Shown piece after piece: positions 1 through 64,000 of a stretch of 64,000 nucleotides of DNA. Position 1 is the first letter of the stretch. The number at the start of each line of letters is the position of its first letter. The stretch covers positions 32,627,001 through 32,691,000 of the forward strand of contig NC_091671.1 of assembly GCF_042453785.1 (NCBI RefSeq), read 5' to 3'. Made by a program: the position numbers and the translations under genes. The notes below the pieces were generated by a model that was not told the DNA's origin, did not search any database, and saw only the letters and a list, made by a program, of their open reading frames with translations. The DNA is from Malus domestica. Lineage: Eukaryota > Streptophyta > Magnoliopsida > Rosales > Rosaceae.

Positions 1-492
1 ATTTAAAATCACACCAGTAATTCTACAGCCTTTGAATTGAAAACCAAACCCTAAGTCAGTTAAATCAATTCATCAATAGAAAAATATGAATCATACAAAA
101 GGAGAAACGATAAGAGTAGATTAAAAAGAAAAAAAAAATGAATTTTGCTTACCATGGAGCGTTCATAGTTGGATGAAGTAGAAAATAAGGACGACTGGGA
201 GAAAACGAGGCTGGGAGAAAACGAGAGAAATAGAGATGGCATGAATAGGGAAAGAGAAGAAACTGGAAAAAAAAATTAAAGGGATAAATGTCAATTAGTT
301 TAGGATTAATTCATTGAAAACTTAAGACTGGGAATTGAAGTTTTAACAAAACTCTCCCTCCCTTTGTAATTCCACAGCCGGCAATTCTCCAAAAAAAATC
401 CAAAATTAAGCTCCCCATCCAGCTAAATAATTTTGGCACAAAAAAAATTTAATTCAAACAAATAATATTAGGCGCAAAATACTTAAAAATTA
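1..492. other. AT-rich non-coding DNA
   Basis: I see no gene here. The stretch is AT-rich, and the one short minus-strand reading frame near 60-242 has low-complexity Phe/Leu/Ser composition without a recognisable domain. It could be the remains of another repeat, but no paired ends were found. Confidence 0.4.
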
Positions 493-1843
493 GGGAAAAT
501 TACACAAAACTACCTCAACTATGGGTCGAACGACACTATCATACCTCATCTTTTAAAAATGACAATGTCATACCTCATCTTACGAATTTGTGCCAATGAC
601 AGACCTCTGTCAGTTTTTCTATTAATTTCTCTGTTAAATGTTGACGTGGTTAAAGACGAGACCCACCCACTAATCCAATTGGATTAAAAAATAATAAAAT
701 ATATTTTTAATGATTAAATATTCAAAAATAAAAAAACTAAACAAATAAAAAATGCCTAGGGATGCGGACCTTCCTTTCTTCCACCTGCATCAACCCTTTT
801 CTCTCTCTCTCTTCTCTTTATCTTATCATGCATCTCTCTCCCACTCTAACTTCCTCTTCTCTCTGCAACCACAGGCGTCGAGGCCAGCGTCCACCAACTC
901 GCCATCTTTCTCCTTCCCACGGGGTCCCAGGCGTAATCGTGCACGAGTTGGCGCAAGGAGGCGGCGAGGTTAGAAGCTTGGGGTGGAGACAACGGGTCGC
1001 GGCAAAATGCAAGGAAGGAAATAAGGGTTTGGGATAGGGAGTTGAAAGATGGGCCTGGGAGGTGGAAAGAAAGGGAGAGGGAAGTGGGGATTTTGGAGGA
1101 GGAGAGCAGCGGAAAGAGGGAGGAGAAGAAGGGTCTGAAGGCGAAGATAGTGGATAAGAAAGGTGGGAATGAGATGAGGGTTTTGACGTCCGAAAGGAGG
1201 AGGAAATCGAGAGGTCGAGAGCAAAGCCAAATCAATGGGGATGATTACGATGGACTAACGATGGTCAAATATGCTGTGAATGGGGATAGGTGTGGGGTCG
1301 ACGGCGAATCAAACGGAGGAGAGAGGTAGGAGGAGAGACTGGGTGGAGAGAAGGTAGGAGGCTGATGGGTGTGTAGGAGGGGAAAGGGATCTGGGTGTGG
1401 GTTTGGTATTTTTTTTTTTTTTTTTTTTGGTGTGGGATCTGGGTGTGGGCTTGGTTTTTTGGTTTCTTCAGGGGGGTGGTGAAGATGGAAGAAGAGAGGC
1501 GGCGGTGGGGTGGTGAATGAAGGTTGGGTATGGAGGGACTAGGGGAAGGATAGGTCGGGTTGGGAGGTGGTGGTGAAGGAAAGACGAGTGCGAGTGGGGA
1601 GAGGGATGGATGAGGGAGACCGCATCCTAGAGAGAGGAGAAAGAGAAGAGAGAGAGGGTGGTGGAGGAAGGTTGGAGGGACGGGGAAAGGTTTGGTGGTT
1701 GTCGAAGAGAAGAAGTAAAAGGGTTGGTGCGGGTGAAGGAAGGGGAAGGCCGGATCCCTTAGGCCACTTTTTAGTTTTTTAATTTTTGAATATTTAATTA
1801 TTAAAAATATATTTAATTATTTTTTAATCCAGTTGGATTAGTG
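493..1843. mobile_element. TIR DNA transposon remnant, right end truncated
   Basis: Positions about 664-742 and 1768-1843 are long imperfect inverted repeats, running from the motif ACTAATCCAATTGGATT into an AT-rich arm. Outside the left arm, 493-663 has the look of a non-autonomous Mutator-like terminus. The matching outer right arm is missing because LINE sequence begins at about 1844, so no target duplication can be tested. The interior is GC-richer and strongly strand-asymmetric (see the purine-rich entry). No transposase is visible. Superfamily assignment is inference. Confidence 0.6.
1020..1765 (+). repeat. Purine-rich (G/A) strand-asymmetric tract
   Basis: Over roughly 740 bases the plus strand is dominated by G and A, with many GGAGG, GAGAGG and GGTGG runs and a T homopolymer at about 1408-1428. 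The short frames inside it are rich in Arg, Gly and Glu only because of this composition, and I do not regard them as genes. Confidence 0.7.
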
Positions 1844-4800
1844 ATAAGTGAGCAAGGGTCGCTGTATCTCCATTGGCACCCGGATACAGTGTTAAATGAG
1901 CAAGGGGGCTATAGAAACTTCTTTTCGAACGACTCCACTCAAAGTTGTTTGGGAGCATATGCTCCTATCAACTTTACACGGGACACACAAAAGAAGTACT
2001 TTGATCCTATTAGACGGGGAAGGGTGAAGAAGCTAGGACAGAAGGGTAGAGTTCAAGAGAGCAAAATGCGTTTAGGAACGTGGAATATAGGAACCTTGAC
2101 GGGAAAATCTATGGAAGTAGTAGAAGTTATGGTGAGGAGAAGGATAAATATTATGTGCCTACAAGAAACTAAGTGGGTTGGTCGTAAGGCAAAGGATCTA
2201 GAAAACTCAGGGTTTAAACTATGGTATTCGGGCACAAATAGAACGAGAAACGGTGTTGGCATCATCGTGGACAAGACCTTGACACAAGATGTTGTAGATG
2301 TCAAGAGGGTAGGAGATAGAATCATGGCAATCAAGATTGTAATAGGACAAGAACTTATCAATGTGATTAGTGCGTACGCACCTCAAGTAGGGTTGGATAC
2401 GAGTTCGAAGGAGAAATTTTGGGAAGACCTTGGAGACTTGGTGCAAGGAATTGCTCAGACGGAGAAGTTATTTATAGGAGGAGATTTAAATGGACACGTG
2501 GGCAGGGAGACAGGCAACTATGGAGGTTTTCATGGTGGCCATGGTTTTGGGGAGAGAAACGAGGATGGGGAAGCTATCTTGGATTTTGCAATGGCATATG
2601 ATCTCTTCTTAGCCAACACCTTCTTTAAGAAGAGAGAAGAACATGTGATCACCTACAAGAGTGGATCGTCAAAAACACAAATAGATTTTCTTCTAATGAG
2701 GAAAGGGGATCGTATAACTTGTAAGGATTGCAAAGTTATACCAGGAGAGAGCGTGACTAATCAACATCGCTTGTTGGTGATGGATGTACATATCAAAAGA
2801 GTGAGAAAAAAGAACAAGACTTGGAAGTGCCCAAGGACTAGATGGTGGAATCTAAAAGAAGAAAAACAAGCCATTTTCAAAGAGAAAGTAATCACCCAGT
2901 GTGTGTGGGATAGAGAGGGGGAAGCTAACCAAATGTGGGATTCCATGGCTAGTTGTATCCGAAAAGTAGCAAAAGAGGTATTAGGAGAGTCCAAGGGCTT
3001 TGCCCCACACCAAAAGGAATCTTGGTGGTGGAATGAGGAGGTACAAGCAAAGGTGAAGGCTAAGAAGGAATGTTGTAAAGCCTTATACAAGGATAGGACC
3101 GATGAAAATGGTGAAAGGTATAGAAAAGCGAAGCAAGAGGCGAAGAAAGCTGTGAGAGAAGCTAAGTTAGCGGCTTATGACGATATGTATAAGCGACTAG
3201 ATACCAAAGAAGGAGAGTTGGATATCTATAAACTAGCTAGAGCAATGGAAAAGAAGACAAAGAACCTAAACCAAGTGAGGTGCATCAAGGATGAGGATGG
3301 AAAGGTTCTTGCTACAGAGAACGCGGTTAAAGACAGATGGAAAGGTTATTTTCATAATCTTTTCAATGAAGGACATGAAAGGAGTGCTTCTTTAGGGGAG
3401 TTGAGTAACTCAGAAGAGTGTAGAAACTACTCTTTTTATCGTAGAATCCGGAAGGAATAAGTGGGTGTAGCTTTGAAGAAGATGAAGCATAGAAAAGCAG
3501 TAGGCCCAGACGATATACCAATCGAAGTGTGGAAAGTTTTGGGAGAGACAGGTATAACATGGCTCACTGACCTTTTCAATAGGATTTTGAAAATGAAGAA
3601 GATGCCGAATGAGTGGCGAATGAGCACTTTGGTGCCTATCTACAAGAATAAGGGCGATGTACAAAATTGCATGAACTATAGGGGAATTAAGCTAATGAGT
3701 CATACAATGAAGCTCTGGGAGAGAGTCATTGAGCATAGATTGAGGCAAGAGACACGGGTTTCGGACAACCAATTCGGGTTCATGCCAGGGCGCTCAACCA
3801 TGGAGGCAATCTATCTCTTACGAAGATTGATGGAAAGATATAGAGATGGGAAAAAGGATTTACACATGGTCTTTATAGATTTGGAAAAAGCGTATGATAG
3901 GGTCCCAAGAGACATTCTTTGGAGGATTTTAGAGAAGAAAGGAGTACGAGTAGCATATATCCAAGCTATACAGGATATGTATGAAGGAGCAAAGACTGCC
4001 GTAAGAACTCATGAAGGACAAACCGAAAGCTTTCCCATAACTGTAGGATTACATCAAGGCTCATCCTTAAGTCCTTACCTTTTTGCGTTGGTAATGGATG
4101 AGTTAACAGGACATATTCAAGGTGATATTCCTTGGTGTATGCTTTTCGCAGACGATATAGTGTTGATAGATGAAACTCAGGAAGGGGTAAATGCAAAGCT
4201 TAACCTTTGGAGAGAAGTGTTGGAATCTAAAGGTCTTCGCCTAAGCCGATCAAAGACAGAATATATGGAGTGCAAGTTCAGTGCAAATGGAGGCCAAAAC
4301 GAGTTAGGGGTAAGGATCGGAGATCAAGAAATACCAAAGAGCGACCGTTTTCGTTACCTAGGATCTATCTTGCAAAAGAACGGAGAATTAGATGGAGATC
4401 TCAACCATAGAATACAAGCTGGATGGATGAAGTGGAAAAGTGTATCCGGCGTGTTGTGTGACCGCCGTATGCCACTGAAGCTCAAGGGAAAATTTTATAG
4501 GACGGCAATAAGGCCGGCGATACTGTATGGCACAGAATGTTGAGCGGTGAAGCATCAACACGTACACAAAATGGGTGTAGCGGAGATGAGGATGCTTCGT
4601 TGGATGTGTGGGCACACGAGAAAGGATAAGATTAGGAATGAGGATATCCGGGGTAAAGTAGGAGTAGCCGAAATTGAAGGAAAGATGAGAGAAAATCGGT
4701 TACGGTGGTTTGGACATGTGCAAAGAAGGCCTACTGACGCTCCGATTAGAAGATGCGACTATGGGACAGAAGTTCAGGGCCGAAGGGGCAGAGGAAGACC

Positions 4801-4920
4801 TAGGAAAACTTTGGAAGAGACCCTAAGAAAAGACTTAGAGTACTTGGATCTAACGGAGGACATGACACTGGACAGAACACAATGGCGTTCTAAGATTCAT
4901 ATAGCCGATCCCACTCAGTG
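1844..4920 (+). mobile_element. LINE (RTE-type) with endonuclease and reverse transcriptase, inactivated
   Basis: A single reading frame, broken by stops, encodes an apurinic-type endonuclease followed by a non-LTR reverse transcriptase. The endonuclease spans about 2065-2790, with TWNIG, QETKW, GGDLNGH and the terminal QIDF and NQHRLL blocks. The RT spans about 3460-4300, with [37 protein letters not shown] and the catalytic FADDI at about 4147-4161. A C-terminal region rich in basic residues follows to the stop at 4919-4921. The frame is interrupted at 3458-3460 (TAA) and 4541-4543 (TGA). In both cases the same frame continues immediately, so each looks like one point mutation. The usual (TTG)n tail is absent: sequence after 4920 is foreign. 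It has broken the right arm of the TIR element before it. It is probably dead. Confidence 0.9.
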
Positions 4921-5181
4921 ACTTGGATTTTCCAAGTCTCCAACCGAGAAGTTTTCCTCACTCGGGAAATTAAGGGAACACTACCTCAACCTATATGCTC
5001 CACTCACAAAGCTTCAACATACAAGCTTCAACAAAAGAAAATTCAAAGAACTTAGCGAAGATGGCTTTGGTGTATTTAACACAATACGTTGAAATGAAGG
5101 AAAGCTTATTTATTGATATCCCCGATAAGTTACAAATATGTACATATACTTGAGTCAAAATAAACAAACAAGAGGGAGCCT

Positions 5182-5862
5182 TCACAAAGGTTGCTTAGGA
5201 GAAGTCTCAGCAGTCGGTAGAGCCCCAGAAAGAGAAGGCACCGGAGAGGGATCATTCGGAGCCTCAGTATTGGACAAAACCCTAGAAGGAGGAGGCATCA
5301 GAGATTGATCATTTGGAGCTTCATTACGCGGTACAGCCCCAGAAGACGAAGGCAATAAATGCCTTTGGAACAAACCCACAAATCTCTGATGATCAAGTAA
5401 AACCTGACTATCAGATTCCTTCATCTGGTCAAGCTTCCTCTTCATGTTTGTAGCATAGTCATGTGCGAGTCGGTGCAACTGTTTATTCTCATGCTTGAGC
5501 CCTCTAATCTCCTGTTTGAGACTCATCACTTCAGCCGCCAATGATTCAACTTGGCGGGTTCGAGCAAATAGGCGTTGGGCCATATTAGACATAGAACCTG
5601 CACACTGAACACTGAGAGCCAGAGAATCCTTAACAGACAACTCATCAGACCGTTTGGAAAGTAGTCTGTTATCTTTGGGAGTGAGAAGGTTCCTGGCCAC
5701 TACCGCAGCGGTCATATCATTCTTCATCACGGAATCCCCAACGGTAAGAGGACCAGTAGGGGAGACGAAGGATGGGCGCCATATGTTGTCTGGAGAAGGC
5801 GGGGCTGCCTCTTCAACAAGGTTCAAGTCAAAACGACGGTCGGAGGGGCCAGACATTTTCAA
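5182..5862 (-). CDS. Coiled-coil protein encoded antisense inside a retroelement
   Basis: An uninterrupted 226-residue frame starts at the ATG at 5862; a second Met lies two codons in. The N-terminal third is charged and Pro-rich (FDLNLVEEAAPPSPDNIW). Residues about 95-165 form a heptad-like coiled coil (SLAAEVMSLKQEIRGLKHEN and following). The C-terminal 50 residues are repeats of APNDxxxxPxxSxxL. No catalytic motif is visible. I remember proteins of this type only as uncharacterised repeat-associated ORFs in Rosaceae, and assign no function. It lies inside a repeat whose LTR-like end points the opposite way, so it would be an antisense ORF of the element. The intact frame in otherwise degenerate surroundings is notable. 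Confidence 0.5.
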   Translation of the reverse strand: MKMSGPSDRRFDLNLVEEAAPPSPDNIWRPSFVSPTGPLTVGDSVMKNDMTAAVVARNLLTPKDNRLLSKRSDELSVKDSLALSVQCAGSMSNMAQRLFARTRQVESLAAEVMSLKQEIRGLKHENKQLHRLAHDYATNMKRKLDQMKESDSQVLLDHQRFVGLFQRHLLPSSSGAVPRNEAPNDQSLMPPPSRVLSNTEAPNDPSPVPSLSGALPTAETSPKQPL

Positions 5863-6510
5863 AGGTGTTGAAGAGAGAAGAGGTCGGACAAATCAAGATC
5901 TTAGAAGTGCAAGAATGGAGCTTCTACTGGTGGATATTCAAGTGTGCTTTGGAACTTAATGTCAGCCCCTATAAAAATCTGCACTCGACGAAGCTTCAGA
6001 AATCGAAGAGGCGTCTGCTCAGAAATCGAAGAGGCGTTTGCTTTCTCAAAAGCTGGGCTGCTCAGAGATTCTCAAAAGCTGGGCTGCTCAAAGACCACAA
6101 AGGCCGATCTCAGAAATCGAAGAGGCTTGCTTTCTCAAAAGCTGGGCTGCTCAGAGACCACGAGGGCCGATTTCAGAAATCGAAGAGGCACCTACTTTTC
6201 CAGCCTTGTCAGCACCTGTCACACGCACACTCAGCTTTGCGGAAATTATGGGCATTCTGTCGAAGATTTCTGGCGAAGTAGAAAGCACATGAATCGTACC
6301 GTTCAATCACCCACTTCACACATGCAACAGTAGCTCATGGGTACCACAGATAACTTTGCCAAAGTTCTCTGACAAAGTTGAGACACGTGAAGCTTGCAGC
6401 TCCCACTACATCGCTCTGACCAAGAAGGGTAAAAGAATTGCAAAGAAACAACACTAACAAAGTTTAGACACATAAATTTTGAAGGTCTAGCTACCATATT
6501 ATTACCCACA

Positions 6511-6946
6511 AGGGTAAAGGAACAGTACCACTGCTGGATAATTGGAAAGTCCCGGTGTGTCAACCTCTGTGCTTCGTGGCAAGGTAGACTAGCAAACATG
6601 CCCAACCTTTACTCACATTCGAGAAAACACTCCTAACAAGATTGCTTGCTCCAAAATCGAAGAGGCACTGCCCTCCGAATCTCGAGAGCCAGACTCCCAA
6701 CATGATTACTTTCTCAAAAATCGAAGAGAGGGTAAAGGAACAGTACCACTGCTGGATAATTGGAAAGTCCCTGTGTGTCAACCTCTGTGCTTCGTGGCAA
6801 GGTAGACTAGCAAACATGCCCAACCTTTACTCTCATTCGAGAAAACACTCCCAACAAGATTGCTTGCTCCAAAATCGAAGAGGCACCGCCCTCCGAATCT
6901 CGAGAGCCAGACTCCCAACATGATTACTTTCTCAAAAATCGAAGAG
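6511..6946. repeat. 218-bp tandem duplication, two units
   Basis: Units 6511-6728 and 6729-6946 both start AGGGTAAAGGAACAGTACC and are nearly identical. They are followed to about 7045 by shorter repeats of the block CTCAAAAATCGAAGAG ... CGAATCTCGAGAGCCAGAC. The duplication lies inside the partial LTR-type element. Confidence 0.85.
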
Positions 6947-8475
6947 ACACCGATCTCCGAATCTCGAGAGCCAGACCCCCAGCAGGATTGTTTTCTCAAA
7001 AATCGAAGAGGCATCGTTCTCCGAATCTCGAGAGCCAGACCCCCGACAGGTCTGTAATCTTCACACACAACATCAGCTTTCCAGATACCAAAAACCACTT
7101 TTTCAAAGTGCTCTGACAGAGTTAAAACATGTGAAGCTGGCAGCTCCCACTACCGTGCTATAACCAAGTAGGGTAAAGGAATAGCATTATTACTTGATGT
7201 TAGGGAGACTCCTATATATGTCGACTTCCATCCCTAACGGACAGGCAGACCTGCAAAAATGCTCAACCCTTTCTCTTATCTGAGAGGGCACTCCCAACAA
7301 AGCCTTTCGAAATATTCAGCTTTTTTTCCCCCCGATAATACCTCTATAAACAAGCTATACTAGAGCAAGAATATCTCATATCATCAGGGTTAAAAGCAAG
7401 AGTATCCCATATCATGCTTTTTCCCTGTCTTTTCCTTTGGCCTTGTTCTTACCTGCAAGACAAGGAGAAAGAGAGCAATCAGTCAGCACTTGGAATCAAG
7501 CTTCCAGCCAGGAACTGACTGCCTGGAACCCCTTACCTGATTACTTACCTGGCATTGCTCTCGAGTACTCATCTTCAACATCTTATGCTTCCAGGGAAGA
7601 TACCGCATCTGCCTGAGGAACAGATAGGGCAAGTGAGAAGGATACAAGGAAGCATGTGGAGACAAGCGTAACAGCACACGTGCCGATACATCCACTACTC
7701 TATCAAAAGCAAAAGTATCCCATATCAGCAGGGTCGAACGTACTCTAGATTTGATGGACTTGTTTTGACCCTCAAATTCTTCAGTCGGCCTCATACTCTG
7801 GAGGAAACCAGAAAACCCTCCAGCCCAGTTCAAGAATAAGCCTGTGGAAAGTTACTTCTTCAAAAGCAAAAATATCCCATATCATCTCTCCTCATTTTTC
7901 TTCTCTTTATCCTTCATGCTGCCTGCAAGATAGGGAGAATGTGAACAATCAGCCGGAGCTCTGATTGCTTACCTTGTCTGTCACCTCTTTCAGCAGATCC
8001 CCCAGCTCGGCGACTTGGGGGACTCCTACTACATGGTTTGTATCTCGCTTGACCAAGCATGAAACTACAAGTAAGCTTCAAGTGAAATTGATACATTACC
8101 TTGTGCATCTCCACCAGTTACAGATACCACCCCTGGATGGAGGAAGAGTACTTCCAGAGAAGATGCCACATCTACCTATGAGACAGATAAGGCAAGTCAA
8201 GACGATACCACACTCCGGTACTTAGAAGTTTCGTGGCTACGAGATCATTCTCCCACAATTTTTCCTAATGTTATTTGTACTAAATCATTCACTTGTACTT
8301 ACTAAAAGAGAGCTTGAACCTATGTACTTGTGTAAACCCTTCACAATTAATGAGAACTCCTCTATTCCGTGGACATAGCCAATCTGGGTGAACCACGTAC
8401 ATCTTGTGTTTGCTTTTCTATCTCTATCCATTTATATACTTATCCACACTAATGACCGGAGCAATCTAGCGAAGA

Positions 8476-9091
8476 TCACAAAAAGTGACCGTTTTCGCTA
8501 CCTAGGATCTATCTTGCAAGAGAACGGAGAATTAGATGGAGATCTCAACCATAGAATACAAGCTGGATGGATGAAGTGTAAGAGTGCATCCGGCGTGTTG
8601 TGTGACCGTCGTAGGCCACTGAAGCTCAAGGGAAAATTTTATAGGACGGCAATAAGGCCAGCGATGTTGTATGGCACAGAATGTTGGGCGGTGAAGCATC
8701 AACGTACACAAAATGGGTGTAGCGGAGATGAGGATGCTTCGTGGGATGTATGGGCACACGAGAAAGGATAAGATTGGGAATTAGGATATCCGAGGTAAAG
8801 TAGGAGTAGCCAAAATTGAAGGAAAGATGAGAGAAAATCGGTCCCGGTGGTTTGGACATGTGCAAAGAAGGCCTACTGACGCTCCGGTTCGAAAATGTGA
8901 CTACGGGACAGAGGTTCGGGGCCGAATGAGTAGATGAAGACCTAGGAAAACTTTGGAAGAGACCCTAAGAAAAGACCTGAGTACTTGGATCTAACGGAGG
9001 ACATGATACAAATGAGCGCAATGGCGTTCTAGGATTCATATAGCTGACCCCACTTAGTGGGAAAAGGCTTTGTTGTTGTTGTTGTTGTTGT
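8476..9091 (+). mobile_element. LINE 3' fragment with (TTG)n tail
   Basis: From about 8483 the sequence repeats the C-terminal coding part of the LINE at 4339-4920 with scattered substitutions and frameshifts. It then continues through CCACTTAGTGGGAAAAGGC into a tail of about six TTG units at 9068-9091. Such (TTG)n tails are typical of plant RTE LINEs. The copy is 5'-truncated. It overlaps the first copy by about 580 bp, so the two are separate copies, not one LINE split by an insertion. Confidence 0.85.
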
Positions 9092-9970
9092 GTTTACTAA
9101 GATCTGCACCAAATAAGGCTAAAAAGCTCACAAGTATTGATCATTAACCAAATTAAACTCATCAACCTTTGATCTGACAGTGTTTTGTTAGAATCTTCAT
9201 GATGTGCTACTACTTGTTATTCACTTTATCTTTTTTGCAGAAAAAAGTTTGCATTGTATTTCTCATGAATCCTTTCAATTGAAGTACGAAAAAAAAGCAA
9301 CTGTTTTTAGATACTATCATCCTACTGCAATTTCATCTTTCATACCTTAATCTTCCTTTCAAGTTTGTTAATGACACCATTTCTTTCCAGATGGGATTCA
9401 AATCATTGGCGTATACATGTTTTACAATCCTTGCTCCTGACATTGCTTTTGGACCAACCCCAATGAAAACATCACCAGTCAACAGCAAAGAAATATAACC
9501 ACATGAAAGTAAACAACCCAAAATCTCTCTTTTACTAAGGAACAAAACCTTCTCTAGTGTCAGGGATTGAATGGGTTCAACCTGGCCTTTTGTTTAAACT
9601 CACATTACTACCTTCAGAACCATATAACTGCCCTTTTGGGAATCTTTTGTGTTTTGTTCTCAATCATGCTGCTCCTTGATGTTACTTTTCTCATGAATTT
9701 TTCGCAGGATTGTTGAATTGAACTTCTTCTACAAATCAATCTCTTAAACACTTTCCTAATTATTATTGGCATTATGTCTTTGTTTGGTTGTTATGAAAGA
9801 TCTCGTTTCACTTGCAAAGGTTAAGATGGTATATCATGTTGGTTTTAAAAAATAAAAAATAGATAAAAAAATTAAGCTATTTAGCATTGAATTCTTTACT
9901 CCATCCAATACCCTCTGCCCTATATATTTAATTATTTATAGCTTGATGAATTCTAAATAATTAGAAAGGT
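9092..9970. other. Intergenic DNA with one pseudogene exon
   Basis: Apart from the TRM5-like exon listed separately, I see no gene, repeat boundary or structured element in this AT-rich stretch. Confidence 0.4.
9346..9476 (-). pseudogene. TRM5-like tRNA (guanine-N1)-methyltransferase exon, frameshifted
   Basis: The minus strand reads GDVFIGVGPKAMSGARIVKH followed by VYANDLNP, the S-adenosylmethionine-binding region of TRM5-family tRNA m1G37 methyltransferases (family usually DVFAGVGP...YANDLNP). After the DLNP block the similarity jumps to another frame, which reads ERNGVINKLERKIKV, so a frameshift or deletion lies near 9392-9400. That frame ends in AAG followed by GTATGA, which looks like a retained 5' splice site at 9345. 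This suggests a genomic, not mRNA-derived, copy. No neighbouring exons were recognised. Family recognition is from memory of the motif. Confidence 0.68.
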
Positions 9971-9978
9971 ATTGCAAT

Positions 9979-11496
9979 CAAGGAAGAAAATATCGATAAT
10001 ATCGGCGATATATCGCCGATATTATCGGTTTTTTCCCCAACCGATATTTTAAGTGGTATCCAAGGGATTTTCGTCAAAATATCGCGATATTATCGATAAT
10101 ATCGATAATATCGCGATATTTTCGATATTATCGCGAAATTCCGGAATTGTGCAAGTCGGAGACGAACGCCGGAGCTTCTACAGCTCCGGCCGACTATAAA
10201 AGACCTCCTCCATCAGAACCTTGAAGGGGAACTGCGGATCGGCGGCGACTCGAGATCTCCACCCATTAAGAAACATACCCAGAACTCCGAATCCCGAAAC
10301 CGACGATGACGACGAAGACGAGTCGTCGGAGTTCCCATCTCCGCCCCGGCTCCATCCCCAGATGTTTCCTCCCGTTCCTGCGCCGCCACCGCCGCTGTTC
10401 CCATCTCCGCCCCGGCTCCATCCCCAGCTGTTTTTGTTTCAAAGAAAAAAACGAAGGTAAAGCCTAGATCTGAGAGGAGTGAGAGAGAGGTAGGGATAGA
10501 TGAACATATGATTTTGTTTGGCTGAGAAAGAGAGTGATGTGGGCAAGAGAGAGAGAGAGACACACGGGTAGATGATAGAAATTTGTGTGGTGTGGGTGCG
10601 TTTAGGGAAGAGAGAAAGATGAGTGTGGATGTCCCGTGCTTTTGTTTTCAACGGTAAAGCAACTCGTAATTAATACATTCATCTTTTTAGTGCCGCCGGT
10701 TAACAAAAAAAATTGTTTTCAACTTTTTTTCGAACTGCATTATTATTCGAATTTGATATTGGGGGTGAGGTGCCATATTTATTGGACCGTCAGTTTTGAT
10801 ATTGGGGGTGAGGTCACCTTCCATGGTTGATATATGTACACCATGCAATTTCTTCCATGGCATAAGTCTTTGAGAAGTAATAAAATACTAATATAATTGT
10901 GTTTTTTTTTTTTTTGGAAACTAATATAATTTTGTCTTTAAAACACTAAGGGGATTCGAACCCTTCCTATTTTACTCCTTCAACACCTTGACCACTATAT
11001 CACTTATGTTTTTGTGAAAATATGCTAAAATACACCTACTCTACACATAAAGATGATGAAAATAGTGAAAATTTTGAACCTCATAAGAACTCTATGCGGT
11101 ACTAAGTCACTCATGTATCTTACCATGCAATGTATAAAGTGTAAAATATTGTACTAATTCATTATATATAAACGATTATGGTGTGTTTAGACTTCTTTCA
11201 TTAATTACTACATATTTTCTACACTCACAATGTTTGTCAGCTCGCTATATAATCAACTTGATAATGTTAAATCCATCATGCAATGCATTTCATTCCAATT
11301 TTTTGTGACAAACTAATAGATAATTGACTAAATAAACATCCTGCAAAGTTTCAATAAAAATTTCCAAGTTTTTCTTACAATTTCCGTGGTTTCCATGTAA
11401 TTTTTATCGATATCGATATTATCCCGATATTTCCATTGATATTTCCGTGTTTTCGGACTACCGATATTTCTGATATTACCGATATTTAATACCTTG
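9979..11496. mobile_element. hAT-like non-autonomous transposon A
   Basis: The element starts CAAGGAAGAAAATATCG, ends in the inverse CGATATTTAATACCTTG, and is flanked by a perfect 8-bp direct repeat ATTGCAAT (9971-9978 and 11497-11504). An 8-bp duplication is the hAT signature. Both ends carry arrays of overlapping palindromes built from ATATCG, CGATAT and ATATCGCGATAT. No transposase is present. The middle (about 10140-10470) is GC-rich and may be captured sequence. Confidence 0.85.
10221..10460 (+). other. GC-rich Pro/Asp-rich open frame inside hAT A, possible captured exon
   Basis: This 79-codon frame contains an acidic run (ETDDDDEDESSEF) followed by two copies of FPSPPRLHPQ, the result of a tandem duplication of about 33 bases separated by a Pro-rich linker. 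The base composition differs sharply from the AT-rich transposon ends, as expected for captured gene sequence. I do not recognise a source protein, and translation is not shown. Confidence 0.3.
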
Positions 11497-11641
11497 ATTG
11501 CAATGATAGTGGTTGTTGCAGGAATTGAAAGTGATTAAAAAAATTTCCGAAAATATCACTTTACTTTTTGAACTTTAATTTTCTTTAATTAAAAACTATC
11601 ATACTTTCTTTTTAATAAAAATCCAATAACTAAGCTCCGAC

Positions 11642-13189
11642 AAAGGAAGAAAAAATCGATAATATCGGCGATAATTAGCCGATATTATCGTTTTTTTGGA
11701 GATCCGATATTTTTTTAACTATCCAAATGATTTTCGTCAAAATATCGCGATATTATCGATAATATCGCGATATTTTTAAAATTATCGATAATATCGTAAT
11801 ATAATATTAAAAAATACTTTAAAATGTTGAGAAATCTCAACACATACTAAACTTGATCAAAGCCCAAAGGCCAACCAAGACATGCTTTTCTCAGCATGTG
11901 AATGTGCCTTTTATAGGCGTTCTTGGCTTGCTCACTGCCCTCGCTGGGCGATGTGGGACTCGACCAAGGAAGAAAATAGGAATTTCGGCCGAAAATCCAC
12001 ACCCACTTTAAACGGCCATAACTTTGTCAAAACTCAACAAAATCAAGCAAGACAAAAACTAAAGTTGTAGCCCTCTAAGAGACGAAGAGAATGGTACCTC
12101 ACACGACGTCTGAATCGTCGTGGTTTGGCCGAAAAATGCCTCGAAAGCCACTGAGGTCGCCGGAAACTGGGTAAGATTCAAATGAGTATGACTTTTTCAA
12201 TACTCAACGAAATTGAGTGAAACAAAAAGGAAAGTTGTACTACTCAACGAGACGAAGAGATTGATACCTTGCACGCCGGCCAACTCGCCGTGGTTTGGCC
12301 GGAAAACCAAAACGTTTTGTCTCGAGGGCTGGTACATGTGAACTTGTGACTCCAACTAGGTAAGAGCCAGATCTAATTTGGGACCTTCTATCCTATATTT
12401 GTGGACAACCATCAAATGCTAAAGATTAAACAAACATAATATGTTCTACTGCTTAGCAAAAAAAGCTACAAACCCTTTGCTTATCAACAAAAAAAGACAA
12501 GTCCTTACACTAGATATACTTTCAAATTACGTTGAGTAGCAACCTGATATATGTATTCGGACGAATTATAAAACAATTGACACACTCCTAACTTCCAAAA
12601 TTCAATTCTTTTACTTTATATAAACTTGAAAAAACATAATCGGCATCCAAATTAAAGTTTAGTCTTATTCAATGTATTGATTTTCAATCGTTAATTGATA
12701 TACTATAATTTGGAACTTCAAAGCCTAGACGCATGCTTATCTGTAAGAAATTTAAAGTGTCAAATTCGGCACATTATTCTTCATCATTTTATTCACTTCC
12801 CTTTTTTTTTTTTTTAATATCCTAAATAAAACCTCCAAATATTGTACTAATTCATTATATATAAATGATTATGGTGTGTTTAGACTTCTTTCATTAATTA
12901 CTACATATTTTCTACACTCACAATGTTTGTCAGCTCGCTATATAATCAACTTGATAATGTTAAATCCATCATGCAATGCATTTCTTTCCAATTTTTTGTG
13001 ATAAACTAATAGATAATTGACTAAATAAACATCCTACAAAGTTTCAAAAAAAATTTCCAAGTTTTTCTTACAATTTCCGTGGTTTCCATGTAATTTTTAT
13101 CGATATCGATATTTTACCGATATTTCCATCGATATTTCCGTGTTTTCGGACTACCGATATTTCCGATATTACCGATATTTTCTTCCTTG
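11642..13189. mobile_element. hAT-like non-autonomous transposon B
   Basis: This element has the same family ends as hAT A (AAAGGAAGAAAAAATCG on the left, CGATATTTTCTTCCTTG on the right) and a perfect 8-bp TSD GCTCCGAC (11634-11641 and 13190-13197). It shares the ATATCG palindromic termini and a long right sub-terminal block (about 12848-13185) with A (about 11160-11490). The middle differs: it contains two diverged copies, roughly 170 bp apart (near 12010-12140 and 12180-12310), of a block ending in CGTCGTGGTTTGGCCG or CGCCGTGGTTTGGCCG. No transposase frame is present. Confidence 0.85.
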
Positions 13190-13984
13190 GCTCCGACGCA
13201 ACAATTTCCTCAATTAAGTTTGATTTCGCATAATTTTGTATTTTTGGATGCCAAAATATACCTTGATAATTTATGTTGGATTAAAAATAAAATCTAATGT
13301 CACAATTTCATTACATATTAGTGATGAAATGATATGATACTAGGGTTTTTGGGTGAAATGGTCCTCACACCTTCTGGGACCCAAAAATGACTCCTCCACT
13401 AAATAAGCCACTAGCACACCAAACATGAGGAGTAGAGCTACAAATCAAGTAACGTAATACGCACTCCATGGAACATGGAGAAATAGAAGGAAAGTGGGAC
13501 TTGGAGCCCAAGACTTGAATGCCTATAAAAGGCCAAGAATCCCACCAGCCTAGGGGGGAAAAGGGAAGTATCTGATAGCTTTACAATGTCTTGCAATTAT
13601 TTTGAACAAAGATTGACTTGGGCGTCGGAGTGTTTTCTTGCAGGACCCCCGCTCTCATTAATGGCAAACGAAGTTGGTGTTCTGGACTTGATTACAATAT
13701 TACTTGTTGGAGGATTAGAGGATCCGAGTTTTTCTGCTCCAACAGTTGGCGCCGTCTGTGGGAATTCGTACAAAAGTCGTATCAAGAAGTCATGGTCTCC
13801 ACCTAAGCCATAATGGGGGCATGGGCCAAAACCCTAAATAATGGGTGTGCAGACTAGGCATGTTCGGCAAGGGAGACGCACTTTTAGACTTCTGTGCTGC
13901 AGCTGCTGCTTTCGTCAGTTCGACAAGATGGGATATAAGTTTATATAATATATACATATATGTATAGCCTGTCAGCCAACCTCC

Positions 13985-14350
13985 TTAGTCAAGTTTCGTC
14001 AGTCCTCGTTCGTAAATCATATGTCAATCCTCGTTCGTAAATCATGGGTTCGTAAATCATATGTCAGTCCTTGTTTGCAAATCCTCGTACATAAATCCGC
14101 GTTCGTAAATCACGGGTTCGTAAATCCTTGTTCGTAAATCATATGTCAGTCCTTGTTCGTAAATCACATGTAAATCCTCGTTCGTAAATCATATGTCAGT
14201 CCTCATTCGTAAATCCTTGTTCGTAAATCATATGTAAATCCTTGTTCGTAAATCATATGTCAATCCTCGTTTGTAAATCATACTCAGTCCTCGTTCGTAA
14301 ATCATGTGTCGGTAAATCATAAGATGTCAGCCCTTACTCGTAAATTATAC
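13985..14350. repeat. Degenerate ~24-bp tandem repeat, CGTAAATC-type
   Basis: At least a dozen imperfect units combine TTCGTAAATCATATGTCAG with TCCTCG or TCCTTG. They lie just inside the 5' end of the LTR element at 13373-15602. I see no coding potential. Confidence 0.85.
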
Positions 14351-14984
14351 GAAGATATGATAGGGCGAAGAAAGCTAGTTGAGCACATGTCCCCTCGCTC
14401 TCACAAGCTATGGAGGAAGATTGTTTGAGGACGCCTCTGGCGAGGGATTTGGCGAACGTAAGCATGAGGATTGCAGTCAATGCATCTGTGGAAAACACGC
14501 CTGAAGAGAAAAGAAAAGCCCAAAAGATCAGACAGTCAAGGATGATGCTTGATAAGCAACTTGTCCTTGAAGAATTGCACGAAGAAACCATTTGAGGAAT
14601 TGCATGAAGAAACCATTCTATTGGGGCAATAAGTACTCAAAAGATGAGAAGGACGAGACCTAAAGCATTCAATTCTAGCTTGGGAAAACAATTGCACAAA
14701 GAGACAATAAGTTCTTACCAAGTCATCAAATAGAACATGTGTTCAAGGTTTCAAAGCAAGGAAAACAATCAAAGTTCACTCTGGCTGCAACAAATGTAAT
14801 GAAATTGCCTAACAATTATTCAGCAAGCACCCAAGGGTTGTTAGCAAAGGAAATCCATTTAATTCAACAACAACAAAGTTGCCCAACAGATAAGAGTTTC
14901 TATCTTACACATGCTCATTAGTAATATTAATGTTGTTCAAATTTCAATTACTCTGGGGGCATGTTATTACTATATAAATTGGTG

Positions 14985-15130
14985 ATCGAAGATCATGAGA
15001 CCGTAGGTTGAAGACCTAGACCGAATAAGAGCCGAAGGCTCAAGACCGAAGGTCGAAGACCAATATGACCGTGGCCGAAGGCCAAACTCATGGTCGAAGA
15101 CCATATGATCATAGCCAAAGGCTAAACTAA
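14985..15130. repeat. Array of short GGTC-GAA-GACC hairpins
   Basis: Successive near-palindromes include GGTTGAAGACC, GCCGAAGGC, GGTCGAAGACC, GGCCGAAGGCC and GGTCGAAGACC. They recur about every 18-30 bases immediately before the polypurine tract of the LTR element. Each can fold as a tight GAA-loop hairpin in RNA. Confidence 0.7.
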
Positions 15131-15764
15131 TGATGAAATCTCAAGTTGAATGAATTTTTGCAAAGAAACATTTTTCCTCTACAAACTCTAAACGATCTGT
15201 GTTTGCAAAGAAAAAAGGGGGCAATGTGGGAGCCAAAAATGACTCCTCCACTAAATAAGCCACTAGCACACCAAACATGAGGAGTGGAGCTACAATCAAG
15301 TAACGTAATACCCACTCCATGGAACATGGAGAAATAGAAGGAAAGTGGGACTTGAAGCCCAAGACTTTAATGCCTATAAAAGGCCAAGAATCCCACCAGC
15401 CTAGGGGAAAAAGGGAAGTATCTGATAGCTTTACAATGTCTTGCAATTATTTTGAACAAAGACTGACTTGAGCGTTAGAGTGTTTTCTTGCAGGTCCCCC
15501 GCTCTCATTGATGGCAAGCGAAGTTGGTGTTCTGGACTTCTCACATGATTACAATATTTACTTGTTGGAGGATTAGAGGATCCGAGTTTTTATGCTCCAA
15601 CACACCTATAGGAAGACCATTGCGACAAAGCTAATCTCGCCTAATTTTTTTCTATTTCACTTTAAAAAAAAATTACATCACAAAAAAAAAAAATATATAT
15701 ATATATATATAATTAGAACCCAATGTGATGATCAAATTAAAGAATCAACTTTAATTTGTCATTG

Positions 15765-17941
15765 TCAGTGAATTGTTTGAGTGTCTCTTGGTAGCAACCC
15801 TCCAATGATGAATTTCTTCTTGTCAATCTTGTTTGTTAAACCATGATGTCCAACACTTGTACACCAAAGAGGCACACTGAAGAGCCACACCAAAGTACAT
15901 AAAATGGCACAAATCTTACCATAAAACATCAAACCCCACAAAACCATGAGCAGGAAACACAAACTCACAATCGATCTGTAACATACTTTTTTGTACTTGT
16001 TCTTCTCAATCCTGGTAACATCTTGGTCTTGTTGTCCTTGCCCTTCTTTTGAAGCATTTTTATTTGCTTCAAACAATTTGTGTTTATCAGAATTAGACCT
16101 TGAATTGGCCTTCGAACTAGTACTAGTTGAAGTTGATCGAAATTTGACGGACAAGTACCTCAAATTGGCTTTAAAATTACAAGACGAGCTTGATCGAAAA
16201 GATTTGATCCTCTTGGACAAATACCTGATGCTTGAATTGGATGTTTGCGATATCGAACTTGATGAAGAGTTTATAGAAGATGAAGTGAAGATAGAACAAT
16301 TAGTTAAAAAAGAAGCAGTGTCAGACATCACTTTTGGGTCATCTTCCTTGGAATTGTACTTTGAACTCTCATTTCTTCCAAGTTTCTTTCCCTTCTTTCT
16401 TTTTTGAATCTTCTTGGCCTGTCAATATTAATAAATTGTTCGTAAGAATTAACAATATCTTAGAACAAATTAAGATTATAGATTTGAAAGGCTTATTACT
16501 TAAAGTGTCCTAAATGATTCTAAGTATCACTTAAACTTTTGTGATTGAATCACTTTCTTACCTCATAGACTTTCACTTTTGATTATGAGATATTCAGCAT
16601 GTCGCCATTATGTTATCTATATTATTGATATCATAATAATATCACAAAGCAGTTAACAATCAATGCACAAAGATGACGAACTAGGGCAATGTGAGATACG
16701 TAATAAAAGTCCAGGAAAAGAGTGATGCACTCAAAACCACGAAGTTTTGAAAAGAATAAAGTTAAAAAGTTGGAAAGAAACCAAAACCAGAAAATTGAAA
16801 AGAAATGACAAAAAAACTAGGAATTAAAGAAGAAACCAAAACAATAATACTACAAATTTAGAAGAAATAGATAGACTAAAATGAATATAAACTCACCAAA
16901 GATGTATCGAACAAAATCGCCTTCAAAACATTCGATAATTTATTTCGGCCTTTACTTCTCCAATATTGACTGTCACGTTTGTCATTATTTTCTTCATTAC
17001 ATAGCAATGGTGAAGCCATTGGTGACACTTTCGGGAAAACCAAACCTCCCTTTTCTTCCATGCCAATGTATGACCTTTTCTTGGAGATCACTTTCGGCAC
17101 ATCTCCCTCCGACCAATCTAGATTAGAAGTTGAGGTAATTGAACTCTCATTTGTTGTGTTAGCAAAATTCGTTTCAAATTTTCTTTCATGGATCTTCTTA
17201 ACCTGCTAATGTTTACATATACATGCATACATGCAAAATTAAGAATAATGGTAACATGAGCTAACAACATTCCCCTTCCAGAAAATTAACGCAAAAAAGA
17301 AAAGTTCAAATCAAAATACAAAGTAAGGAAATTGGATTCTCATCTCACTAATGTAAATGTGGTTTTTTTTGGTAATAGAAAAGGGAGGGGGAAGAATTCG
17401 AATTCGAAACATTTTCCAATGTGAAATAGAATGAGCAAATAGGGTTGGGTGTTTCAGAAGAATAATTGGGAAAAACTGATTGCAATATTTAAGTTTGATA
17501 TAGCCACAAAATTTTGGCAAAACACATGCATGACATTATTAACTGGAAATTGAAAAAGAGAAAGTAACCAACCAGTTTTGTTTTGACCAAAACTGCCTTT
17601 AAAACTTGAGAAAATCCACATCGTCCTTTCTCTTCTTGTTGAGTACAGTGACATTTTTCATCATCTCCTTCATCATTTGATGTTGCCAACGACGACGATA
17701 AAGACATTGGTACCACCTTAGGAAACACCCCACGTTCCTTATCATCTATAGCCATGTATGTGAAAACATTCTTAGGAAGTCGTCCTAGTTCCAAAACAGT
17801 CACATCAGACGATCGAAAGCATGGGAAGAAATTGGTTATTTTATTTTTCTTCTTCTTGGTCTTCACTTGGGTCGTTGTCGAATATCTATTGGCACTTGTT
17901 GTACTTGGGGGACATAGCGGGCTGTGGTTTTCGCGATGCAT
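15765..17941 (-). CDS. Uncharacterised plant membrane protein, three exons with duplicated exon units
   Basis: Exons on the minus strand are 17573-17941, 16897-17202 and 15765-16418. All junctions are phase 0 with GT/AG borders, giving 442 residues from the ATG at 17941. The N-terminus is basic (KTKKKKNK) with a Cys/Phe patch (FFPCF). Residues about 56-123 and 159-225 are copies of one unit (PK...FPKVxPM...VLKAxL), one per exon. Exon 3 begins another, with AKKI and DPKV. The rest of exon 3 is a long Ser-rich stretch ending in two hydrophobic segments at about 375-391 and 394-411, so the protein is probably C-terminally membrane-anchored. From memory it resembles plant 'uncharacterized protein At5g23160-like' entries; function unknown. 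The first donor (CTG followed by GTTGGT) is weak, so that junction is the least certain. Confidence 0.6.
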
Positions 17942-19471
17942 GGCTTCATTGACATGAACTTTCAGGAAAGGTAGTTTGTCAGCCGAGAAAGTTGGGATTC
18001 AAGAATCCAAGAAAACGAGGGTGAGAGGGAACAAGGTGGGTGTCATTTTGGTGTCGAAAATAATTATCTGCAACATGTGTTTGTGGTTTGTATTTGTAAC
18101 TTGTAAGAAATTTTCAATGGTAAGCCATATTGTTCGCGCTTAGTTTGCTCCTTTTAAGTCCAAATTTATTTAAAAAAAAATTTGAATGCAAAGTGTTCTA
18201 TTTTTTGACAAATATGGATATGGTGGTTTTCTGTTTTAGGGTTTTTAGATGCGAATCAACCAATATTGTCCAACGAGTTTTCATTTGTTTTGTTTTATAT
18301 CTAAAACAACTTCATTTGGTTGAAACTTGAATGGTAAAGAGTGTTTACCTCAATTCAACTGCTGGTCTCCACCTTTCAGAACATTAGGTCTCATTTTGGA
18401 CAAAACGAGAAAAAACCGAATCATTGTTTACTTAGTACAACAACTTAATTTGGTACTCCAAGGGAAACGTTCAATGTAAAACTTCACATTTATATTTGAT
18501 GGTCTATGTGGTAATTTGACATGTCTTTTATTTTCTTCCCCAACCGAAACGTTGAATCAATAATTTATTTTATTAAATTAATATCACCTTGATATGTGAA
18601 AAGTTGAAGCATCACTTTGAATTTTTTTTTTTACCAAACCAAATATATGAATTGACGTCACATTTTGTTTACAGAAACTTTGATGCCAAAGTCACATGTT
18701 GCCGATCCACATTAGATTATGATGTTTTGGTTGGAGCAATTTGGCAACGCTTAAATTGGGAGGTTAACAAAAATTAGTAAGGTTAACTCTTGATGAGTTC
18801 GGGATTATGAAGCTAGATGATTGATAATGAAATTTAAGAGCTCACCCTAAGAAATGGGTTAAGCCCACTGCAGTGGTACTCGACCATTTCATATAGGCCA
18901 TGACTGAGCCCTAAAAGTCTTGGGTTCTTAAATCTACCACCGCCCCTTTATTAAATGGGCCAAACATGTAATCACAACATATAAGCTACTTCTCCACTGC
19001 TCATTCGACACGTGGAGAAGAAGTGACATACATGGCTATTTGCTTAGTTTCTTGGGTCTACACATACTGACTGTAACGCTCGTCCAAAAGTGGTTGAAAC
19101 CCACTTTAGCCTAGCATTAAGCTTGACAGTATTACGTCCTTTCATAGACTTATGTTCTCATTGATGGCCAATGTGTGGCCTCGAAGTTGATGTCTATGTA
19201 GACTTGCTCTTGGAGGTTTGTGCCATAAAGTTATTAGGCTTGTCAACTATCTTGAGTGCCCATAAAGTACTTTAAGTCATGCATCGGTTCCTTCTTGTAA
19301 ACAGAAAGTCCAAGGTTCACATAGGTTGTGTAGCGGTAGTCTTTTTGTAGCTACGGTAATGCTTTGTCTATTGAGTCATTTGGGATGACTTGTAGGCCCA
19401 ATGTCTTTGATCTTTCTTATCCCTTAGTGGGCTCTCTTAGACCTATCTCATTAGGCCCAACAATAACTATA
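17942..19471. other. Intergenic DNA upstream of the membrane-protein gene
   Basis: No gene is recognised. Immediately above 17941 lies the presumed promoter and leader of the minus-strand gene. The rest is AT-rich with short unrelated frames. Confidence 0.4.
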
Positions 19472-19480
19472 TATTATTTT

Positions 19481-20577
19481 GGGTTTTTATAACAAATGGT
19501 CCCTGAAATTAATCCACACCATCAAGATGGTCCCTGAAATTGAAAATCGATCAATGTAGTCCTTAAAAATGAGTGTCGCAAATCAATGTGGTCATTCCGT
19601 CATAATTCAGTTAAAATTTCTGTTATGTGATGATGTGTCACATAAGTGGGTCCTACAAATTTAATTAAATATTGCTATATAGATTAAAAATATTTAAATA
19701 ATAAAAAACAATTTTTATTTTTATATAATAAAAAACTTAAAAAAGAAAAAACAAGAAGAAGATGAACTTCATCTTCTTCTTCGCCTCGCATCGAGCAACC
19801 ACTAAAAATCGAATCATTTGATGTCATATTCTGGCAAGATTTCATGTCCTCGTCCACTCTTTAATTGTACCTCAGACAAAGTGATTATTTTAGAGGTTCG
19901 GATACTCTAGAAAATGATACAGAGCATGTTGGTTCCTCTTGTAAATCGGTGAAGGAAACTTGCAATGAAATTGAAAAATGCTAGCAATTTCAGTTAAACC
20001 AAGGATTTTGAGTAAAAAGTGAACCACCATTTCTCTTATGTCTTTAACGTTACAAAGGATTACAACTCTTCCAAGTTACACAAACACCCCACTGTCTCCT
20101 CTACAAAAGGTGCCCTTGGCTGGTAAAAGTTGGGATGCCTGCACATCCTGGTCGATTAACATCGGGGAGGTTCCATTTTGAATTATCATCACATGAGAAC
20201 ACGAGAACAGCAGGAACCGAGTGCGACGATGCATTTTCAGTGGGATGAGAATGGTGGGTCGTTGGGTAAGAGGGGAAGAAGATGATGAACATTCATCTTC
20301 TTCTTCTTCTTTCCTTTTTTTTTTTGTTTTCAATTGTATAAAATTGTTTTTTTAATTATTATTAAATATTTTTAATCCACATGACAATATTTAATTACAT
20401 TGTGGGACCCACTTGTGTGCCACCTCAGCACATAACGAAATTTTTAACGGAATTGTGACTGAATGACCATATTGATTTGCAACATCTAATTTCAAGGACT
20501 ACATTAATCGATTTTCAATTTCAATGATCATCTTGATGAGGTGGGTCAATTTCAAGGACTATTTGTGATAAAAACCC
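19481..20577. mobile_element. Mutator-like (MULE) non-autonomous transposon
   Basis: Long imperfect terminal inverted repeats start GGGTTTTTATAACAAATGG on the left and end ATTTGTGATAAAAACCC on the right, extending roughly 250 bp inwards. A perfect 9-bp direct repeat TATTATTTT flanks the element (19472-19480 and 20578-20586), the Mutator-superfamily signature. GAAGATGAA/TTCATCTTC blocks mark the inner edges of the arms. No transposase is present. The 0.5-kb interior (about 19800-20260) contains stretches that look like coding DNA; see the separate entry. Confidence 0.9.
19868..20256 (+). pseudogene. Possible captured gene fragments inside the MULE
   Basis: Two plus-strand pieces have protein-like content. 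At about 19877-20022 the frame reads SDYFRGSDTLENDTEHVGSS, then CKSVKETCNEIEK, and, after a one-base shift, MLAISVKPRILSKK before a stop. At about 20070-20250 another reads PLAGKSWDACTSWSINIGEV and, after a shift, ELSSHENTRTAGTECDDAF. Such fragments between MULE arms are expected of Pack-MULE gene capture. I cannot name the parent gene, and chance frames are not excluded. Confidence 0.35.
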
Positions 20578-20586
20578 TATTATTTT

Positions 20587-20757
20587 AGTGACCACTCAGT
20601 ACTACGGTCTGATGGTATTCTTCTTCACTTGGAAGTGAGAGGTCTTATGTTTGAATCTCGTGGATGGCGAATTCGATATCAAATTAGGTTGCCCAGTGTG
20701 GCTTAGCCGAACTCCCCCTCCCCTTAGTGTAAAAATATCGACGTAATAAAAAAAAAG
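20587..20757 (+). mobile_element. tRNA-derived SINE with A-rich tail
   Basis: A polymerase III box-B-like block (ATGTTTGAATCTCG) is followed by the body GCGAATTCGATATCAAATTA...TTAGCCGAACTCCC and a short A-rich tail at 20746-20757. This arrangement is common in dicot SINEs. It sits directly against the right TSD of the MULE. No own target duplication was seen. Confidence 0.55.
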
Positions 20758-20935
20758 ACCCTACATTAATACAATTCATGGTGTCAAATGTTAACAGTGA
20801 AATTGGAGCATCAGTTGGACTGGAGATGCTCAAAGAAGTTTGGGTTCAATAATATCATCCATATTATTGCAAGTAGTGAAAAAAAGATTTTACCAAACGG
20901 ACTCTCAATCTTATGAACTCAGTAAAATCAAGTAG

Positions 20936-21157
20936 GGAAGAGGATTTTCTTCGGATGTACTTTGTGAAGATCCTAGGAATCCCCACATCCTAGTCATTCA
21001 TCGTATATCGTACAGCCAGTTTTCATCAGGTACTATTTGTGTTTAATTTTAAATAAAAAAAAATCAAATGATTTCGATCGCACGACGTATGATGAATGGT
21101 TAAGATGTGAGGATCCCTAAGATCTCCACAATTTGAATCCGAATAGGATCCAATTCC
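20936..21157. mobile_element. Hairpin MITE with 9-bp TSD
   Basis: This 222-bp sequence is almost entirely an inverted repeat: the left arm GGAAGAGGATTTTCTTCGGA pairs with the right arm ending GAATAGGATCCAATTCC. A perfect 9-bp direct repeat ATCAAGTAG flanks it (20927-20935 and 21158-21166). The 9-bp TSD suggests a Mutator-related MITE mobilised in trans. Confidence 0.8.
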
Positions 21158-21337
21158 ATCAAGTAGAACCCAAATTAATTTCATAAGGTTTGGCTCGAGT
21201 AGGCCTCTTAGGCCATTAACCGGCTCTTCTCTTGAGCTTATTTTGTTTGATTGATCTTGCTGCTTAGAACTGGTAGGTGGGTTTGTCTTTCTCTCCAACT
21301 GACCCGACCAAAGGGCCATAGGGCTAAAAATAACTCA

Positions 21338-22225
21338 AAATGACACAAAAACGATCTCCAACCGAGGGCTAGGCCAAAAGGCTTGTGGGCCCCATTGGGC
21401 CAAAAAACTAAAATCAGGCCAATGAGCTGGCCTCATCCAGCCAGCCAGACAACCCTCTCCTGGCCCAACAATTCAAATGCAACAATAACCTGGCGTCACC
21501 AGGTTATCGTTGCTTTTGAAATATTTTTTTTTGGACGAATTTAAAAAATAAAAATTAAAAAAAAAATCTAATTTTTTTTCCTATGAATACCTAAGCCATT
21601 TATCTTCCAATAATTTGGAATTGGATGAGGATCCCCAGTTGGAATGTGAAGAGGATCTAAAGTTGGAATTCATTGCAAACTTGAATTGAAAGAGATATTG
21701 GAGAGGGCAAAGATGAAAATGTGTGAATTCTACCCCAATATCCAGCCAATTTATTAACATTGGAAACTGAAGATAAGAAATGCTACACATATAAGAATCT
21801 TATCTAAAATTTGCACAACCAATTACATTTCAACACATGGCACTCGAAATCTTATTCGAAAAATTATTGAGATTACATAAAGATAAGAAATCTGGAGGGT
21901 TACTCACTTTAGCGACTTGTGGCACTCGAAATCCTATCCGAAAAATTATTGAGATTACATAAAGATAAGAAATCTGGAGAGTTACTCACATTAGCAACAC
22001 GTATCACTCGAAATCCTATCAAAACAATTATTGAGATTATATAAAGATAAAAAAATCCGGATGCTTATTCATTTGGCAACAAGTGACACTCAAAATTTGT
22101 TCGAAAACCTTATTTTAATATGGTAGTTTAATTTAAGTAACCATATTAATTCAATTAAAATAATAAATTATGTTTGGTCTATAACCCTTTGACCCTCTCG
22201 GTTGGAGATGATTTTTTGTCAAAGC
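21338..22225. mobile_element. Probable TIR element with ATCTCCAACC ends
   Basis: The left end contains GACACAAAAACGATCTCC followed by AACCGAG. The right end contains the inverse, CTCGGTTGGAGATGATTTTT, at 22198-22217. The same ATCTCCAACC terminal motif occurs in the element at 49675-50260. The interior carries an 82-bp tandem array and no transposase. Exact ends and TSD were not resolved. Confidence 0.5.
21841..22105. repeat. 82-bp tandem repeat, about 3.2 units
   Basis: Units begin CACTCGAAAT(C/T) at 21841, 21923, 22005 and, degraded, 22087, giving a constant 82-bp period. Each contains TTATTGAGATTACATAAAG. Divergence increases towards the right. Confidence 0.85.
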
Positions 22226-22647
22226 GCTCTCATTTGGAAATAGTATAAAATATGACCTGACACTCTTCATTAAAATATAAATTCTTGCATGATTATAGAG
22301 CTAAAAGAAAGCCCTTTTAACTCTGTTTGGGTTGGAGATGACCTTGGCTTATAACTCATTGACACAAATACAATTTATTTATTTATTCTCAATCCTGGGC
22401 TACCAAATTGTTAAAACCTCCCAAAAAGCCTGGTCCTCCAACCCTTGTCCTTCTCGAGGGTCGAGACGAGACGAGGAAGACCAGAGAAATTTCAAAACGT
22501 ATTCCCTGTTGCTTTTGTATTCAAAAAGCAAAAGCATACAGAAAACTTTGCACTGGTTTAGGGCAAGGAATCATATTCTCTCTCTCCCTCTTTCTCTCTC
22601 GTCTTGCCTGTCCAATTTCAAAACCCTTTCTTTCTGCACAGAGAGCG
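22226..22647 (+). promoter_or_regulatory. Presumed promoter and leader of UBP14
   Basis: The stretch ends in a CT-rich run (TCTCTCTCCCTCTTTCTCTC at about 22576-22600), typical of plant 5' leaders, just before the ATG at 22648. No TATA box is convincing. The exact transcription start cannot be read from sequence. Confidence 0.4.
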
Positions 22648-25600
22648 ATGCTCGACCCCATGGACCTGCTCCGATCCAATCTCTCCCGGGTACGGATCCC
22701 GGAACCCACCAACCGCATCTACAAGCAAGAATGCTGCATCTCTTTCGACACTCCGGTAACCAATTTCCCTCTCACTCACTTTATCTACTTCAAGCTTTTG
22801 AATTTGCTTTCGTTTTTCTGTTCAATTTTCTCGAGCTTTCTCGCTCGCCAAACAGAGGATTGCTATGTTTGCTTGTCTTCTGTTTGGCTGCTGAGAAAGT
22901 ATAGGAAACAACAGGAAGCTGCTATAGCTCCGTTACTAATACGACTGCTTTAATTTTGCTGCACATAGATGATTTTTATGGCTTATCAATTTTGTTTGTT
23001 TCAAGTTGTTTTTGTGCAATTTCCACTTTTTATCCCTTTTGTCATAGTGTGGATGCCGAAAAACTGAACCCAAGGAAAGCATGGTTGGTGAAGATTTCTG
23101 TATGTTTGTAAAAGCAAATACCGAAAACTTAGCACGAAACTAATTCTTAGGGTTCATTTACCTGGCTTCTTGTGTAATGAATAGTGTTTGGTGTTAGTGT
23201 GTCGTCATTGAATTTTTGTCCTATAATTGTTGAAAAGATCTTTGTTGTATCAGGAATTCAATTAAATATTTTTTTTTCCATTTTTTGTTTACTTTGTGGG
23301 TTTGTTTTCTCTAATGGCGATCCCATGATGATTTTCAGAGATCAGAAGGTGGTTTGTTTGTGGATATGAACACATTTCTTGCTTTTGGGAAGGATTGTGT
23401 GGGCTGGAACTACGAAAAAACTGGAAATCCAGTTTATTTGCATATAAGGCAAACTAAAGTGTTGGTTCCTGAAGATAGGCCTTTGAAGAAACCAACACTC
23501 ATGGCTATAGGTAATTTTAATCAAAATGATCTATAACTATGTGGTATTGGAAATTACTGAGTTTGGATGATGTATTTATGCAATCTGTGCTATTTGGAGG
23601 CACCATTATGCATGTTGGATGAATTATCCTGATTTGATAGTATTTAGACTACAATGCAATCAGCATACGTGTAGTCACCAGACAGTAGGAGTTTCTTACA
23701 GTTCTCACTGAAACGAAATGAATGCGTATAATATCCAAAGAAGAGGAAAGAACCTGATCTCTCTTTCTTAATATCAAAGCAAATAATCTATGTTGGCTAG
23801 GAACACACAAATAAGTTAATGTTTGCCACTGAATCTTCTTTATATTTAAAGAACTGTTCTCTCTCTCTCTCTCTGCTTTCTAGTATGGTAGTGCTGAGTC
23901 CTATTTCCAAACTATGCGAGCCGAGAATGTTTTGTTGAGGTTAATAGACAAGATACAAATTTATGGATCTTTCCGTAGTACATACCACTACAATTTGTAC
24001 CTGTATTATTTTTTGTGGTTGCTACATCATCATGTTTTTAGCGGTCATATTGCTGAAGCCTCAGATGTTCTAGCTATAGCTCTACAATGTTCGATGGTTA
24101 TAGTGCTGTGTACTAGTAGTGCATGTTCTACTGTGGTGAAACAAATTTTAATCTGTGGTATGAATCGTATGATTTGTAGGTGTCGATGGGGGATTTGATA
24201 ACAATGAACCTGAATATGAAGAAACGCACAGTATAGTCCTATTGCCTGATTATGTAACTCTTCCATTCCCATCTGTCGAATTACCAGAGAAGGTGCTCAT
24301 TCTTTTGTATTTGTTTTAGATTATTATTGAAGTGAAATTAAAAAAGAGAGCAAATAGGGAAGCTTACGATTTTTTCTACAGGTAAGATTGGCAGTTGATG
24401 CTATTTTATTGGCTGAGGGTGCTGAGAGGAAAGAACAACTTGCAGCATGGACAGCTGAGAAGAAGCAAGTTAGTGCTTATGCAACGAATTTGCAGCAGAT
24501 TGACAATGGTATTATTATTCCTTCATCTGGCTGGAAATGTTGCAAGTGTGATAAAAGGGAAAATCTTTGGTTAAATCTAACTGATGGAATGATCCTCTGT
24601 GGGAGAAAAAATTGGGATGGAACTGGTGGCAACAACCATGCCATTGAACACTATAAGGAGACGGGCTATCCTCTTGCTGTAAAGCTGGGGACAATTACAG
24701 CTGATCTGGAAGGAGCAGGTAATGCTGCCTTGTGTTGTTAAAATCTCTGCAATTACTTATTCTATTTGTAGTCACGTGCTTGTGTTTATGAGTACATTTA
24801 AGTTATGCATTTTATGTGGCGCATGTTCATGAATGGATAACATGATGTTTAGCAGACAAATCCCGGCAAACATGACCTAATAGTTGATTCTTTCGAATGA
24901 ATAAGTTTGTCTTACATGTATTGATTGCTAATGATAACTAACATGTTGTGGCAGCTCAGATGTTTTTTCATACCCAGAGGATGATAGTGTATTAGACCCG
25001 CTTTTAGCGCAACATCTGGCATTTTTTGGCATTGATTTCTCATCGTTACAGAAGGTTAGTTTCATCTTTCTTGAAATGTGCTCATGACCTACTAATTTTG
25101 GTTTCAAGCACGGCTCCTTTATTCTTAACATTTGCTAAAATATGTTTTTAACAGATAGTTTAACTATTATTTTTCTATTAGTTGAATTAAATCATTATGT
25201 GGCATTCTTATATATCAATTTTGGAATGATGTAATAATTGTCAAATTATGTACAAGTTAATTTTCTTTGCAAAGATTGAAATAAAACATGTGGTACTGTA
25301 TTTTTACACATATATTTGAATAAAGTTGTATCTCTTTATGAATAAAATTTCAGTTTGTTGTGAGTTAGGGATATGTTTTAGATACGATTGAAGACAATAA
25401 TAATTTTCTAGCGGGATAACAAAACTTGTGAAATGTTTGATTGGGTAAAAAATTATGTTTGATAATACATTGAGGTATGAAAGAGCTAAAGATCATCTTT
25501 TAAGGTGAAGGAATCTGTTGCATGTGAGTAATCTAATTATTTAGAATACAGTAATGATATCGTACATTCTAAAGGAATCTGTTGCATATGAGTAATCTAA

Positions 25601-28600
25601 TTATTTTGAATACAGTAATGATATCATACGTTCTGTAACAAATACAGAAGATTTCTGGACTCTAGCTCGTTGAACAGGTCTTGAAGTTTTCTCCTTTGGT
25701 TGCATTTCTGTTTTGCACAATATAGTCAGCACTCTCCGAACAGGGGATTGATCACCTATTCCTCTTACCTTTGGTTAAAGCACTCCCTTGGTGGACCGCT
25801 TGGTTAAAGAGTATGGTCAATCGTGAATATTTTCAATGAAAACCAGATGTCTCTTGACTTCTGATTTTTTTTGGAAGTTCAGTATTTTGTTTCCCTGAAA
25901 TTTTTTAACATTCCAAATGTTTGCTTGGAAATTATGCATTTGGATTGCTGTAATTTTATTAATATTATTCTGTCAGTGTAAAATTTGATAGAATAACTGA
26001 TACCACCTTGTTTTCAGACAGAAATGACAACTGCCGAAAGAGAGCTTGACCAGAATACCAATTTTGACTGGAACCGGATTCAAGAAAGTGGACAGGAAGT
26101 CGAACCGATATTTGGACCCGGTTACACTGGACTTGTGAATCTTGGAAACAGGTATATTTGGTACCTTTGGAGTGTTCTCAAGACATTGTATCTATTAGAG
26201 CTGTCTTGATTTCTCATTTTGTTTTATTGCAGCTGCTATATGGCAGCGACTATGCAAGTCGTGTTTTCAACGCACTCTTTCTATTCCGGGTAAGTTTACA
26301 CTTTATATTATTTAGTTTCAATGAAAAGAAATCAATCTAGAAGCTAAATGTTTCGTACTGGTTAATATTTTGTTATTACATTTGATCAGATACTTCAAGA
26401 ATCAAAGTTTGAAAATGGCTTTTGAGAAAGCACCAGCTGACCCCACTGTAGACCTGAACATGCAGTTGTAAGTAGTTAGCGGATTCTTAGTGTTGATTCT
26501 ATATGCATTCCTTTCATCTTTTGTGGTTAACTATATGTTCCTATTCACGATAAGAAAGCTAAGCTGTGTTACTTGTTAATGTGAGTCTTGTGTTCAACAT
26601 TAATTGCTTTACACATTGGTGTAAACACAAGTGTCTGCAAGTGTAGTTCTGTTTACTTCTGCAAGTAGTTTTTCCCCCCTTTTCCTTGGCCTATCCTTCT
26701 AGGAAAATTAAGTTGAGTCATAAAAACAGGCTTAGGAAGGAATTTTCTGTCCTATGTACTAAAGACTTGTGTCTTATATGGCAGAACAAAGTTGGCACAT
26801 GGTTTGCTGTCTGGTAAATACTCTGTTCCTGTAACCGAGGTATGTTTGTTTTAGTAAAATGGGTTATTTGATTTGATGGTTTCTGATCCTGCTTGATGGT
26901 GGCTGAGATTTCTTATATGTTGCCCAGGAAAAAGATCATACAAATGCTGCTGCCCCTACAACAAAATCAGTAAGCTCTCTCTGGATAAGCATCCGCACTC
27001 TAAGTGGCCTGCCTTACTTATCTATGCTTATGCATTGTTAATGTTTTGGTCTTCCAGTGTAAATTTGAACTTAATATGCAAGTGATTTGTTTCGTGTTCA
27101 CCTTTATACTGAATCTTGATGAGACTACTGTATCCATATTTCCCAATACTTCTATCAAGACACAATTTCCCAATAGTCCCTCAATTTTCTATACTTATAA
27201 AAATTAATGAAAGGACATCCTTCCCCCGTTTAGTAGAATATGCAAGGTTCGTTCAGTGATTTCCTTTTGACTTGTTCTGTATCTCGTGTTTCTGTGCACC
27301 TTGTAATAAATATTAGAAACAGGAAGGCATACCCCCTCGTATGTTTAAAGCAGTTATAGCTGCCAGCCATCCGGAATTTTCCTCCATGAGACAACAGGTA
27401 CATTCACCATCTCTTATGATCTATCTCAAAAGATTTGCAATTTTTTACAGAAGTCTTTTTTTATTATTTTTTTATTTTTTAAATCCTTAAAAGAAGATGT
27501 GTGGTTTTTTTTATGTGTATTGTCTTATTTAATATAGAAATTTGAAGTTGAAAAGCTCTCTGTGTGTCTCTCTATCATATGCCACTAGGAGAACCTTCTT
27601 TGATCATCTCACATATGATTTTTACTGCTATCATTGTTCGCTCTTTAATTTAAATTATTGAAAACCAAATATTGTTTAGGATGCCTTGGAGTTCTTCCTT
27701 CATTTTCTTGACCAAGTTGAACGAGTTCATTCTGGAAGACCTGAGGTGGATCCTGCTAGGAGCTTTAAGTTTGGCATTGAAGATCGTATTATGTGTTCAT
27801 CTGGGAAAGTTGCTTACCATAGAAGGCTCGACTACATTCTCTCATTAAACATTCCACTTCATGCAGCCACTAATAAAGGTGAGTTTCTTCTTGGGCCACT
27901 ATTGATGCTGAAATATGTTTCCAAAAGCTGATAATCTTGTTTTCTTCTTTCTTTGAAAATTCAGAAGAACTTGAAGCATTTCAGAAATTGAAAGCTGAAA
28001 AGATTACGGAAGGCAAGGAAGTGTAAGTTCATATGGTTTCAAATTCACTATCATGTTTTCACTTTTAATCTCCTTGCACACTTTGAACTAAGAGTGGTGA
28101 GTTCTTCCAGATCCAGTGATGAGATTGTACGTCCAAGGGTTCCTCTAGAAGCATGCCTTGCAAACTTTTCATCTCCAGAAGAAATACAGGATTTTTACAG
28201 CACTGCCTTGAAGGCCAAGACAACTGCTGTGAAGTAAGCTTTCTGATTGCTGGTATCAAACTATTATTAGATGATATTATTTTGTCTGCTGAAGGCTGAT
28301 TGATGGACAAGAATGCATGTGGAGGACTTGAAGTAATTTGGAGAAAGAAAATGATGGAGCTGTCCACTAATTTATGATGAAAAAACCTTTTAAATATAAA
28401 TATGGACCGAGTAACTAACAAGTAAAATGGCAGGCATGTTATTCACAAACTTGCCATATGCAGGTCAGGGTTTTTTTACCTTGGACATTTGTCTTGGGTG
28501 TTTTCAACAGTAGACCATTTGTTTAGGAAGGAAAATTGGTTAACGTTCCACTACAGAGTTAAGATGTTCTTTTATCATGTATTTCTGAACTGGTAACCTG

Positions 28601-30408
28601 CATGTCTTAGATAATCCTGATGTCTATTGGTAAAAAATTATTTCCTCCCTTAAATTTATTTCAATGCACTGCAGGAGTACAGGTCTAACTTCATTCCCCG
28701 ATTATCTGGTGTTGCACATGCGAAAGTTTGTAATGGAAGTGGGCTGGGTGCCAAAAAAACTTGGTATGTTTAGCTGGGTTCCTGAATTCTTATGCATTAA
28801 TACTGTTGGGTTTTTATAGTCATTGTTTATTGTATCTGTCTATGCAGATGTGTATATAGATGTTCCTGATATCATCGATATCAGTCACATGCGGAGCAAG
28901 GGACTCCAACCTGGTGAAGAGTTGTTGCCGGAGGGTGGTATGTGGTGCAAATTTTCTTTTCCCAATGTCTTGTAGAATTCTTTTTTTGGAGAAATTGTAA
29001 AAGCTTTTCAATGTTGCCTGTTCATATGTTCGTTCTTAGACATTTCCTTAAGACTATTTATTGTGGAAATTTTCACCCAATTTGTAATGCATTTCAGTGG
29101 CACCTTCCTTGTGTTATCATCCAAATTAAACCCAAGTCGTCTCATATTTCAAAGTCTGTGAAGTAGCAGGCAAACAAAATTGTTTTTTTTTAAACCAAAG
29201 GCAAACAAAATTGTTAAAATGATGTTTTTAGCATCTAATTGCATTATGTTCCTTTGACATGTTCTTTGCTAATTGAGTTTAGAAAATGTGCCAGCATCAG
29301 GAGAGAGTTCCTTTTGCATTTTTGGTCGTGTATGGTATATGCGTACATGTGCTTGTGTAATATAAAATAATGTTGTGTGCTTGTGAATTATGTGTTGACT
29401 ACACTATTCCATTTCAGGAGAAGAGGAGGAACCGAATAAGCCTGTCGCCAACGAGAGTATTGTTTCCCAGCTTGTTTCAATGGGTTTCAACCATTTACAC
29501 TGTCAGAAAGCTGCCATTAATACGTCGAATGCCGGAGTGGAAGAGGCAATGAATTGGCTACTTTCTCACATGGATGATGCAGGTAATGCAACAAGGTTCT
29601 TCTTGCCAGGATAGTTCTTTCATCTCGGAAAGTAGCATCTTTTTAGTAAGAGTTAGCAGCTTTGTTGTGCGCCGAGTTATGTTTAGGGAACTAAATGATA
29701 CTGACACCCGCTTCCTTTTCCAGATATAGATACTCCTATTTCTCAAGGAGGACAGTGTGTGGTTGACCAATCAAAAGTGGATATGTTGATTTCATTTGGT
29801 TTTCAAGAAGACATTGCTCGGAAGGCACTGAAAGCATCGGTAAAACTTTTTAGGAGCTCCTTTTTCTTTCTAGAATAGGCAGCTGCTTGTGTATTTGTTT
29901 AACTACTGAAGATTTTGGCAACCTTTGCTTATCTTTAAATTACGTATATTTGACAGGGTGGTGACATCGAGAAAGCCACAGATTGGATATTCAACAATCC
30001 TGATGCTTCTGTTTCATCGGACATGGATGCGACGACATCTGATGGTGCACCTACTGCGATTGATGCTGGACTGCCTGATGGAGCAGGGAGTAAGTATCTT
30101 ATCCCACTTCTTACAGATGTATATGCATGATGCATATATGATACGCGTGTGTTGAACAGTACTTAGATGAATATATCCGATGTGTTCAATTTTAGGTTTT
30201 TATAACTGTTGTCGCTTGGGTCTGTGCAGGATATAGACTCATGGGAATTGTAAGCCACATCGGAACATCTACTCAATGTGGTCATTACGTTGCGCACATC
30301 TTAAAAGATGGCAGATGGGTTATTTTCAATGACAGCAAAGTTGGAGCTTCCGTTAATCCTCCCAAGGACATGGGATACCTTTACTTCTTTGAGAGACTTA
30401 ACAGCTGA
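22648..30408 (+). CDS. UBP14: Ubiquitin carboxyl-terminal hydrolase 14 (USP5/IsoT orthologue)
   Basis: Twenty exons: 22648-22755, 23339-23510, 24180-24292, 24382-24718, 24960-25054, 26018-26151, 26233-26289, 26390-26467, 26785-26839, 26928-26969, 27323-27397, 27680-27878, 27965-28022, 28111-28233, 28675-28763, 28848-28937, 29418-29582, 29724-29839, 29957-30089, 30230-30408. The frame is continuous throughout, giving 805 residues, close to the usual family length. Domains in order: an N-terminal variant UBP finger; the zf-UBP finger at about 180-250 (C184, C187, C204, H217, H221 in [13 protein letters not shown]...[10 protein letters not shown]); the peptidase C19 Cys box GLVNLGNSCYMAA with nucleophile C321; two UBA domains at about 620-660 and 675-720 inserted in the catalytic domain; and the His box CGHYVAHI (H765) with FNDSK (N780/D781). 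Known role of the family: disassembly of unanchored polyubiquitin chains in cytosol and nucleus, recycling ubiquitin. All catalytic residues are present, so the gene looks intact. Confidence 0.96.
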
Positions 30409-32454
30409 GTCGAGAGACGCCACATTTGTCGACATTGGAGGATGAGATCGGAGATGTTCGAAGTTGGAAAAGTGGCGGTGCAGAAATTTGTGGAAACTCC
30501 GTAATCTGCCAGTATGCTGCTGGGGGATGGTGTTTGAATTTGCTACATAGATTCATGCCATTTGCTTGCTGAGGTTCCGATTTCAGATTTAGCGGACCTT
30601 GCTCGTTTCTTCTTTTAAACATATTCAAGTTCTCCTTATACTTTCTTAAGAATTTTTTTATGAACAATAATAACATTTAAAAGGACCGTCTTGAAGGGGT
30701 CATTAAGTAGGTTTTTTATTTTTTATTTTATTTGGTACATAATTATTTTTTATATATATTTCTAAGAGAACTAATGAAAAGGGCATACATAAAAAACCTT
30801 TTAAAACAAAAAAAATCTAATGAAATTTTATTAATAATAATAAAAAAAAGGGTGATTTTTTCAAATTAAGTTGAACTTCATAGCATAAGCATTGCAGTTT
30901 CTCATTCTTGTTTGTATTTCTGAGCTCGAGGTTGAGTTGGCGTGCTTCTTATATGAGCCGAGCCCGAGCGAGCTTAAAAATTTTGAGACCGATGCATAGC
31001 TCAAGTTGTTTAGAGCTTTTGGTTTCGTTGTGTAAAAAATTTTACAACTTGGCAATGCATGGCAATAATAGAATATATGTTAAGCGTAAACAATGGAACT
31101 CAATTTTAATACACACTAGTTTCAGATGGTAAACACAAATTTTGTTTTACTCGTGTGGATGCTTTCTTGGGGACCAAGGCAAGTGTGAAATTGGGCTGGG
31201 TTCGGACGAGTTATAACTAAAAAAAACTCACTTGTTCGGGTTTAAAGTCGAGTTGAACATGGACAGGTTCGGATTGGCCCAACCCAAGTTGCACCTCTAA
31301 GTGTGAACACTCGCTCTTGATCCAAGGCGGAATTGCACATTGGACCAGGCTCCGAGTCAAGAATGCATGTTGGTGCGTGATCCTAGCCTAGAATGAATGC
31401 TTGCTGAAGCTGTACCCTGGGCATGAGCCCCTCCACTGATCGCTTGATGATCTGCTTGCTCTTACCTTCTCTGCCGCCGGACAGGTTTCACATCGTCTAC
31501 CGCTTCTTTCCCGGGCGTCTGCGGAATGCCAATTCCTGCTTCTTGTTCCCCGGACTTGGATGTCCAAAATCAATGTTTTGAACGAGGTTGATCTGCGTGA
31601 GGAATCGGTTGAGCATCCTGGTCTGCTCAGTGCCGACGTGGAACTTGCAACTGGATAGAGGTCTTTTGAATGGACGAACCTAACAGTGGCCGCGTCACTT
31701 GTAGTGTCGATAGGTATGGCTTAAAGTACAGAGAGGGTTGTGTAGTTGATTGTACTCTCCCACTTTTGTTCATCTATATATTCTTGTTCCTAGTAATCTT
31801 TCGATACGAGACCGATATACAACTTTTCATCGAAGTCTCCAACTGGTACCACATTCACGTTTTTCCAGCCTACCGTACAAGGCAAATACTGCGAGAACGA
31901 GGTCAGATGATTGACTTGGTCAACACCATCAGATGGATGGCATGGCACCTTCTCTAAAGGAAATTTTTTTTTTTTTTTTTTTTTTTGGCACGAATTCCTC
32001 CTTTGGAGTGCTGGTTTTGTAATATAAAACATGAATTGTATTTCTGGATTGTATTTTGTAATCGTATTCGACGTTCTTTTATTCATATCTGGTTTCTCCG
32101 CTACTTAAATTGATGAAAATTGAATTATTAGGAGACTATATATGTTAGTTCATACCGAAAATAGGGACCAAAATGCAAATTGAGTCGAACCACAAAGATG
32201 AAAAGTGTAAATTGGCCAAAAAAAAAACTAAAAATGTAATAATACAATGACAAGGTCATACAACATAAGGAATGCAGGAGAGTTGTAGAAAACCCATTAT
32301 TCCTCTCCACTATAATATTGAATGAATCCTGCTCTCTCTCTCTCTCTCTCTCTCTGTCAAAATTTTCTAAAAGGAAATATATTCTTTTTTTTTTTTTTTT
32401 TTAAATTTTACGGGTTTAGTAACGAGAATAAAAGAAAAAGAAAAATGGAACCTT
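30409..32454. other. Intergenic DNA between convergent UBP14 and ABC1K genes
   Basis: It contains the presumed 3' UTR of UBP14 (to roughly 30670), poly-T runs at about 31967-31986 and 32384-32401, and a (CT)n microsatellite near 32333-32355. A minus-strand frame near 31490-31655 reads like coding remnant (FHVGTEQTRMLNRFLTQINL, then NIDFGHPSPGNKKQ) but ends in stops and is unrecognised; it may be repeat-derived. No intact gene is seen. Confidence 0.4.
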
Positions 32455-35400
32455 TTACGGGGCCATGAGTCCTTCAAGGGTGTAAATGAGGGACTCTGCC
32501 CAGTCAGCCTTAAAGAGCAATGTCTGTAATGTTTGCATCACATCGTATTCTGGATCAAGCTTCCGCTGCCACCCCTAGACACAAAACAAGAGAGTTTCAA
32601 TGAACGTGTAAATTTTAACTCGTTGGCATTCATATAACGCCGATGACATAGAATAGCCTAAACATGGAAGACAATGGTCAAACATGCCTCTGCTTTCTCC
32701 AACTCTATAGATTTTTAATAACTGCATCAGATTCCAAGTTTAATCGAGTATTGTTCTTTGATTTTAAACTTTCGTATGTGAGGGTGTGTGACTTTCATGC
32801 AGATGTTAAAGGAAGAAGCGCGTTACCTCAAGAACCAAAGTGGTCACCATCACTGTGCAAACATTGCCATCAATTCGAACTTTATGCCGCTGAACTTGCT
32901 CAAGCAATTGATGCATGCAGTCAGCAGCATGGATGATGTCTCCTTCTGGGGAGTACCAGATTTTAAAAGATTTTTCTACTTCCTGTTAGAGAAATGCACA
33001 CATAAAGTTAAAAGTGACTATGATCTATCTGAACCTCTATACAAACATTTAAATTAAGGAATCTATGCAGAACTCAAATACCCAATTTGATAGGAAAAAG
33101 AAAATGGGACGACTTCAAGAATCGAGGTACTAAGGACATGCTTACGTTTGCATCTTTTTACACACGACTCATGGGCACAGTTTTGGTTAAGGCCTCAGAG
33201 TCTAATTTGAAACTTGGATGACACCTTGACAAACTTAAAGGTAACAGTTTACAACACATAATAGTCATTTGCTATATATTATCATCGGTAAATTATGGCC
33301 AGTTGCGGCATGCCTGAACGGAGAAAATACTTTGTCCAACAAGAATAACTTTTGAATTACCCCGTCATCAATGTCACAATAGGATAAGAAATCCTTCACA
33401 GTTTTCATGCTCTTGAGATATAAAAGTACGATATATGTTAACTGTGCAGGCTGAAAGACTTGACTGCACAGTAAGTTTGAGCCAACAACAAAATTACTTC
33501 TGCAATTATTGAATAATCTACAGAAACTCCAGCCACATGTCGTAATTGGTTCTCCAGGAATATATTCATGTTAAAAAGATGAAATGCACAAAGTTCGACG
33601 CTATTGTGAACAAAAAGTTACGTAGTTTAAATTATGTTGAACCAGTCATTCATATTCATGCAAATTACGAAGATAACGTAGCTTGTAAGTGATAAAATAT
33701 GGCCAACAGCCTTTAAGCCAAGTTGTATCTCCTACCCCTTAAGAATGAGAACGGACTGTTGTGGTCTTATCATTTTTCAGAAACTTTAAAATAAACATTT
33801 TGGTTAAACAAGATCAAAAGGTGACCATGAACTTTGAATTAAAAATATATCTTTCGATTTGGTGTGAAGTTTTTTAGCTAAGATGCAAAAGTGACAAGTG
33901 TAAAATTGTTTTGAATTGCAAAAACTAACAATTTCTTTTCAAACGAAAAAGATTGGCAGCGATGCATTACCTCAATGAAAGCCCTTGGATTTGGGCAGTC
34001 TTGCTGTCCAGATAATCTCAGAGTGCGCTCTGCAACAGTTCGACCATCTTTAAGGGCTACAGCCTTGAAGAATTCGACTAAATTCAGTTGATCTCTCTTA
34101 GAAAGTTCGGCAGTCATCCCCACATCAAGGAAAACAACATGAGGCCTCAATCTACATAGTTGTTTACTTGGTAACTTGCAACGGGATACTCTGACAAGAA
34201 TATTCCCAGGATGCATGTCAGCATGGATAAAATTATCAACCTGGAAGAAAAAGTACACGTCTTAGCGTTTACTTAAAGGATGAGAACTTTCAAATTCAAG
34301 CTACTAGCTTCTACCGTCAACAAATCACCTCTAACTGTTCTACAAGAATTATGTTGATTACTAGGTACTACAAGCCTCACTTTTTCACTTTAAATAGAAA
34401 TTTATTTACTGGGCCGGCTCTTAAAAAGGCATACATACTGCAAATAGATTGATACATGCAATGTAGTGAAAAAAAACATAAATTTCCACTAGCCTATGGT
34501 ATATGTTCTGAATGGTATGCTTTAACAAACATTCAATCAGTTCATGTCCTATCATTGCCGGTTCGTGCAGATATTGTTATTGGTCAGTTACATTTTCGAG
34601 ACTGGTTATGGGTAGAACATAAAGAAACCTGTAAACCAAGATGATGGATTAACATAAACAAACACAAGTTAAAAGGATTGAAAGAAAAAGGAAAAAATAA
34701 CGAGCAGAACATAGTAAATTTTACCAGAAGCATCTTCAACAGAGCATGGGACCCGATGTGAGCAAGGGCATTTTTAATTGGTTCATTTCCTTCCAGCTCA
34801 TCAACATAGTGCATAACACTTTGGCCCTGTTCATAAGTTTCCACTAAAACGGATGGGTGCACCAGGGGATATAGAGGCCTCGGAAATGAGACATCCTTCC
34901 ATCTTCGGAAATTATAGATAAAACGACTCAAATGTGCAGCTTCCCTTGACAGATCAACTTGTGACATCATGTAAACGGCAAATTGCTGAATGCTTTCATC
35001 CAATCTCAACGACTTCAAATAAGGGATTAACCTTGAAATTTTGGCTACACAATGAATAATCACGAAGTCCCTCCTAATTGCCTCACCAACACCGGGATGT
35101 CTAACCTTGACAGCGACAACCCTGGGCTTGATCTGCTGACCCGGGTATCTGTATTTGAGTACAGCTTGATGGACTTGAGCAACACTTCCTGATGCCACAG
35201 GTTCCTCATCAAATTTTTCAAAAATTTCAGGCAGCCTTCGACCAAACGCCTTCTCAATACTTTTTTGGGTGAAGTAAAAACTATGCGCTGGAGCACGTGT
35301 GTGAAGTTCTGAAAGTTCACTGCACAAATCTCTTGGGAAGAGATCTGGTCTTGCAGCAGCCCATTGACCCCATTTTATGAATGCCGGGCCAGCCTTTTCC

Positions 35401-36074
35401 AGGGTAAGATGGAGTACACGAAGCCATATTCTCCTATACCGACGGCCAAGGGACTTTGCAAAAGGTGCCATAGTAATACAGGGTGAGAACAAAATTGCTA
35501 GATAAATTGCTCTGATAAACAAGATAATACACTCCACAAGTGCAAACACAAGTGAGGTTAAATAAATATGTCCATCTTGGGCATGAAGATAAAGAGTGTC
35601 TTTTGTTGGGAGGCCTTCTGCTTCTGCACATGTTCTCTGTGTCCGAGCAAACTCTCCAATTACAAAGGCAATAACACCAGGAGCTACTAAATTTGAGCGT
35701 GTCAAAGACAAGCTCACTGCACGCGCAATTTGACCAATTGGCGGTAAAGTTGGGCCCCTATAGGAACATAACTGAGAAAGCTTTTTCCAAGCAAATTGAG
35801 CATGGTGAGAAACTCTGGTTCTTGACGATAGGGTATATAAGTTCCTAGAACCACTGCTCCTTAACAACTCATCTCTTGCTTTATGTAACATAAACGGGGA
35901 CTGCCCTCTTAAACAATGCATATACCTCGGAAACAATCTGCATAGGGTGTAAGGAGCTTCAACTGAGTGATACACCTTGTTACTTGCAACTTCTACGTAT
36001 CCAGTTCGCTGATCTTGAAGAAAGGATCTTACACCCCTCCTTACATTTCCATAGGCCAAAAATCTGCATATCAT
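32455..36074 (-). CDS. ABC1/UbiB-family atypical protein kinase (ADCK2-like)
   Basis: Exons on the minus strand are 34725-36074, 33971-34240, 32827-32982 and 32455-32574, all phase 0, giving 631 residues from the ATG at 36074. The frame stays open further 5' to 36302, but that part looks like translated leader. An alternative is an intron ending at the AG near 36067 with an upstream start exon. Family hallmarks: the KxGQ-type motif KWGQ at 234-237; the variant Ala-loop VASGSVAQVH; VAVKVRHPGV with the ATP-site Lys; HADMHPGN at 456-463; and the metal-binding LDVG at 488-491, where canonical kinases have DFG. A hydrophobic segment before the KWGQ block (FALVECIILFIRAIYLAILF) may be a membrane anchor. 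UbiB kinases act in mitochondria or plastids on prenyl-lipid (ubiquinone or plastoquinone) metabolism. Organelle and substrate here are inferred from the family only. Confidence 0.88.
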
Positions 36075-37360
36075 AAAATCTCTTTCATACATAACCAGTC
36101 CACTTAAGCTATAAAACCGAAAATACAACAGAAAATGAAAACAAGACAAAGATGCTACTCCAGCATGAAAATTATGCAGACTTTTGTCGGATATTTTAGA
36201 ATTTCGACTCGATAAAACAATGAAAAAGCACAAAAATTTTGAGAACCCAATGCTCCCATCACTTCTCTGAAACCAAAAGATTTGAATAGCCCTCTGATCC
36301 ATGCTTATTGGGAATCAATTGTATACATATCAATTATGTGTATGTGTGTGTATATATATATATTTATATTTATTATTCTGCAAAAGAATTATTAACTCAG
36401 CCACAACAGAAGCATAAGTTCAACCAATTCGAATATATGAACAAATAAAATAAACACAGTTGAGCTCGAAGGACCTGTTTGGGATTGCTTCTAAAAACGA
36501 AAAAGACTATTGATTTCCATTTGTTCTTTTTCCCTCAGTTTTCTCAGCTACCAAACAAAACGCAAGAATTCAAGGAGAACATTCAAACAGACGAAAGATC
36601 GAAACTTTGACAAGGAAACCGACCTGGACATGGTGATTGAGCTCGTGACGGTTGCACTCCAGGAAACGCAGGTGGCGCAGTTGTTCAGTCGCCGGCATTT
36701 CTATTAAAACGACGGCTCATAAACAATCATCGGCGTCCGGCGTTCCCCGGCCATCTGCCGCCGCGGACGGTGATGATTGGGAGGCGCATGGTGGTGGTTC
36801 TTACACGTGTCGGCGTTCCGGCGACTGAGAAGTTTGTGGTTTTTGTTTGTTTATTCTATTTTGGTTAAGTGGACGAGGATGGTTGGAACTTTGGAAGGTC
36901 GATCTGGCTCTGGCGTCGCAGGAGAAAGAAAGAGCTGAGCTTTTTGTACGGAGTGTCTCAGCTTGGAAAGAACGCCGTCTTCTCTCTTGGTCGGGTACTT
37001 TTATGGGCTTTACTTATCACAACTTTATCACAAACGACCCAAACTGTTCAATCCATTCTTCCATTTACTCAACTTCCCACTTTATCATCATCAAAACTAT
37101 GTATGTATGTATGTATGTATGTATGTATGTAGATGTATGTAGATGTATATGTATATGTATGTATGTTTACAACTTTCTATCCTCATTAGATATTACGTGC
37201 TCCTTTTAAGGTCTGGAATAGATCTGACATTTTGGACCCGACCCGACCTGATTCGATCCGTTAATATTAGTATTTGGGTAGATGCTTAACGGGTCGGATC
37301 GTTAACGGATGAACCCGTTAACCATCCGTTAAATAACGGGTCACTTTGGGTCAACCTATT
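36075..37360. other. Upstream region of ABC1K gene with TGTA/TATG microsatellite
   Basis: 36075-36740 probably holds the ABC1K leader and promoter. A (TATG)n/(TGTA)n microsatellite lies at about 37098-37166. From about 37215 begins a repeat rich in CGGGT/AACCC motifs (GACCCGACCCGACC, AACGGGTC), into which the following LTR element inserted; it resumes at 40945. Confidence 0.45.
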
Positions 37361-38135
37361 TGTTTGTACCATACTTAGGGCCTCCGTATTTAGATATCGT
37401 ATAAATACTCGGAGGACTCAAATGTAATTATGTAATAAAGGAAGAGGCAAATATGTAATAAGTGATGAGCCCTTATTCTATAAAAGGGCCTCTTCACCCT
37501 CACAAAAGGTCAAGCCTCTCATGTTCAGAGCAAAGCTCTCAAGCTCTCCTTCCCTCTCATCCTCTCACAAATAGAGAAATACAATATCAGTGTGGACGTA
37601 GCCCAAATGTTGGGGTGAATCACGATACATCTTGTGTTATTTACTTTCTTGCAGATTCACGGTCGGATTTATGTTGTTCCAAGACCCCTCTGATTTTGTG
37701 CATCAACATTTGGCGCCGTCTGTGGGAATCAATACGAAAAGTTGTGTCGGTTCTCTTTCATTTTTTCACCTCCGCCATGAATCTGCAAAACCCACAGAGA
37801 CATAGACACACTTTCTCTCTTTTTCTCTTTCTCTCTTTCTCTCATCACTCGGTTTTTGTCCTCTGTAAACATCAAGGGCCAAAAAAAAATACCCAACTGA
37901 GAAATAAGAAGATACAAGGAGGAGGAGGAGGGAGGAGAAAATCCAAGCTCGAAAAGAAGATCGGGATCTGCGCTGAACCACTATTCTATTCTCCTCTCTG
38001 TTATCGCCGTCGTCGAGCTTCGAATTGGAAGCCCAATTCGATCGGATCCTCTTGGTCCCCGTGGCTCGCTTCGCCTTGATTCTCCAGCTCTCGAACTTGA
38101 ACCCTCAGTCGCCGTTTTGGTTGAAGCCTCGAAAA

Positions 38136-38549
38136 ATGGCCTTCGCCTGGGCTTCCTCTTCCACCATTACAGCCGTCGTTGTATCGTTGCATTCCCAGAA
38201 GGGCGGGTCTTCTTTGACGGTAACTAAGGCTTCTTTCTTTGGTGAGAGGAAGCTAAGAGTAAGAAGCTTCACATCCACCATTGGATCATCGTCATCTTTG
38301 ACAGTACGTGCGGCTGCTGCTGACCATGATAGACTTATGTGGTTTTCAGGAAGCACCCATTCCCCATGGCTCGATGGAAGCCTCCCAGGAGATTTCGGCT
38401 TCGATCATTTTGGTCTTTCATCTGACCCAGATAGCCTGAAATGGAACCAGCAAGCAGAGCTTATACACTGCAGATGGGCAATGCTCAGTGTAGCCGGAAT
38501 CTTCATCCCCGAATCTTCAGGTTTCTCATATGTTGGAAAAGTATTTTGA
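38136..38549 (+). pseudogene. LHCA2: Captured N-terminal part of LHCA2 (photosystem I antenna protein)
   Basis: From the ATG at 38136 the frame encodes a chloroplast transit peptide-like start, then the mature N-terminus of LHCA2: [32 protein letters not shown] and HCRWAML in the first chlorophyll-binding helix, and GIFIPE. Similarity stops there. A foreign tail [11 protein letters not shown] runs to the stop, so helices 2-3 and most pigment ligands are missing. Substitutions at otherwise conserved sites (FGFDPLGL changed to [16 protein letters not shown] to MLSVAGIF) indicate relaxed constraint. The frame is open without an intron and in the LTR sense orientation. An in-frame Met upstream at 38025 would extend it into apparent 5' leader. 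The sequence could be transcribed from the LTR but would not make a working antenna protein. Confidence 0.88.
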
Positions 38550-38629
38550 AATATTCTGCTGAAAATTGAGATTTGTGGGCCGAAATTATGATTAGTGTTC
38601 TGGGTGGTTGAGGAGTGGGATATTGGTAT

Positions 38630-38960
38630 GGTTATTGCCAAGAGCAACATCAGCAGTGAAACATCAACAGGGCTGTGTAATTGCTACAAAGTTGCTAGCT
38701 TGACTTCCTCCATCTTAGATGCAGATGAGACCTCAAATTTAAAGGATCAGTACATTCTAGGAGAGCAATCAGATTTGCTTTTCGCACTCTCGCTCGCTGA
38801 CCCGCTCACTGATGCTGACATGGGCTTTGGTCAAGGTGGGTCGGCCTGGTGACCGTGTGATTGCCTTCTATGTGCTCAGTGGATCTCAAGCTCAAAATCT
38901 GCAAAGGAACATCAATCAAGAAAAGAAAGTGCTGTCACTTTAGAGAAAAAGAATACAGAA
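38630..38960 (+). pseudogene. Second protein-like fragment in LTR copy 1, unidentified
   Basis: The plus strand reads SNISSETSTGLCNCYKVASL and on to TSSILDADETSNLKDQYILG before a stop at 38852. A different frame continues KVGRPGDRVIAFYVLSGSQA to a stop at about 38942. The composition is unlike random AT-rich DNA, and the position, directly after the LHCA2 piece, suggests further captured gene sequence. I do not recognise the parent. Confidence 0.35.
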
Positions 38961-39372
38961 AGCAAAAGCAAGGAACGGGGAGATCAAGAAAAGCAAGAAA
39001 AGTAAGTGTGTGGTGTCAAGGATGTCCAGGCAGCTATTACGTTTTATAAGAGAACATGCAGGAAATAGAAAAGAGAAAGTAAAAGTAAAAGCAAAAGCAA
39101 AAGTAGAAAGCAAAAAAAGATAAAAAGAAGCAGACATAATTGAGGTGGTGATGACATGCAAAAAAGGGAATTATGGGCGTGACCCATTGAGCAGATGATC
39201 AGATTTATTTTTGAATGATGTGATTTATTTTTCTTATCTTTCGGAGACATCTGTATAAACCCCATCAAAGGGTAATACAAAAAATAAAAAATACAAACTA
39301 AAAGCCCAAAATAATGGACTGGAATGTTATGTGGAGGGCGAAGGCCCATATGCCAAAAAGAGCCAGACCCTC

Positions 39373-39612
39373 TATTATCACCAACCAAGTGATCAAAAGT
39401 ACGTTCAGTACTCCAAAATTATTCGATAGCCTGCCACTATTATCACCAACCAGGTGATCAAAAGTACGCCAGTACTCCAAAATTATTCGGCAGTCTGCCG
39501 CTATTATCACCAACCAGGTGATCAAAAGTACGCCCAGTACTCCAAAATTATTCGGCAGTCTACCGCTATTATCACTCACTAGGTGATCAAAAGTACGCAC
39601 AGTACTTCAAAT
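39373..39612. repeat. 65-bp tandem repeat in LTR copy 1
   Basis: Four units starting TATTATCACCAACCA(A/G)GTG at about 39373, 39438, 39502 and 39567 each contain GATCAAAAGTACG and AGTACTCCAAAATTATTCG. The same units occur inverted in copy 2 (57600-58015), so this is a family feature of the element. Confidence 0.85.
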
Positions 39613-39614
39613 TA

Positions 39615-39870
39615 TACATGAGCATTACTTACGTCAATCATACATAAACATTCATGAGCATCACTCATGTCAACATTCATGAGCATCACTCATGTCAATT
39701 AACATAAACATTCATGAGCATTACTCATGTCAATCAGCTTCAAAAGCTTGATTTACAAAGCTCTAGCTTCGAAAGCTTCATTTACAGAGCTCCAGCTTTC
39801 AAAGCTTCATTTACAAAAGCTCCAGCTTCAAAGCTTCAATTGCAAAGCTTCACCTACAAAGCTTCAGTGC
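39615..39870. repeat. CATGAGCATYACTCATGTCAA and AAGCTTCATTTACAAAGCT repeats
   Basis: Two short tandem families follow one another, about 20-bp self-complementary CATGAG...CTCATG units and then 21-24-bp AGCTTC-type units. The inverse arrays are in copy 2 at about 57235-57600. Short open frames across them are repeat artefacts. Confidence 0.75.
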
Positions 39871-40039
39871 AGGGTATACAAATACCGCCTCCGAACAACC
39901 GCCACTTCGGCCCATACATGGTTCGAATTTGAAATCTCCAGCCAACAGACTCTATTGACTGAAGACTTGGGGGACTACACTATGTACCATATATTGGGCT
40001 TCCTCAACTGGGCCTCATGAAAAATACTTGGGGGACTTA

Positions 40040-40385
40040 GCCCATTATTTATGTACTGAGGAGCAAGCCCTTATTCTATAAAAGAGACTCCCTCACCATC
40101 ATTAGAAAGCATCAACTCTAGCCCATCACTTATGTAATGAGGAGCGAGCCCTTATTCTATAAAAGGGACTCCCTCACCATCATTAGAGAGCATCAACTCT
40201 AGTCCATCACTTATGTATTAAGGAGCGAGCCCTCATTCTATAAAAGGAACTCTCTCACCATCATTAGAGAGCATCGTCGCCAACTAAGCAACCGTCTTGC
40301 CGCGAGCATCAACTCTAGCCCATCATTCATGTATTGAGGAGCGAGCCCTTATTCTATAAAAGGGACTCCCTCACCTTCAATGCCG
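40040..40385 (+). repeat. Internal repeats carrying LTR-like TATA blocks
   Basis: Four copies of a unit contain GAGCCCTTATTCTATAAAAG followed by (G/A)GACTCCCTCACC. They closely match the promoter block of the LTR (37467-37495). Three inverse copies lie at about 56825-57045 in copy 2. Confidence 0.75.
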
Positions 40386-41877
40386 CAAGCTGAGCCAACC
40401 AAGGCAATATAAGCTACAAACCGAGCAGCCTCGCAACTTATGCTACTTCTAGTTGAGCATCATTTCACTTTGAGCACCGCCTCATATCAAGAATCAGGTC
40501 AAGACGACATCTAGTTACTTCGGCCCACACATGGACTGAATTTCAAGTCTCCAGCCAAAAGACTCTCTTGACTGAAGACTTGGGGGACTACTGTTTGTAC
40601 CATACTTAGGGCTTTCGTATTTAGATCTAGTATACATACTTAGGGAACTCAAATGTAATTATATAATAAAGGAAATGGCAAATATGTAATACGTGAGGAG
40701 CCCTTATTCTATAAAAGGGCCTCCTCACCCTCACAAAAGGTCAAGCCTCTCATATTCAGAGCAAAGCTCTCAAGCTTTCCATCCCTCTCATCCTCTCACA
40801 AATAGAGAAATACAATATCAGTGTGGATGTAGCCTAAACATTTGGGTGAACCACGAAACATCTATTGTTATTTACTTTCTTGCATATTCACGGTCAGATT
40901 TACGTTGTTCCAATACCCCTCTGGTTTTGTGCATCAACACCATTAAATAACGGGTCACTTTGGGTCAACCCGTTAGACCCATTAGCACCCGTTAGTTGAG
41001 GATCTTTAGTAATTTCAGTAAAGTCTTAACAAAAAAAAAAAAAACCCCTATGCAAACAAAAATAATAATAATACTTGTTAACGGGTGAAACGGGTTGGGT
41101 TCGAATGACCCGTTAATTGTGCTAGAAGGTCACACATGAAATTATCTTAAACTTAAGGATATTAACCTGTGTAGCTTACTCTTTTAGCTTTTATATTCTG
41201 TCACGTGAAATTTTCGTATACATGTTGGTATCATATTTGGCAAATTTGCAACAAATTTTTTTTGTTACAATCATTTTAAAACGTTGATGGAGTGTTGTTG
41301 TAAAACTTGAAATTGTAAAGGCTTAAAGCCTTTAGGTAAAACCAACCAATGAAGTATATGTGTATATATTACATGTAGCTTCCAATTGGGGAACTGTTTG
41401 TCCCTTTTGCTTCACTTCCAATCCACTGTAGGCTTCCCTTCCAATCCACTTTAGGCTTTTTAAATGTACATGCCTCATTAGTTTCTTCTTAATTATCAAT
41501 TTAAGTCTTATATCTAGTCCTTGTGTTACGAAGCGTGTCGGCAATTTTTGAGTTTACATGGAAGTTACATTAGCACCATATAAATCAAAATTTCATCGAG
41601 ATCCTCAAAACGACAACCAACCTTTGCCACATCATCAATTTTGCAAAATATCGACCATATTAAAATCGATGAAAGGCCTAAGTGGTGAATTACCATGGTG
41701 ATTAGGACATCCCCTTTCAAGCATTTCGGGCTCAAACATTTCACTCTTCCTCAGTATAAATTAAAGTAGTAATATCACTTGTATTTAAAATAATAATTAA
41801 GATAATTGATACGATACTAAAACCTCACGATGCAATGTGAAAAAAAATTGTAATTTTGTGACGCAATTAAAAAAAAC

Positions 41878-42278
41878 CTAAAATGGAACTAGCCTAAAAT
41901 AAGATAATGTATCATAGATAAGTTCTGATGAAGTCAAGTCAAAGATTAACCATCCTATCCCTCTCATCTTCTGTGCAACTATTGACATAGGTAGTGGTGG
42001 CCGGACTTGAGGAAGGGGTTGGTAGAAACCAAAACTACACGTATTTTGATAGCTTTGATGATTAACGTTATCTGAAATGCACGCCGGCTGGTAATCTTGT
42101 CCCGGAATGTTATAGGAACAAAACAACTCTGATCAGAACGAGGGTGGCCAAAATTAGTGATGGGGTTTGGTTTAAAAATGGGGCAATATATTGGAGCTGG
42201 TCTGGTTGAAATTGGTTTTGATCATTGATTTGTGAAACGGCAACTGGGTTTTGTTGAACATCATCGTTTGAAGGCATG
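41878..42278 (-). pseudogene. Degenerate Gln-rich coding remnant
   Basis: From an ATG at about 42278 the minus strand reads MPSNDDVQQNPVAVSQINDQ, then NQFQPDQLQYIAPFLNQTP, to a stop near 42116. A shifted frame continues YNIPGQDYQPACISDNVNHQ and SYQNTCSFGFYQPLPQV. The Gln/Asn-rich style resembles the C-terminal part of a plant transcription factor, but no DNA-binding domain is present and I cannot name a family. It is probably dead. Confidence 0.3.
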
Positions 42279-42544
42279 ATAACAAAGTAGCGTCTAAATT
42301 GATGTCTGGATCCATTACAGGTCCAATTCCATAAAATTCAAAATATTAAGATTCGAAAATTGAAATCTGTTCGGTAACTATTTTCAGCTTTTAGTTTTAA
42401 GAAAAAAATTAAAATTGGAAACTATATTTTTTTTTTTTAAATTTGGCGTTGAGTTTTCACTTTTTGGTTTCAGTTTTATAAAATTTGAAAACGTTATTGA
42501 ACACAATTTCAATAAATTTCAAAAAAGTGAAGACTGAAACAAAA

Positions 42545-42766
42545 TGGTTAACCGGCAAGTGGCCTAGCGGTAAAGGCTCAGACTGTAGCTCCCCAAAAAG
42601 ACAAAGAAAATGTGGGAGGTTCCGAGTCCAATGCTTCGAGTGGGTCATTCTGCTTAACTGTGGCCACGGATAGAGTGAAATTTCCTATGACCTCTCTGGG
42701 TCTGGAAATGGTGAATAATCGTAACTTGCCACCAGTTGTCTATTTTTTTCGAAAAAAAAAAAAAAA
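42545..42766 (+). mobile_element. Probable SINE
   Basis: A tRNA-like head (GGCAAGTGGCCTAGCGGTAA, box A-like) is followed by GGAGGTTCCGAGTCC (box B-like), a non-coding body, and a T-run plus 14-A tail at about 42752-42766. Target duplications were not resolved. Confidence 0.5.
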
Positions 42767-43719
42767 CATGGTTATCGTTTGATGCCTCAACTAAATATGC
42801 GGGCTACTAGGGTTTCTTTGCAATACACTATTACAAAGGGTTTTGAAGGTTTCGGCCCATCCTAGCAGCCAGCCTTTGAGTCCACCTCGAGTCCGACGCA
42901 GTTTCCCGCCATCACGTGGCATGTTCAAGCTCAGCACCCACTACAAGACAATATACCTACCTCACACGATGACCACCCTTCTACTTACTCCATTATATTC
43001 CGAATTTGAAATCCGGTCGGCAATTTATTTCTAACATTAAATAAAAAATTGAAAAAAACCAAAATTCCAGGCAATTCCGCAAATTTCTCAAATTAATTAG
43101 ATAACACGGAGGACAAAATCATGCGAAGATTTTAATTCCTTTCCCTCTCCCGATCCAGGCAATGCTCTGATGATGATCTGATTGATTCCTTGTCCCAATC
43201 AGAGATTCGGAATATCAGAGCATTGCTTGGCATCGAAACAGTGGCATTTGTCTTTTCAATTTTTTATTGCTTGGAAATTTATCTGAAACTTCTTCAGGTA
43301 AAGCAATCGAAGACCCTTTATCTTTATATCCTCTGCTGCCTTTTTAACTCCTCGGATTGGCTGATTGTTTTGTCCTCCGCAATCCCCACAACCCCTGTTT
43401 GGTTGCTGAGAAAAAAACTGTAGGAAGATTCTGCCACCATTTTGTTTTCTGTTTTTTTTTTTTTGAGTTAAAGCTTTAAAACCCCCTTTTTTTTTTACAC
43501 AGAAATGGAGTTTCTGAACCGGGTTTCTGGCAGTTCTAGGAATCGCTTGGCTTCCCACATTCATAGTTTTCTTGCTAAGAGGTTGAGTTTTTGAAAGTTT
43601 GGAACTTTAATTGATCGAATTATAGTATTTTTGTTGTTATTACTTTTTTTTTTGTGTTTGATCATTATTATTGATTTGAAATTGGGATTTGATGATTGAA
43701 AAACACTGCCAGTTGGGAT

Positions 43720-46700
43720 ATGATGATGGGTGATACGAAAACTGAGGATAAGTTGAGGGACTTTTACATTCCTAATTACATACTTGTGAGTGGAGCCGAT
43801 ATGCCAAAAGTTCGAATTGTGCCTTCGTGTCCGGTCATTGTGTTTGTTAATGCCAAAAGTGGTGGTCAGCTTGGAGGTGAACTTCTTCTTACGTATCGTT
43901 CCCTTCTCAATGAAAACCAGGTTTACTTATAGGCTGCACCGCAGCTACTTCTAATTTCGCTTCGTGGATTTACATGTTCTTTTTTATAGTTTGATGTAAT
44001 GGGATGATTGGCTTGACTCATTTTTCAGGTTATTGACTTGGGAGAAAAGGCTCCTGACAAGGTGCTACACAAGCTTTATGTAACTTTAGAAACTCTCAAG
44101 AGCGGTGGAGATGTTTTGGCTGCTGAAATCGAGAAGAGGTTAAGAATAATCGTGAGTTGAGCTTTTGCGTTTTGAAAATTTGAAACCTGTGTTGTTCTAA
44201 ATGCCCATGATTTCATTCTGTATCGTTTCTGAATTGATAGGTTGCAGGTGGAGATGGTACAGCAGGCTGGCTCCTCAGTGTAGTTTCTGATCTTAAACTA
44301 CCTAGCCCACCTCCGATTGCCCCAGTCCCGTTAGGAACTGGAAACAACCTCCACTTCGCATTCGGTTGGGTAATTATTCTGTTTGCCAACCTTGTGTGTT
44401 TCAGTCTATCTATTTATGGTAATTATTTGGCTTCTTCTGGATGTGCATTAACTCAACTCAGCCGTAGCTTTGTAAGCTCATCAGATTTTTAATTCACAGG
44501 GGAAGAAAAATCCTGGCACAGACCGTCAGTCTGTGCAGTATTTCTTGAATCAAGTGAAGATTGCGAAGGAAATGCAAATTGACAGGTGACATCTATTGTC
44601 TTTGAATTTAGAGGTAGTCAGCTTTTTTCAAAATATACACATTTAACAGGTCTGTGCGGCCTACATTACTGCTCAGTGAATCAATACTCTTCAGTGAATA
44701 GTTGAGACATAGTCTATTTATTTTACGTTTGTCTTTGGTATATCAGCTGGCACATAATAATGAGAATGAAGTCTCCAACGGATGATTCTTGTGACCCTAT
44801 TGCGCCTCTTGAACTACCCCATTCTTTACATGCATTTCATCGGGTCTCCCAAAATGATACACTCAATATGGTATGATTTCTGTTTCCTGGTCAAGTGCCA
44901 ATCGGAATATTGATAACTCAATTCATATATCATTTTCTTGTTAGCTTCATTTGTAACACGATTAGGTAAACTTACTGCAAAAATTGTTGGCTGTTCTCAG
45001 GAGGGTTACCAGACTTTTCGCGGGGGCTTTTGGAACTATTTTAGCATGGGTAAGAAACTAAGAATGCAAGAATGTCTTTCGAATTCTGCTTGTGTGTTGT
45101 GAGGAAGGGATCTAGGATAAAATTTAAATATAGTTTTAAAGTTCAATAACATAACCTCCAATGGTTAAGGAGAAATGAAATAAAGTAAGCATAGAATCAT
45201 GCTTGTTTCAAGCATCTCTATGTATTGTGCAGGCATAATTTCATAATAACAGACGGTCAGATAAATGACGTCTTGCATAGTCTGCCATATATTGAGATAT
45301 AAGGCTTATATGACATGCTATGGAGAGGAATGGCGGTAATCGGGTAGTTATTCATAAAGGAATTGTTTTTTGAAGATATAGCTGTCGATGTGCAGGGTAA
45401 TTAAGTTATGCCCCCTGTTGTATTGATGCTATAAGTTAACCTTAAAAAGAAAGAAAGAAAAATCTGATCTTTTATTTACACTGTGTTGCCCTGCCTAAAG
45501 TTTCGAAGTAAATATTGGTTGGGCTCATAAGTAGTGACAAGAACTCATACGGAGTGCAATTTCCGGGTTTTCTGACAAATATATTTTGTTTTATACAGGA
45601 ATGGATGCTCAAATATCATATGATTTTCACGCACAGAGGAAGTTGCATGCTGAAAAGTTTAGAAACCAGTTAGTTAATCAAGTACTAAATCATTTTCTGA
45701 ATCTTTAACATCATGATCCAAAGTAGATTAGTGTAAAACAATGTCTATTTATTTATCACTATAGTTTTAATGAATGAAGTCTTCATCCATCTAATATGAT
45801 GGTTACCTAATCAGGGTTTTCATTTGTTCTGGATTCTAAGCGTTAAAAAGTTGTTTTGGTGTCTAGGTGTTTCCATCTGTTACTACATGGGTCTAACTTG
45901 TCCCCATAAGTCAGAAATAAATTTTCTACTTATCATAATTCTTTGATTTTGTAATTTGTTCAGGGTACTTACTTGAAGCTTGGATGTACACAAGGATGGT
46001 TTTGTGCTTCTCTTTCGCATCCAGCTTCACGGTTAGTCTTCTAGCAACTGTATGTAACATTGGGAATTTTACTTTTATTGTTCTCAGTTGTACATGATAC
46101 ATCTTCTGGTTTTTCTTTTTATATTTCCTAACAGTAGTACAATTTCTTGTTAAAAAAAAAGGCAGAAATTTCATCAAAGAAAATTCAAATTTATTGACCA
46201 TCTTCATGACATCACCACTTTTGGACTCACCATTCAGTATTTGCACTCCCACTCGACTTAAACCAATCGTCGCCTTTCCATTGAACCTCAATCACCATAC
46301 CTAGTCTAAGTTTTAGTTATTGAAAGAATTGGCTCGTGACGGATATATGATTTGCATAGTTTCGAGTGAAGACTAGTGAGTTATAGCCCATTTTGCGGTA
46401 AAAAAGACGAAAAAAGAAACCAATATGTGACTTCTTGTTCTCTTTATTTTTGCAATGATCCGAAATCAGGATTGGTGAATTCATTTAAACATTCTGAGAC
46501 CTATGGTTATCAACCATTCTTCAAGTTAGCCTTCTGTTTGGCTGTCTATGTTAGTGACAATGCCCGTAATCTCAACACAGGAACGTAGCACAGCAGATAA
46601 AGCTTAGGATCATGAAAAGACAAGGTCAATGGGAGGATGTCCTCATACCTCGCAGGTAATACAAAAGATCTGTTTTAACTTTTTGTTAACTGTTATGCCT

Positions 46701-47797
46701 CTCTTAATCTCTAAAGCGACTTATCCCAAAGGTTGTTTTGACCCTTTGTTTTTCAGATTACGTTGTGTAGCATTACATTTTGCATGCTTCATTTAAACGA
46801 AATGGTACAATGAGTCCCAGGCACATCGTTGATTAGAATGACATGTATGATAATTTGTTGAACTAAAATCAACTGAATCAATTTTTGGGACAAACTTACA
46901 TCGTCTCCACGTCCATCTTTTCCTATTTTTCCGATTAACATTATTAGCCCTTCCATAATCTTTAAATTTCCATCTTTTATCTTTTGATGTATAGCATCAG
47001 GTCTATTGTTTGCCTCAACTTACCCAGTTTTTCTGGTGGTCTTGATCCATGGGGGAAACCAAATAGGAAGAAAATGCAATATGTGAGTTCCGTTTGCTCC
47101 CCTTATCTGTTCAGACATATTGATCTCTCCAAAATTCCAGTTGAAAAGTGTAGCAATTTTTCTTGCCAACACTTTTTAATGATTTTTTTTTTCAAATAAT
47201 GTGTGCTTAACAGCGGGATTTAACTCCTCCATATGTGGATGATGGCCTCATTGAAATTGTTGGTTTTAGAGATGCCTGGCATGGTCTTGTGTTACTTACT
47301 TCTAAGGGACACGGGACTCGTATTGCACAAGTACGATAAGTAAATCCTCCACTGATCATTCAATGCTGCAGTCATCTTTAGATAAACACAAATCAAACTA
47401 GTTTGTAGGATCATCGTTTAAAGAATTCATCTTTATTTCTGTTTCTTGTCGCTCTCTCTTCCTTTGGTTGTAGGCAAACAGAGTACGTTTCGAGTTTTGC
47501 AAGGGTGCAGCTGACCATACATTCATGAGAATTGATGGGGAGCCATGGAAACAGCCTCTTCCAGCTGATGATGACACAGTGGTTGTAGAAATTTCTCACT
47601 TTGGCCAAGTGAGCATGCTTGCCACACCACTAAATCGTTCCCAAAGCATACATGAACCACTGTCACCAGCGGGCTCCCACGATGAGGATGATGATAGTAT
47701 TGACGAAGAATATGCAGATGCAGAAGAAATGGAAGAGAGGAGGAAGTTTGGTGCATCTGAGACGTTTAAATTTCCTGACGGGGCTGACATAGCTTGA
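43720..47797 (+). CDS. DGK5: Diacylglycerol kinase, plant DGK5-like (cluster III)
   Basis: Twelve exons: 43720-43920, 44029-44151, 44241-44369, 44500-44585, 44747-44870, 45001-45049, 45599-45681, 45964-46031, 46581-46655, 46995-47082, 47214-47330, 47474-47797. The frame is continuous, giving 488 residues, the usual length. The start is the first of three consecutive ATGs (43720); the upstream frame has none. The catalytic DAGKc domain covers about 33-160 with [18 protein letters not shown], the nucleotide-binding [10 protein letters not shown] (109-118) and PLGTGNNL. The accessory DAGKa domain includes [20 protein letters not shown] and [15 protein letters not shown]. The C-terminus is acidic ([20 protein letters not shown]). 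There are no C1 domains, as in plant cluster II/III enzymes. The reaction is phosphorylation of diacylglycerol to phosphatidic acid, used in stress and immune signalling. The choice between DGK5 and DGK6 is by overall resemblance. The gene looks intact. Confidence 0.94.
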
Positions 47798-48360
47798 CTT
47801 AGTTAAGCCTTTAATTGCTCACAAGGTCAACCTGCATTGCGGGTTCACGAAAATTGAGGTAGGTTTTGTCCAACAGAGTCCATCGGGGCCTCAATTTGAA
47901 ATCTCACCGTCCTGACAGTGTGGTTGAGACATGCTATTTTGTGGATTGTGTGCATACATAATTCTACTAACATCTGGTGAATTCGGATTCAGATTCGAAA
48001 TCCACTTCTTTACCTGAAAATTGCTTGATTGTATAGGGCACATATACTTGATTCTGTAACCGTAGGTATTAATCCTTAGCTTGTGCAGCAAAACTCTGGT
48101 ATTTAAAGCTATATAAGAAGAGAGCTCTACTGCCTGTCTGTATTTACAAGCTTCTTAGTTACGGAATGCTCTTGCAAAAATTGCATCTCAGCTAAATTTA
48201 TAAGGGGTTTGAGGGCTTGAGCCATGCAACTTTAATGTCCTTTTCTGTTATATAAAAGCAAAACTAGGAAACTGAAACCCCCATTCTACCCATGTGTTGT
48301 AACTTTGCAAATGCCGTGGCTCGTAGAATGACCAAGTTGGCTTTACTTTTTTATCTCAGC
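47798..48360 (+). other. 3' flank of the DGK5-like gene
   Basis: This is the presumed 3' UTR and downstream DNA. No second gene is visible before the SINE target site at 48361. Confidence 0.4.
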
Positions 48361-48377
48361 ATTATTTGTTGGAGGAA

Positions 48378-48542
48378 GAGGTCGCACTTGGTGCGATGGC
48401 AAGTGCTTTCGCCCATGAGCGGTAGGTCTCGGGTTCGAGACTTGGGAGCAGCCTCTCCATAAATGGGGGTAAGGCTAGCCGACATTCACCTCTCCCAGAC
48501 CCTGCGTAAAACGGGAGCCTTGTGCACTGGGTACGACCTTTT
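48378..48542 (+). mobile_element. Au-type SINE with perfect 17-bp target duplication
   Basis: The body starts GAGGTCGCACTTGGTGCGAT, contains a pol III box B (GGTTCGAGACT), then CTCTCCATAAATGGGGGTAA and GGGAGCCTTGTGCACTGGGT, and ends in a short T-rich tail. This matches the widespread plant Au SINE as I remember it. The 17-bp direct repeat ATTATTTGTTGGAGGAA flanks it (48361-48377 and 48543-48559), showing target-primed insertion. The good TSD implies a fairly young insertion. Confidence 0.9.
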
Positions 48543-48559
48543 ATTATTTGTTGGAGGAA

Positions 48560-49674
48560 CTTTCGGATTTTACTTTCTAAATCTAGAAGAATGGTTACTT
48601 TCTTAGCCTAGAATAATGTGTCAAGAATGAGTATTGAGGAGAATTTTTTGTAAGTGCATAGTATTCGAGCGGACATGAAAAAAATATGTCAGTTCCTTCA
48701 CTTGTATTATGTCATATGGAGGACCGTTTGAATATTCGGTACTTAGAAAAATCTATCTGTCTTAAAGATATTCATCCACGGAATTATCATATTATATGGG
48801 TTATCCTGCTGTCTACCATCTGGATCAGCCTCATATTCTCAATTATATCGTTTTGTGAATTTTGTTTTTCGGCGATCTTGCTATCATGCATCGAATAATC
48901 TGATATGGACTACTCAAGTTTCTATCGAAATTTGGTGTAACGTGTAAAGTCTTATTCGATGTGTATGTATGTGATGGATTAAGACCTGAACTATATTTTA
49001 GCCAATTAAACTGAGAAAGCTATGCACATTCTGCTAATTGAGACCTTTCTTTCTTGCACGGCTTAATTCAAAAAGGAATTTAGGTCAAAAATGTTTATTA
49101 AAACAAACGTATGATCATACAAAAATATGAATTCTAGCAACCTTTTCATTTGGACATTCTCGTTCTACTTTCTTAGTTCTCTTTATCGTCTTGCAATGTT
49201 GTTTGATGATCAGAACGATTTACTTTATTGATCACCGTTTAATGATCATTTATGCAAAAAATGAACTAAATTCGAAATCGTTTAGTCATCTAACTGTGAT
49301 TCAATGAATATATGAGCCATGTTACTCATTTAAACAACAAAATTTTGACAACATTAACCAAACAAATGATTTCTAATTTAGTTGGTTTTTTTTGTAGAGT
49401 TGATCTTTAAAAAGTGATCTAGAAAGTGAACGGTTCAAATCATCAAACACCATTACAAAATTGGTAAAAGAGCCAATAAAATTGAAATAAAGAGGTTGCT
49501 AGCATTTCCCTACAAAAATTTACTTACAGAAAAATAATTGAAAATACAAGACTACATTTTAGATTTTTAGCCCAGGAGCTGTATAATTGACCTAAAATAA
49601 AGACCCCTCTACCAAAAACAGAAAAAGTCACTTAGTATTACATTCTAGTGATATTCCTCTCTATTCATAAAAAC
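48560..49674. other. Intergenic DNA, left part of the first duplicated WIP block
   Basis: From about 48900 onwards the sequence is paralogous to the stretch starting about 51680 (for example AAGCTATGCACATTCTGC at about 49017 and its counterpart near 52011). No gene is found. Confidence 0.6.
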
Positions 49675-50260
49675 ATCTCCAACCCTGGCCTATAATATAT
49701 TTCCCCCCTTCTATTCCCCCTCAAATCCAACCCAACCCAAGCTTAAAATTGGACCTAAAACCTAAAATCTAAAACAAAGCTAGATTTAGCTCAAGATTAG
49801 TGAGGCTGACCCACCATATATGTATATTTTATTTAGTTTTATATTTATAAATTCATTAAATCGAAAGGTTAAGATCGAATTTGATGAAATTCAACAGTAA
49901 AACAAAAAATTAACAGTCCAAATTTAAACAGTTAAGGTAATTAAAAAAAATCTTTATGTGTTTTATATTTGTTTCATAGTATTTAACGAGTTTCATGGTG
50001 TTGGTTAGTGATTTTTCAGTATTTGTCAGAATCTAAATATTTTTAGGTTAAATGTTCATAAAATTAAATTAGGATAGTCTAAATATTTTTTTTTCTTTTA
50101 AAAAAGTTACTTTAAGAAAAAAAATTAGTCTAAATTCATTCTTTAATAATCTGGAGCTAAAATTTTAGGCCAAAAGAGTTAAAGCAAAAAAGTTGTTTCT
50201 GAGTTAAAACCTAAATTTTTTGGGCTAAAAAGTTTATGTTTTAGGCCAAGGGTTGGAGAT
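49675..50260. mobile_element. TIR element with ATCTCCAACC ends, present in one duplicate only
   Basis: The left end ATCTCCAACCCTGGCCTA and right end TAGGCCAAGGGTTGGAGAT are inverted repeats. The corresponding position of the paralogous block (near 52575) lacks the whole 0.8-kb stretch, so insertion after duplication (or loss from the other copy) is visible directly. A SINE-like tail with A-rich end follows at 50262-50420. The interior is AT-rich without coding. Confidence 0.6.
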
Positions 50261-50551
50261 AGTTTAAATGAAAGGTTTTAAGTTTGATTCTCATCAAGAC
50301 GAATTTGAACTATATTATTGCTAAGTTTTTGTGAGGTTTAATCCACTCTCACACTCATTTAGTATAAATAATATTATTTGTTATAAAAAAAAAATTAAAA
50401 AAAAATTAAAAAAAAAAAAAAACCCAAAAACAAGAAAAGCGCGTGGCTTTGCACATTGTTTTGCAACCCTATTAGTGTTACCACAGATTTGTTTCCGTGA
50501 TACTGGCGGCTGTGCCTTGATTTTCGCTCCCCTTCTCCTATTAGCTTCCTC

Positions 50552-50560
50552 TATATATAT
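50552..50560 (+). promoter_or_regulatory. TATA box of WIP copy 1
   Basis: TATATATAT follows a CT-rich tract about 130 bp before the start codon. The identical box occurs before copy 2 at 52772-52780. Confidence 0.6.
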
Positions 50561-50681
50561 GCATCAATAAATTTAAGAAACCTCAGATTCAGATTTCTCA
50601 TTTCATACTCTCCCTTTCAAGTTCAAACTTTCACCTGTAAGATCTTTGATCACAGCAAAACCAGCAAACAATCAGAAAAAA

Positions 50682-50948
50682 ATGAGTGCAGCGTGCAGAG
50701 CTTGGATTGTGGCAGCAAGTATTGGAGCAGTTGAGGCACTCAAAGACCAAGGAGTCTGCAGGTGGAATGGGGTTCTGAGATCAGTCCACCAACATGTCAA
50801 GAACAACATCAGATCCTATTCCCAAGTCAAGAAACTCTCCGACTCTTCGTCTTCTGCAATTTCTATGAAGATGCAGAGATCACAGGAAGACAAGTTGAGA
50901 AAAGTCATGGAATTGAACTGTTGGGGTCCTAATACCATAAGATTTTAG
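50682..50948 (+). CDS. Wound-induced small protein (DUF3774 family), copy 1
   Basis: A single exon encodes 88 residues from ATG 50682 (A-rich context AAAAAAAATGAGT). The N-terminal MSAACRAWIVAASIGAVEAL is the conserved hydrophobic helix of the DUF3774 wound-responsive family, followed by KDQGVCRWN, a Ser/Lys-rich middle (KKLSDSSSS) and the conserved end CWGPNTIRF. No enzyme motif is present. Family members are strongly wound- or stress-induced and have been linked to growth and auxin responses. It lies in tandem with two paralogues downstream on the same strand. An upstream in-frame extension lacks an ATG and is ignored. Confidence 0.92.
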   Translation: MSAACRAWIVAASIGAVEALKDQGVCRWNGVLRSVHQHVKNNIRSYSQVKKLSDSSSSAISMKMQRSQEDKLRKVMELNCWGPNTIRF

Positions 50949-51266
50949 ATTCTAATTATGTAATTTAGATTTAGGGTTTATGAGTATTGGATTATATGTC
51001 ATCCCTTTTATCATGAGAATTAAACGACTTATTTCATTGCTCATTGTCATTGGATAAAAATGGCGTTGTCAAATTTTAAGATCAGTGTTCTGGTGATTGT
51101 TTTAAGCCCTGAACTTATTAAACAAATCCATGAACAGGAACCATGAACTCTTCCGGTAGATCCATATCATAAAAGCAGTCTTAACATGGATTTGATGAAT
51201 TTTAAAATTATCTTTTGCTGCAATAGTAATCAATTAACATACAGATGGATGCCATCCTTTTGGCTC

Positions 51267-51298
<32 letters not shown>

Positions 51299-53089
51299 GT
51301 CAAAGCACTCAGTCAACAATTTAGGATAGGAACCACATCCTTAGACTTTGAGAATATGATAGGAAGGTTGTTGGCCTTACTAGCTCGTATAATGTCATAT
51401 TTAACTTCTTAACAAGTTATTTTCGAGGATGCCGTGGTATTGCTTGCTCCATCAGGCAGGTTGAGTGGAACCATATTTACAATGAGGTTAACTTTGTCGT
51501 GGACGCATTGACTTACATTGGTCTTTCTGTGGAACCTCCACATGTTTGGGATCACTGCTTACTTGCTAGTGCCCTCATTGCTTTTAATTTTGATTGTATT
51601 GGAAAACGGTTGTACTCGTGACTTTTCGCTTTGTTACTAGTTCTTTTTTGGATTAAAAAAAAAAAAGCACATTGTCCTCGAATAATATGGACTACTCAAG
51701 TTTCTAAAGAAATTTGGTGTAAAGTCTTATTCGATGTAGACCTAAGCAATATTTTAATTTGAATAATACTAGAAAGATTAAATTTTTAAACTAAATTTGC
51801 AAACTAAATGATGTGTCATTAATAAAAAATAAGCATGTTAATCAATAGTTAAGTAATAATTCAATTATTAACATTTACACCATTTAGTTTATAAATTTGG
51901 TTTTCCTAACATTACCCTTTTAATTTAGTTTAAACTAGGAAGGAGAAATTAGAAATTAGAAGCAATCTTGTGGAAAATGAGTAAATTATATTAGTCAATT
52001 AAACTGAAAAAGCTATGCACACTGCTAATTGTGACCTTTCTTTCTTGCACGACTTAATTCAAAAAGGAATTTGGGTCAAAGTGTGTATTAAAAAAAGTAT
52101 GATTATACAAAAATGAGGAATATTAGCGACCTTCCCATTTGAGACATTTTCATTCTATTTTCTTGGCTCTCCTCATTTTGCAATATTTTTTGTTGATCAT
52201 AATCATTTACTTTCTTGATTACTTTTCAAAGATTACTTATACAAAAAACTAACTAAATCCAAATCATTTAATTATCTAATTGTTAACCAATAAATAGATG
52301 TAACATATTTCTCAGTTAAATAAGAAATTTTTGACAACGTTAATTAAACAGTTAAATAATTTCTGCTTTGGTGATTTTTTTGAAGTTGATCTTTAGAGAG
52401 TGATCTAAAAAGTGAACAGACTACGATTTTCCTAAAAAAATTACCTATACGAAAATAGTAATAATACGGACTGCATTTTAAATTTTTAACTCCTTACATT
52501 GGAGATAGCATAATTGACCTAAAATCAAAGACCCCTAATTCAAATTTGGTGTTTTGGAATACCAAAAACAGAAAAACCGAAAAACAAGAAAAGGACGTGG
52601 CTACTGACTCCCCCAAAGAGGAGCGTTTAACTACCCTTTGACTCATGACCTAAAAATGCATGTGCTTTTTGCCCATTGTTTTGCAACCCTCTTTGTATCA
52701 CCACAGATTTATATCCCTCATACTGGTGGCTGTGCCTTGATTTTCGCTCTCCTTCTCCTATTTGCTTCCTCTATATATATGCATAAATAAATTCAAGAAT
52801 CCTAGATTCAGATTTCTCATCTGCGAGACGGCCAGTAGTCTCTGACTTGGTCTTCAAATCGTAAGTTTAAGCTTGTTTTCAGCTTTTGCCTCGCTTTCAA
52901 TTGAAAGGAATCTGAATCTCCCTTTAAAACAAAATGAAATCATAATCCCAAAACATTAGACAACATAAATTACTTTTTTGTCAACAACACGGCCCTTTTT
53001 CGGATATCGGTTATTTCATACTCTCCCTTCCAAACTTTCACCCGTAAGATCTTTGATCACAGCAAGCTCAGAAAACAATCAGAAAAAAA
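50949..53089. other. Intergenic DNA of the tandem WIP duplication
   Basis: This contains the 3' flank of copy 1, a (GT)n(AT)n microsatellite at about 51271-51298, and the upstream region of copy 2 with its TATA box at 52772-52780. 51130-51425 is paralogous to 53500-54130, and 51680-52820 to 48900-50600. A ~190-bp insertion lies in the leader of copy 2 (52821-53011). Confidence 0.6.
52821..53011 (+). other. Extra ~190 bp in the leader of WIP copy 2
   Basis: Copy 1 reads GATTTCTCATTTCATACTC continuously at about 50591. In copy 2 the same sequence is split by 190 bp beginning CTGCGAGACGG. The insert includes a donor-like CGTAAGTT at about 52860. It could be a small repeat, or act as a leader intron. 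No terminal repeats were recognised. Confidence 0.55.
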
Positions 53090-53356
53090 ATGAGTGCAGC
53101 GTGCAGAGCTTGGATTGTGGCAGCAAGTATTGGAGCAGTTGAGGCACTGAAAGACCAAGGAGTCTGCAGGTGGAATGGGGTTCTGAGAGCAGTCCACCAC
53201 CATGCCAAGAGCAACATCAGATCCTATTCCCAAGCCAAGACACTCTCCGACGCTTCGTCTTCTGCAATTTCTATGACGATGAAGAGATCACAGGAAGACA
53301 AGTTGAGAAAAGTCATGGAATTGAACTGTTGGGGTCCAAATACCATAAGATTTTAG
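53090..53356 (+). CDS. Wound-induced small protein (DUF3774 family), copy 2
   Basis: This 88-residue single-exon protein is nearly identical to copy 1, differing mainly in the middle (RAVHHHAKSN for RSVHQHVKNN; TLSDASSS for KLSDSSSS; MTMKRS for MKMQRS). The conserved ends MSAACRAW and CWGPNTIRF are unchanged, so it is probably functional. It arose with copy 1 by a segmental tandem duplication that includes the promoter. The distance from TATA box (52772) to ATG is about 318 bp instead of 130 because of the inserted leader sequence, which may alter expression. Confidence 0.92.
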   Translation: MSAACRAWIVAASIGAVEALKDQGVCRWNGVLRAVHHHAKSNIRSYSQAKTLSDASSSAISMTMKRSQEDKLRKVMELNCWGPNTIRF

Positions 53357-53800
53357 ATTGTAATTATGTAATTTAGATTTAGGGTTTATGAGTATTGAAT
53401 TATATGTCACCCCTTTTTCCATGAGAATTAAACGAGTTAATTGTTCTGGCGATTGCTTTAAACCCTGAAGAACTCATTTAACAAGCCCATGAACAAGAAC
53501 TATGAACTCTTCCGGTGGATCCATATCATAAAAGCAGTCTTAACATGGATTTGATGAAAAGATTTAACTTTTGCTGCAATAATAATCAACAAACAAGAGA
53601 AATTTTTAGTTGCGATGGGAATACAGATGGTATACTATGTGTTTTTATTCAAGTGGTGGAAAATTTTAATTTTGAAGTTATTAACCTTTTAACACACATA
53701 CCCACCATTTATATAGGGACACATGGTGTACCACCTCGTGTGACAGTCACACTAAAAAATCTCTCAACATACAGATGGATGTGATCCTTTTGGCTCGTAA

Positions 53801-54010
53801 ATTTATGGAACTGGATCCTCTCCTGAGCTCAGGATGGGGATCCTCTGAGTAGCCCATTCAGGGCGTTCAAATTTGATCCAACGGCTGCAAACAGAAAGCT
53901 CCTCTAAAAGTTATAATAATTGCAATCGTTGGATCAAGTTTGAATGGTCCGGATAGGCTGCTCATGAGGATCCCCATCCTGAGCTCAGGAGAGGATCCAG
54001 TTCCGTAAAT
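53801..54010. mobile_element. Hairpin MITE with long perfect arms
   Basis: The left arm (GGAACTGGATCCTCTCCTGA through GAGCTCAGGATGGGGATCCTC) and right arm (inverse, ending GGATCCAGTTCCGTAAAT) pair over about 45 bp. The paralogous site near 51268 lacks the element (GGCTCG directly followed by GT/AT repeats), confirming an insertion. TSD length is uncertain because the flanks are AT-simple. Confidence 0.78.
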
Positions 54011-54660
54011 ATATATCAAAGTACAATCAACTATTTAGGACGAGGGACCACATCCTTAGACTTTGAGAATATTATAGGAAGGTTGTTGGTCTTCCCAGCT
54101 CATATGGTCTCTTATTTAACTTATTAACAAGTTATTTTTTGAGAATATGGTTTTCAAAAAGTAACGTTTTCTCCAAAAATTTAAGAGTGATGTATTCTCA
54201 CCATAATGTTTTATCTCCTCACCTACTTTTTAATTAAATTTTTAATTATAGGTTTGTCCATTATAAAATAACCGATAAAAACCTTGAAAAACATCATGGG
54301 AAAGTATACATTTTCTACTTGAGTTGCAACACACTAAAATCAAGGTTTCCTTTGAAAAAAGTTTGACAGTGAAGCATCATGATTTTTGACATTCAAAGTT
54401 CAATTCATGGAAGTTCTCAAGGCGTGTTTAACAATCCGTAATCAGAATGAAAAGAAAGAGTCTGATTCCGATTACGGTTTATACCTGTGTTTACTAAAAT
54501 TTAAAGGAATCAACAGTGTGTGGGACCCACACAAATAATGGAATTCAATTCCGGGAGAGTGAGTGAATCCGGAATTCATTTGCTCTTCCTATTATGCCCT
54601 CTTCTCTTATCAATACGCCGTTCAACCCAACAAATTAATCTCACGAGCTTGAATTCTGGT

Positions 54661-55923
54661 TAGGGGTGGGCACGGGCCGGGTCGGGCCTAAATTTGGAGG
54701 AATCGGACTCGACCCATTTTAAATTGCAACGGGCCGGGCCAGGCCGAGTAATGAAATTTCTAAAATTGAAACCGGACCTAACCTAGCCCGTTTGAAACGA
54801 ACCGGTTCGGGCCAGGTCCACGGGTCCAATAACATTTTTTCAAGAACATATTTGGGTCTACAATTTTTTTATTAGAACAGGCTTGGCCCATTTGAAGACA
54901 ACAACTTCATTCAACCAGTTTTCCCGTTCTTATCATCCAACAACATTTAAACTGTAAAATATGTAGACAACCATTCCCAATCATCAAATTATAACTGCAA
55001 ATCATAAAGCGTAGCAATTTAAAGCATATGGAATTTAGTAAGAAAACCAATGAACATGAATAAGTTCAATATTAGTCTATTTTGCCTTACAAGTCCAGCA
55101 AGATCCTTTACAGAATGATTTTCCAAAGCTAAACTAAAACCAAAACTAAAATCAAAACCTAAGCAAAACTAATTAAATCCAAAAAATTTAGAAACTACAT
55201 CCCCAAATTCAGTAACCCAGAAATTTCAAAAATCCTAATTCAAAAGTCCTAAATCCCTAAATTTAGAAACCCAGATAATTCAAAAACCCTAATTTAGAAA
55301 TTACCTTAATATGAGAGAAGATGATATGATATTTTGAATCACAGGATGATGGTGGTGTTCTCGACAGCGGTGACGGGTGGTCGCATTCGGGAGGAGACCA
55401 TGGTGATGGTGGTGTTCACAAGATGACTCGACTCGAGTGAGAAAGGGGGAGCGATAACTCTGATCTGGGAGCAGATGGTGTAGGGGAAGCACCTATGTAC
55501 ATCGTCGTGGCTTCAATGAGAGGAAGAGTGAACAGTGGAGGAGGCGCTGAGGAAGCAGTGGGAGGTGAAGTGATGGCGAGACGGCCTGCAGGGAGAAGAA
55601 ACCAAGGTTCTAGAGATGACAAAGGTGGATGAGGGGGAGAAAAATCAAGCCCTAGAATCTATGAGGAGGCAACCTGGAAGTTAAGAGATGATGGCTCCTG
55701 AAAAAATATACTTACAGGCTTTGAGAGAGAAGACGAGAGTTAGTGACAGAGAGGTGGAAATAAGATATGTGGTAGAAATTAATGGTGGAGATTTAATCTC
55801 CATAGAATGGACGGTGGAAACGGTCCTACTCAGGTACCCGTTTTTTCAGAAATTTGGACCCGACCTGCCTCGCCAATTACATGGACCCGCCCCGTAGGTC
55901 ATAGACTCGTTTGCCCACCCCTA
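54661..55923. mobile_element. hAT transposon, non-autonomous, TAGGGGTGGGC ends
   Basis: TIRs TAGGGGTGGGC and GCCCACCCCTA flank 1263 bp and are bordered by a perfect 8-bp TSD ATTCTGGT (54653-54660 and 55924-55931). The ends continue into GGGCCGGGTCGGGCC-type sub-terminal repeats typical of plant hAT elements. The interior holds only short frames with no transposase. Confidence 0.9.
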
Positions 55924-57599
55924 ATTCTGGTAGAGTAAGGGAATCAAAAATCCGATAGGTTCAGGAGATTTGCAGGTTGCATACGAGATCTTGTTCCCGA
56001 ACACCGGATCACCGTCGTTCAGGAGGCGATGAACCAGCCGCTTCGACATCGCCGACATGCAGCGTGGACGTAGCTCCAAGATGATGACGTCAACGTCAGT
56101 ATCTCACAGACGTGCTTTTCGCTCACCTATTCATCTTTCTGTGACATTGTTTTGGCGACCGCGACCTCGAGGTCTAATTTCTGGGTTTTTTCTTCCGCGG
56201 AGGGAAGATGATTGTGGCTGGGCTCTTACTTCGGCTTTTGCACAATAGTGGACTTTAACTCTGTTGATGCACAAAACCGGAGGTCTTGGAACAACGTAAA
56301 TCCGACCGTGAATCTGCATGAAATGTAAATAACACAAGATGTATAGTGGTTCATCCTAAGGTTTGGGCTACGTCCACACTGATTATGTATTTATCTGAGG
56401 GAGAGAGAGCTCTGAGAGTTAGAGCTTTGAGAGGGGGTGAGGAGCCTTAGGAATTGGCATCCCCCTGTTGTGAGGGTGAGGAGTCATTTTATATAATAAG
56501 GGCTCCTCACTTATTACATATTTGCCCCTTCCTTTATTACATAATTACATTTAAGTCCCCTGAGTATTTGTACGAGATCTAAATACGGAGGCCCTAAATA
56601 TGGTATAAACAGTAGTCCCTGAAGTCTTCAGTCAAAAAAGTCTTTTGGATGGAGACTTGAAATTCAGTCTATGTGTGGGCTGAAGTAGCTAGATGTTATC
56701 TTGAACTAATACTTGATATGAGGCGGTGCTTAAAGTGAAATACTGCTCAACTTGAAGTAACACATGCTGCGAGGCTGCTCTGCTTGTGGCTTATGTTGCC
56801 TTGGTTGGCTCGGCTTGTGGCATTGAAGGTGAGGGAGTCCCTTTTATAGAATAAGGGCTCACTCCTCAATACATAAATGCTGGGCTAGAGTTGATGCTCG
56901 AGGCGAGGCAGTTGCTCAGTAGGCGGCGATGCTTTCTAATGATGGTGAGGGAGTCCATTTTATAGAATAAGGGGTCGCTCCTCGGTACATGAATAATGGG
57001 TGCTCTCTAATGAAAGTGAGGGGGTACCTTTTATAGAATAAGGGCTCGCTCCTCAATACATAAATAATGGGCTAAGTCCCCCAAGTATTTTTTTATGAGG
57101 CCCATTTGAGGCCCAATATATGGTGTATAGTGTAGTCCCTCAAGTCTTCGGTCAATAGAGCCTGTTTGCTGGAGACTTCAAATTGAATCCATGTATGGGC
57201 CGAAGTGGCGGTTGTTCGGAGGCGGTATTTGTATACCTTGCACTGAAGCTTTGTAGGTGAAGCTTTGCAAGTGAAGCTTTGAAACTAGAGCTCTGTAAAT
57301 GAAGCTTTTGAAGCTAGAGCTTTGTAAATGAAGCTTTTGAAGATAGAGCTTTTTGTAGCTTTTGAAGCTAGAGCTCTGTAAATGAAGCTTTTGAAGCTGA
57401 TTGACATGAGTGATGCTCATGAATTTTTATGTTGATTGATATGAGTGATGCTCATGGATGTTGTCCTGAGTGATGCTTATGAATGTTAACATGAGTGTTG
57501 CTCATGAATGTTGACATGAATGATGGTCCTGAATGTTTATGTATGATTGTCATGAGTGATGCTCATGAATGTTTATGTATGAATGAAAGGAGTAATGCT

Positions 57600-58015
57600 C
57601 ATGTATAATTTGGAGTAATGGGCGTACTTTTGATCACCTGGTTGGTGGCATGAAGGAGAGTACGTGTTGTACATTTCATCACCTGGTTGGTGGCATGAAT
57701 GGCTAGTTGCCAAATGATATTAGAGTACGAATTGTACATTTCATCACCTGGTTGGTGGCATGAATGACTAGTTGCCAAATGATATTAGAGTACGGGTTGT
57801 ACATTTCATCACCTAGTTGGTGGTAATAGTGGCGGGTTGCCGAATAATTTTGGAGTACTTGGTGTACTTTTGATCACCTGGTTGGTGGTAATAGCGGCGG
57901 GTTGCCAAATAATTTTGAAGTACTGGGCGTACTTTTGATCACCTGGCTGGTGGTAATAGCGGCAGGTTGCCGAATAATTTTGGAGTACTGGGCGTACTTT
58001 TGATCACCTGGTTTG
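57600..58015. repeat. ~65-bp tandem repeat in LTR copy 2
   Basis: Units contain CATCACCTGGTTGGTGG and, in the right half, AATAATTTTGGAGTACTGGGC with GTACTTTTGATCACCTGG. They are the inverse of the 39373-39612 array and somewhat expanded here. Confidence 0.8.
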
Positions 58016-58686
58016 TGCTATTTTGGGCTTATGGGCCTTTGCCCTCCGTATGACATTGTAGCCCATTATTTTGGGCCTTTAGTTTTTTTTTTTTTTTTTT
58101 TTTACCCTCTGATGGGGTTCATACTGATGTCTCCAAAAGATAAGAAAAATAAATTACATCATACAAAAACCAGAAAAGTAAATCACATCATTCTGGTGGG
58201 GTGTTTATTCCTTCCTTTTGCTTTCTCTTTTGCTTTCTTCTTTTGTTTTTTTTGCTTTTTTTCTGTTTCTTCTGCTTTTCTTTCTGCTTTCTACTTTGGA
58301 TATGTCGCTTGATGACATGATTAAGGGCAACAGGGGTAATCGTGACAGAAATAGAAAATATTGTGGTAGGGGTTCTCATGGCTTGAAGCATGTGGCTCCT
58401 TTATTGCTGAAGGGATGGCATGGTTGCTTTCGGCCTGGTTGCCTTTCTTTTGCTTTTGCCTTCCCCCATCTTTGTTGTTTTTTTTTCCTTTTGGCTTAAA
58501 GATTTCAAACCCCAACTTGCAAGCATCTTTTCCATCTGACACGCTTTCACCCAAATCGGGTGATTTGAGAAATGATGTATGGATTCGGTGCACATAGTGA
58601 TAGGACAAGTGCCGCAAGCTTGCATAATGATAGGACATGTGCAGCAAGCTCTTCTCTTTGCCCACCATCGCCAGATCTGAGCTGCT

Positions 58687-58920
58687 TTATTTGACCAAGA
58701 TAATCCTGTTCACAACATCAACTGGCAAAGCATAAGTTGGATCTAGGGCCTTCACCTCGGGATATTCAAGAAGGAAAAGTCCAGCTACACCAAAGTATGT
58801 GTGGTAGACATCAACAACATCTTCTGGTCTGTCAGAAATTTTTCCATTTTCAATGTCCTGGAAGTCTAAAATGAATTTGACAAGTTTTTCCTTATCAATC
58901 CAATGAACTCTGTTAATCAT
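58687..58920 (-). pseudogene. Captured C-terminal part of Rab geranylgeranyltransferase beta subunit
   Basis: The minus strand reads [20 protein letters not shown], then [40 protein letters not shown] and a stop at 58687. This is the C-terminal prenyltransferase repeat of RABGGTB (family: ISDRP...HTxFGVAGLSLL). Changes such as LSLLEYPG to LFLLEYPE suggest loss of constraint. The catalytic zinc site and most of the alpha-alpha barrel are missing, so it cannot prenylate Rab proteins. It runs without an intron, in the sense orientation of LTR copy 2. Confidence 0.85.
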
Positions 58921-58939
58921 GACCAAACTTGAAAGAACC

Positions 58940-59200
58940 CACCATGAGAGTGCAGATGAATCAAGCGAGGCAAAACGCGGACCCTCTCAACGACGTCGGT
59001 TTTGGAGTCGAAGTCGGAGCGAACCTCAAGGTCAAGGAGCGAACCTCAAGGTCGAAGAGCTTGGAGAGGAAGAAAGAGCGGTCGAGATGACTGACGAGCT
59101 TGCGGATCTGGTTGGTCCGTACAGAAACGAGGCTTTTTGTTGTCGCCGTGTTGGCCGTCCTCTTGCTCGAAGATATATATACTTAATTTGTATGTGACTT
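58940..59200 (-). pseudogene. Unidentified protein-like cargo in LTR copy 2
   Basis: Between the two named fragments the minus strand can be read VRTNQIRKLVSHLDRSFFLS, then KLFDLEVRS, and after a 20-bp tandem duplication [17 protein letters not shown]. It is GC-rich relative to surroundings and looks like captured coding DNA, but I do not recognise it. Confidence 0.35.
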
Positions 59201-59212
59201 ACAGGATTGACA

Positions 59213-59297
59213 CCGCGGCTTCTAATGGCTGAACCCATTTGAATGGCAGCGTCATAAACCTCTTGATACGTAAGCCACACATACGGACCCACCTTTG
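59213..59297 (-). pseudogene. Captured exon of a long-chain acyl-CoA synthetase
   Basis: The minus strand reads KVGPYVWLTYQEVYDAAIQM, then GSAIRSRGVNP, typical of the N-terminal region of plant LACS enzymes (LACS4-like by memory). It is followed at once by GTAAGT (59207-59212), an intact 5' splice site, after which coding similarity stops. The retained splice donor means the captured template was genomic DNA or unspliced RNA. It is the same strand as the element. Confidence 0.75.
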
Positions 59298-59509
59298 TGT
59301 CGCTGACCTATCGCCGTCCAAGCATTGGGTTGCTCGGATAGTTCTTAGCAGAGTCACCGCATGGCACTTTTACTGCTCCGTCTGGACAAGCAGCTTGGAG
59401 TTACCACAAGATGTATTCCGTGGAGGGGAAGATAAAGGGCTCGTTCAGGAAAAGCTTCAGGTGGCTTAAAAGATAAGTACACCCAAGTGCTTTATGGCTG
59501 AGGGTTGGC

Positions 59510-59775
59510 GCGGGAGACTCCCAAAAATGCCTTGAGAGAGCACTTCGACAAGCACGGCAAGATCTTGGAGGCCGTCATCACCTCCGACCTCCACTTCTGC
59601 ACTGATTCGTTGGGTACGACGTCGTTCTCGCCGTTGTAATCCTCGTCGAGCTGTAGAGAGTCAGCAAGGGAGCGAGCGAGGGCACGTGCGACTTGAACGC
59701 TAGCGCGTAGCTGTGGAATTTCATCCCGTGCTTCTGAGGGAAGCTGTGGATGAGGTCTTTGCGGACGTTGCTCAT
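59510..59775 (-). pseudogene. Second unidentified protein-like cargo in LTR copy 2
   Basis: Starting near 59775 the minus strand has a GC-rich frame MSNVRKDLIHSFPQKHGMKF; an overlapping frame continues LQLDEDYNGENDVVPNES and QKWRSEVMTASKILPCL to a stop near 59500. The strong GC contrast and frame switch suggest a decayed captured exon. Source unknown. Confidence 0.35.
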
Positions 59776-60633
59776 GGATTTTTTCTAAAAAGGGGTGGTC
59801 AAATTTGGTGGTTGGGATCTCCTAATGGAGCTGAAGATCTCGTGGAGTGGGATGGTGGAAGCAGTAGCTAGTCGATTGGGTTTCGTAGATTTTGCAGATT
59901 CACGGTAGAGGTGAAAAAATGAAAGAGAACCGACATAACTTTTCGTGTCGATTCCCACAGACGACACCAAATGTTGATGCACAAAACTGGAGGTCTTGGA
60001 ACAACGTAAATCCGACCGTGAATCTGCATGAAATGTAAATAACACAAGATGTATCCTGGTTCACCCCAATGTTTGGGCGACGTCCACACTGATTATGTAT
60101 TTATCTGAGGGAGAGAGAGCTCTGAGAGCGAGAGCTTTGAGAAGGGGTGGGGAGCCTTAGGAATTGGCCTCCCCTTTTTGTGAAGGTGAGGATTCCTTTT
60201 ATAGAATAAGGGCTCCTCACATATTACATATTTGCCCCTTCCTTTATTACATAATTACATTTAAATCCCCCGAGTATTTGTACGAGATCTAAATACGGAG
60301 GCCCTAAATATGGTATAAACAAACTCTTTACGAATAGAAAAAAAAAATCTTTAGTTTAAGTAAAAATAACTAGTTTAAATGTTTTTAAATATAAATATAG
60401 AATAAAATTAAAAAAAAAAGGCATTTTAGTAATCGTATTGATTTTTATTCCGATTCAGTTGATTTAGTAAACAACTTCTATGAATTCAGTTTCATTCCTA
60501 TTCCGATTCCTAAATATTTAAGTAAATAGTTTCAACAAGAATTTGATTTTGATTCCTCCTCAATTCAATTCCTCCTCAATCCAATTCCTCATATTTTGAT
60601 TACGGTTACGTAAACGACCCCTTAATTTTGTCT

Positions 60634-61957
60634 CAATTAGGGCACAATATATGATACCGAAGGAGTATAAGTTGTCCAAAATGAACAAAGATTGACTCTG
60701 AGGCATGTGAGGTAAAAGTTTTTTTAATATGAAATAATCAAGTATTTTTCTTATATTTGATGAAGTTCTATCCCGATTATGTACTTAATTTTAGCTTTAT
60801 ATATATATCTATATATTATTTGTTTATATTCTTTTTTCTAAGAGACAAGTTTATAATTTTAGAATATGAGAGGTTATTTTAAAAATAATAGTGGATGGGA
60901 CAACACATTTTAATTTTTATAACTTTTTATGGTGTGTGTGATTATAGCGTGAGTGGGTCTAGCAGTTCTCAAATTTAATTGTGCACTCCAAATTTTTTAT
61001 ATTTAGTAAGAAAAAGACTCTCATGAAAAGTATACAATTAAATTTTTGATTTGCCAATAATAGTTACCTTTAAATAAAGTAAAAATAAAAACAAAATTGT
61101 TATCAAAACATTTTTTTTTTAATGTTGATATTCAATTTGTTCTCATAATGTTTGAACACAAGTTTCACTTGAGGTCTATTCGTAATTAAATTATTACCGA
61201 ATCACACCAACTCATATTCATATTTGATTTGTGGATTCACTTGATTTGGGATCGAATTCGTTTCAAATCCCAACCCGTTGAATTGGTGAATGTGGAAAGG
61301 TAGCAAAACAATGACAAACTGAAAAATGAAATGAAATTAATTTAATTGATGCTTTATCGTGCAGCTAAATTAAAAATTTTGTTGTCACTTATATTATGGT
61401 TTAGTAGTATCTGTATTCACTTATAAGTAAGAGATCTTAGATTCTCATGAATAATGAATTCGATGTTGAATTATGATTTACTTATTGTATAACTTAGCTC
61501 AAATCTGACATCTCGTGACCAAATTATGGTTAATTTAGCCCAAATCCAACATCTAAGGAAATATATCACTGTATTCAAATTTGAGTTTTTTTTTTTTCTT
61601 TTTTTTTTTTCTGTCGGTAAAACAATATAGGGATGCACGTGGCTATGGAGGAGAACAACTTTTGCGTTTTCCTTTGGGCCGGATGAAAAAAAAAAAAAAA
61701 AAACAAGCATCAGCACGCCGTTTTGCAACCGCGTCTTACCAATACCACTGGTTGAAGTCCCAAGCCACTTTTTCTCGTCAATACTCCAACACTAGTCCTA
61801 AACTGGTGCCACTGTCTTGAATCTCACTGTTCTTTTACCGTATCAGCTGGCATATATAAATATACGCATACCCTACCACCCACAACAAAAATTCAAGAAA
61901 ACCCCAAAAATCTCCTTCCCTACTCTCACAACAAAAATCAGAAAAAAAAAAAAAAAA
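60634..61957. other. Intergenic DNA upstream of WIP copy 3
   Basis: AT-rich, with no gene seen. A degenerate SINE-like segment may lie near 61405-61490. Near the gene, a TATA-like ATATATAA at 61852-61859 lies about 106 bp before the start codon. Confidence 0.45.
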
Positions 61958-62224
61958 ATGAGCGCAGCCTGCAGAGCTTGGGTAGTAGCAGCAAGTATAG
62001 GAGCAGTGGAGGCACTGAAGGACCAAGGAGTCTGCAGGTGGAATGGGGTTCTGAGGTCAGTCCACCAGAATGCCAAGAACAACATCAGATCCTATTCCCA
62101 AGCCAAGAAACTCTCCGACTCTTCGTCTTCTGCAATTTCTATGACGATGAAGAGATCACAGGAGGAGAAGGTTAAAAAACTCATGGAGTTGAGTTGTTGG
62201 GGTCCCAATACTGTTAGATTTTAG
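61958..62224 (+). CDS. Wound-induced small protein (DUF3774 family), copy 3
   Basis: An 88-residue single-exon protein starts at ATG 61958 after a 17-A run. It keeps all family blocks (MSAACRAWVVAASIGAVEAL, KDQGVCRWN, CWGPNTVRF) but is the most divergent of the three: V for I in the helix, QNAKNN, EEKVKKLMELS. Its flanks share little with copies 1 and 2, so it split off earlier or its flanks were remodelled by the transposons between 53.8 and 60.6 kb. Probably functional. Confidence 0.92.
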   Translation: MSAACRAWVVAASIGAVEALKDQGVCRWNGVLRSVHQNAKNNIRSYSQAKKLSDSSSSAISMTMKRSQEEKVKKLMELSCWGPNTVRF

Positions 62225-63005
62225 GTGTTAAATAGGTATTTTATAGATTTTAGGTTTATGAGTATGGATCTGTCATCCCTTTTTCATGAATTATATGGCT
62301 TAATTTCATGATTACTCGTTGAATCGTTTCTTACTTCCTTTTATTTTATTTTAATTTTTTGCGGAATTAACATTTCTTGAAAGTGAGAGCAAATTAAGAA
62401 TACTTGGGTCTAAAGTTAACTTGCGGATTGGTCAAAAGATTAAATGCTGCCTCCCTAAATATACAATTTAAGAGAAATTTTGCAATATATATACCATACC
62501 AGTCTGATTTTTTCTGTTTTGTTTTGCGTTCCTTTTAATTACAATGTGTCGTCATGATAGCAATTTAATTAGAATTTTAAAGGATGGATCAAAATTACAA
62601 ATTGGATGAAAACGGACAAATGCAAAACTGAGATGAAAAAGGGAAAATAAGAGAACAAGATTAAAATAACATACTAACCCACAAATTCAAAAGAGAATTA
62701 AAATCGGAAAAAAAAAAAAGAACAAGGTGGATTGGTGAAGGCACTGGAAAACTGAAAAGAAAATGGGGCACTGAAGGAATAAAAAAAATATAAATAACCA
62801 AAACGCCTTTAAATCACCTTTCTCAAACTGTAAAATAAATAAACAATAAATTTTGGGACAAAATATCACATAAAGGCTAGACGTGTATGAAATGGTCCAT
62901 AACCATGACTGCATGGGCATACGACAACCCATATATTTTTTGTTTGTTTTAATAAGCTGGTTCATAAGATTCATACGTCTCGTGAGATTTTAGTAACCAA
63001 AAAAC
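62225..63005. other. 3' flank of WIP copy 3
   Basis: AT-rich DNA without a recognised gene or element. Confidence 0.4.
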
Positions 63006-63356
63006 TGTTGTAAAATCGACGGTATGTGTAATGGAATAAATAAATAAGACACAAAATTTACGAGGTTCATCTACAGTTAATATGAGTGGAGTACATCCTT
63101 GGGCAGCAGTAGTGTTTTTATTTATAATCAGAAGTAATAAGATTACAAAGATAACTTCCCTCCCTCTTTCCTTTGTCTCTCCTATGAGCCTTGTGGCTTC
63201 TCACTTCTTCCTCTATTCTTCCTTTTATCGCCCCCTTTTGAACACTTGGAATGCTCTATTTATAGAGCAAACATTTTGAAAGCAAACAAAACACTATTAA
63301 ACTTGTGAAAGGTTTACTATATGCATGTGGGCAAACATACCCATTGTTTTACAACA
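63006..63356 (-). mobile_element. LTR of a minus-strand retrotransposon running off the window
   Basis: The 351-bp segment begins TGTTGTAAAATCG and ends GTTTTACAACA, a typical TG...CA LTR with matching short inverted ends. Next to it at 63357-63367 is CTCCCCCTTGG, whose complement CCAAGGGGGAG is a polypurine tract. So this is the 3' LTR of an element read on the minus strand, with its interior at 63357 and beyond. The style suggests Copia, but no coding domain is visible. Confidence 0.65.
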
Positions 63357-64000
63357 CTCCCCCTTGGATGCTCACATAATAACATCAGTTAACTTGTTAA
63401 AATCTTGATCTATTTTTGGATGCTCTCCCTAACAAGTATCTCCCCTTGATTTCAAATTCTTTAGGCTAATCATTGATCATTATGCTTTAGTCCCTTAGCG
63501 AGGAGAGTTGCCAAAAAAGGTATTTTACTTGTTGTTAACTTTCTACATACTTGTTTTTTAACTGGGCTAAAGGGCCTTCTGCTAGACTTCCTCCAAATGT
63601 CTGAATTTACTCCTTTTATCAGAGAGCTAAATTTAATTCAAGGGTGGTGGACACTTGATCTAGAATCAGACTTGTGATTTCTTCAAGGACCTTCGAGGCT
63701 TGATCTTAAATGAAATTGGACCACGAGGAGCTTCATGTGGCAAGTGATCTTCGGCTTTGTCGGGAATGAATCAGCACGTGTTTGTTGCGCTTGTCTCCAC
63801 ATGCTTCAATGTATTATTTTCACTTTTCTTATCTGTTCCTTTTGCAAAAGTGGTATTTTCCCTGGTTTTCCCCCATGCATGTGTGGCATCTTCTCTTCTA
63901 GGATTTGTCCACTGATGCATGAGTGGAATGCATCCCTTGCATTTGAATGGTTCATCACTTCTTGGTGACCTATCCATATGTGGCAGCTTCAGTGTAAATA
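63357..64000 (-). other. Interior of the truncated LTR element
   Basis: This lies upstream, in element sense, of the LTR at 63006-63356. The short frames here (for example 63771-63977 minus) have no recognisable gag or pol motif. The remainder is outside the window. Confidence 0.45.

Follow-up and report, generated by a model that had tools for sequence, protein, structure and literature searches.

The DNA analysed here (the window) is a 64,000-nucleotide stretch of the apple genome (Malus domestica, assembly GCF_042453785.1, contig NC_091671.1, positions 32,627,001 to 32,691,000, forward strand), which holds two long terminal repeat (LTR) elements, A and B, with the same framework and different pieces of host genes inside it. 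The question raised by this locus is how one family of elements came to carry such different cargo between shared ends, and whether this amounts to an undescribed system, as a preliminary description had proposed.

Two complete elements of one family

Elements A and B are both complete and belong to a single LTR family, and alignment of their LTRs confirmed the boundaries first assigned to them. Both show the hallmarks of LTR retrotransposons, namely paired LTRs with TG...CA ends, a 5-bp target site duplication (TSD), a primer-binding site (PBS) adjoining the 5′ LTR, and a polypurine tract adjoining the 3′ LTR. The TSDs described for both elements are exact in B and imperfect in A. Their parts are as follows.

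Element A
37361-40939, +, whole element, complete
37356..37360, no strand, left TSD CTATT (right copy CCATT, 40940-40944; 4/5 nt match)
37361..37708, +, 5′ LTR, 348 nt, 90.8% identical to the 3′ LTR
37709..37790, +, primer-binding site TTTGGCGCCGTCTGTGGGAATC and leader, also present in 12/13 further elements picked by their LTRs
37791..37955, +, lineage-specific 5′ segment, directly following the leader in the C16 and C2 elements (2/2 fetched)
37959..38122, +, captured piece of a low-copy host locus, "gene X" (matches C13:9346401, C13:9355446, and C16:9276184)
38116..38514, +, captured piece of LHCA2, exons joined, three donor introns absent
38512..38775, +, captured piece matched to its donor, the kinase-like host locus C1:29357122
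38776..38924, +, older cargo or 3′ sequence, common to L050, L051, and L052
38813..40591, +, family-wide 3′ interior, an A-rich tract followed by 65-bp, 29-bp, and 81-bp tandem arrays
40570..40591, +, polypurine-tract region GACTGAAGACTTGGGGGACTAC, adjoining the 3′ LTR
40592..40939, +, 3′ LTR, 348 nt

Element B
60321-56262, −, whole element, complete
60322..60326, no strand, TSD AACTC (exact other copy at 56257-56261)
59972..60321, −, 5′ LTR, 350 nt, 94.0% identical to the 3′ LTR
59890..59971, −, PBS and leader, aligned with A
59602..59889, −, 5′-most cargo, no donor in the 40 candidates scored (101 in all)
59366..59601, −, captured piece of a multi-copy gene or repeat family (C3:2850244-2850575 and other places)
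59175..59361, −, captured piece of a LACS-type acyl-CoA synthetase, one intron removed
58964..59174, −, captured piece of mitochondrial ribosomal protein bL25m (E 5.5e-15)
58685..58948, −, captured C-terminal exons of RABGGTB, two donor introns absent (E 1.6e-29)
58486..58580, −, captured piece that coincides exactly with a single exon of the C16:3031060 locus, bounded in the donor by TCAG and GTAAG
56612..58485, −, family-wide 3′ interior, tandem arrays and polypurine tract
56262..56611, −, 3′ LTR, 350 nt

The two elements can be aligned over nt 1-430 of A and 1-432 of B (the LTR and the 82-nt PBS/leader) and again from ~1710 and ~2025, respectively, to their ends, with the family-wide 3′ interior beginning upstream of that alignment limit (~38813 in A, ~58485 in B). 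The ends of A and B, at 77-84% identity, belong to one family, as stated earlier, but are not identical, as had also been stated. Between these parts, the best local alignment score of the middles was 26, at the level of shuffled sequence (mean 24.3, 95% point 28, maximum 29 in 100 shuffles), which bears out the earlier account of a shared frame (LTRs, PBS/leader, and tandem-repeat 3′ interior) around middles without homology. That both middles are one ancestral interior diverged past recognition is extremely improbable, given this score beside flanking parts that are 75-84% identical and given that the host loci matched at 83-97% identity differ between the two middles; a single diverged interior was rejected on the score. 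The interiors measure 2.9 kb in A and 3.4 kb in B, with longest open reading frames of 205 and 174 a.a. in A and none of ≥120 a.a. listed in B. No gag or pol family appeared among the 25 families listed, of 34, for the cargo sense frames, and by both measures the elements are non-autonomous. The 81-bp unit in the 3′ interior of A resembles the U3/TATA region of the LTR.

Spliced pieces of several host genes

The middle of A comprises spliced LHCA2 and two other host loci (at least three loci in all), and that of B holds pieces of at least five loci. The LHCA2 identification stands, with E 1.6e-43 to "Chlorophyll a-b binding protein 2" and 2e-40 to "Photosystem I chlorophyll a/b-binding protein 2". 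In B, RABGGTB is also confirmed, and the LACS-type piece, a putative assignment, matches AMP-binding at E 7.6e-4, under the Pfam cut-off. The kinase-like piece of A is likewise a presumed identity, no search having named it. Searches of the PDB with these two pieces, and with the first and last pieces of B, gave no usable match, and when pieces of B and A were combined into one protein query, RABGGTB matches dominated (best 120 of 400). Beyond the gene content first described, both middles are chimeras of several genes, with bL25m among those of B.

Several pieces in A and B are exons that abut each other directly. Eight donor introns are absent from the cargo of four genes (LHCA2, three; RABGGTB, two; LACS-type, one; M20 peptidase, two), six of which, those of LHCA2, RABGGTB, and the LACS-type gene, fit GT...AG at base level. 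The M20 peptidase lies in a further element, L035, where the two absent introns are judged from coordinates only; host exons without introns thus stand between LTRs in A, B, and L035. The captured pieces and the eight donor loci fetched for them show 83-97% identity, and the donors in a single element are spread over several chromosomes and joined exon to exon.

Twenty apple loci fetched by LTR similarity alone extend this picture, and 13 of them are further complete elements with the same frame, carrying 12 different middles. Exact 5-bp TSDs flank 12 of the 13 (L023 has 4/5). L038 is without the leader, which the other 12 have. Lengths range from 3374 to 6097 nt, and the 5′ homology ends at a median of 88 nt past the LTR (quartiles 82-102; 170 pairs, 19 elements). 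When the 15 middles of A, B, and these 13 were compared with a low-complexity filter on, they were unrelated except for a sister pair and 11 short matches, two of which (33-44 nt) lie right behind the leader and the others (28-155 nt) towards the 3′ border. The sister pair, L030 and L031, has cargo 92.8% identical over 1081 nt, each copy with its own TSDs. The proposed non-autonomous lineage that repeatedly acquires and swaps host sequence is supported by these elements, and the genome search by LTR suggested earlier did yield copies with different gene fragments, host domains being named, in sense, in 7/13 (two of the seven below the curated cut-off).

Might the gene pieces be later insertions, such as retrocopies, Pack-MULEs, or Helitrons, into an ordinary element? 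Two elements, L021 and L027, do carry ~2 kb of extra sequence within the 3′ interior, from which it follows that nested insertions occur in the family. The pieces of A and B, however, abut at base level, several of them exon to exon, the middles lie between the same two borders, and no inverted repeats were seen in the A and B middles among the 25 pairs listed, of 35 (minimum 60 nt). We regard this explanation as very unlikely, and the directly abutting pieces led us to reject it as the principal source of the cargo of A and B.

Orientation and splice junctions

Named sense domains occur in nine of 18 cargos; they reach or exceed the curated cut-off in seven and belong mostly to different families. 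In the other nine, no named sense domain was found at E 0.001 among the matches listed. Named antisense families number two in all: a C2 domain in L052, above its cut-off, and DUF3511 (E 6.7e-9), whose bearing element was not located with 30 of 54 antisense frames scanned singly.

Absent introns alone are no proof of mRNA capture, because element RNA could splice after capture at the DNA level. Under such a scheme, repair, gene conversion, or recombination would bring in the genomic sequence, and introns would be lost later by splicing of element RNA before reverse transcription. The two antisense domains fit this, as does the kinase-like piece of A, whose first 6 nt are the end of an intron-like stretch, at a 3′ splice-site-like AG in the donor; L050 and L051 are joined differently at this point. 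Also in its favour, the LACS-type piece retains the first ~29 nt (GTAAGT...) of its next intron; against it, the upstream intron of that piece is gone although the next is cut off, like a partly spliced transcript. Since the orientation is mostly sense and donors from several chromosomes are joined exon to exon within one element, capture at the DNA level appears improbable.

Layered cargo

Five elements (L049, L050, L051, L052, and L053) keep the 3′ part of the cargo of A or B and differ 5′ of it; chosen for cargo sharing, they yield no frequency. A, L050, L051, and L052 have a common tail spanning the join at query 985, the matches to A starting at 38519-38605 and running to 38924, with two more unfetched places starting near 38640. 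L050 and L051 have a further piece in common directly 5′ of this tail and diverge beyond it; L051 is a complete element flanked by an exact TSD. Likewise, B, L049, and L053 have a common RABGGTB tail, with bL25m also in B and L049, and all differ 5′ of that. In a search with the cargo of B, 22 of 47 non-self matches run out to the 3′ query edge, but only two of these start inside gene cargo (712 and 1172), and 20 start at 1394-1472, the border of the family-wide 3′ interior. Captured sequence has been mobilised with the element, as seen from the separate TSDs of the L030/L031 cargo and from parts of the A or B cargo in five elements with LTR and leader. The layering makes the order of capture partly readable.

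Such sharing could also arise if fresh capture were rare and switching between co-packaged element RNAs shuffled a modest stock of old pieces. The nested 3′ tails accord with this, and sharing is not purely 3′, because the 5′-most ~165 nt of A and of L035 recur in other elements (4/4 fetched); L033 and L049 have a 93-nt piece in common. Against it, the nine cargos with named domains represent mostly different host families, cargo is mostly private within the set of 15, and the fetched donors remain 83-97% identical to their pieces. Overall, we consider shuffling of an old stock unlikely as the main process.

Probable template switching onto host mRNA

The cargo is probably best explained by template switching onto co-packaged host mRNA during minus-strand synthesis, repeated over generations, in this non-autonomous apple LTR family. 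The family would keep only its cis-acting parts, namely the LTRs, the PBS with a leader of ~82-90 nt, and the 3′ interior with its tandem repeats and polypurine tract, and helper proteins would package its RNA along with host mRNAs. Minus-strand synthesis would begin in the element and copy the 3′ interior, then jump to a co-packaged host mRNA, or to several in turn, and finally return to an element leader, after which the chimera would integrate with the 5-bp TSD seen in the copies. Layered chimeras would result because each round retains some 3′ parental cargo and replaces the stretch between that and the leader.

This reading is supported by the same frame and TSDs around unrelated middles, the absent introns, the mostly sense domains, the layering, and the chimeric gene models described below. 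Counting against it are the two antisense domains, which simple mRNA capture does not predict, the nine cargos with no named sense domain in the matches listed, the 5′ sharing seen for A and L035, and the small number (2/22) of 3′-anchored matches that begin inside the gene cargo of B, as well as the start of the kinase-like piece of A in an intron-like stretch, the join at the C3-locus piece of B, which is non-canonical as a splice site, and the leaderless L038. At slightly less than even odds, the family may be a mosaic lineage whose copies routinely run onto co-packaged host mRNAs and whose transposition can overwrite 5′ cargo while keeping 3′ cargo. No helper or autonomous relative was found in a weak search, and exact-pattern scans of viral_contigs and genome_contigs for the LTR end, leader, and PBS gave 0 loci.

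Relation to known elements

Gene capture by LTR elements is already known from Bs1, the soybean TRIM GmaRetroS15, maize, and rice. Published cases already include non-autonomous LTR elements that captured host genes, even several at once, so the apple family is a variant rather than a new kind of system. It stands apart by its many different middles and, in the copies studied in detail, by cargo that is layered, spliced, and drawn from several genes.

Bs1 of maize is described in PMC13317346 as a transcribed chimera in which parts of three host genes lie within an LTR element; the apple elements similarly hold host-gene segments between LTRs, but Bs1 is one described element lineage whereas the apple family has 13 further copies with 12 different middles. 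GmaRetroS15, according to PMC4717578, has intron-less exons, combines parts of three genes in a single element, and occurs in several copies with 5-bp TSDs, all as in the apple family. The same source gives gene fragments in 7/289 TRIM subfamilies and TRIM lengths of 1.2-1.4 kb, whereas the apple elements reach 3.4-6.1 kb and their middles differ from copy to copy within one family; whole lengths of 3374-6097 nt, against the very short internal part of a TRIM, exclude that label. LARDs, in the definition of PMC4668562, have LTRs without gag/pol and a large conserved non-coding interior, usually >4 kb. The apple family shares the LTRs and the lack of gag/pol, but its middles differ between copies, and the LARD label was therefore set aside.

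In maize, a survey (PMC2774510) counted 425 LTR elements with host gene fragments, stemming from at least 189 captures, and under its conditions it detected none that combined fragments of two or more standard nuclear genes, unlike A and B, which each hold pieces of several genes. The mechanism proposed above is the same as the LTR-mediated retroposition outlined in PMC5408686, where reverse transcriptase is proposed to move, perhaps more than once, between the RNA of the element and a co-packaged mRNA, and to which the apple family adds layered cargo fitting serial switching. Tandem repeats in the 3′ untranslated region (PMC7004042) and a 5-bp TSD are reported for Tat/Ogre-lineage Ty3/gypsy elements in PMC7004042 and PMC6317226, and the apple family has both; its lineage cannot be shown because the copies lack a coding region, in which the RT/INT phylogeny and the extra RNase H domain that define the Tat/Ogre lineage would be read.

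Implications for the apple genome

Nine Malus gene models fuse an LTR/leader peptide to differing sequences, three of them to named proteins (remorin with Auxin_canalis, ECH_2, and HSP90). NCBIfam matches were significant only for P0169 (ECH type) and P0175 (HSP90 type), and a PDB search with the cargo of P0170, P0171, P0172, P0174, and P0176 and parts of P0169 and P0177 returned nothing at E 1. Some odd "hypothetical proteins" of apple are thus annotated chimeras of this LTR family.

The debate on how LTR elements acquire host genes has so far drawn on a handful of cases (PMC13317346 names Bs1, a TRIM, and Rider). With its many different and datable middles, multi-gene cargo free of introns, and histories that nest, such a family would make switch points, donor choice, orientation, and rate measurable. 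If the mosaic reading is true, the family would act as a permanent device for exon shuffling, its copies preserving host mRNAs sampled in order of time, and the switch would enter and leave at the tandem-repeat/A-rich 3′ region and the fixed leader. The family may also supply exon-shuffled transcripts, as well as small RNAs against its donor genes.

LTR elements A and B

Two LTR elements of one family lie in the window:
37361-40939, + strand: element A
60321-56262, − strand: element B

Both are complete. The LTRs of A (348 nt) are 90.8% identical to each other and those of B (350 nt) 94.0%, in line with the ~350 bp of the preliminary description; of the TSDs that it had assigned to both copies, that of B is exact (AACTC), and A is flanked by near-matches only (CTATT/CCATT). 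The two elements align over a 5′ block (nt 1-430 of A, 1-432 of B) made up of the LTR and 82 nt with the PBS, and again from ~nt 1710 (A) and ~2025 (B) in the 3′ interior, so that both proposed common regions hold. Their middles, hereafter cargos, have no detectable homology (score 26, against a mean of 24.3 and a maximum of 29 in 100 shuffles), which argues against one ancestral middle that has diverged. The K2P distances between LTRs are 0.099 in A, 0.063 in B and 0.034-0.118 in the 13 further elements described below; at a rate of 1.3e-8, derived from rice, these would correspond to ages of ~1.3-4.5 My. The 3′ interior contains units of 81/71 bp (window 40038-40275 and 56824-57071) that look like the TATA-bearing part of the LTR, which would give each element several extra promoter-like copies.

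Elsewhere in the window, long open frames at 1841-4921, which by eye look like endonuclease and reverse transcriptase, resemble those of a non-LTR retrotransposon, direct repeats of 300, 136, 96 and 89 nt at 50448-54138 (89-96% identical, spacings 2220-2715) are probably a tandem duplication of ~2.3 kb, and 33878-36302 (− strand) holds what we take, from reading frames, to be pieces of an ABC1/UbiB-like kinase gene.

Host-gene pieces in the cargos

Cargo A (query 1-1279, window 37791-39069) and cargo B (query 1-1592, window 59889-58298) each combine pieces of several host loci, and introns have been removed in A, B and a further element, L035. The LHCA2 piece reported in the first copy and the RABGGTB and LACS pieces reported in the second were thereby traced to donor genes.

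Host-gene pieces and their donors (C numbers are contigs of the apple assembly)
A: locus X piece, upstream of LHCA2; donor C13:9346401, low-copy
A: LHCA2, four donor pieces contiguous in the cargo; donor C13:8415893-8416915, second copy on C16; introns of 125, 394 and 105 bp missing, every join fitting GT...AG
A: piece after LHCA2, starting with the last 6 nt before an AG in the donor; donor C1:29357122
B: RABGGTB; donor C6; two introns missing
B: acyl-CoA synthetase-type (LACS-type) gene; donor C10; one intron missing, ~29 nt of the next retained
B: bL25m; match on C14/C12
B: one exon with exact boundaries; donor locus on C16
B: piece of a multi-copy family on C3; join at a non-canonical site
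L035: M20 peptidase gene; donor C14; introns of 79 and 129 bp missing (from coordinates only)

For the first 288 nt of cargo B, no donor was found among the 40 scored of 101 candidates. A 20-bp tandem duplication within the bL25m piece (window 59016-59060) shifts the frame.

The family in the apple genome

A search of a 651-Mb apple assembly (19 contigs; the window is C11:32627001-32691000) with the A LTR gave 3661 first-look candidates, and the 40 scored were all 86-100% identical. Twenty loci were fetched around part of these 40 places, and 13 held an element with both LTRs and the 3′ interior; L022, L024, L029, L032, L034, L036 and L039 were dropped (solo, truncated, nested or running past the end of the stretch). 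The 13 elements measure 3374-6097 nt, with an exact 5-bp TSD in 12 (4/5 in L023) and the leader, i.e., the ~82 nt that include the PBS, in all except L038. Comparing the 15 cargos (those of A, B and the 13 further elements) by all-against-all BLAST with low-complexity filtering at E 0.001, we found the same cargo in one pair only, L030/L031 (92.8% over 1081 nt), and 11 other matches, all short: two (33-44 nt) lie immediately downstream of the leader, and the remaining nine, 28-155 nt long, towards the 3′ border (longest, L025-L028, 155 nt, and A-L038, 141 nt). This search, proposed in the preliminary description as its check, thus returned a common frame around differing cargos. Homology at the 5′ side stops a median of 88 nt past the LTR (170 pairs, 19 elements), and the nucleotide A is enriched in the last 150 nt of all 15 cargos relative to their first halves.

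The family also appears in annotated proteins. The best protein matches to the open frame of A are the Malus domestica models P0001 (99%) and P0002 (84%), both of which contain its fusion of LHCA2 with the next piece; the copy behind P0002 was not found in the assembly, where the LHCA2 part matched only A, C13 and C16 (52 matches; 40 scored of 116 candidates). When LTR/leader peptides were combined with pieces of cargo in one query, 12 proteins were matched, all from Malus: these two A-type models, the model of B itself (P0173, 100%) and nine in which an LTR-end/leader peptide is fused to other sequence. Among the leader-bearing models, P0168 contains remorin N and C and Auxin_canalis (Pfam), P0169 contains ECH_2 (Pfam) and P0175 is an HSP90, with no significant cargo family in the others; P0177 also has the 3′ tandem-repeat peptide. 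In P0172, P0175, P0176 and P0177 the leader peptide stops at a GT annotatable as a splice donor, and we therefore do not count these four as breakpoint evidence. Six of the nine (P0170, P0171, P0172, P0175, P0176 and P0177) enter the element at a common point in the LTR, window 37640-37660, before ATTCACGG and after TTTCTTGCAG, as if the LTR had a usable, putative splice acceptor.

Gene capture by plant LTR elements is already known. Bs1 carries three captured genes (PMC13317346), the soybean TRIM GmaRetroS15 carries intron-less exons of three genes (PMC4717578), rice and sorghum have been surveyed for capture (PMC3726574), and in a survey of 425 gene-carrying maize elements none had two or more standard nuclear genes under the conditions applied (PMC2774510). 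A survey of pear reports families of LARDs and TRIMs, its main text containing neither "captured" nor "host gene" (PMC4668562), and we found no such family in apple by title or abstract start in the apple/Malus LTR and gene-capture literature, subscription journals being mostly uncovered. In having tandem repeats at the 3′ side the family is reminiscent of Tat/Ogre elements (PMC7004042), although the apple copies have no coding sequence by which to place the lineage.

Orientation, layering and mechanism of capture

Captured domains are biased to the sense strand. A Pfam scan (E 0.001) of 18 cargos (L030 omitted as sister of L031; only the private part of L049-L052) found 34 families in 54 sense frames, with many redundant WD40 models (25 of the 34 listed), against two in 54 antisense frames. 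Sense matches occurred in at least 9 of the 18 (20 sense frames of other elements scanned singly), reaching the curated cut-off in A, B, L025, L027, L035, L037 and L040 and falling below it in L021 and L026. Host domains are thereby named in 7 of the 13 further elements. The antisense families were C2, above cut-off in the private cargo of L052 (C13:5349500-5354500) and an exception to the sense rule, and DUF3511 (carrier element not located). The main rival explanation, in which genes are captured as DNA and the element RNA is spliced afterwards, is made less likely by this bias, by the partly spliced LACS-type piece and by the fact that exons of several chromosomes are joined to one another.

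We instead favor a route through RNA, in which helper proteins would package the element RNA, host mRNA would be co-packaged with it, and reverse transcription would switch templates during minus-strand synthesis; since this synthesis starts at the 3′ end, 3′ cargo would be kept. Template switching has already been proposed in print as a capture route (PMC5408686).

Five elements containing part of the cargo of A or B (L049-L053; four fetched, one in part) bear on this route; having been chosen for that overlap, they document a pattern of layering and not its frequency. All have the LTR and leader; L051 is whole, with an exact TSD (TACCA), and L049, L050, L052 and L053 extend beyond the examined stretch. 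Cargo A is common to L050 and L051 (both 729-1134) and L052 (815-1134), with other sequence 5′ of that; a further 345 nt on the 5′ side is common to L050 and L051, which diverge only beyond it. Genome-search matches alone add two places matching cargo A from 849/850 to 1134. Within cargo that these two otherwise have in common, a stretch of ~150 nt (L051 cargo 688-839) is missing from L050, with no GT...AG ends in the alignment. Similarly, cargo B recurs in L049 (712-1592, 84%) and, from 1172, in L053, both differing 5′ of that. In the cargo B search, 22 of 47 non-self matches run to the query's 3′ end; only those of L049 and L053 (712 and 1172) begin inside gene cargo, and 20 begin at 1394-1472, the family-wide interior border, which slightly lowered our confidence in helper packaging with template switching onto host mRNA. 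As a whole, we still consider this explanation probable.

Sharing purely from the 3′ side is contradicted by the first ~165 nt of the cargos of A and L035, which are found again in other elements, immediately behind their leader (4/4 fetched). Together with the sharing at the 3′ side, this suggests that both ends of a cargo can derive from element RNA, with a new piece between them.
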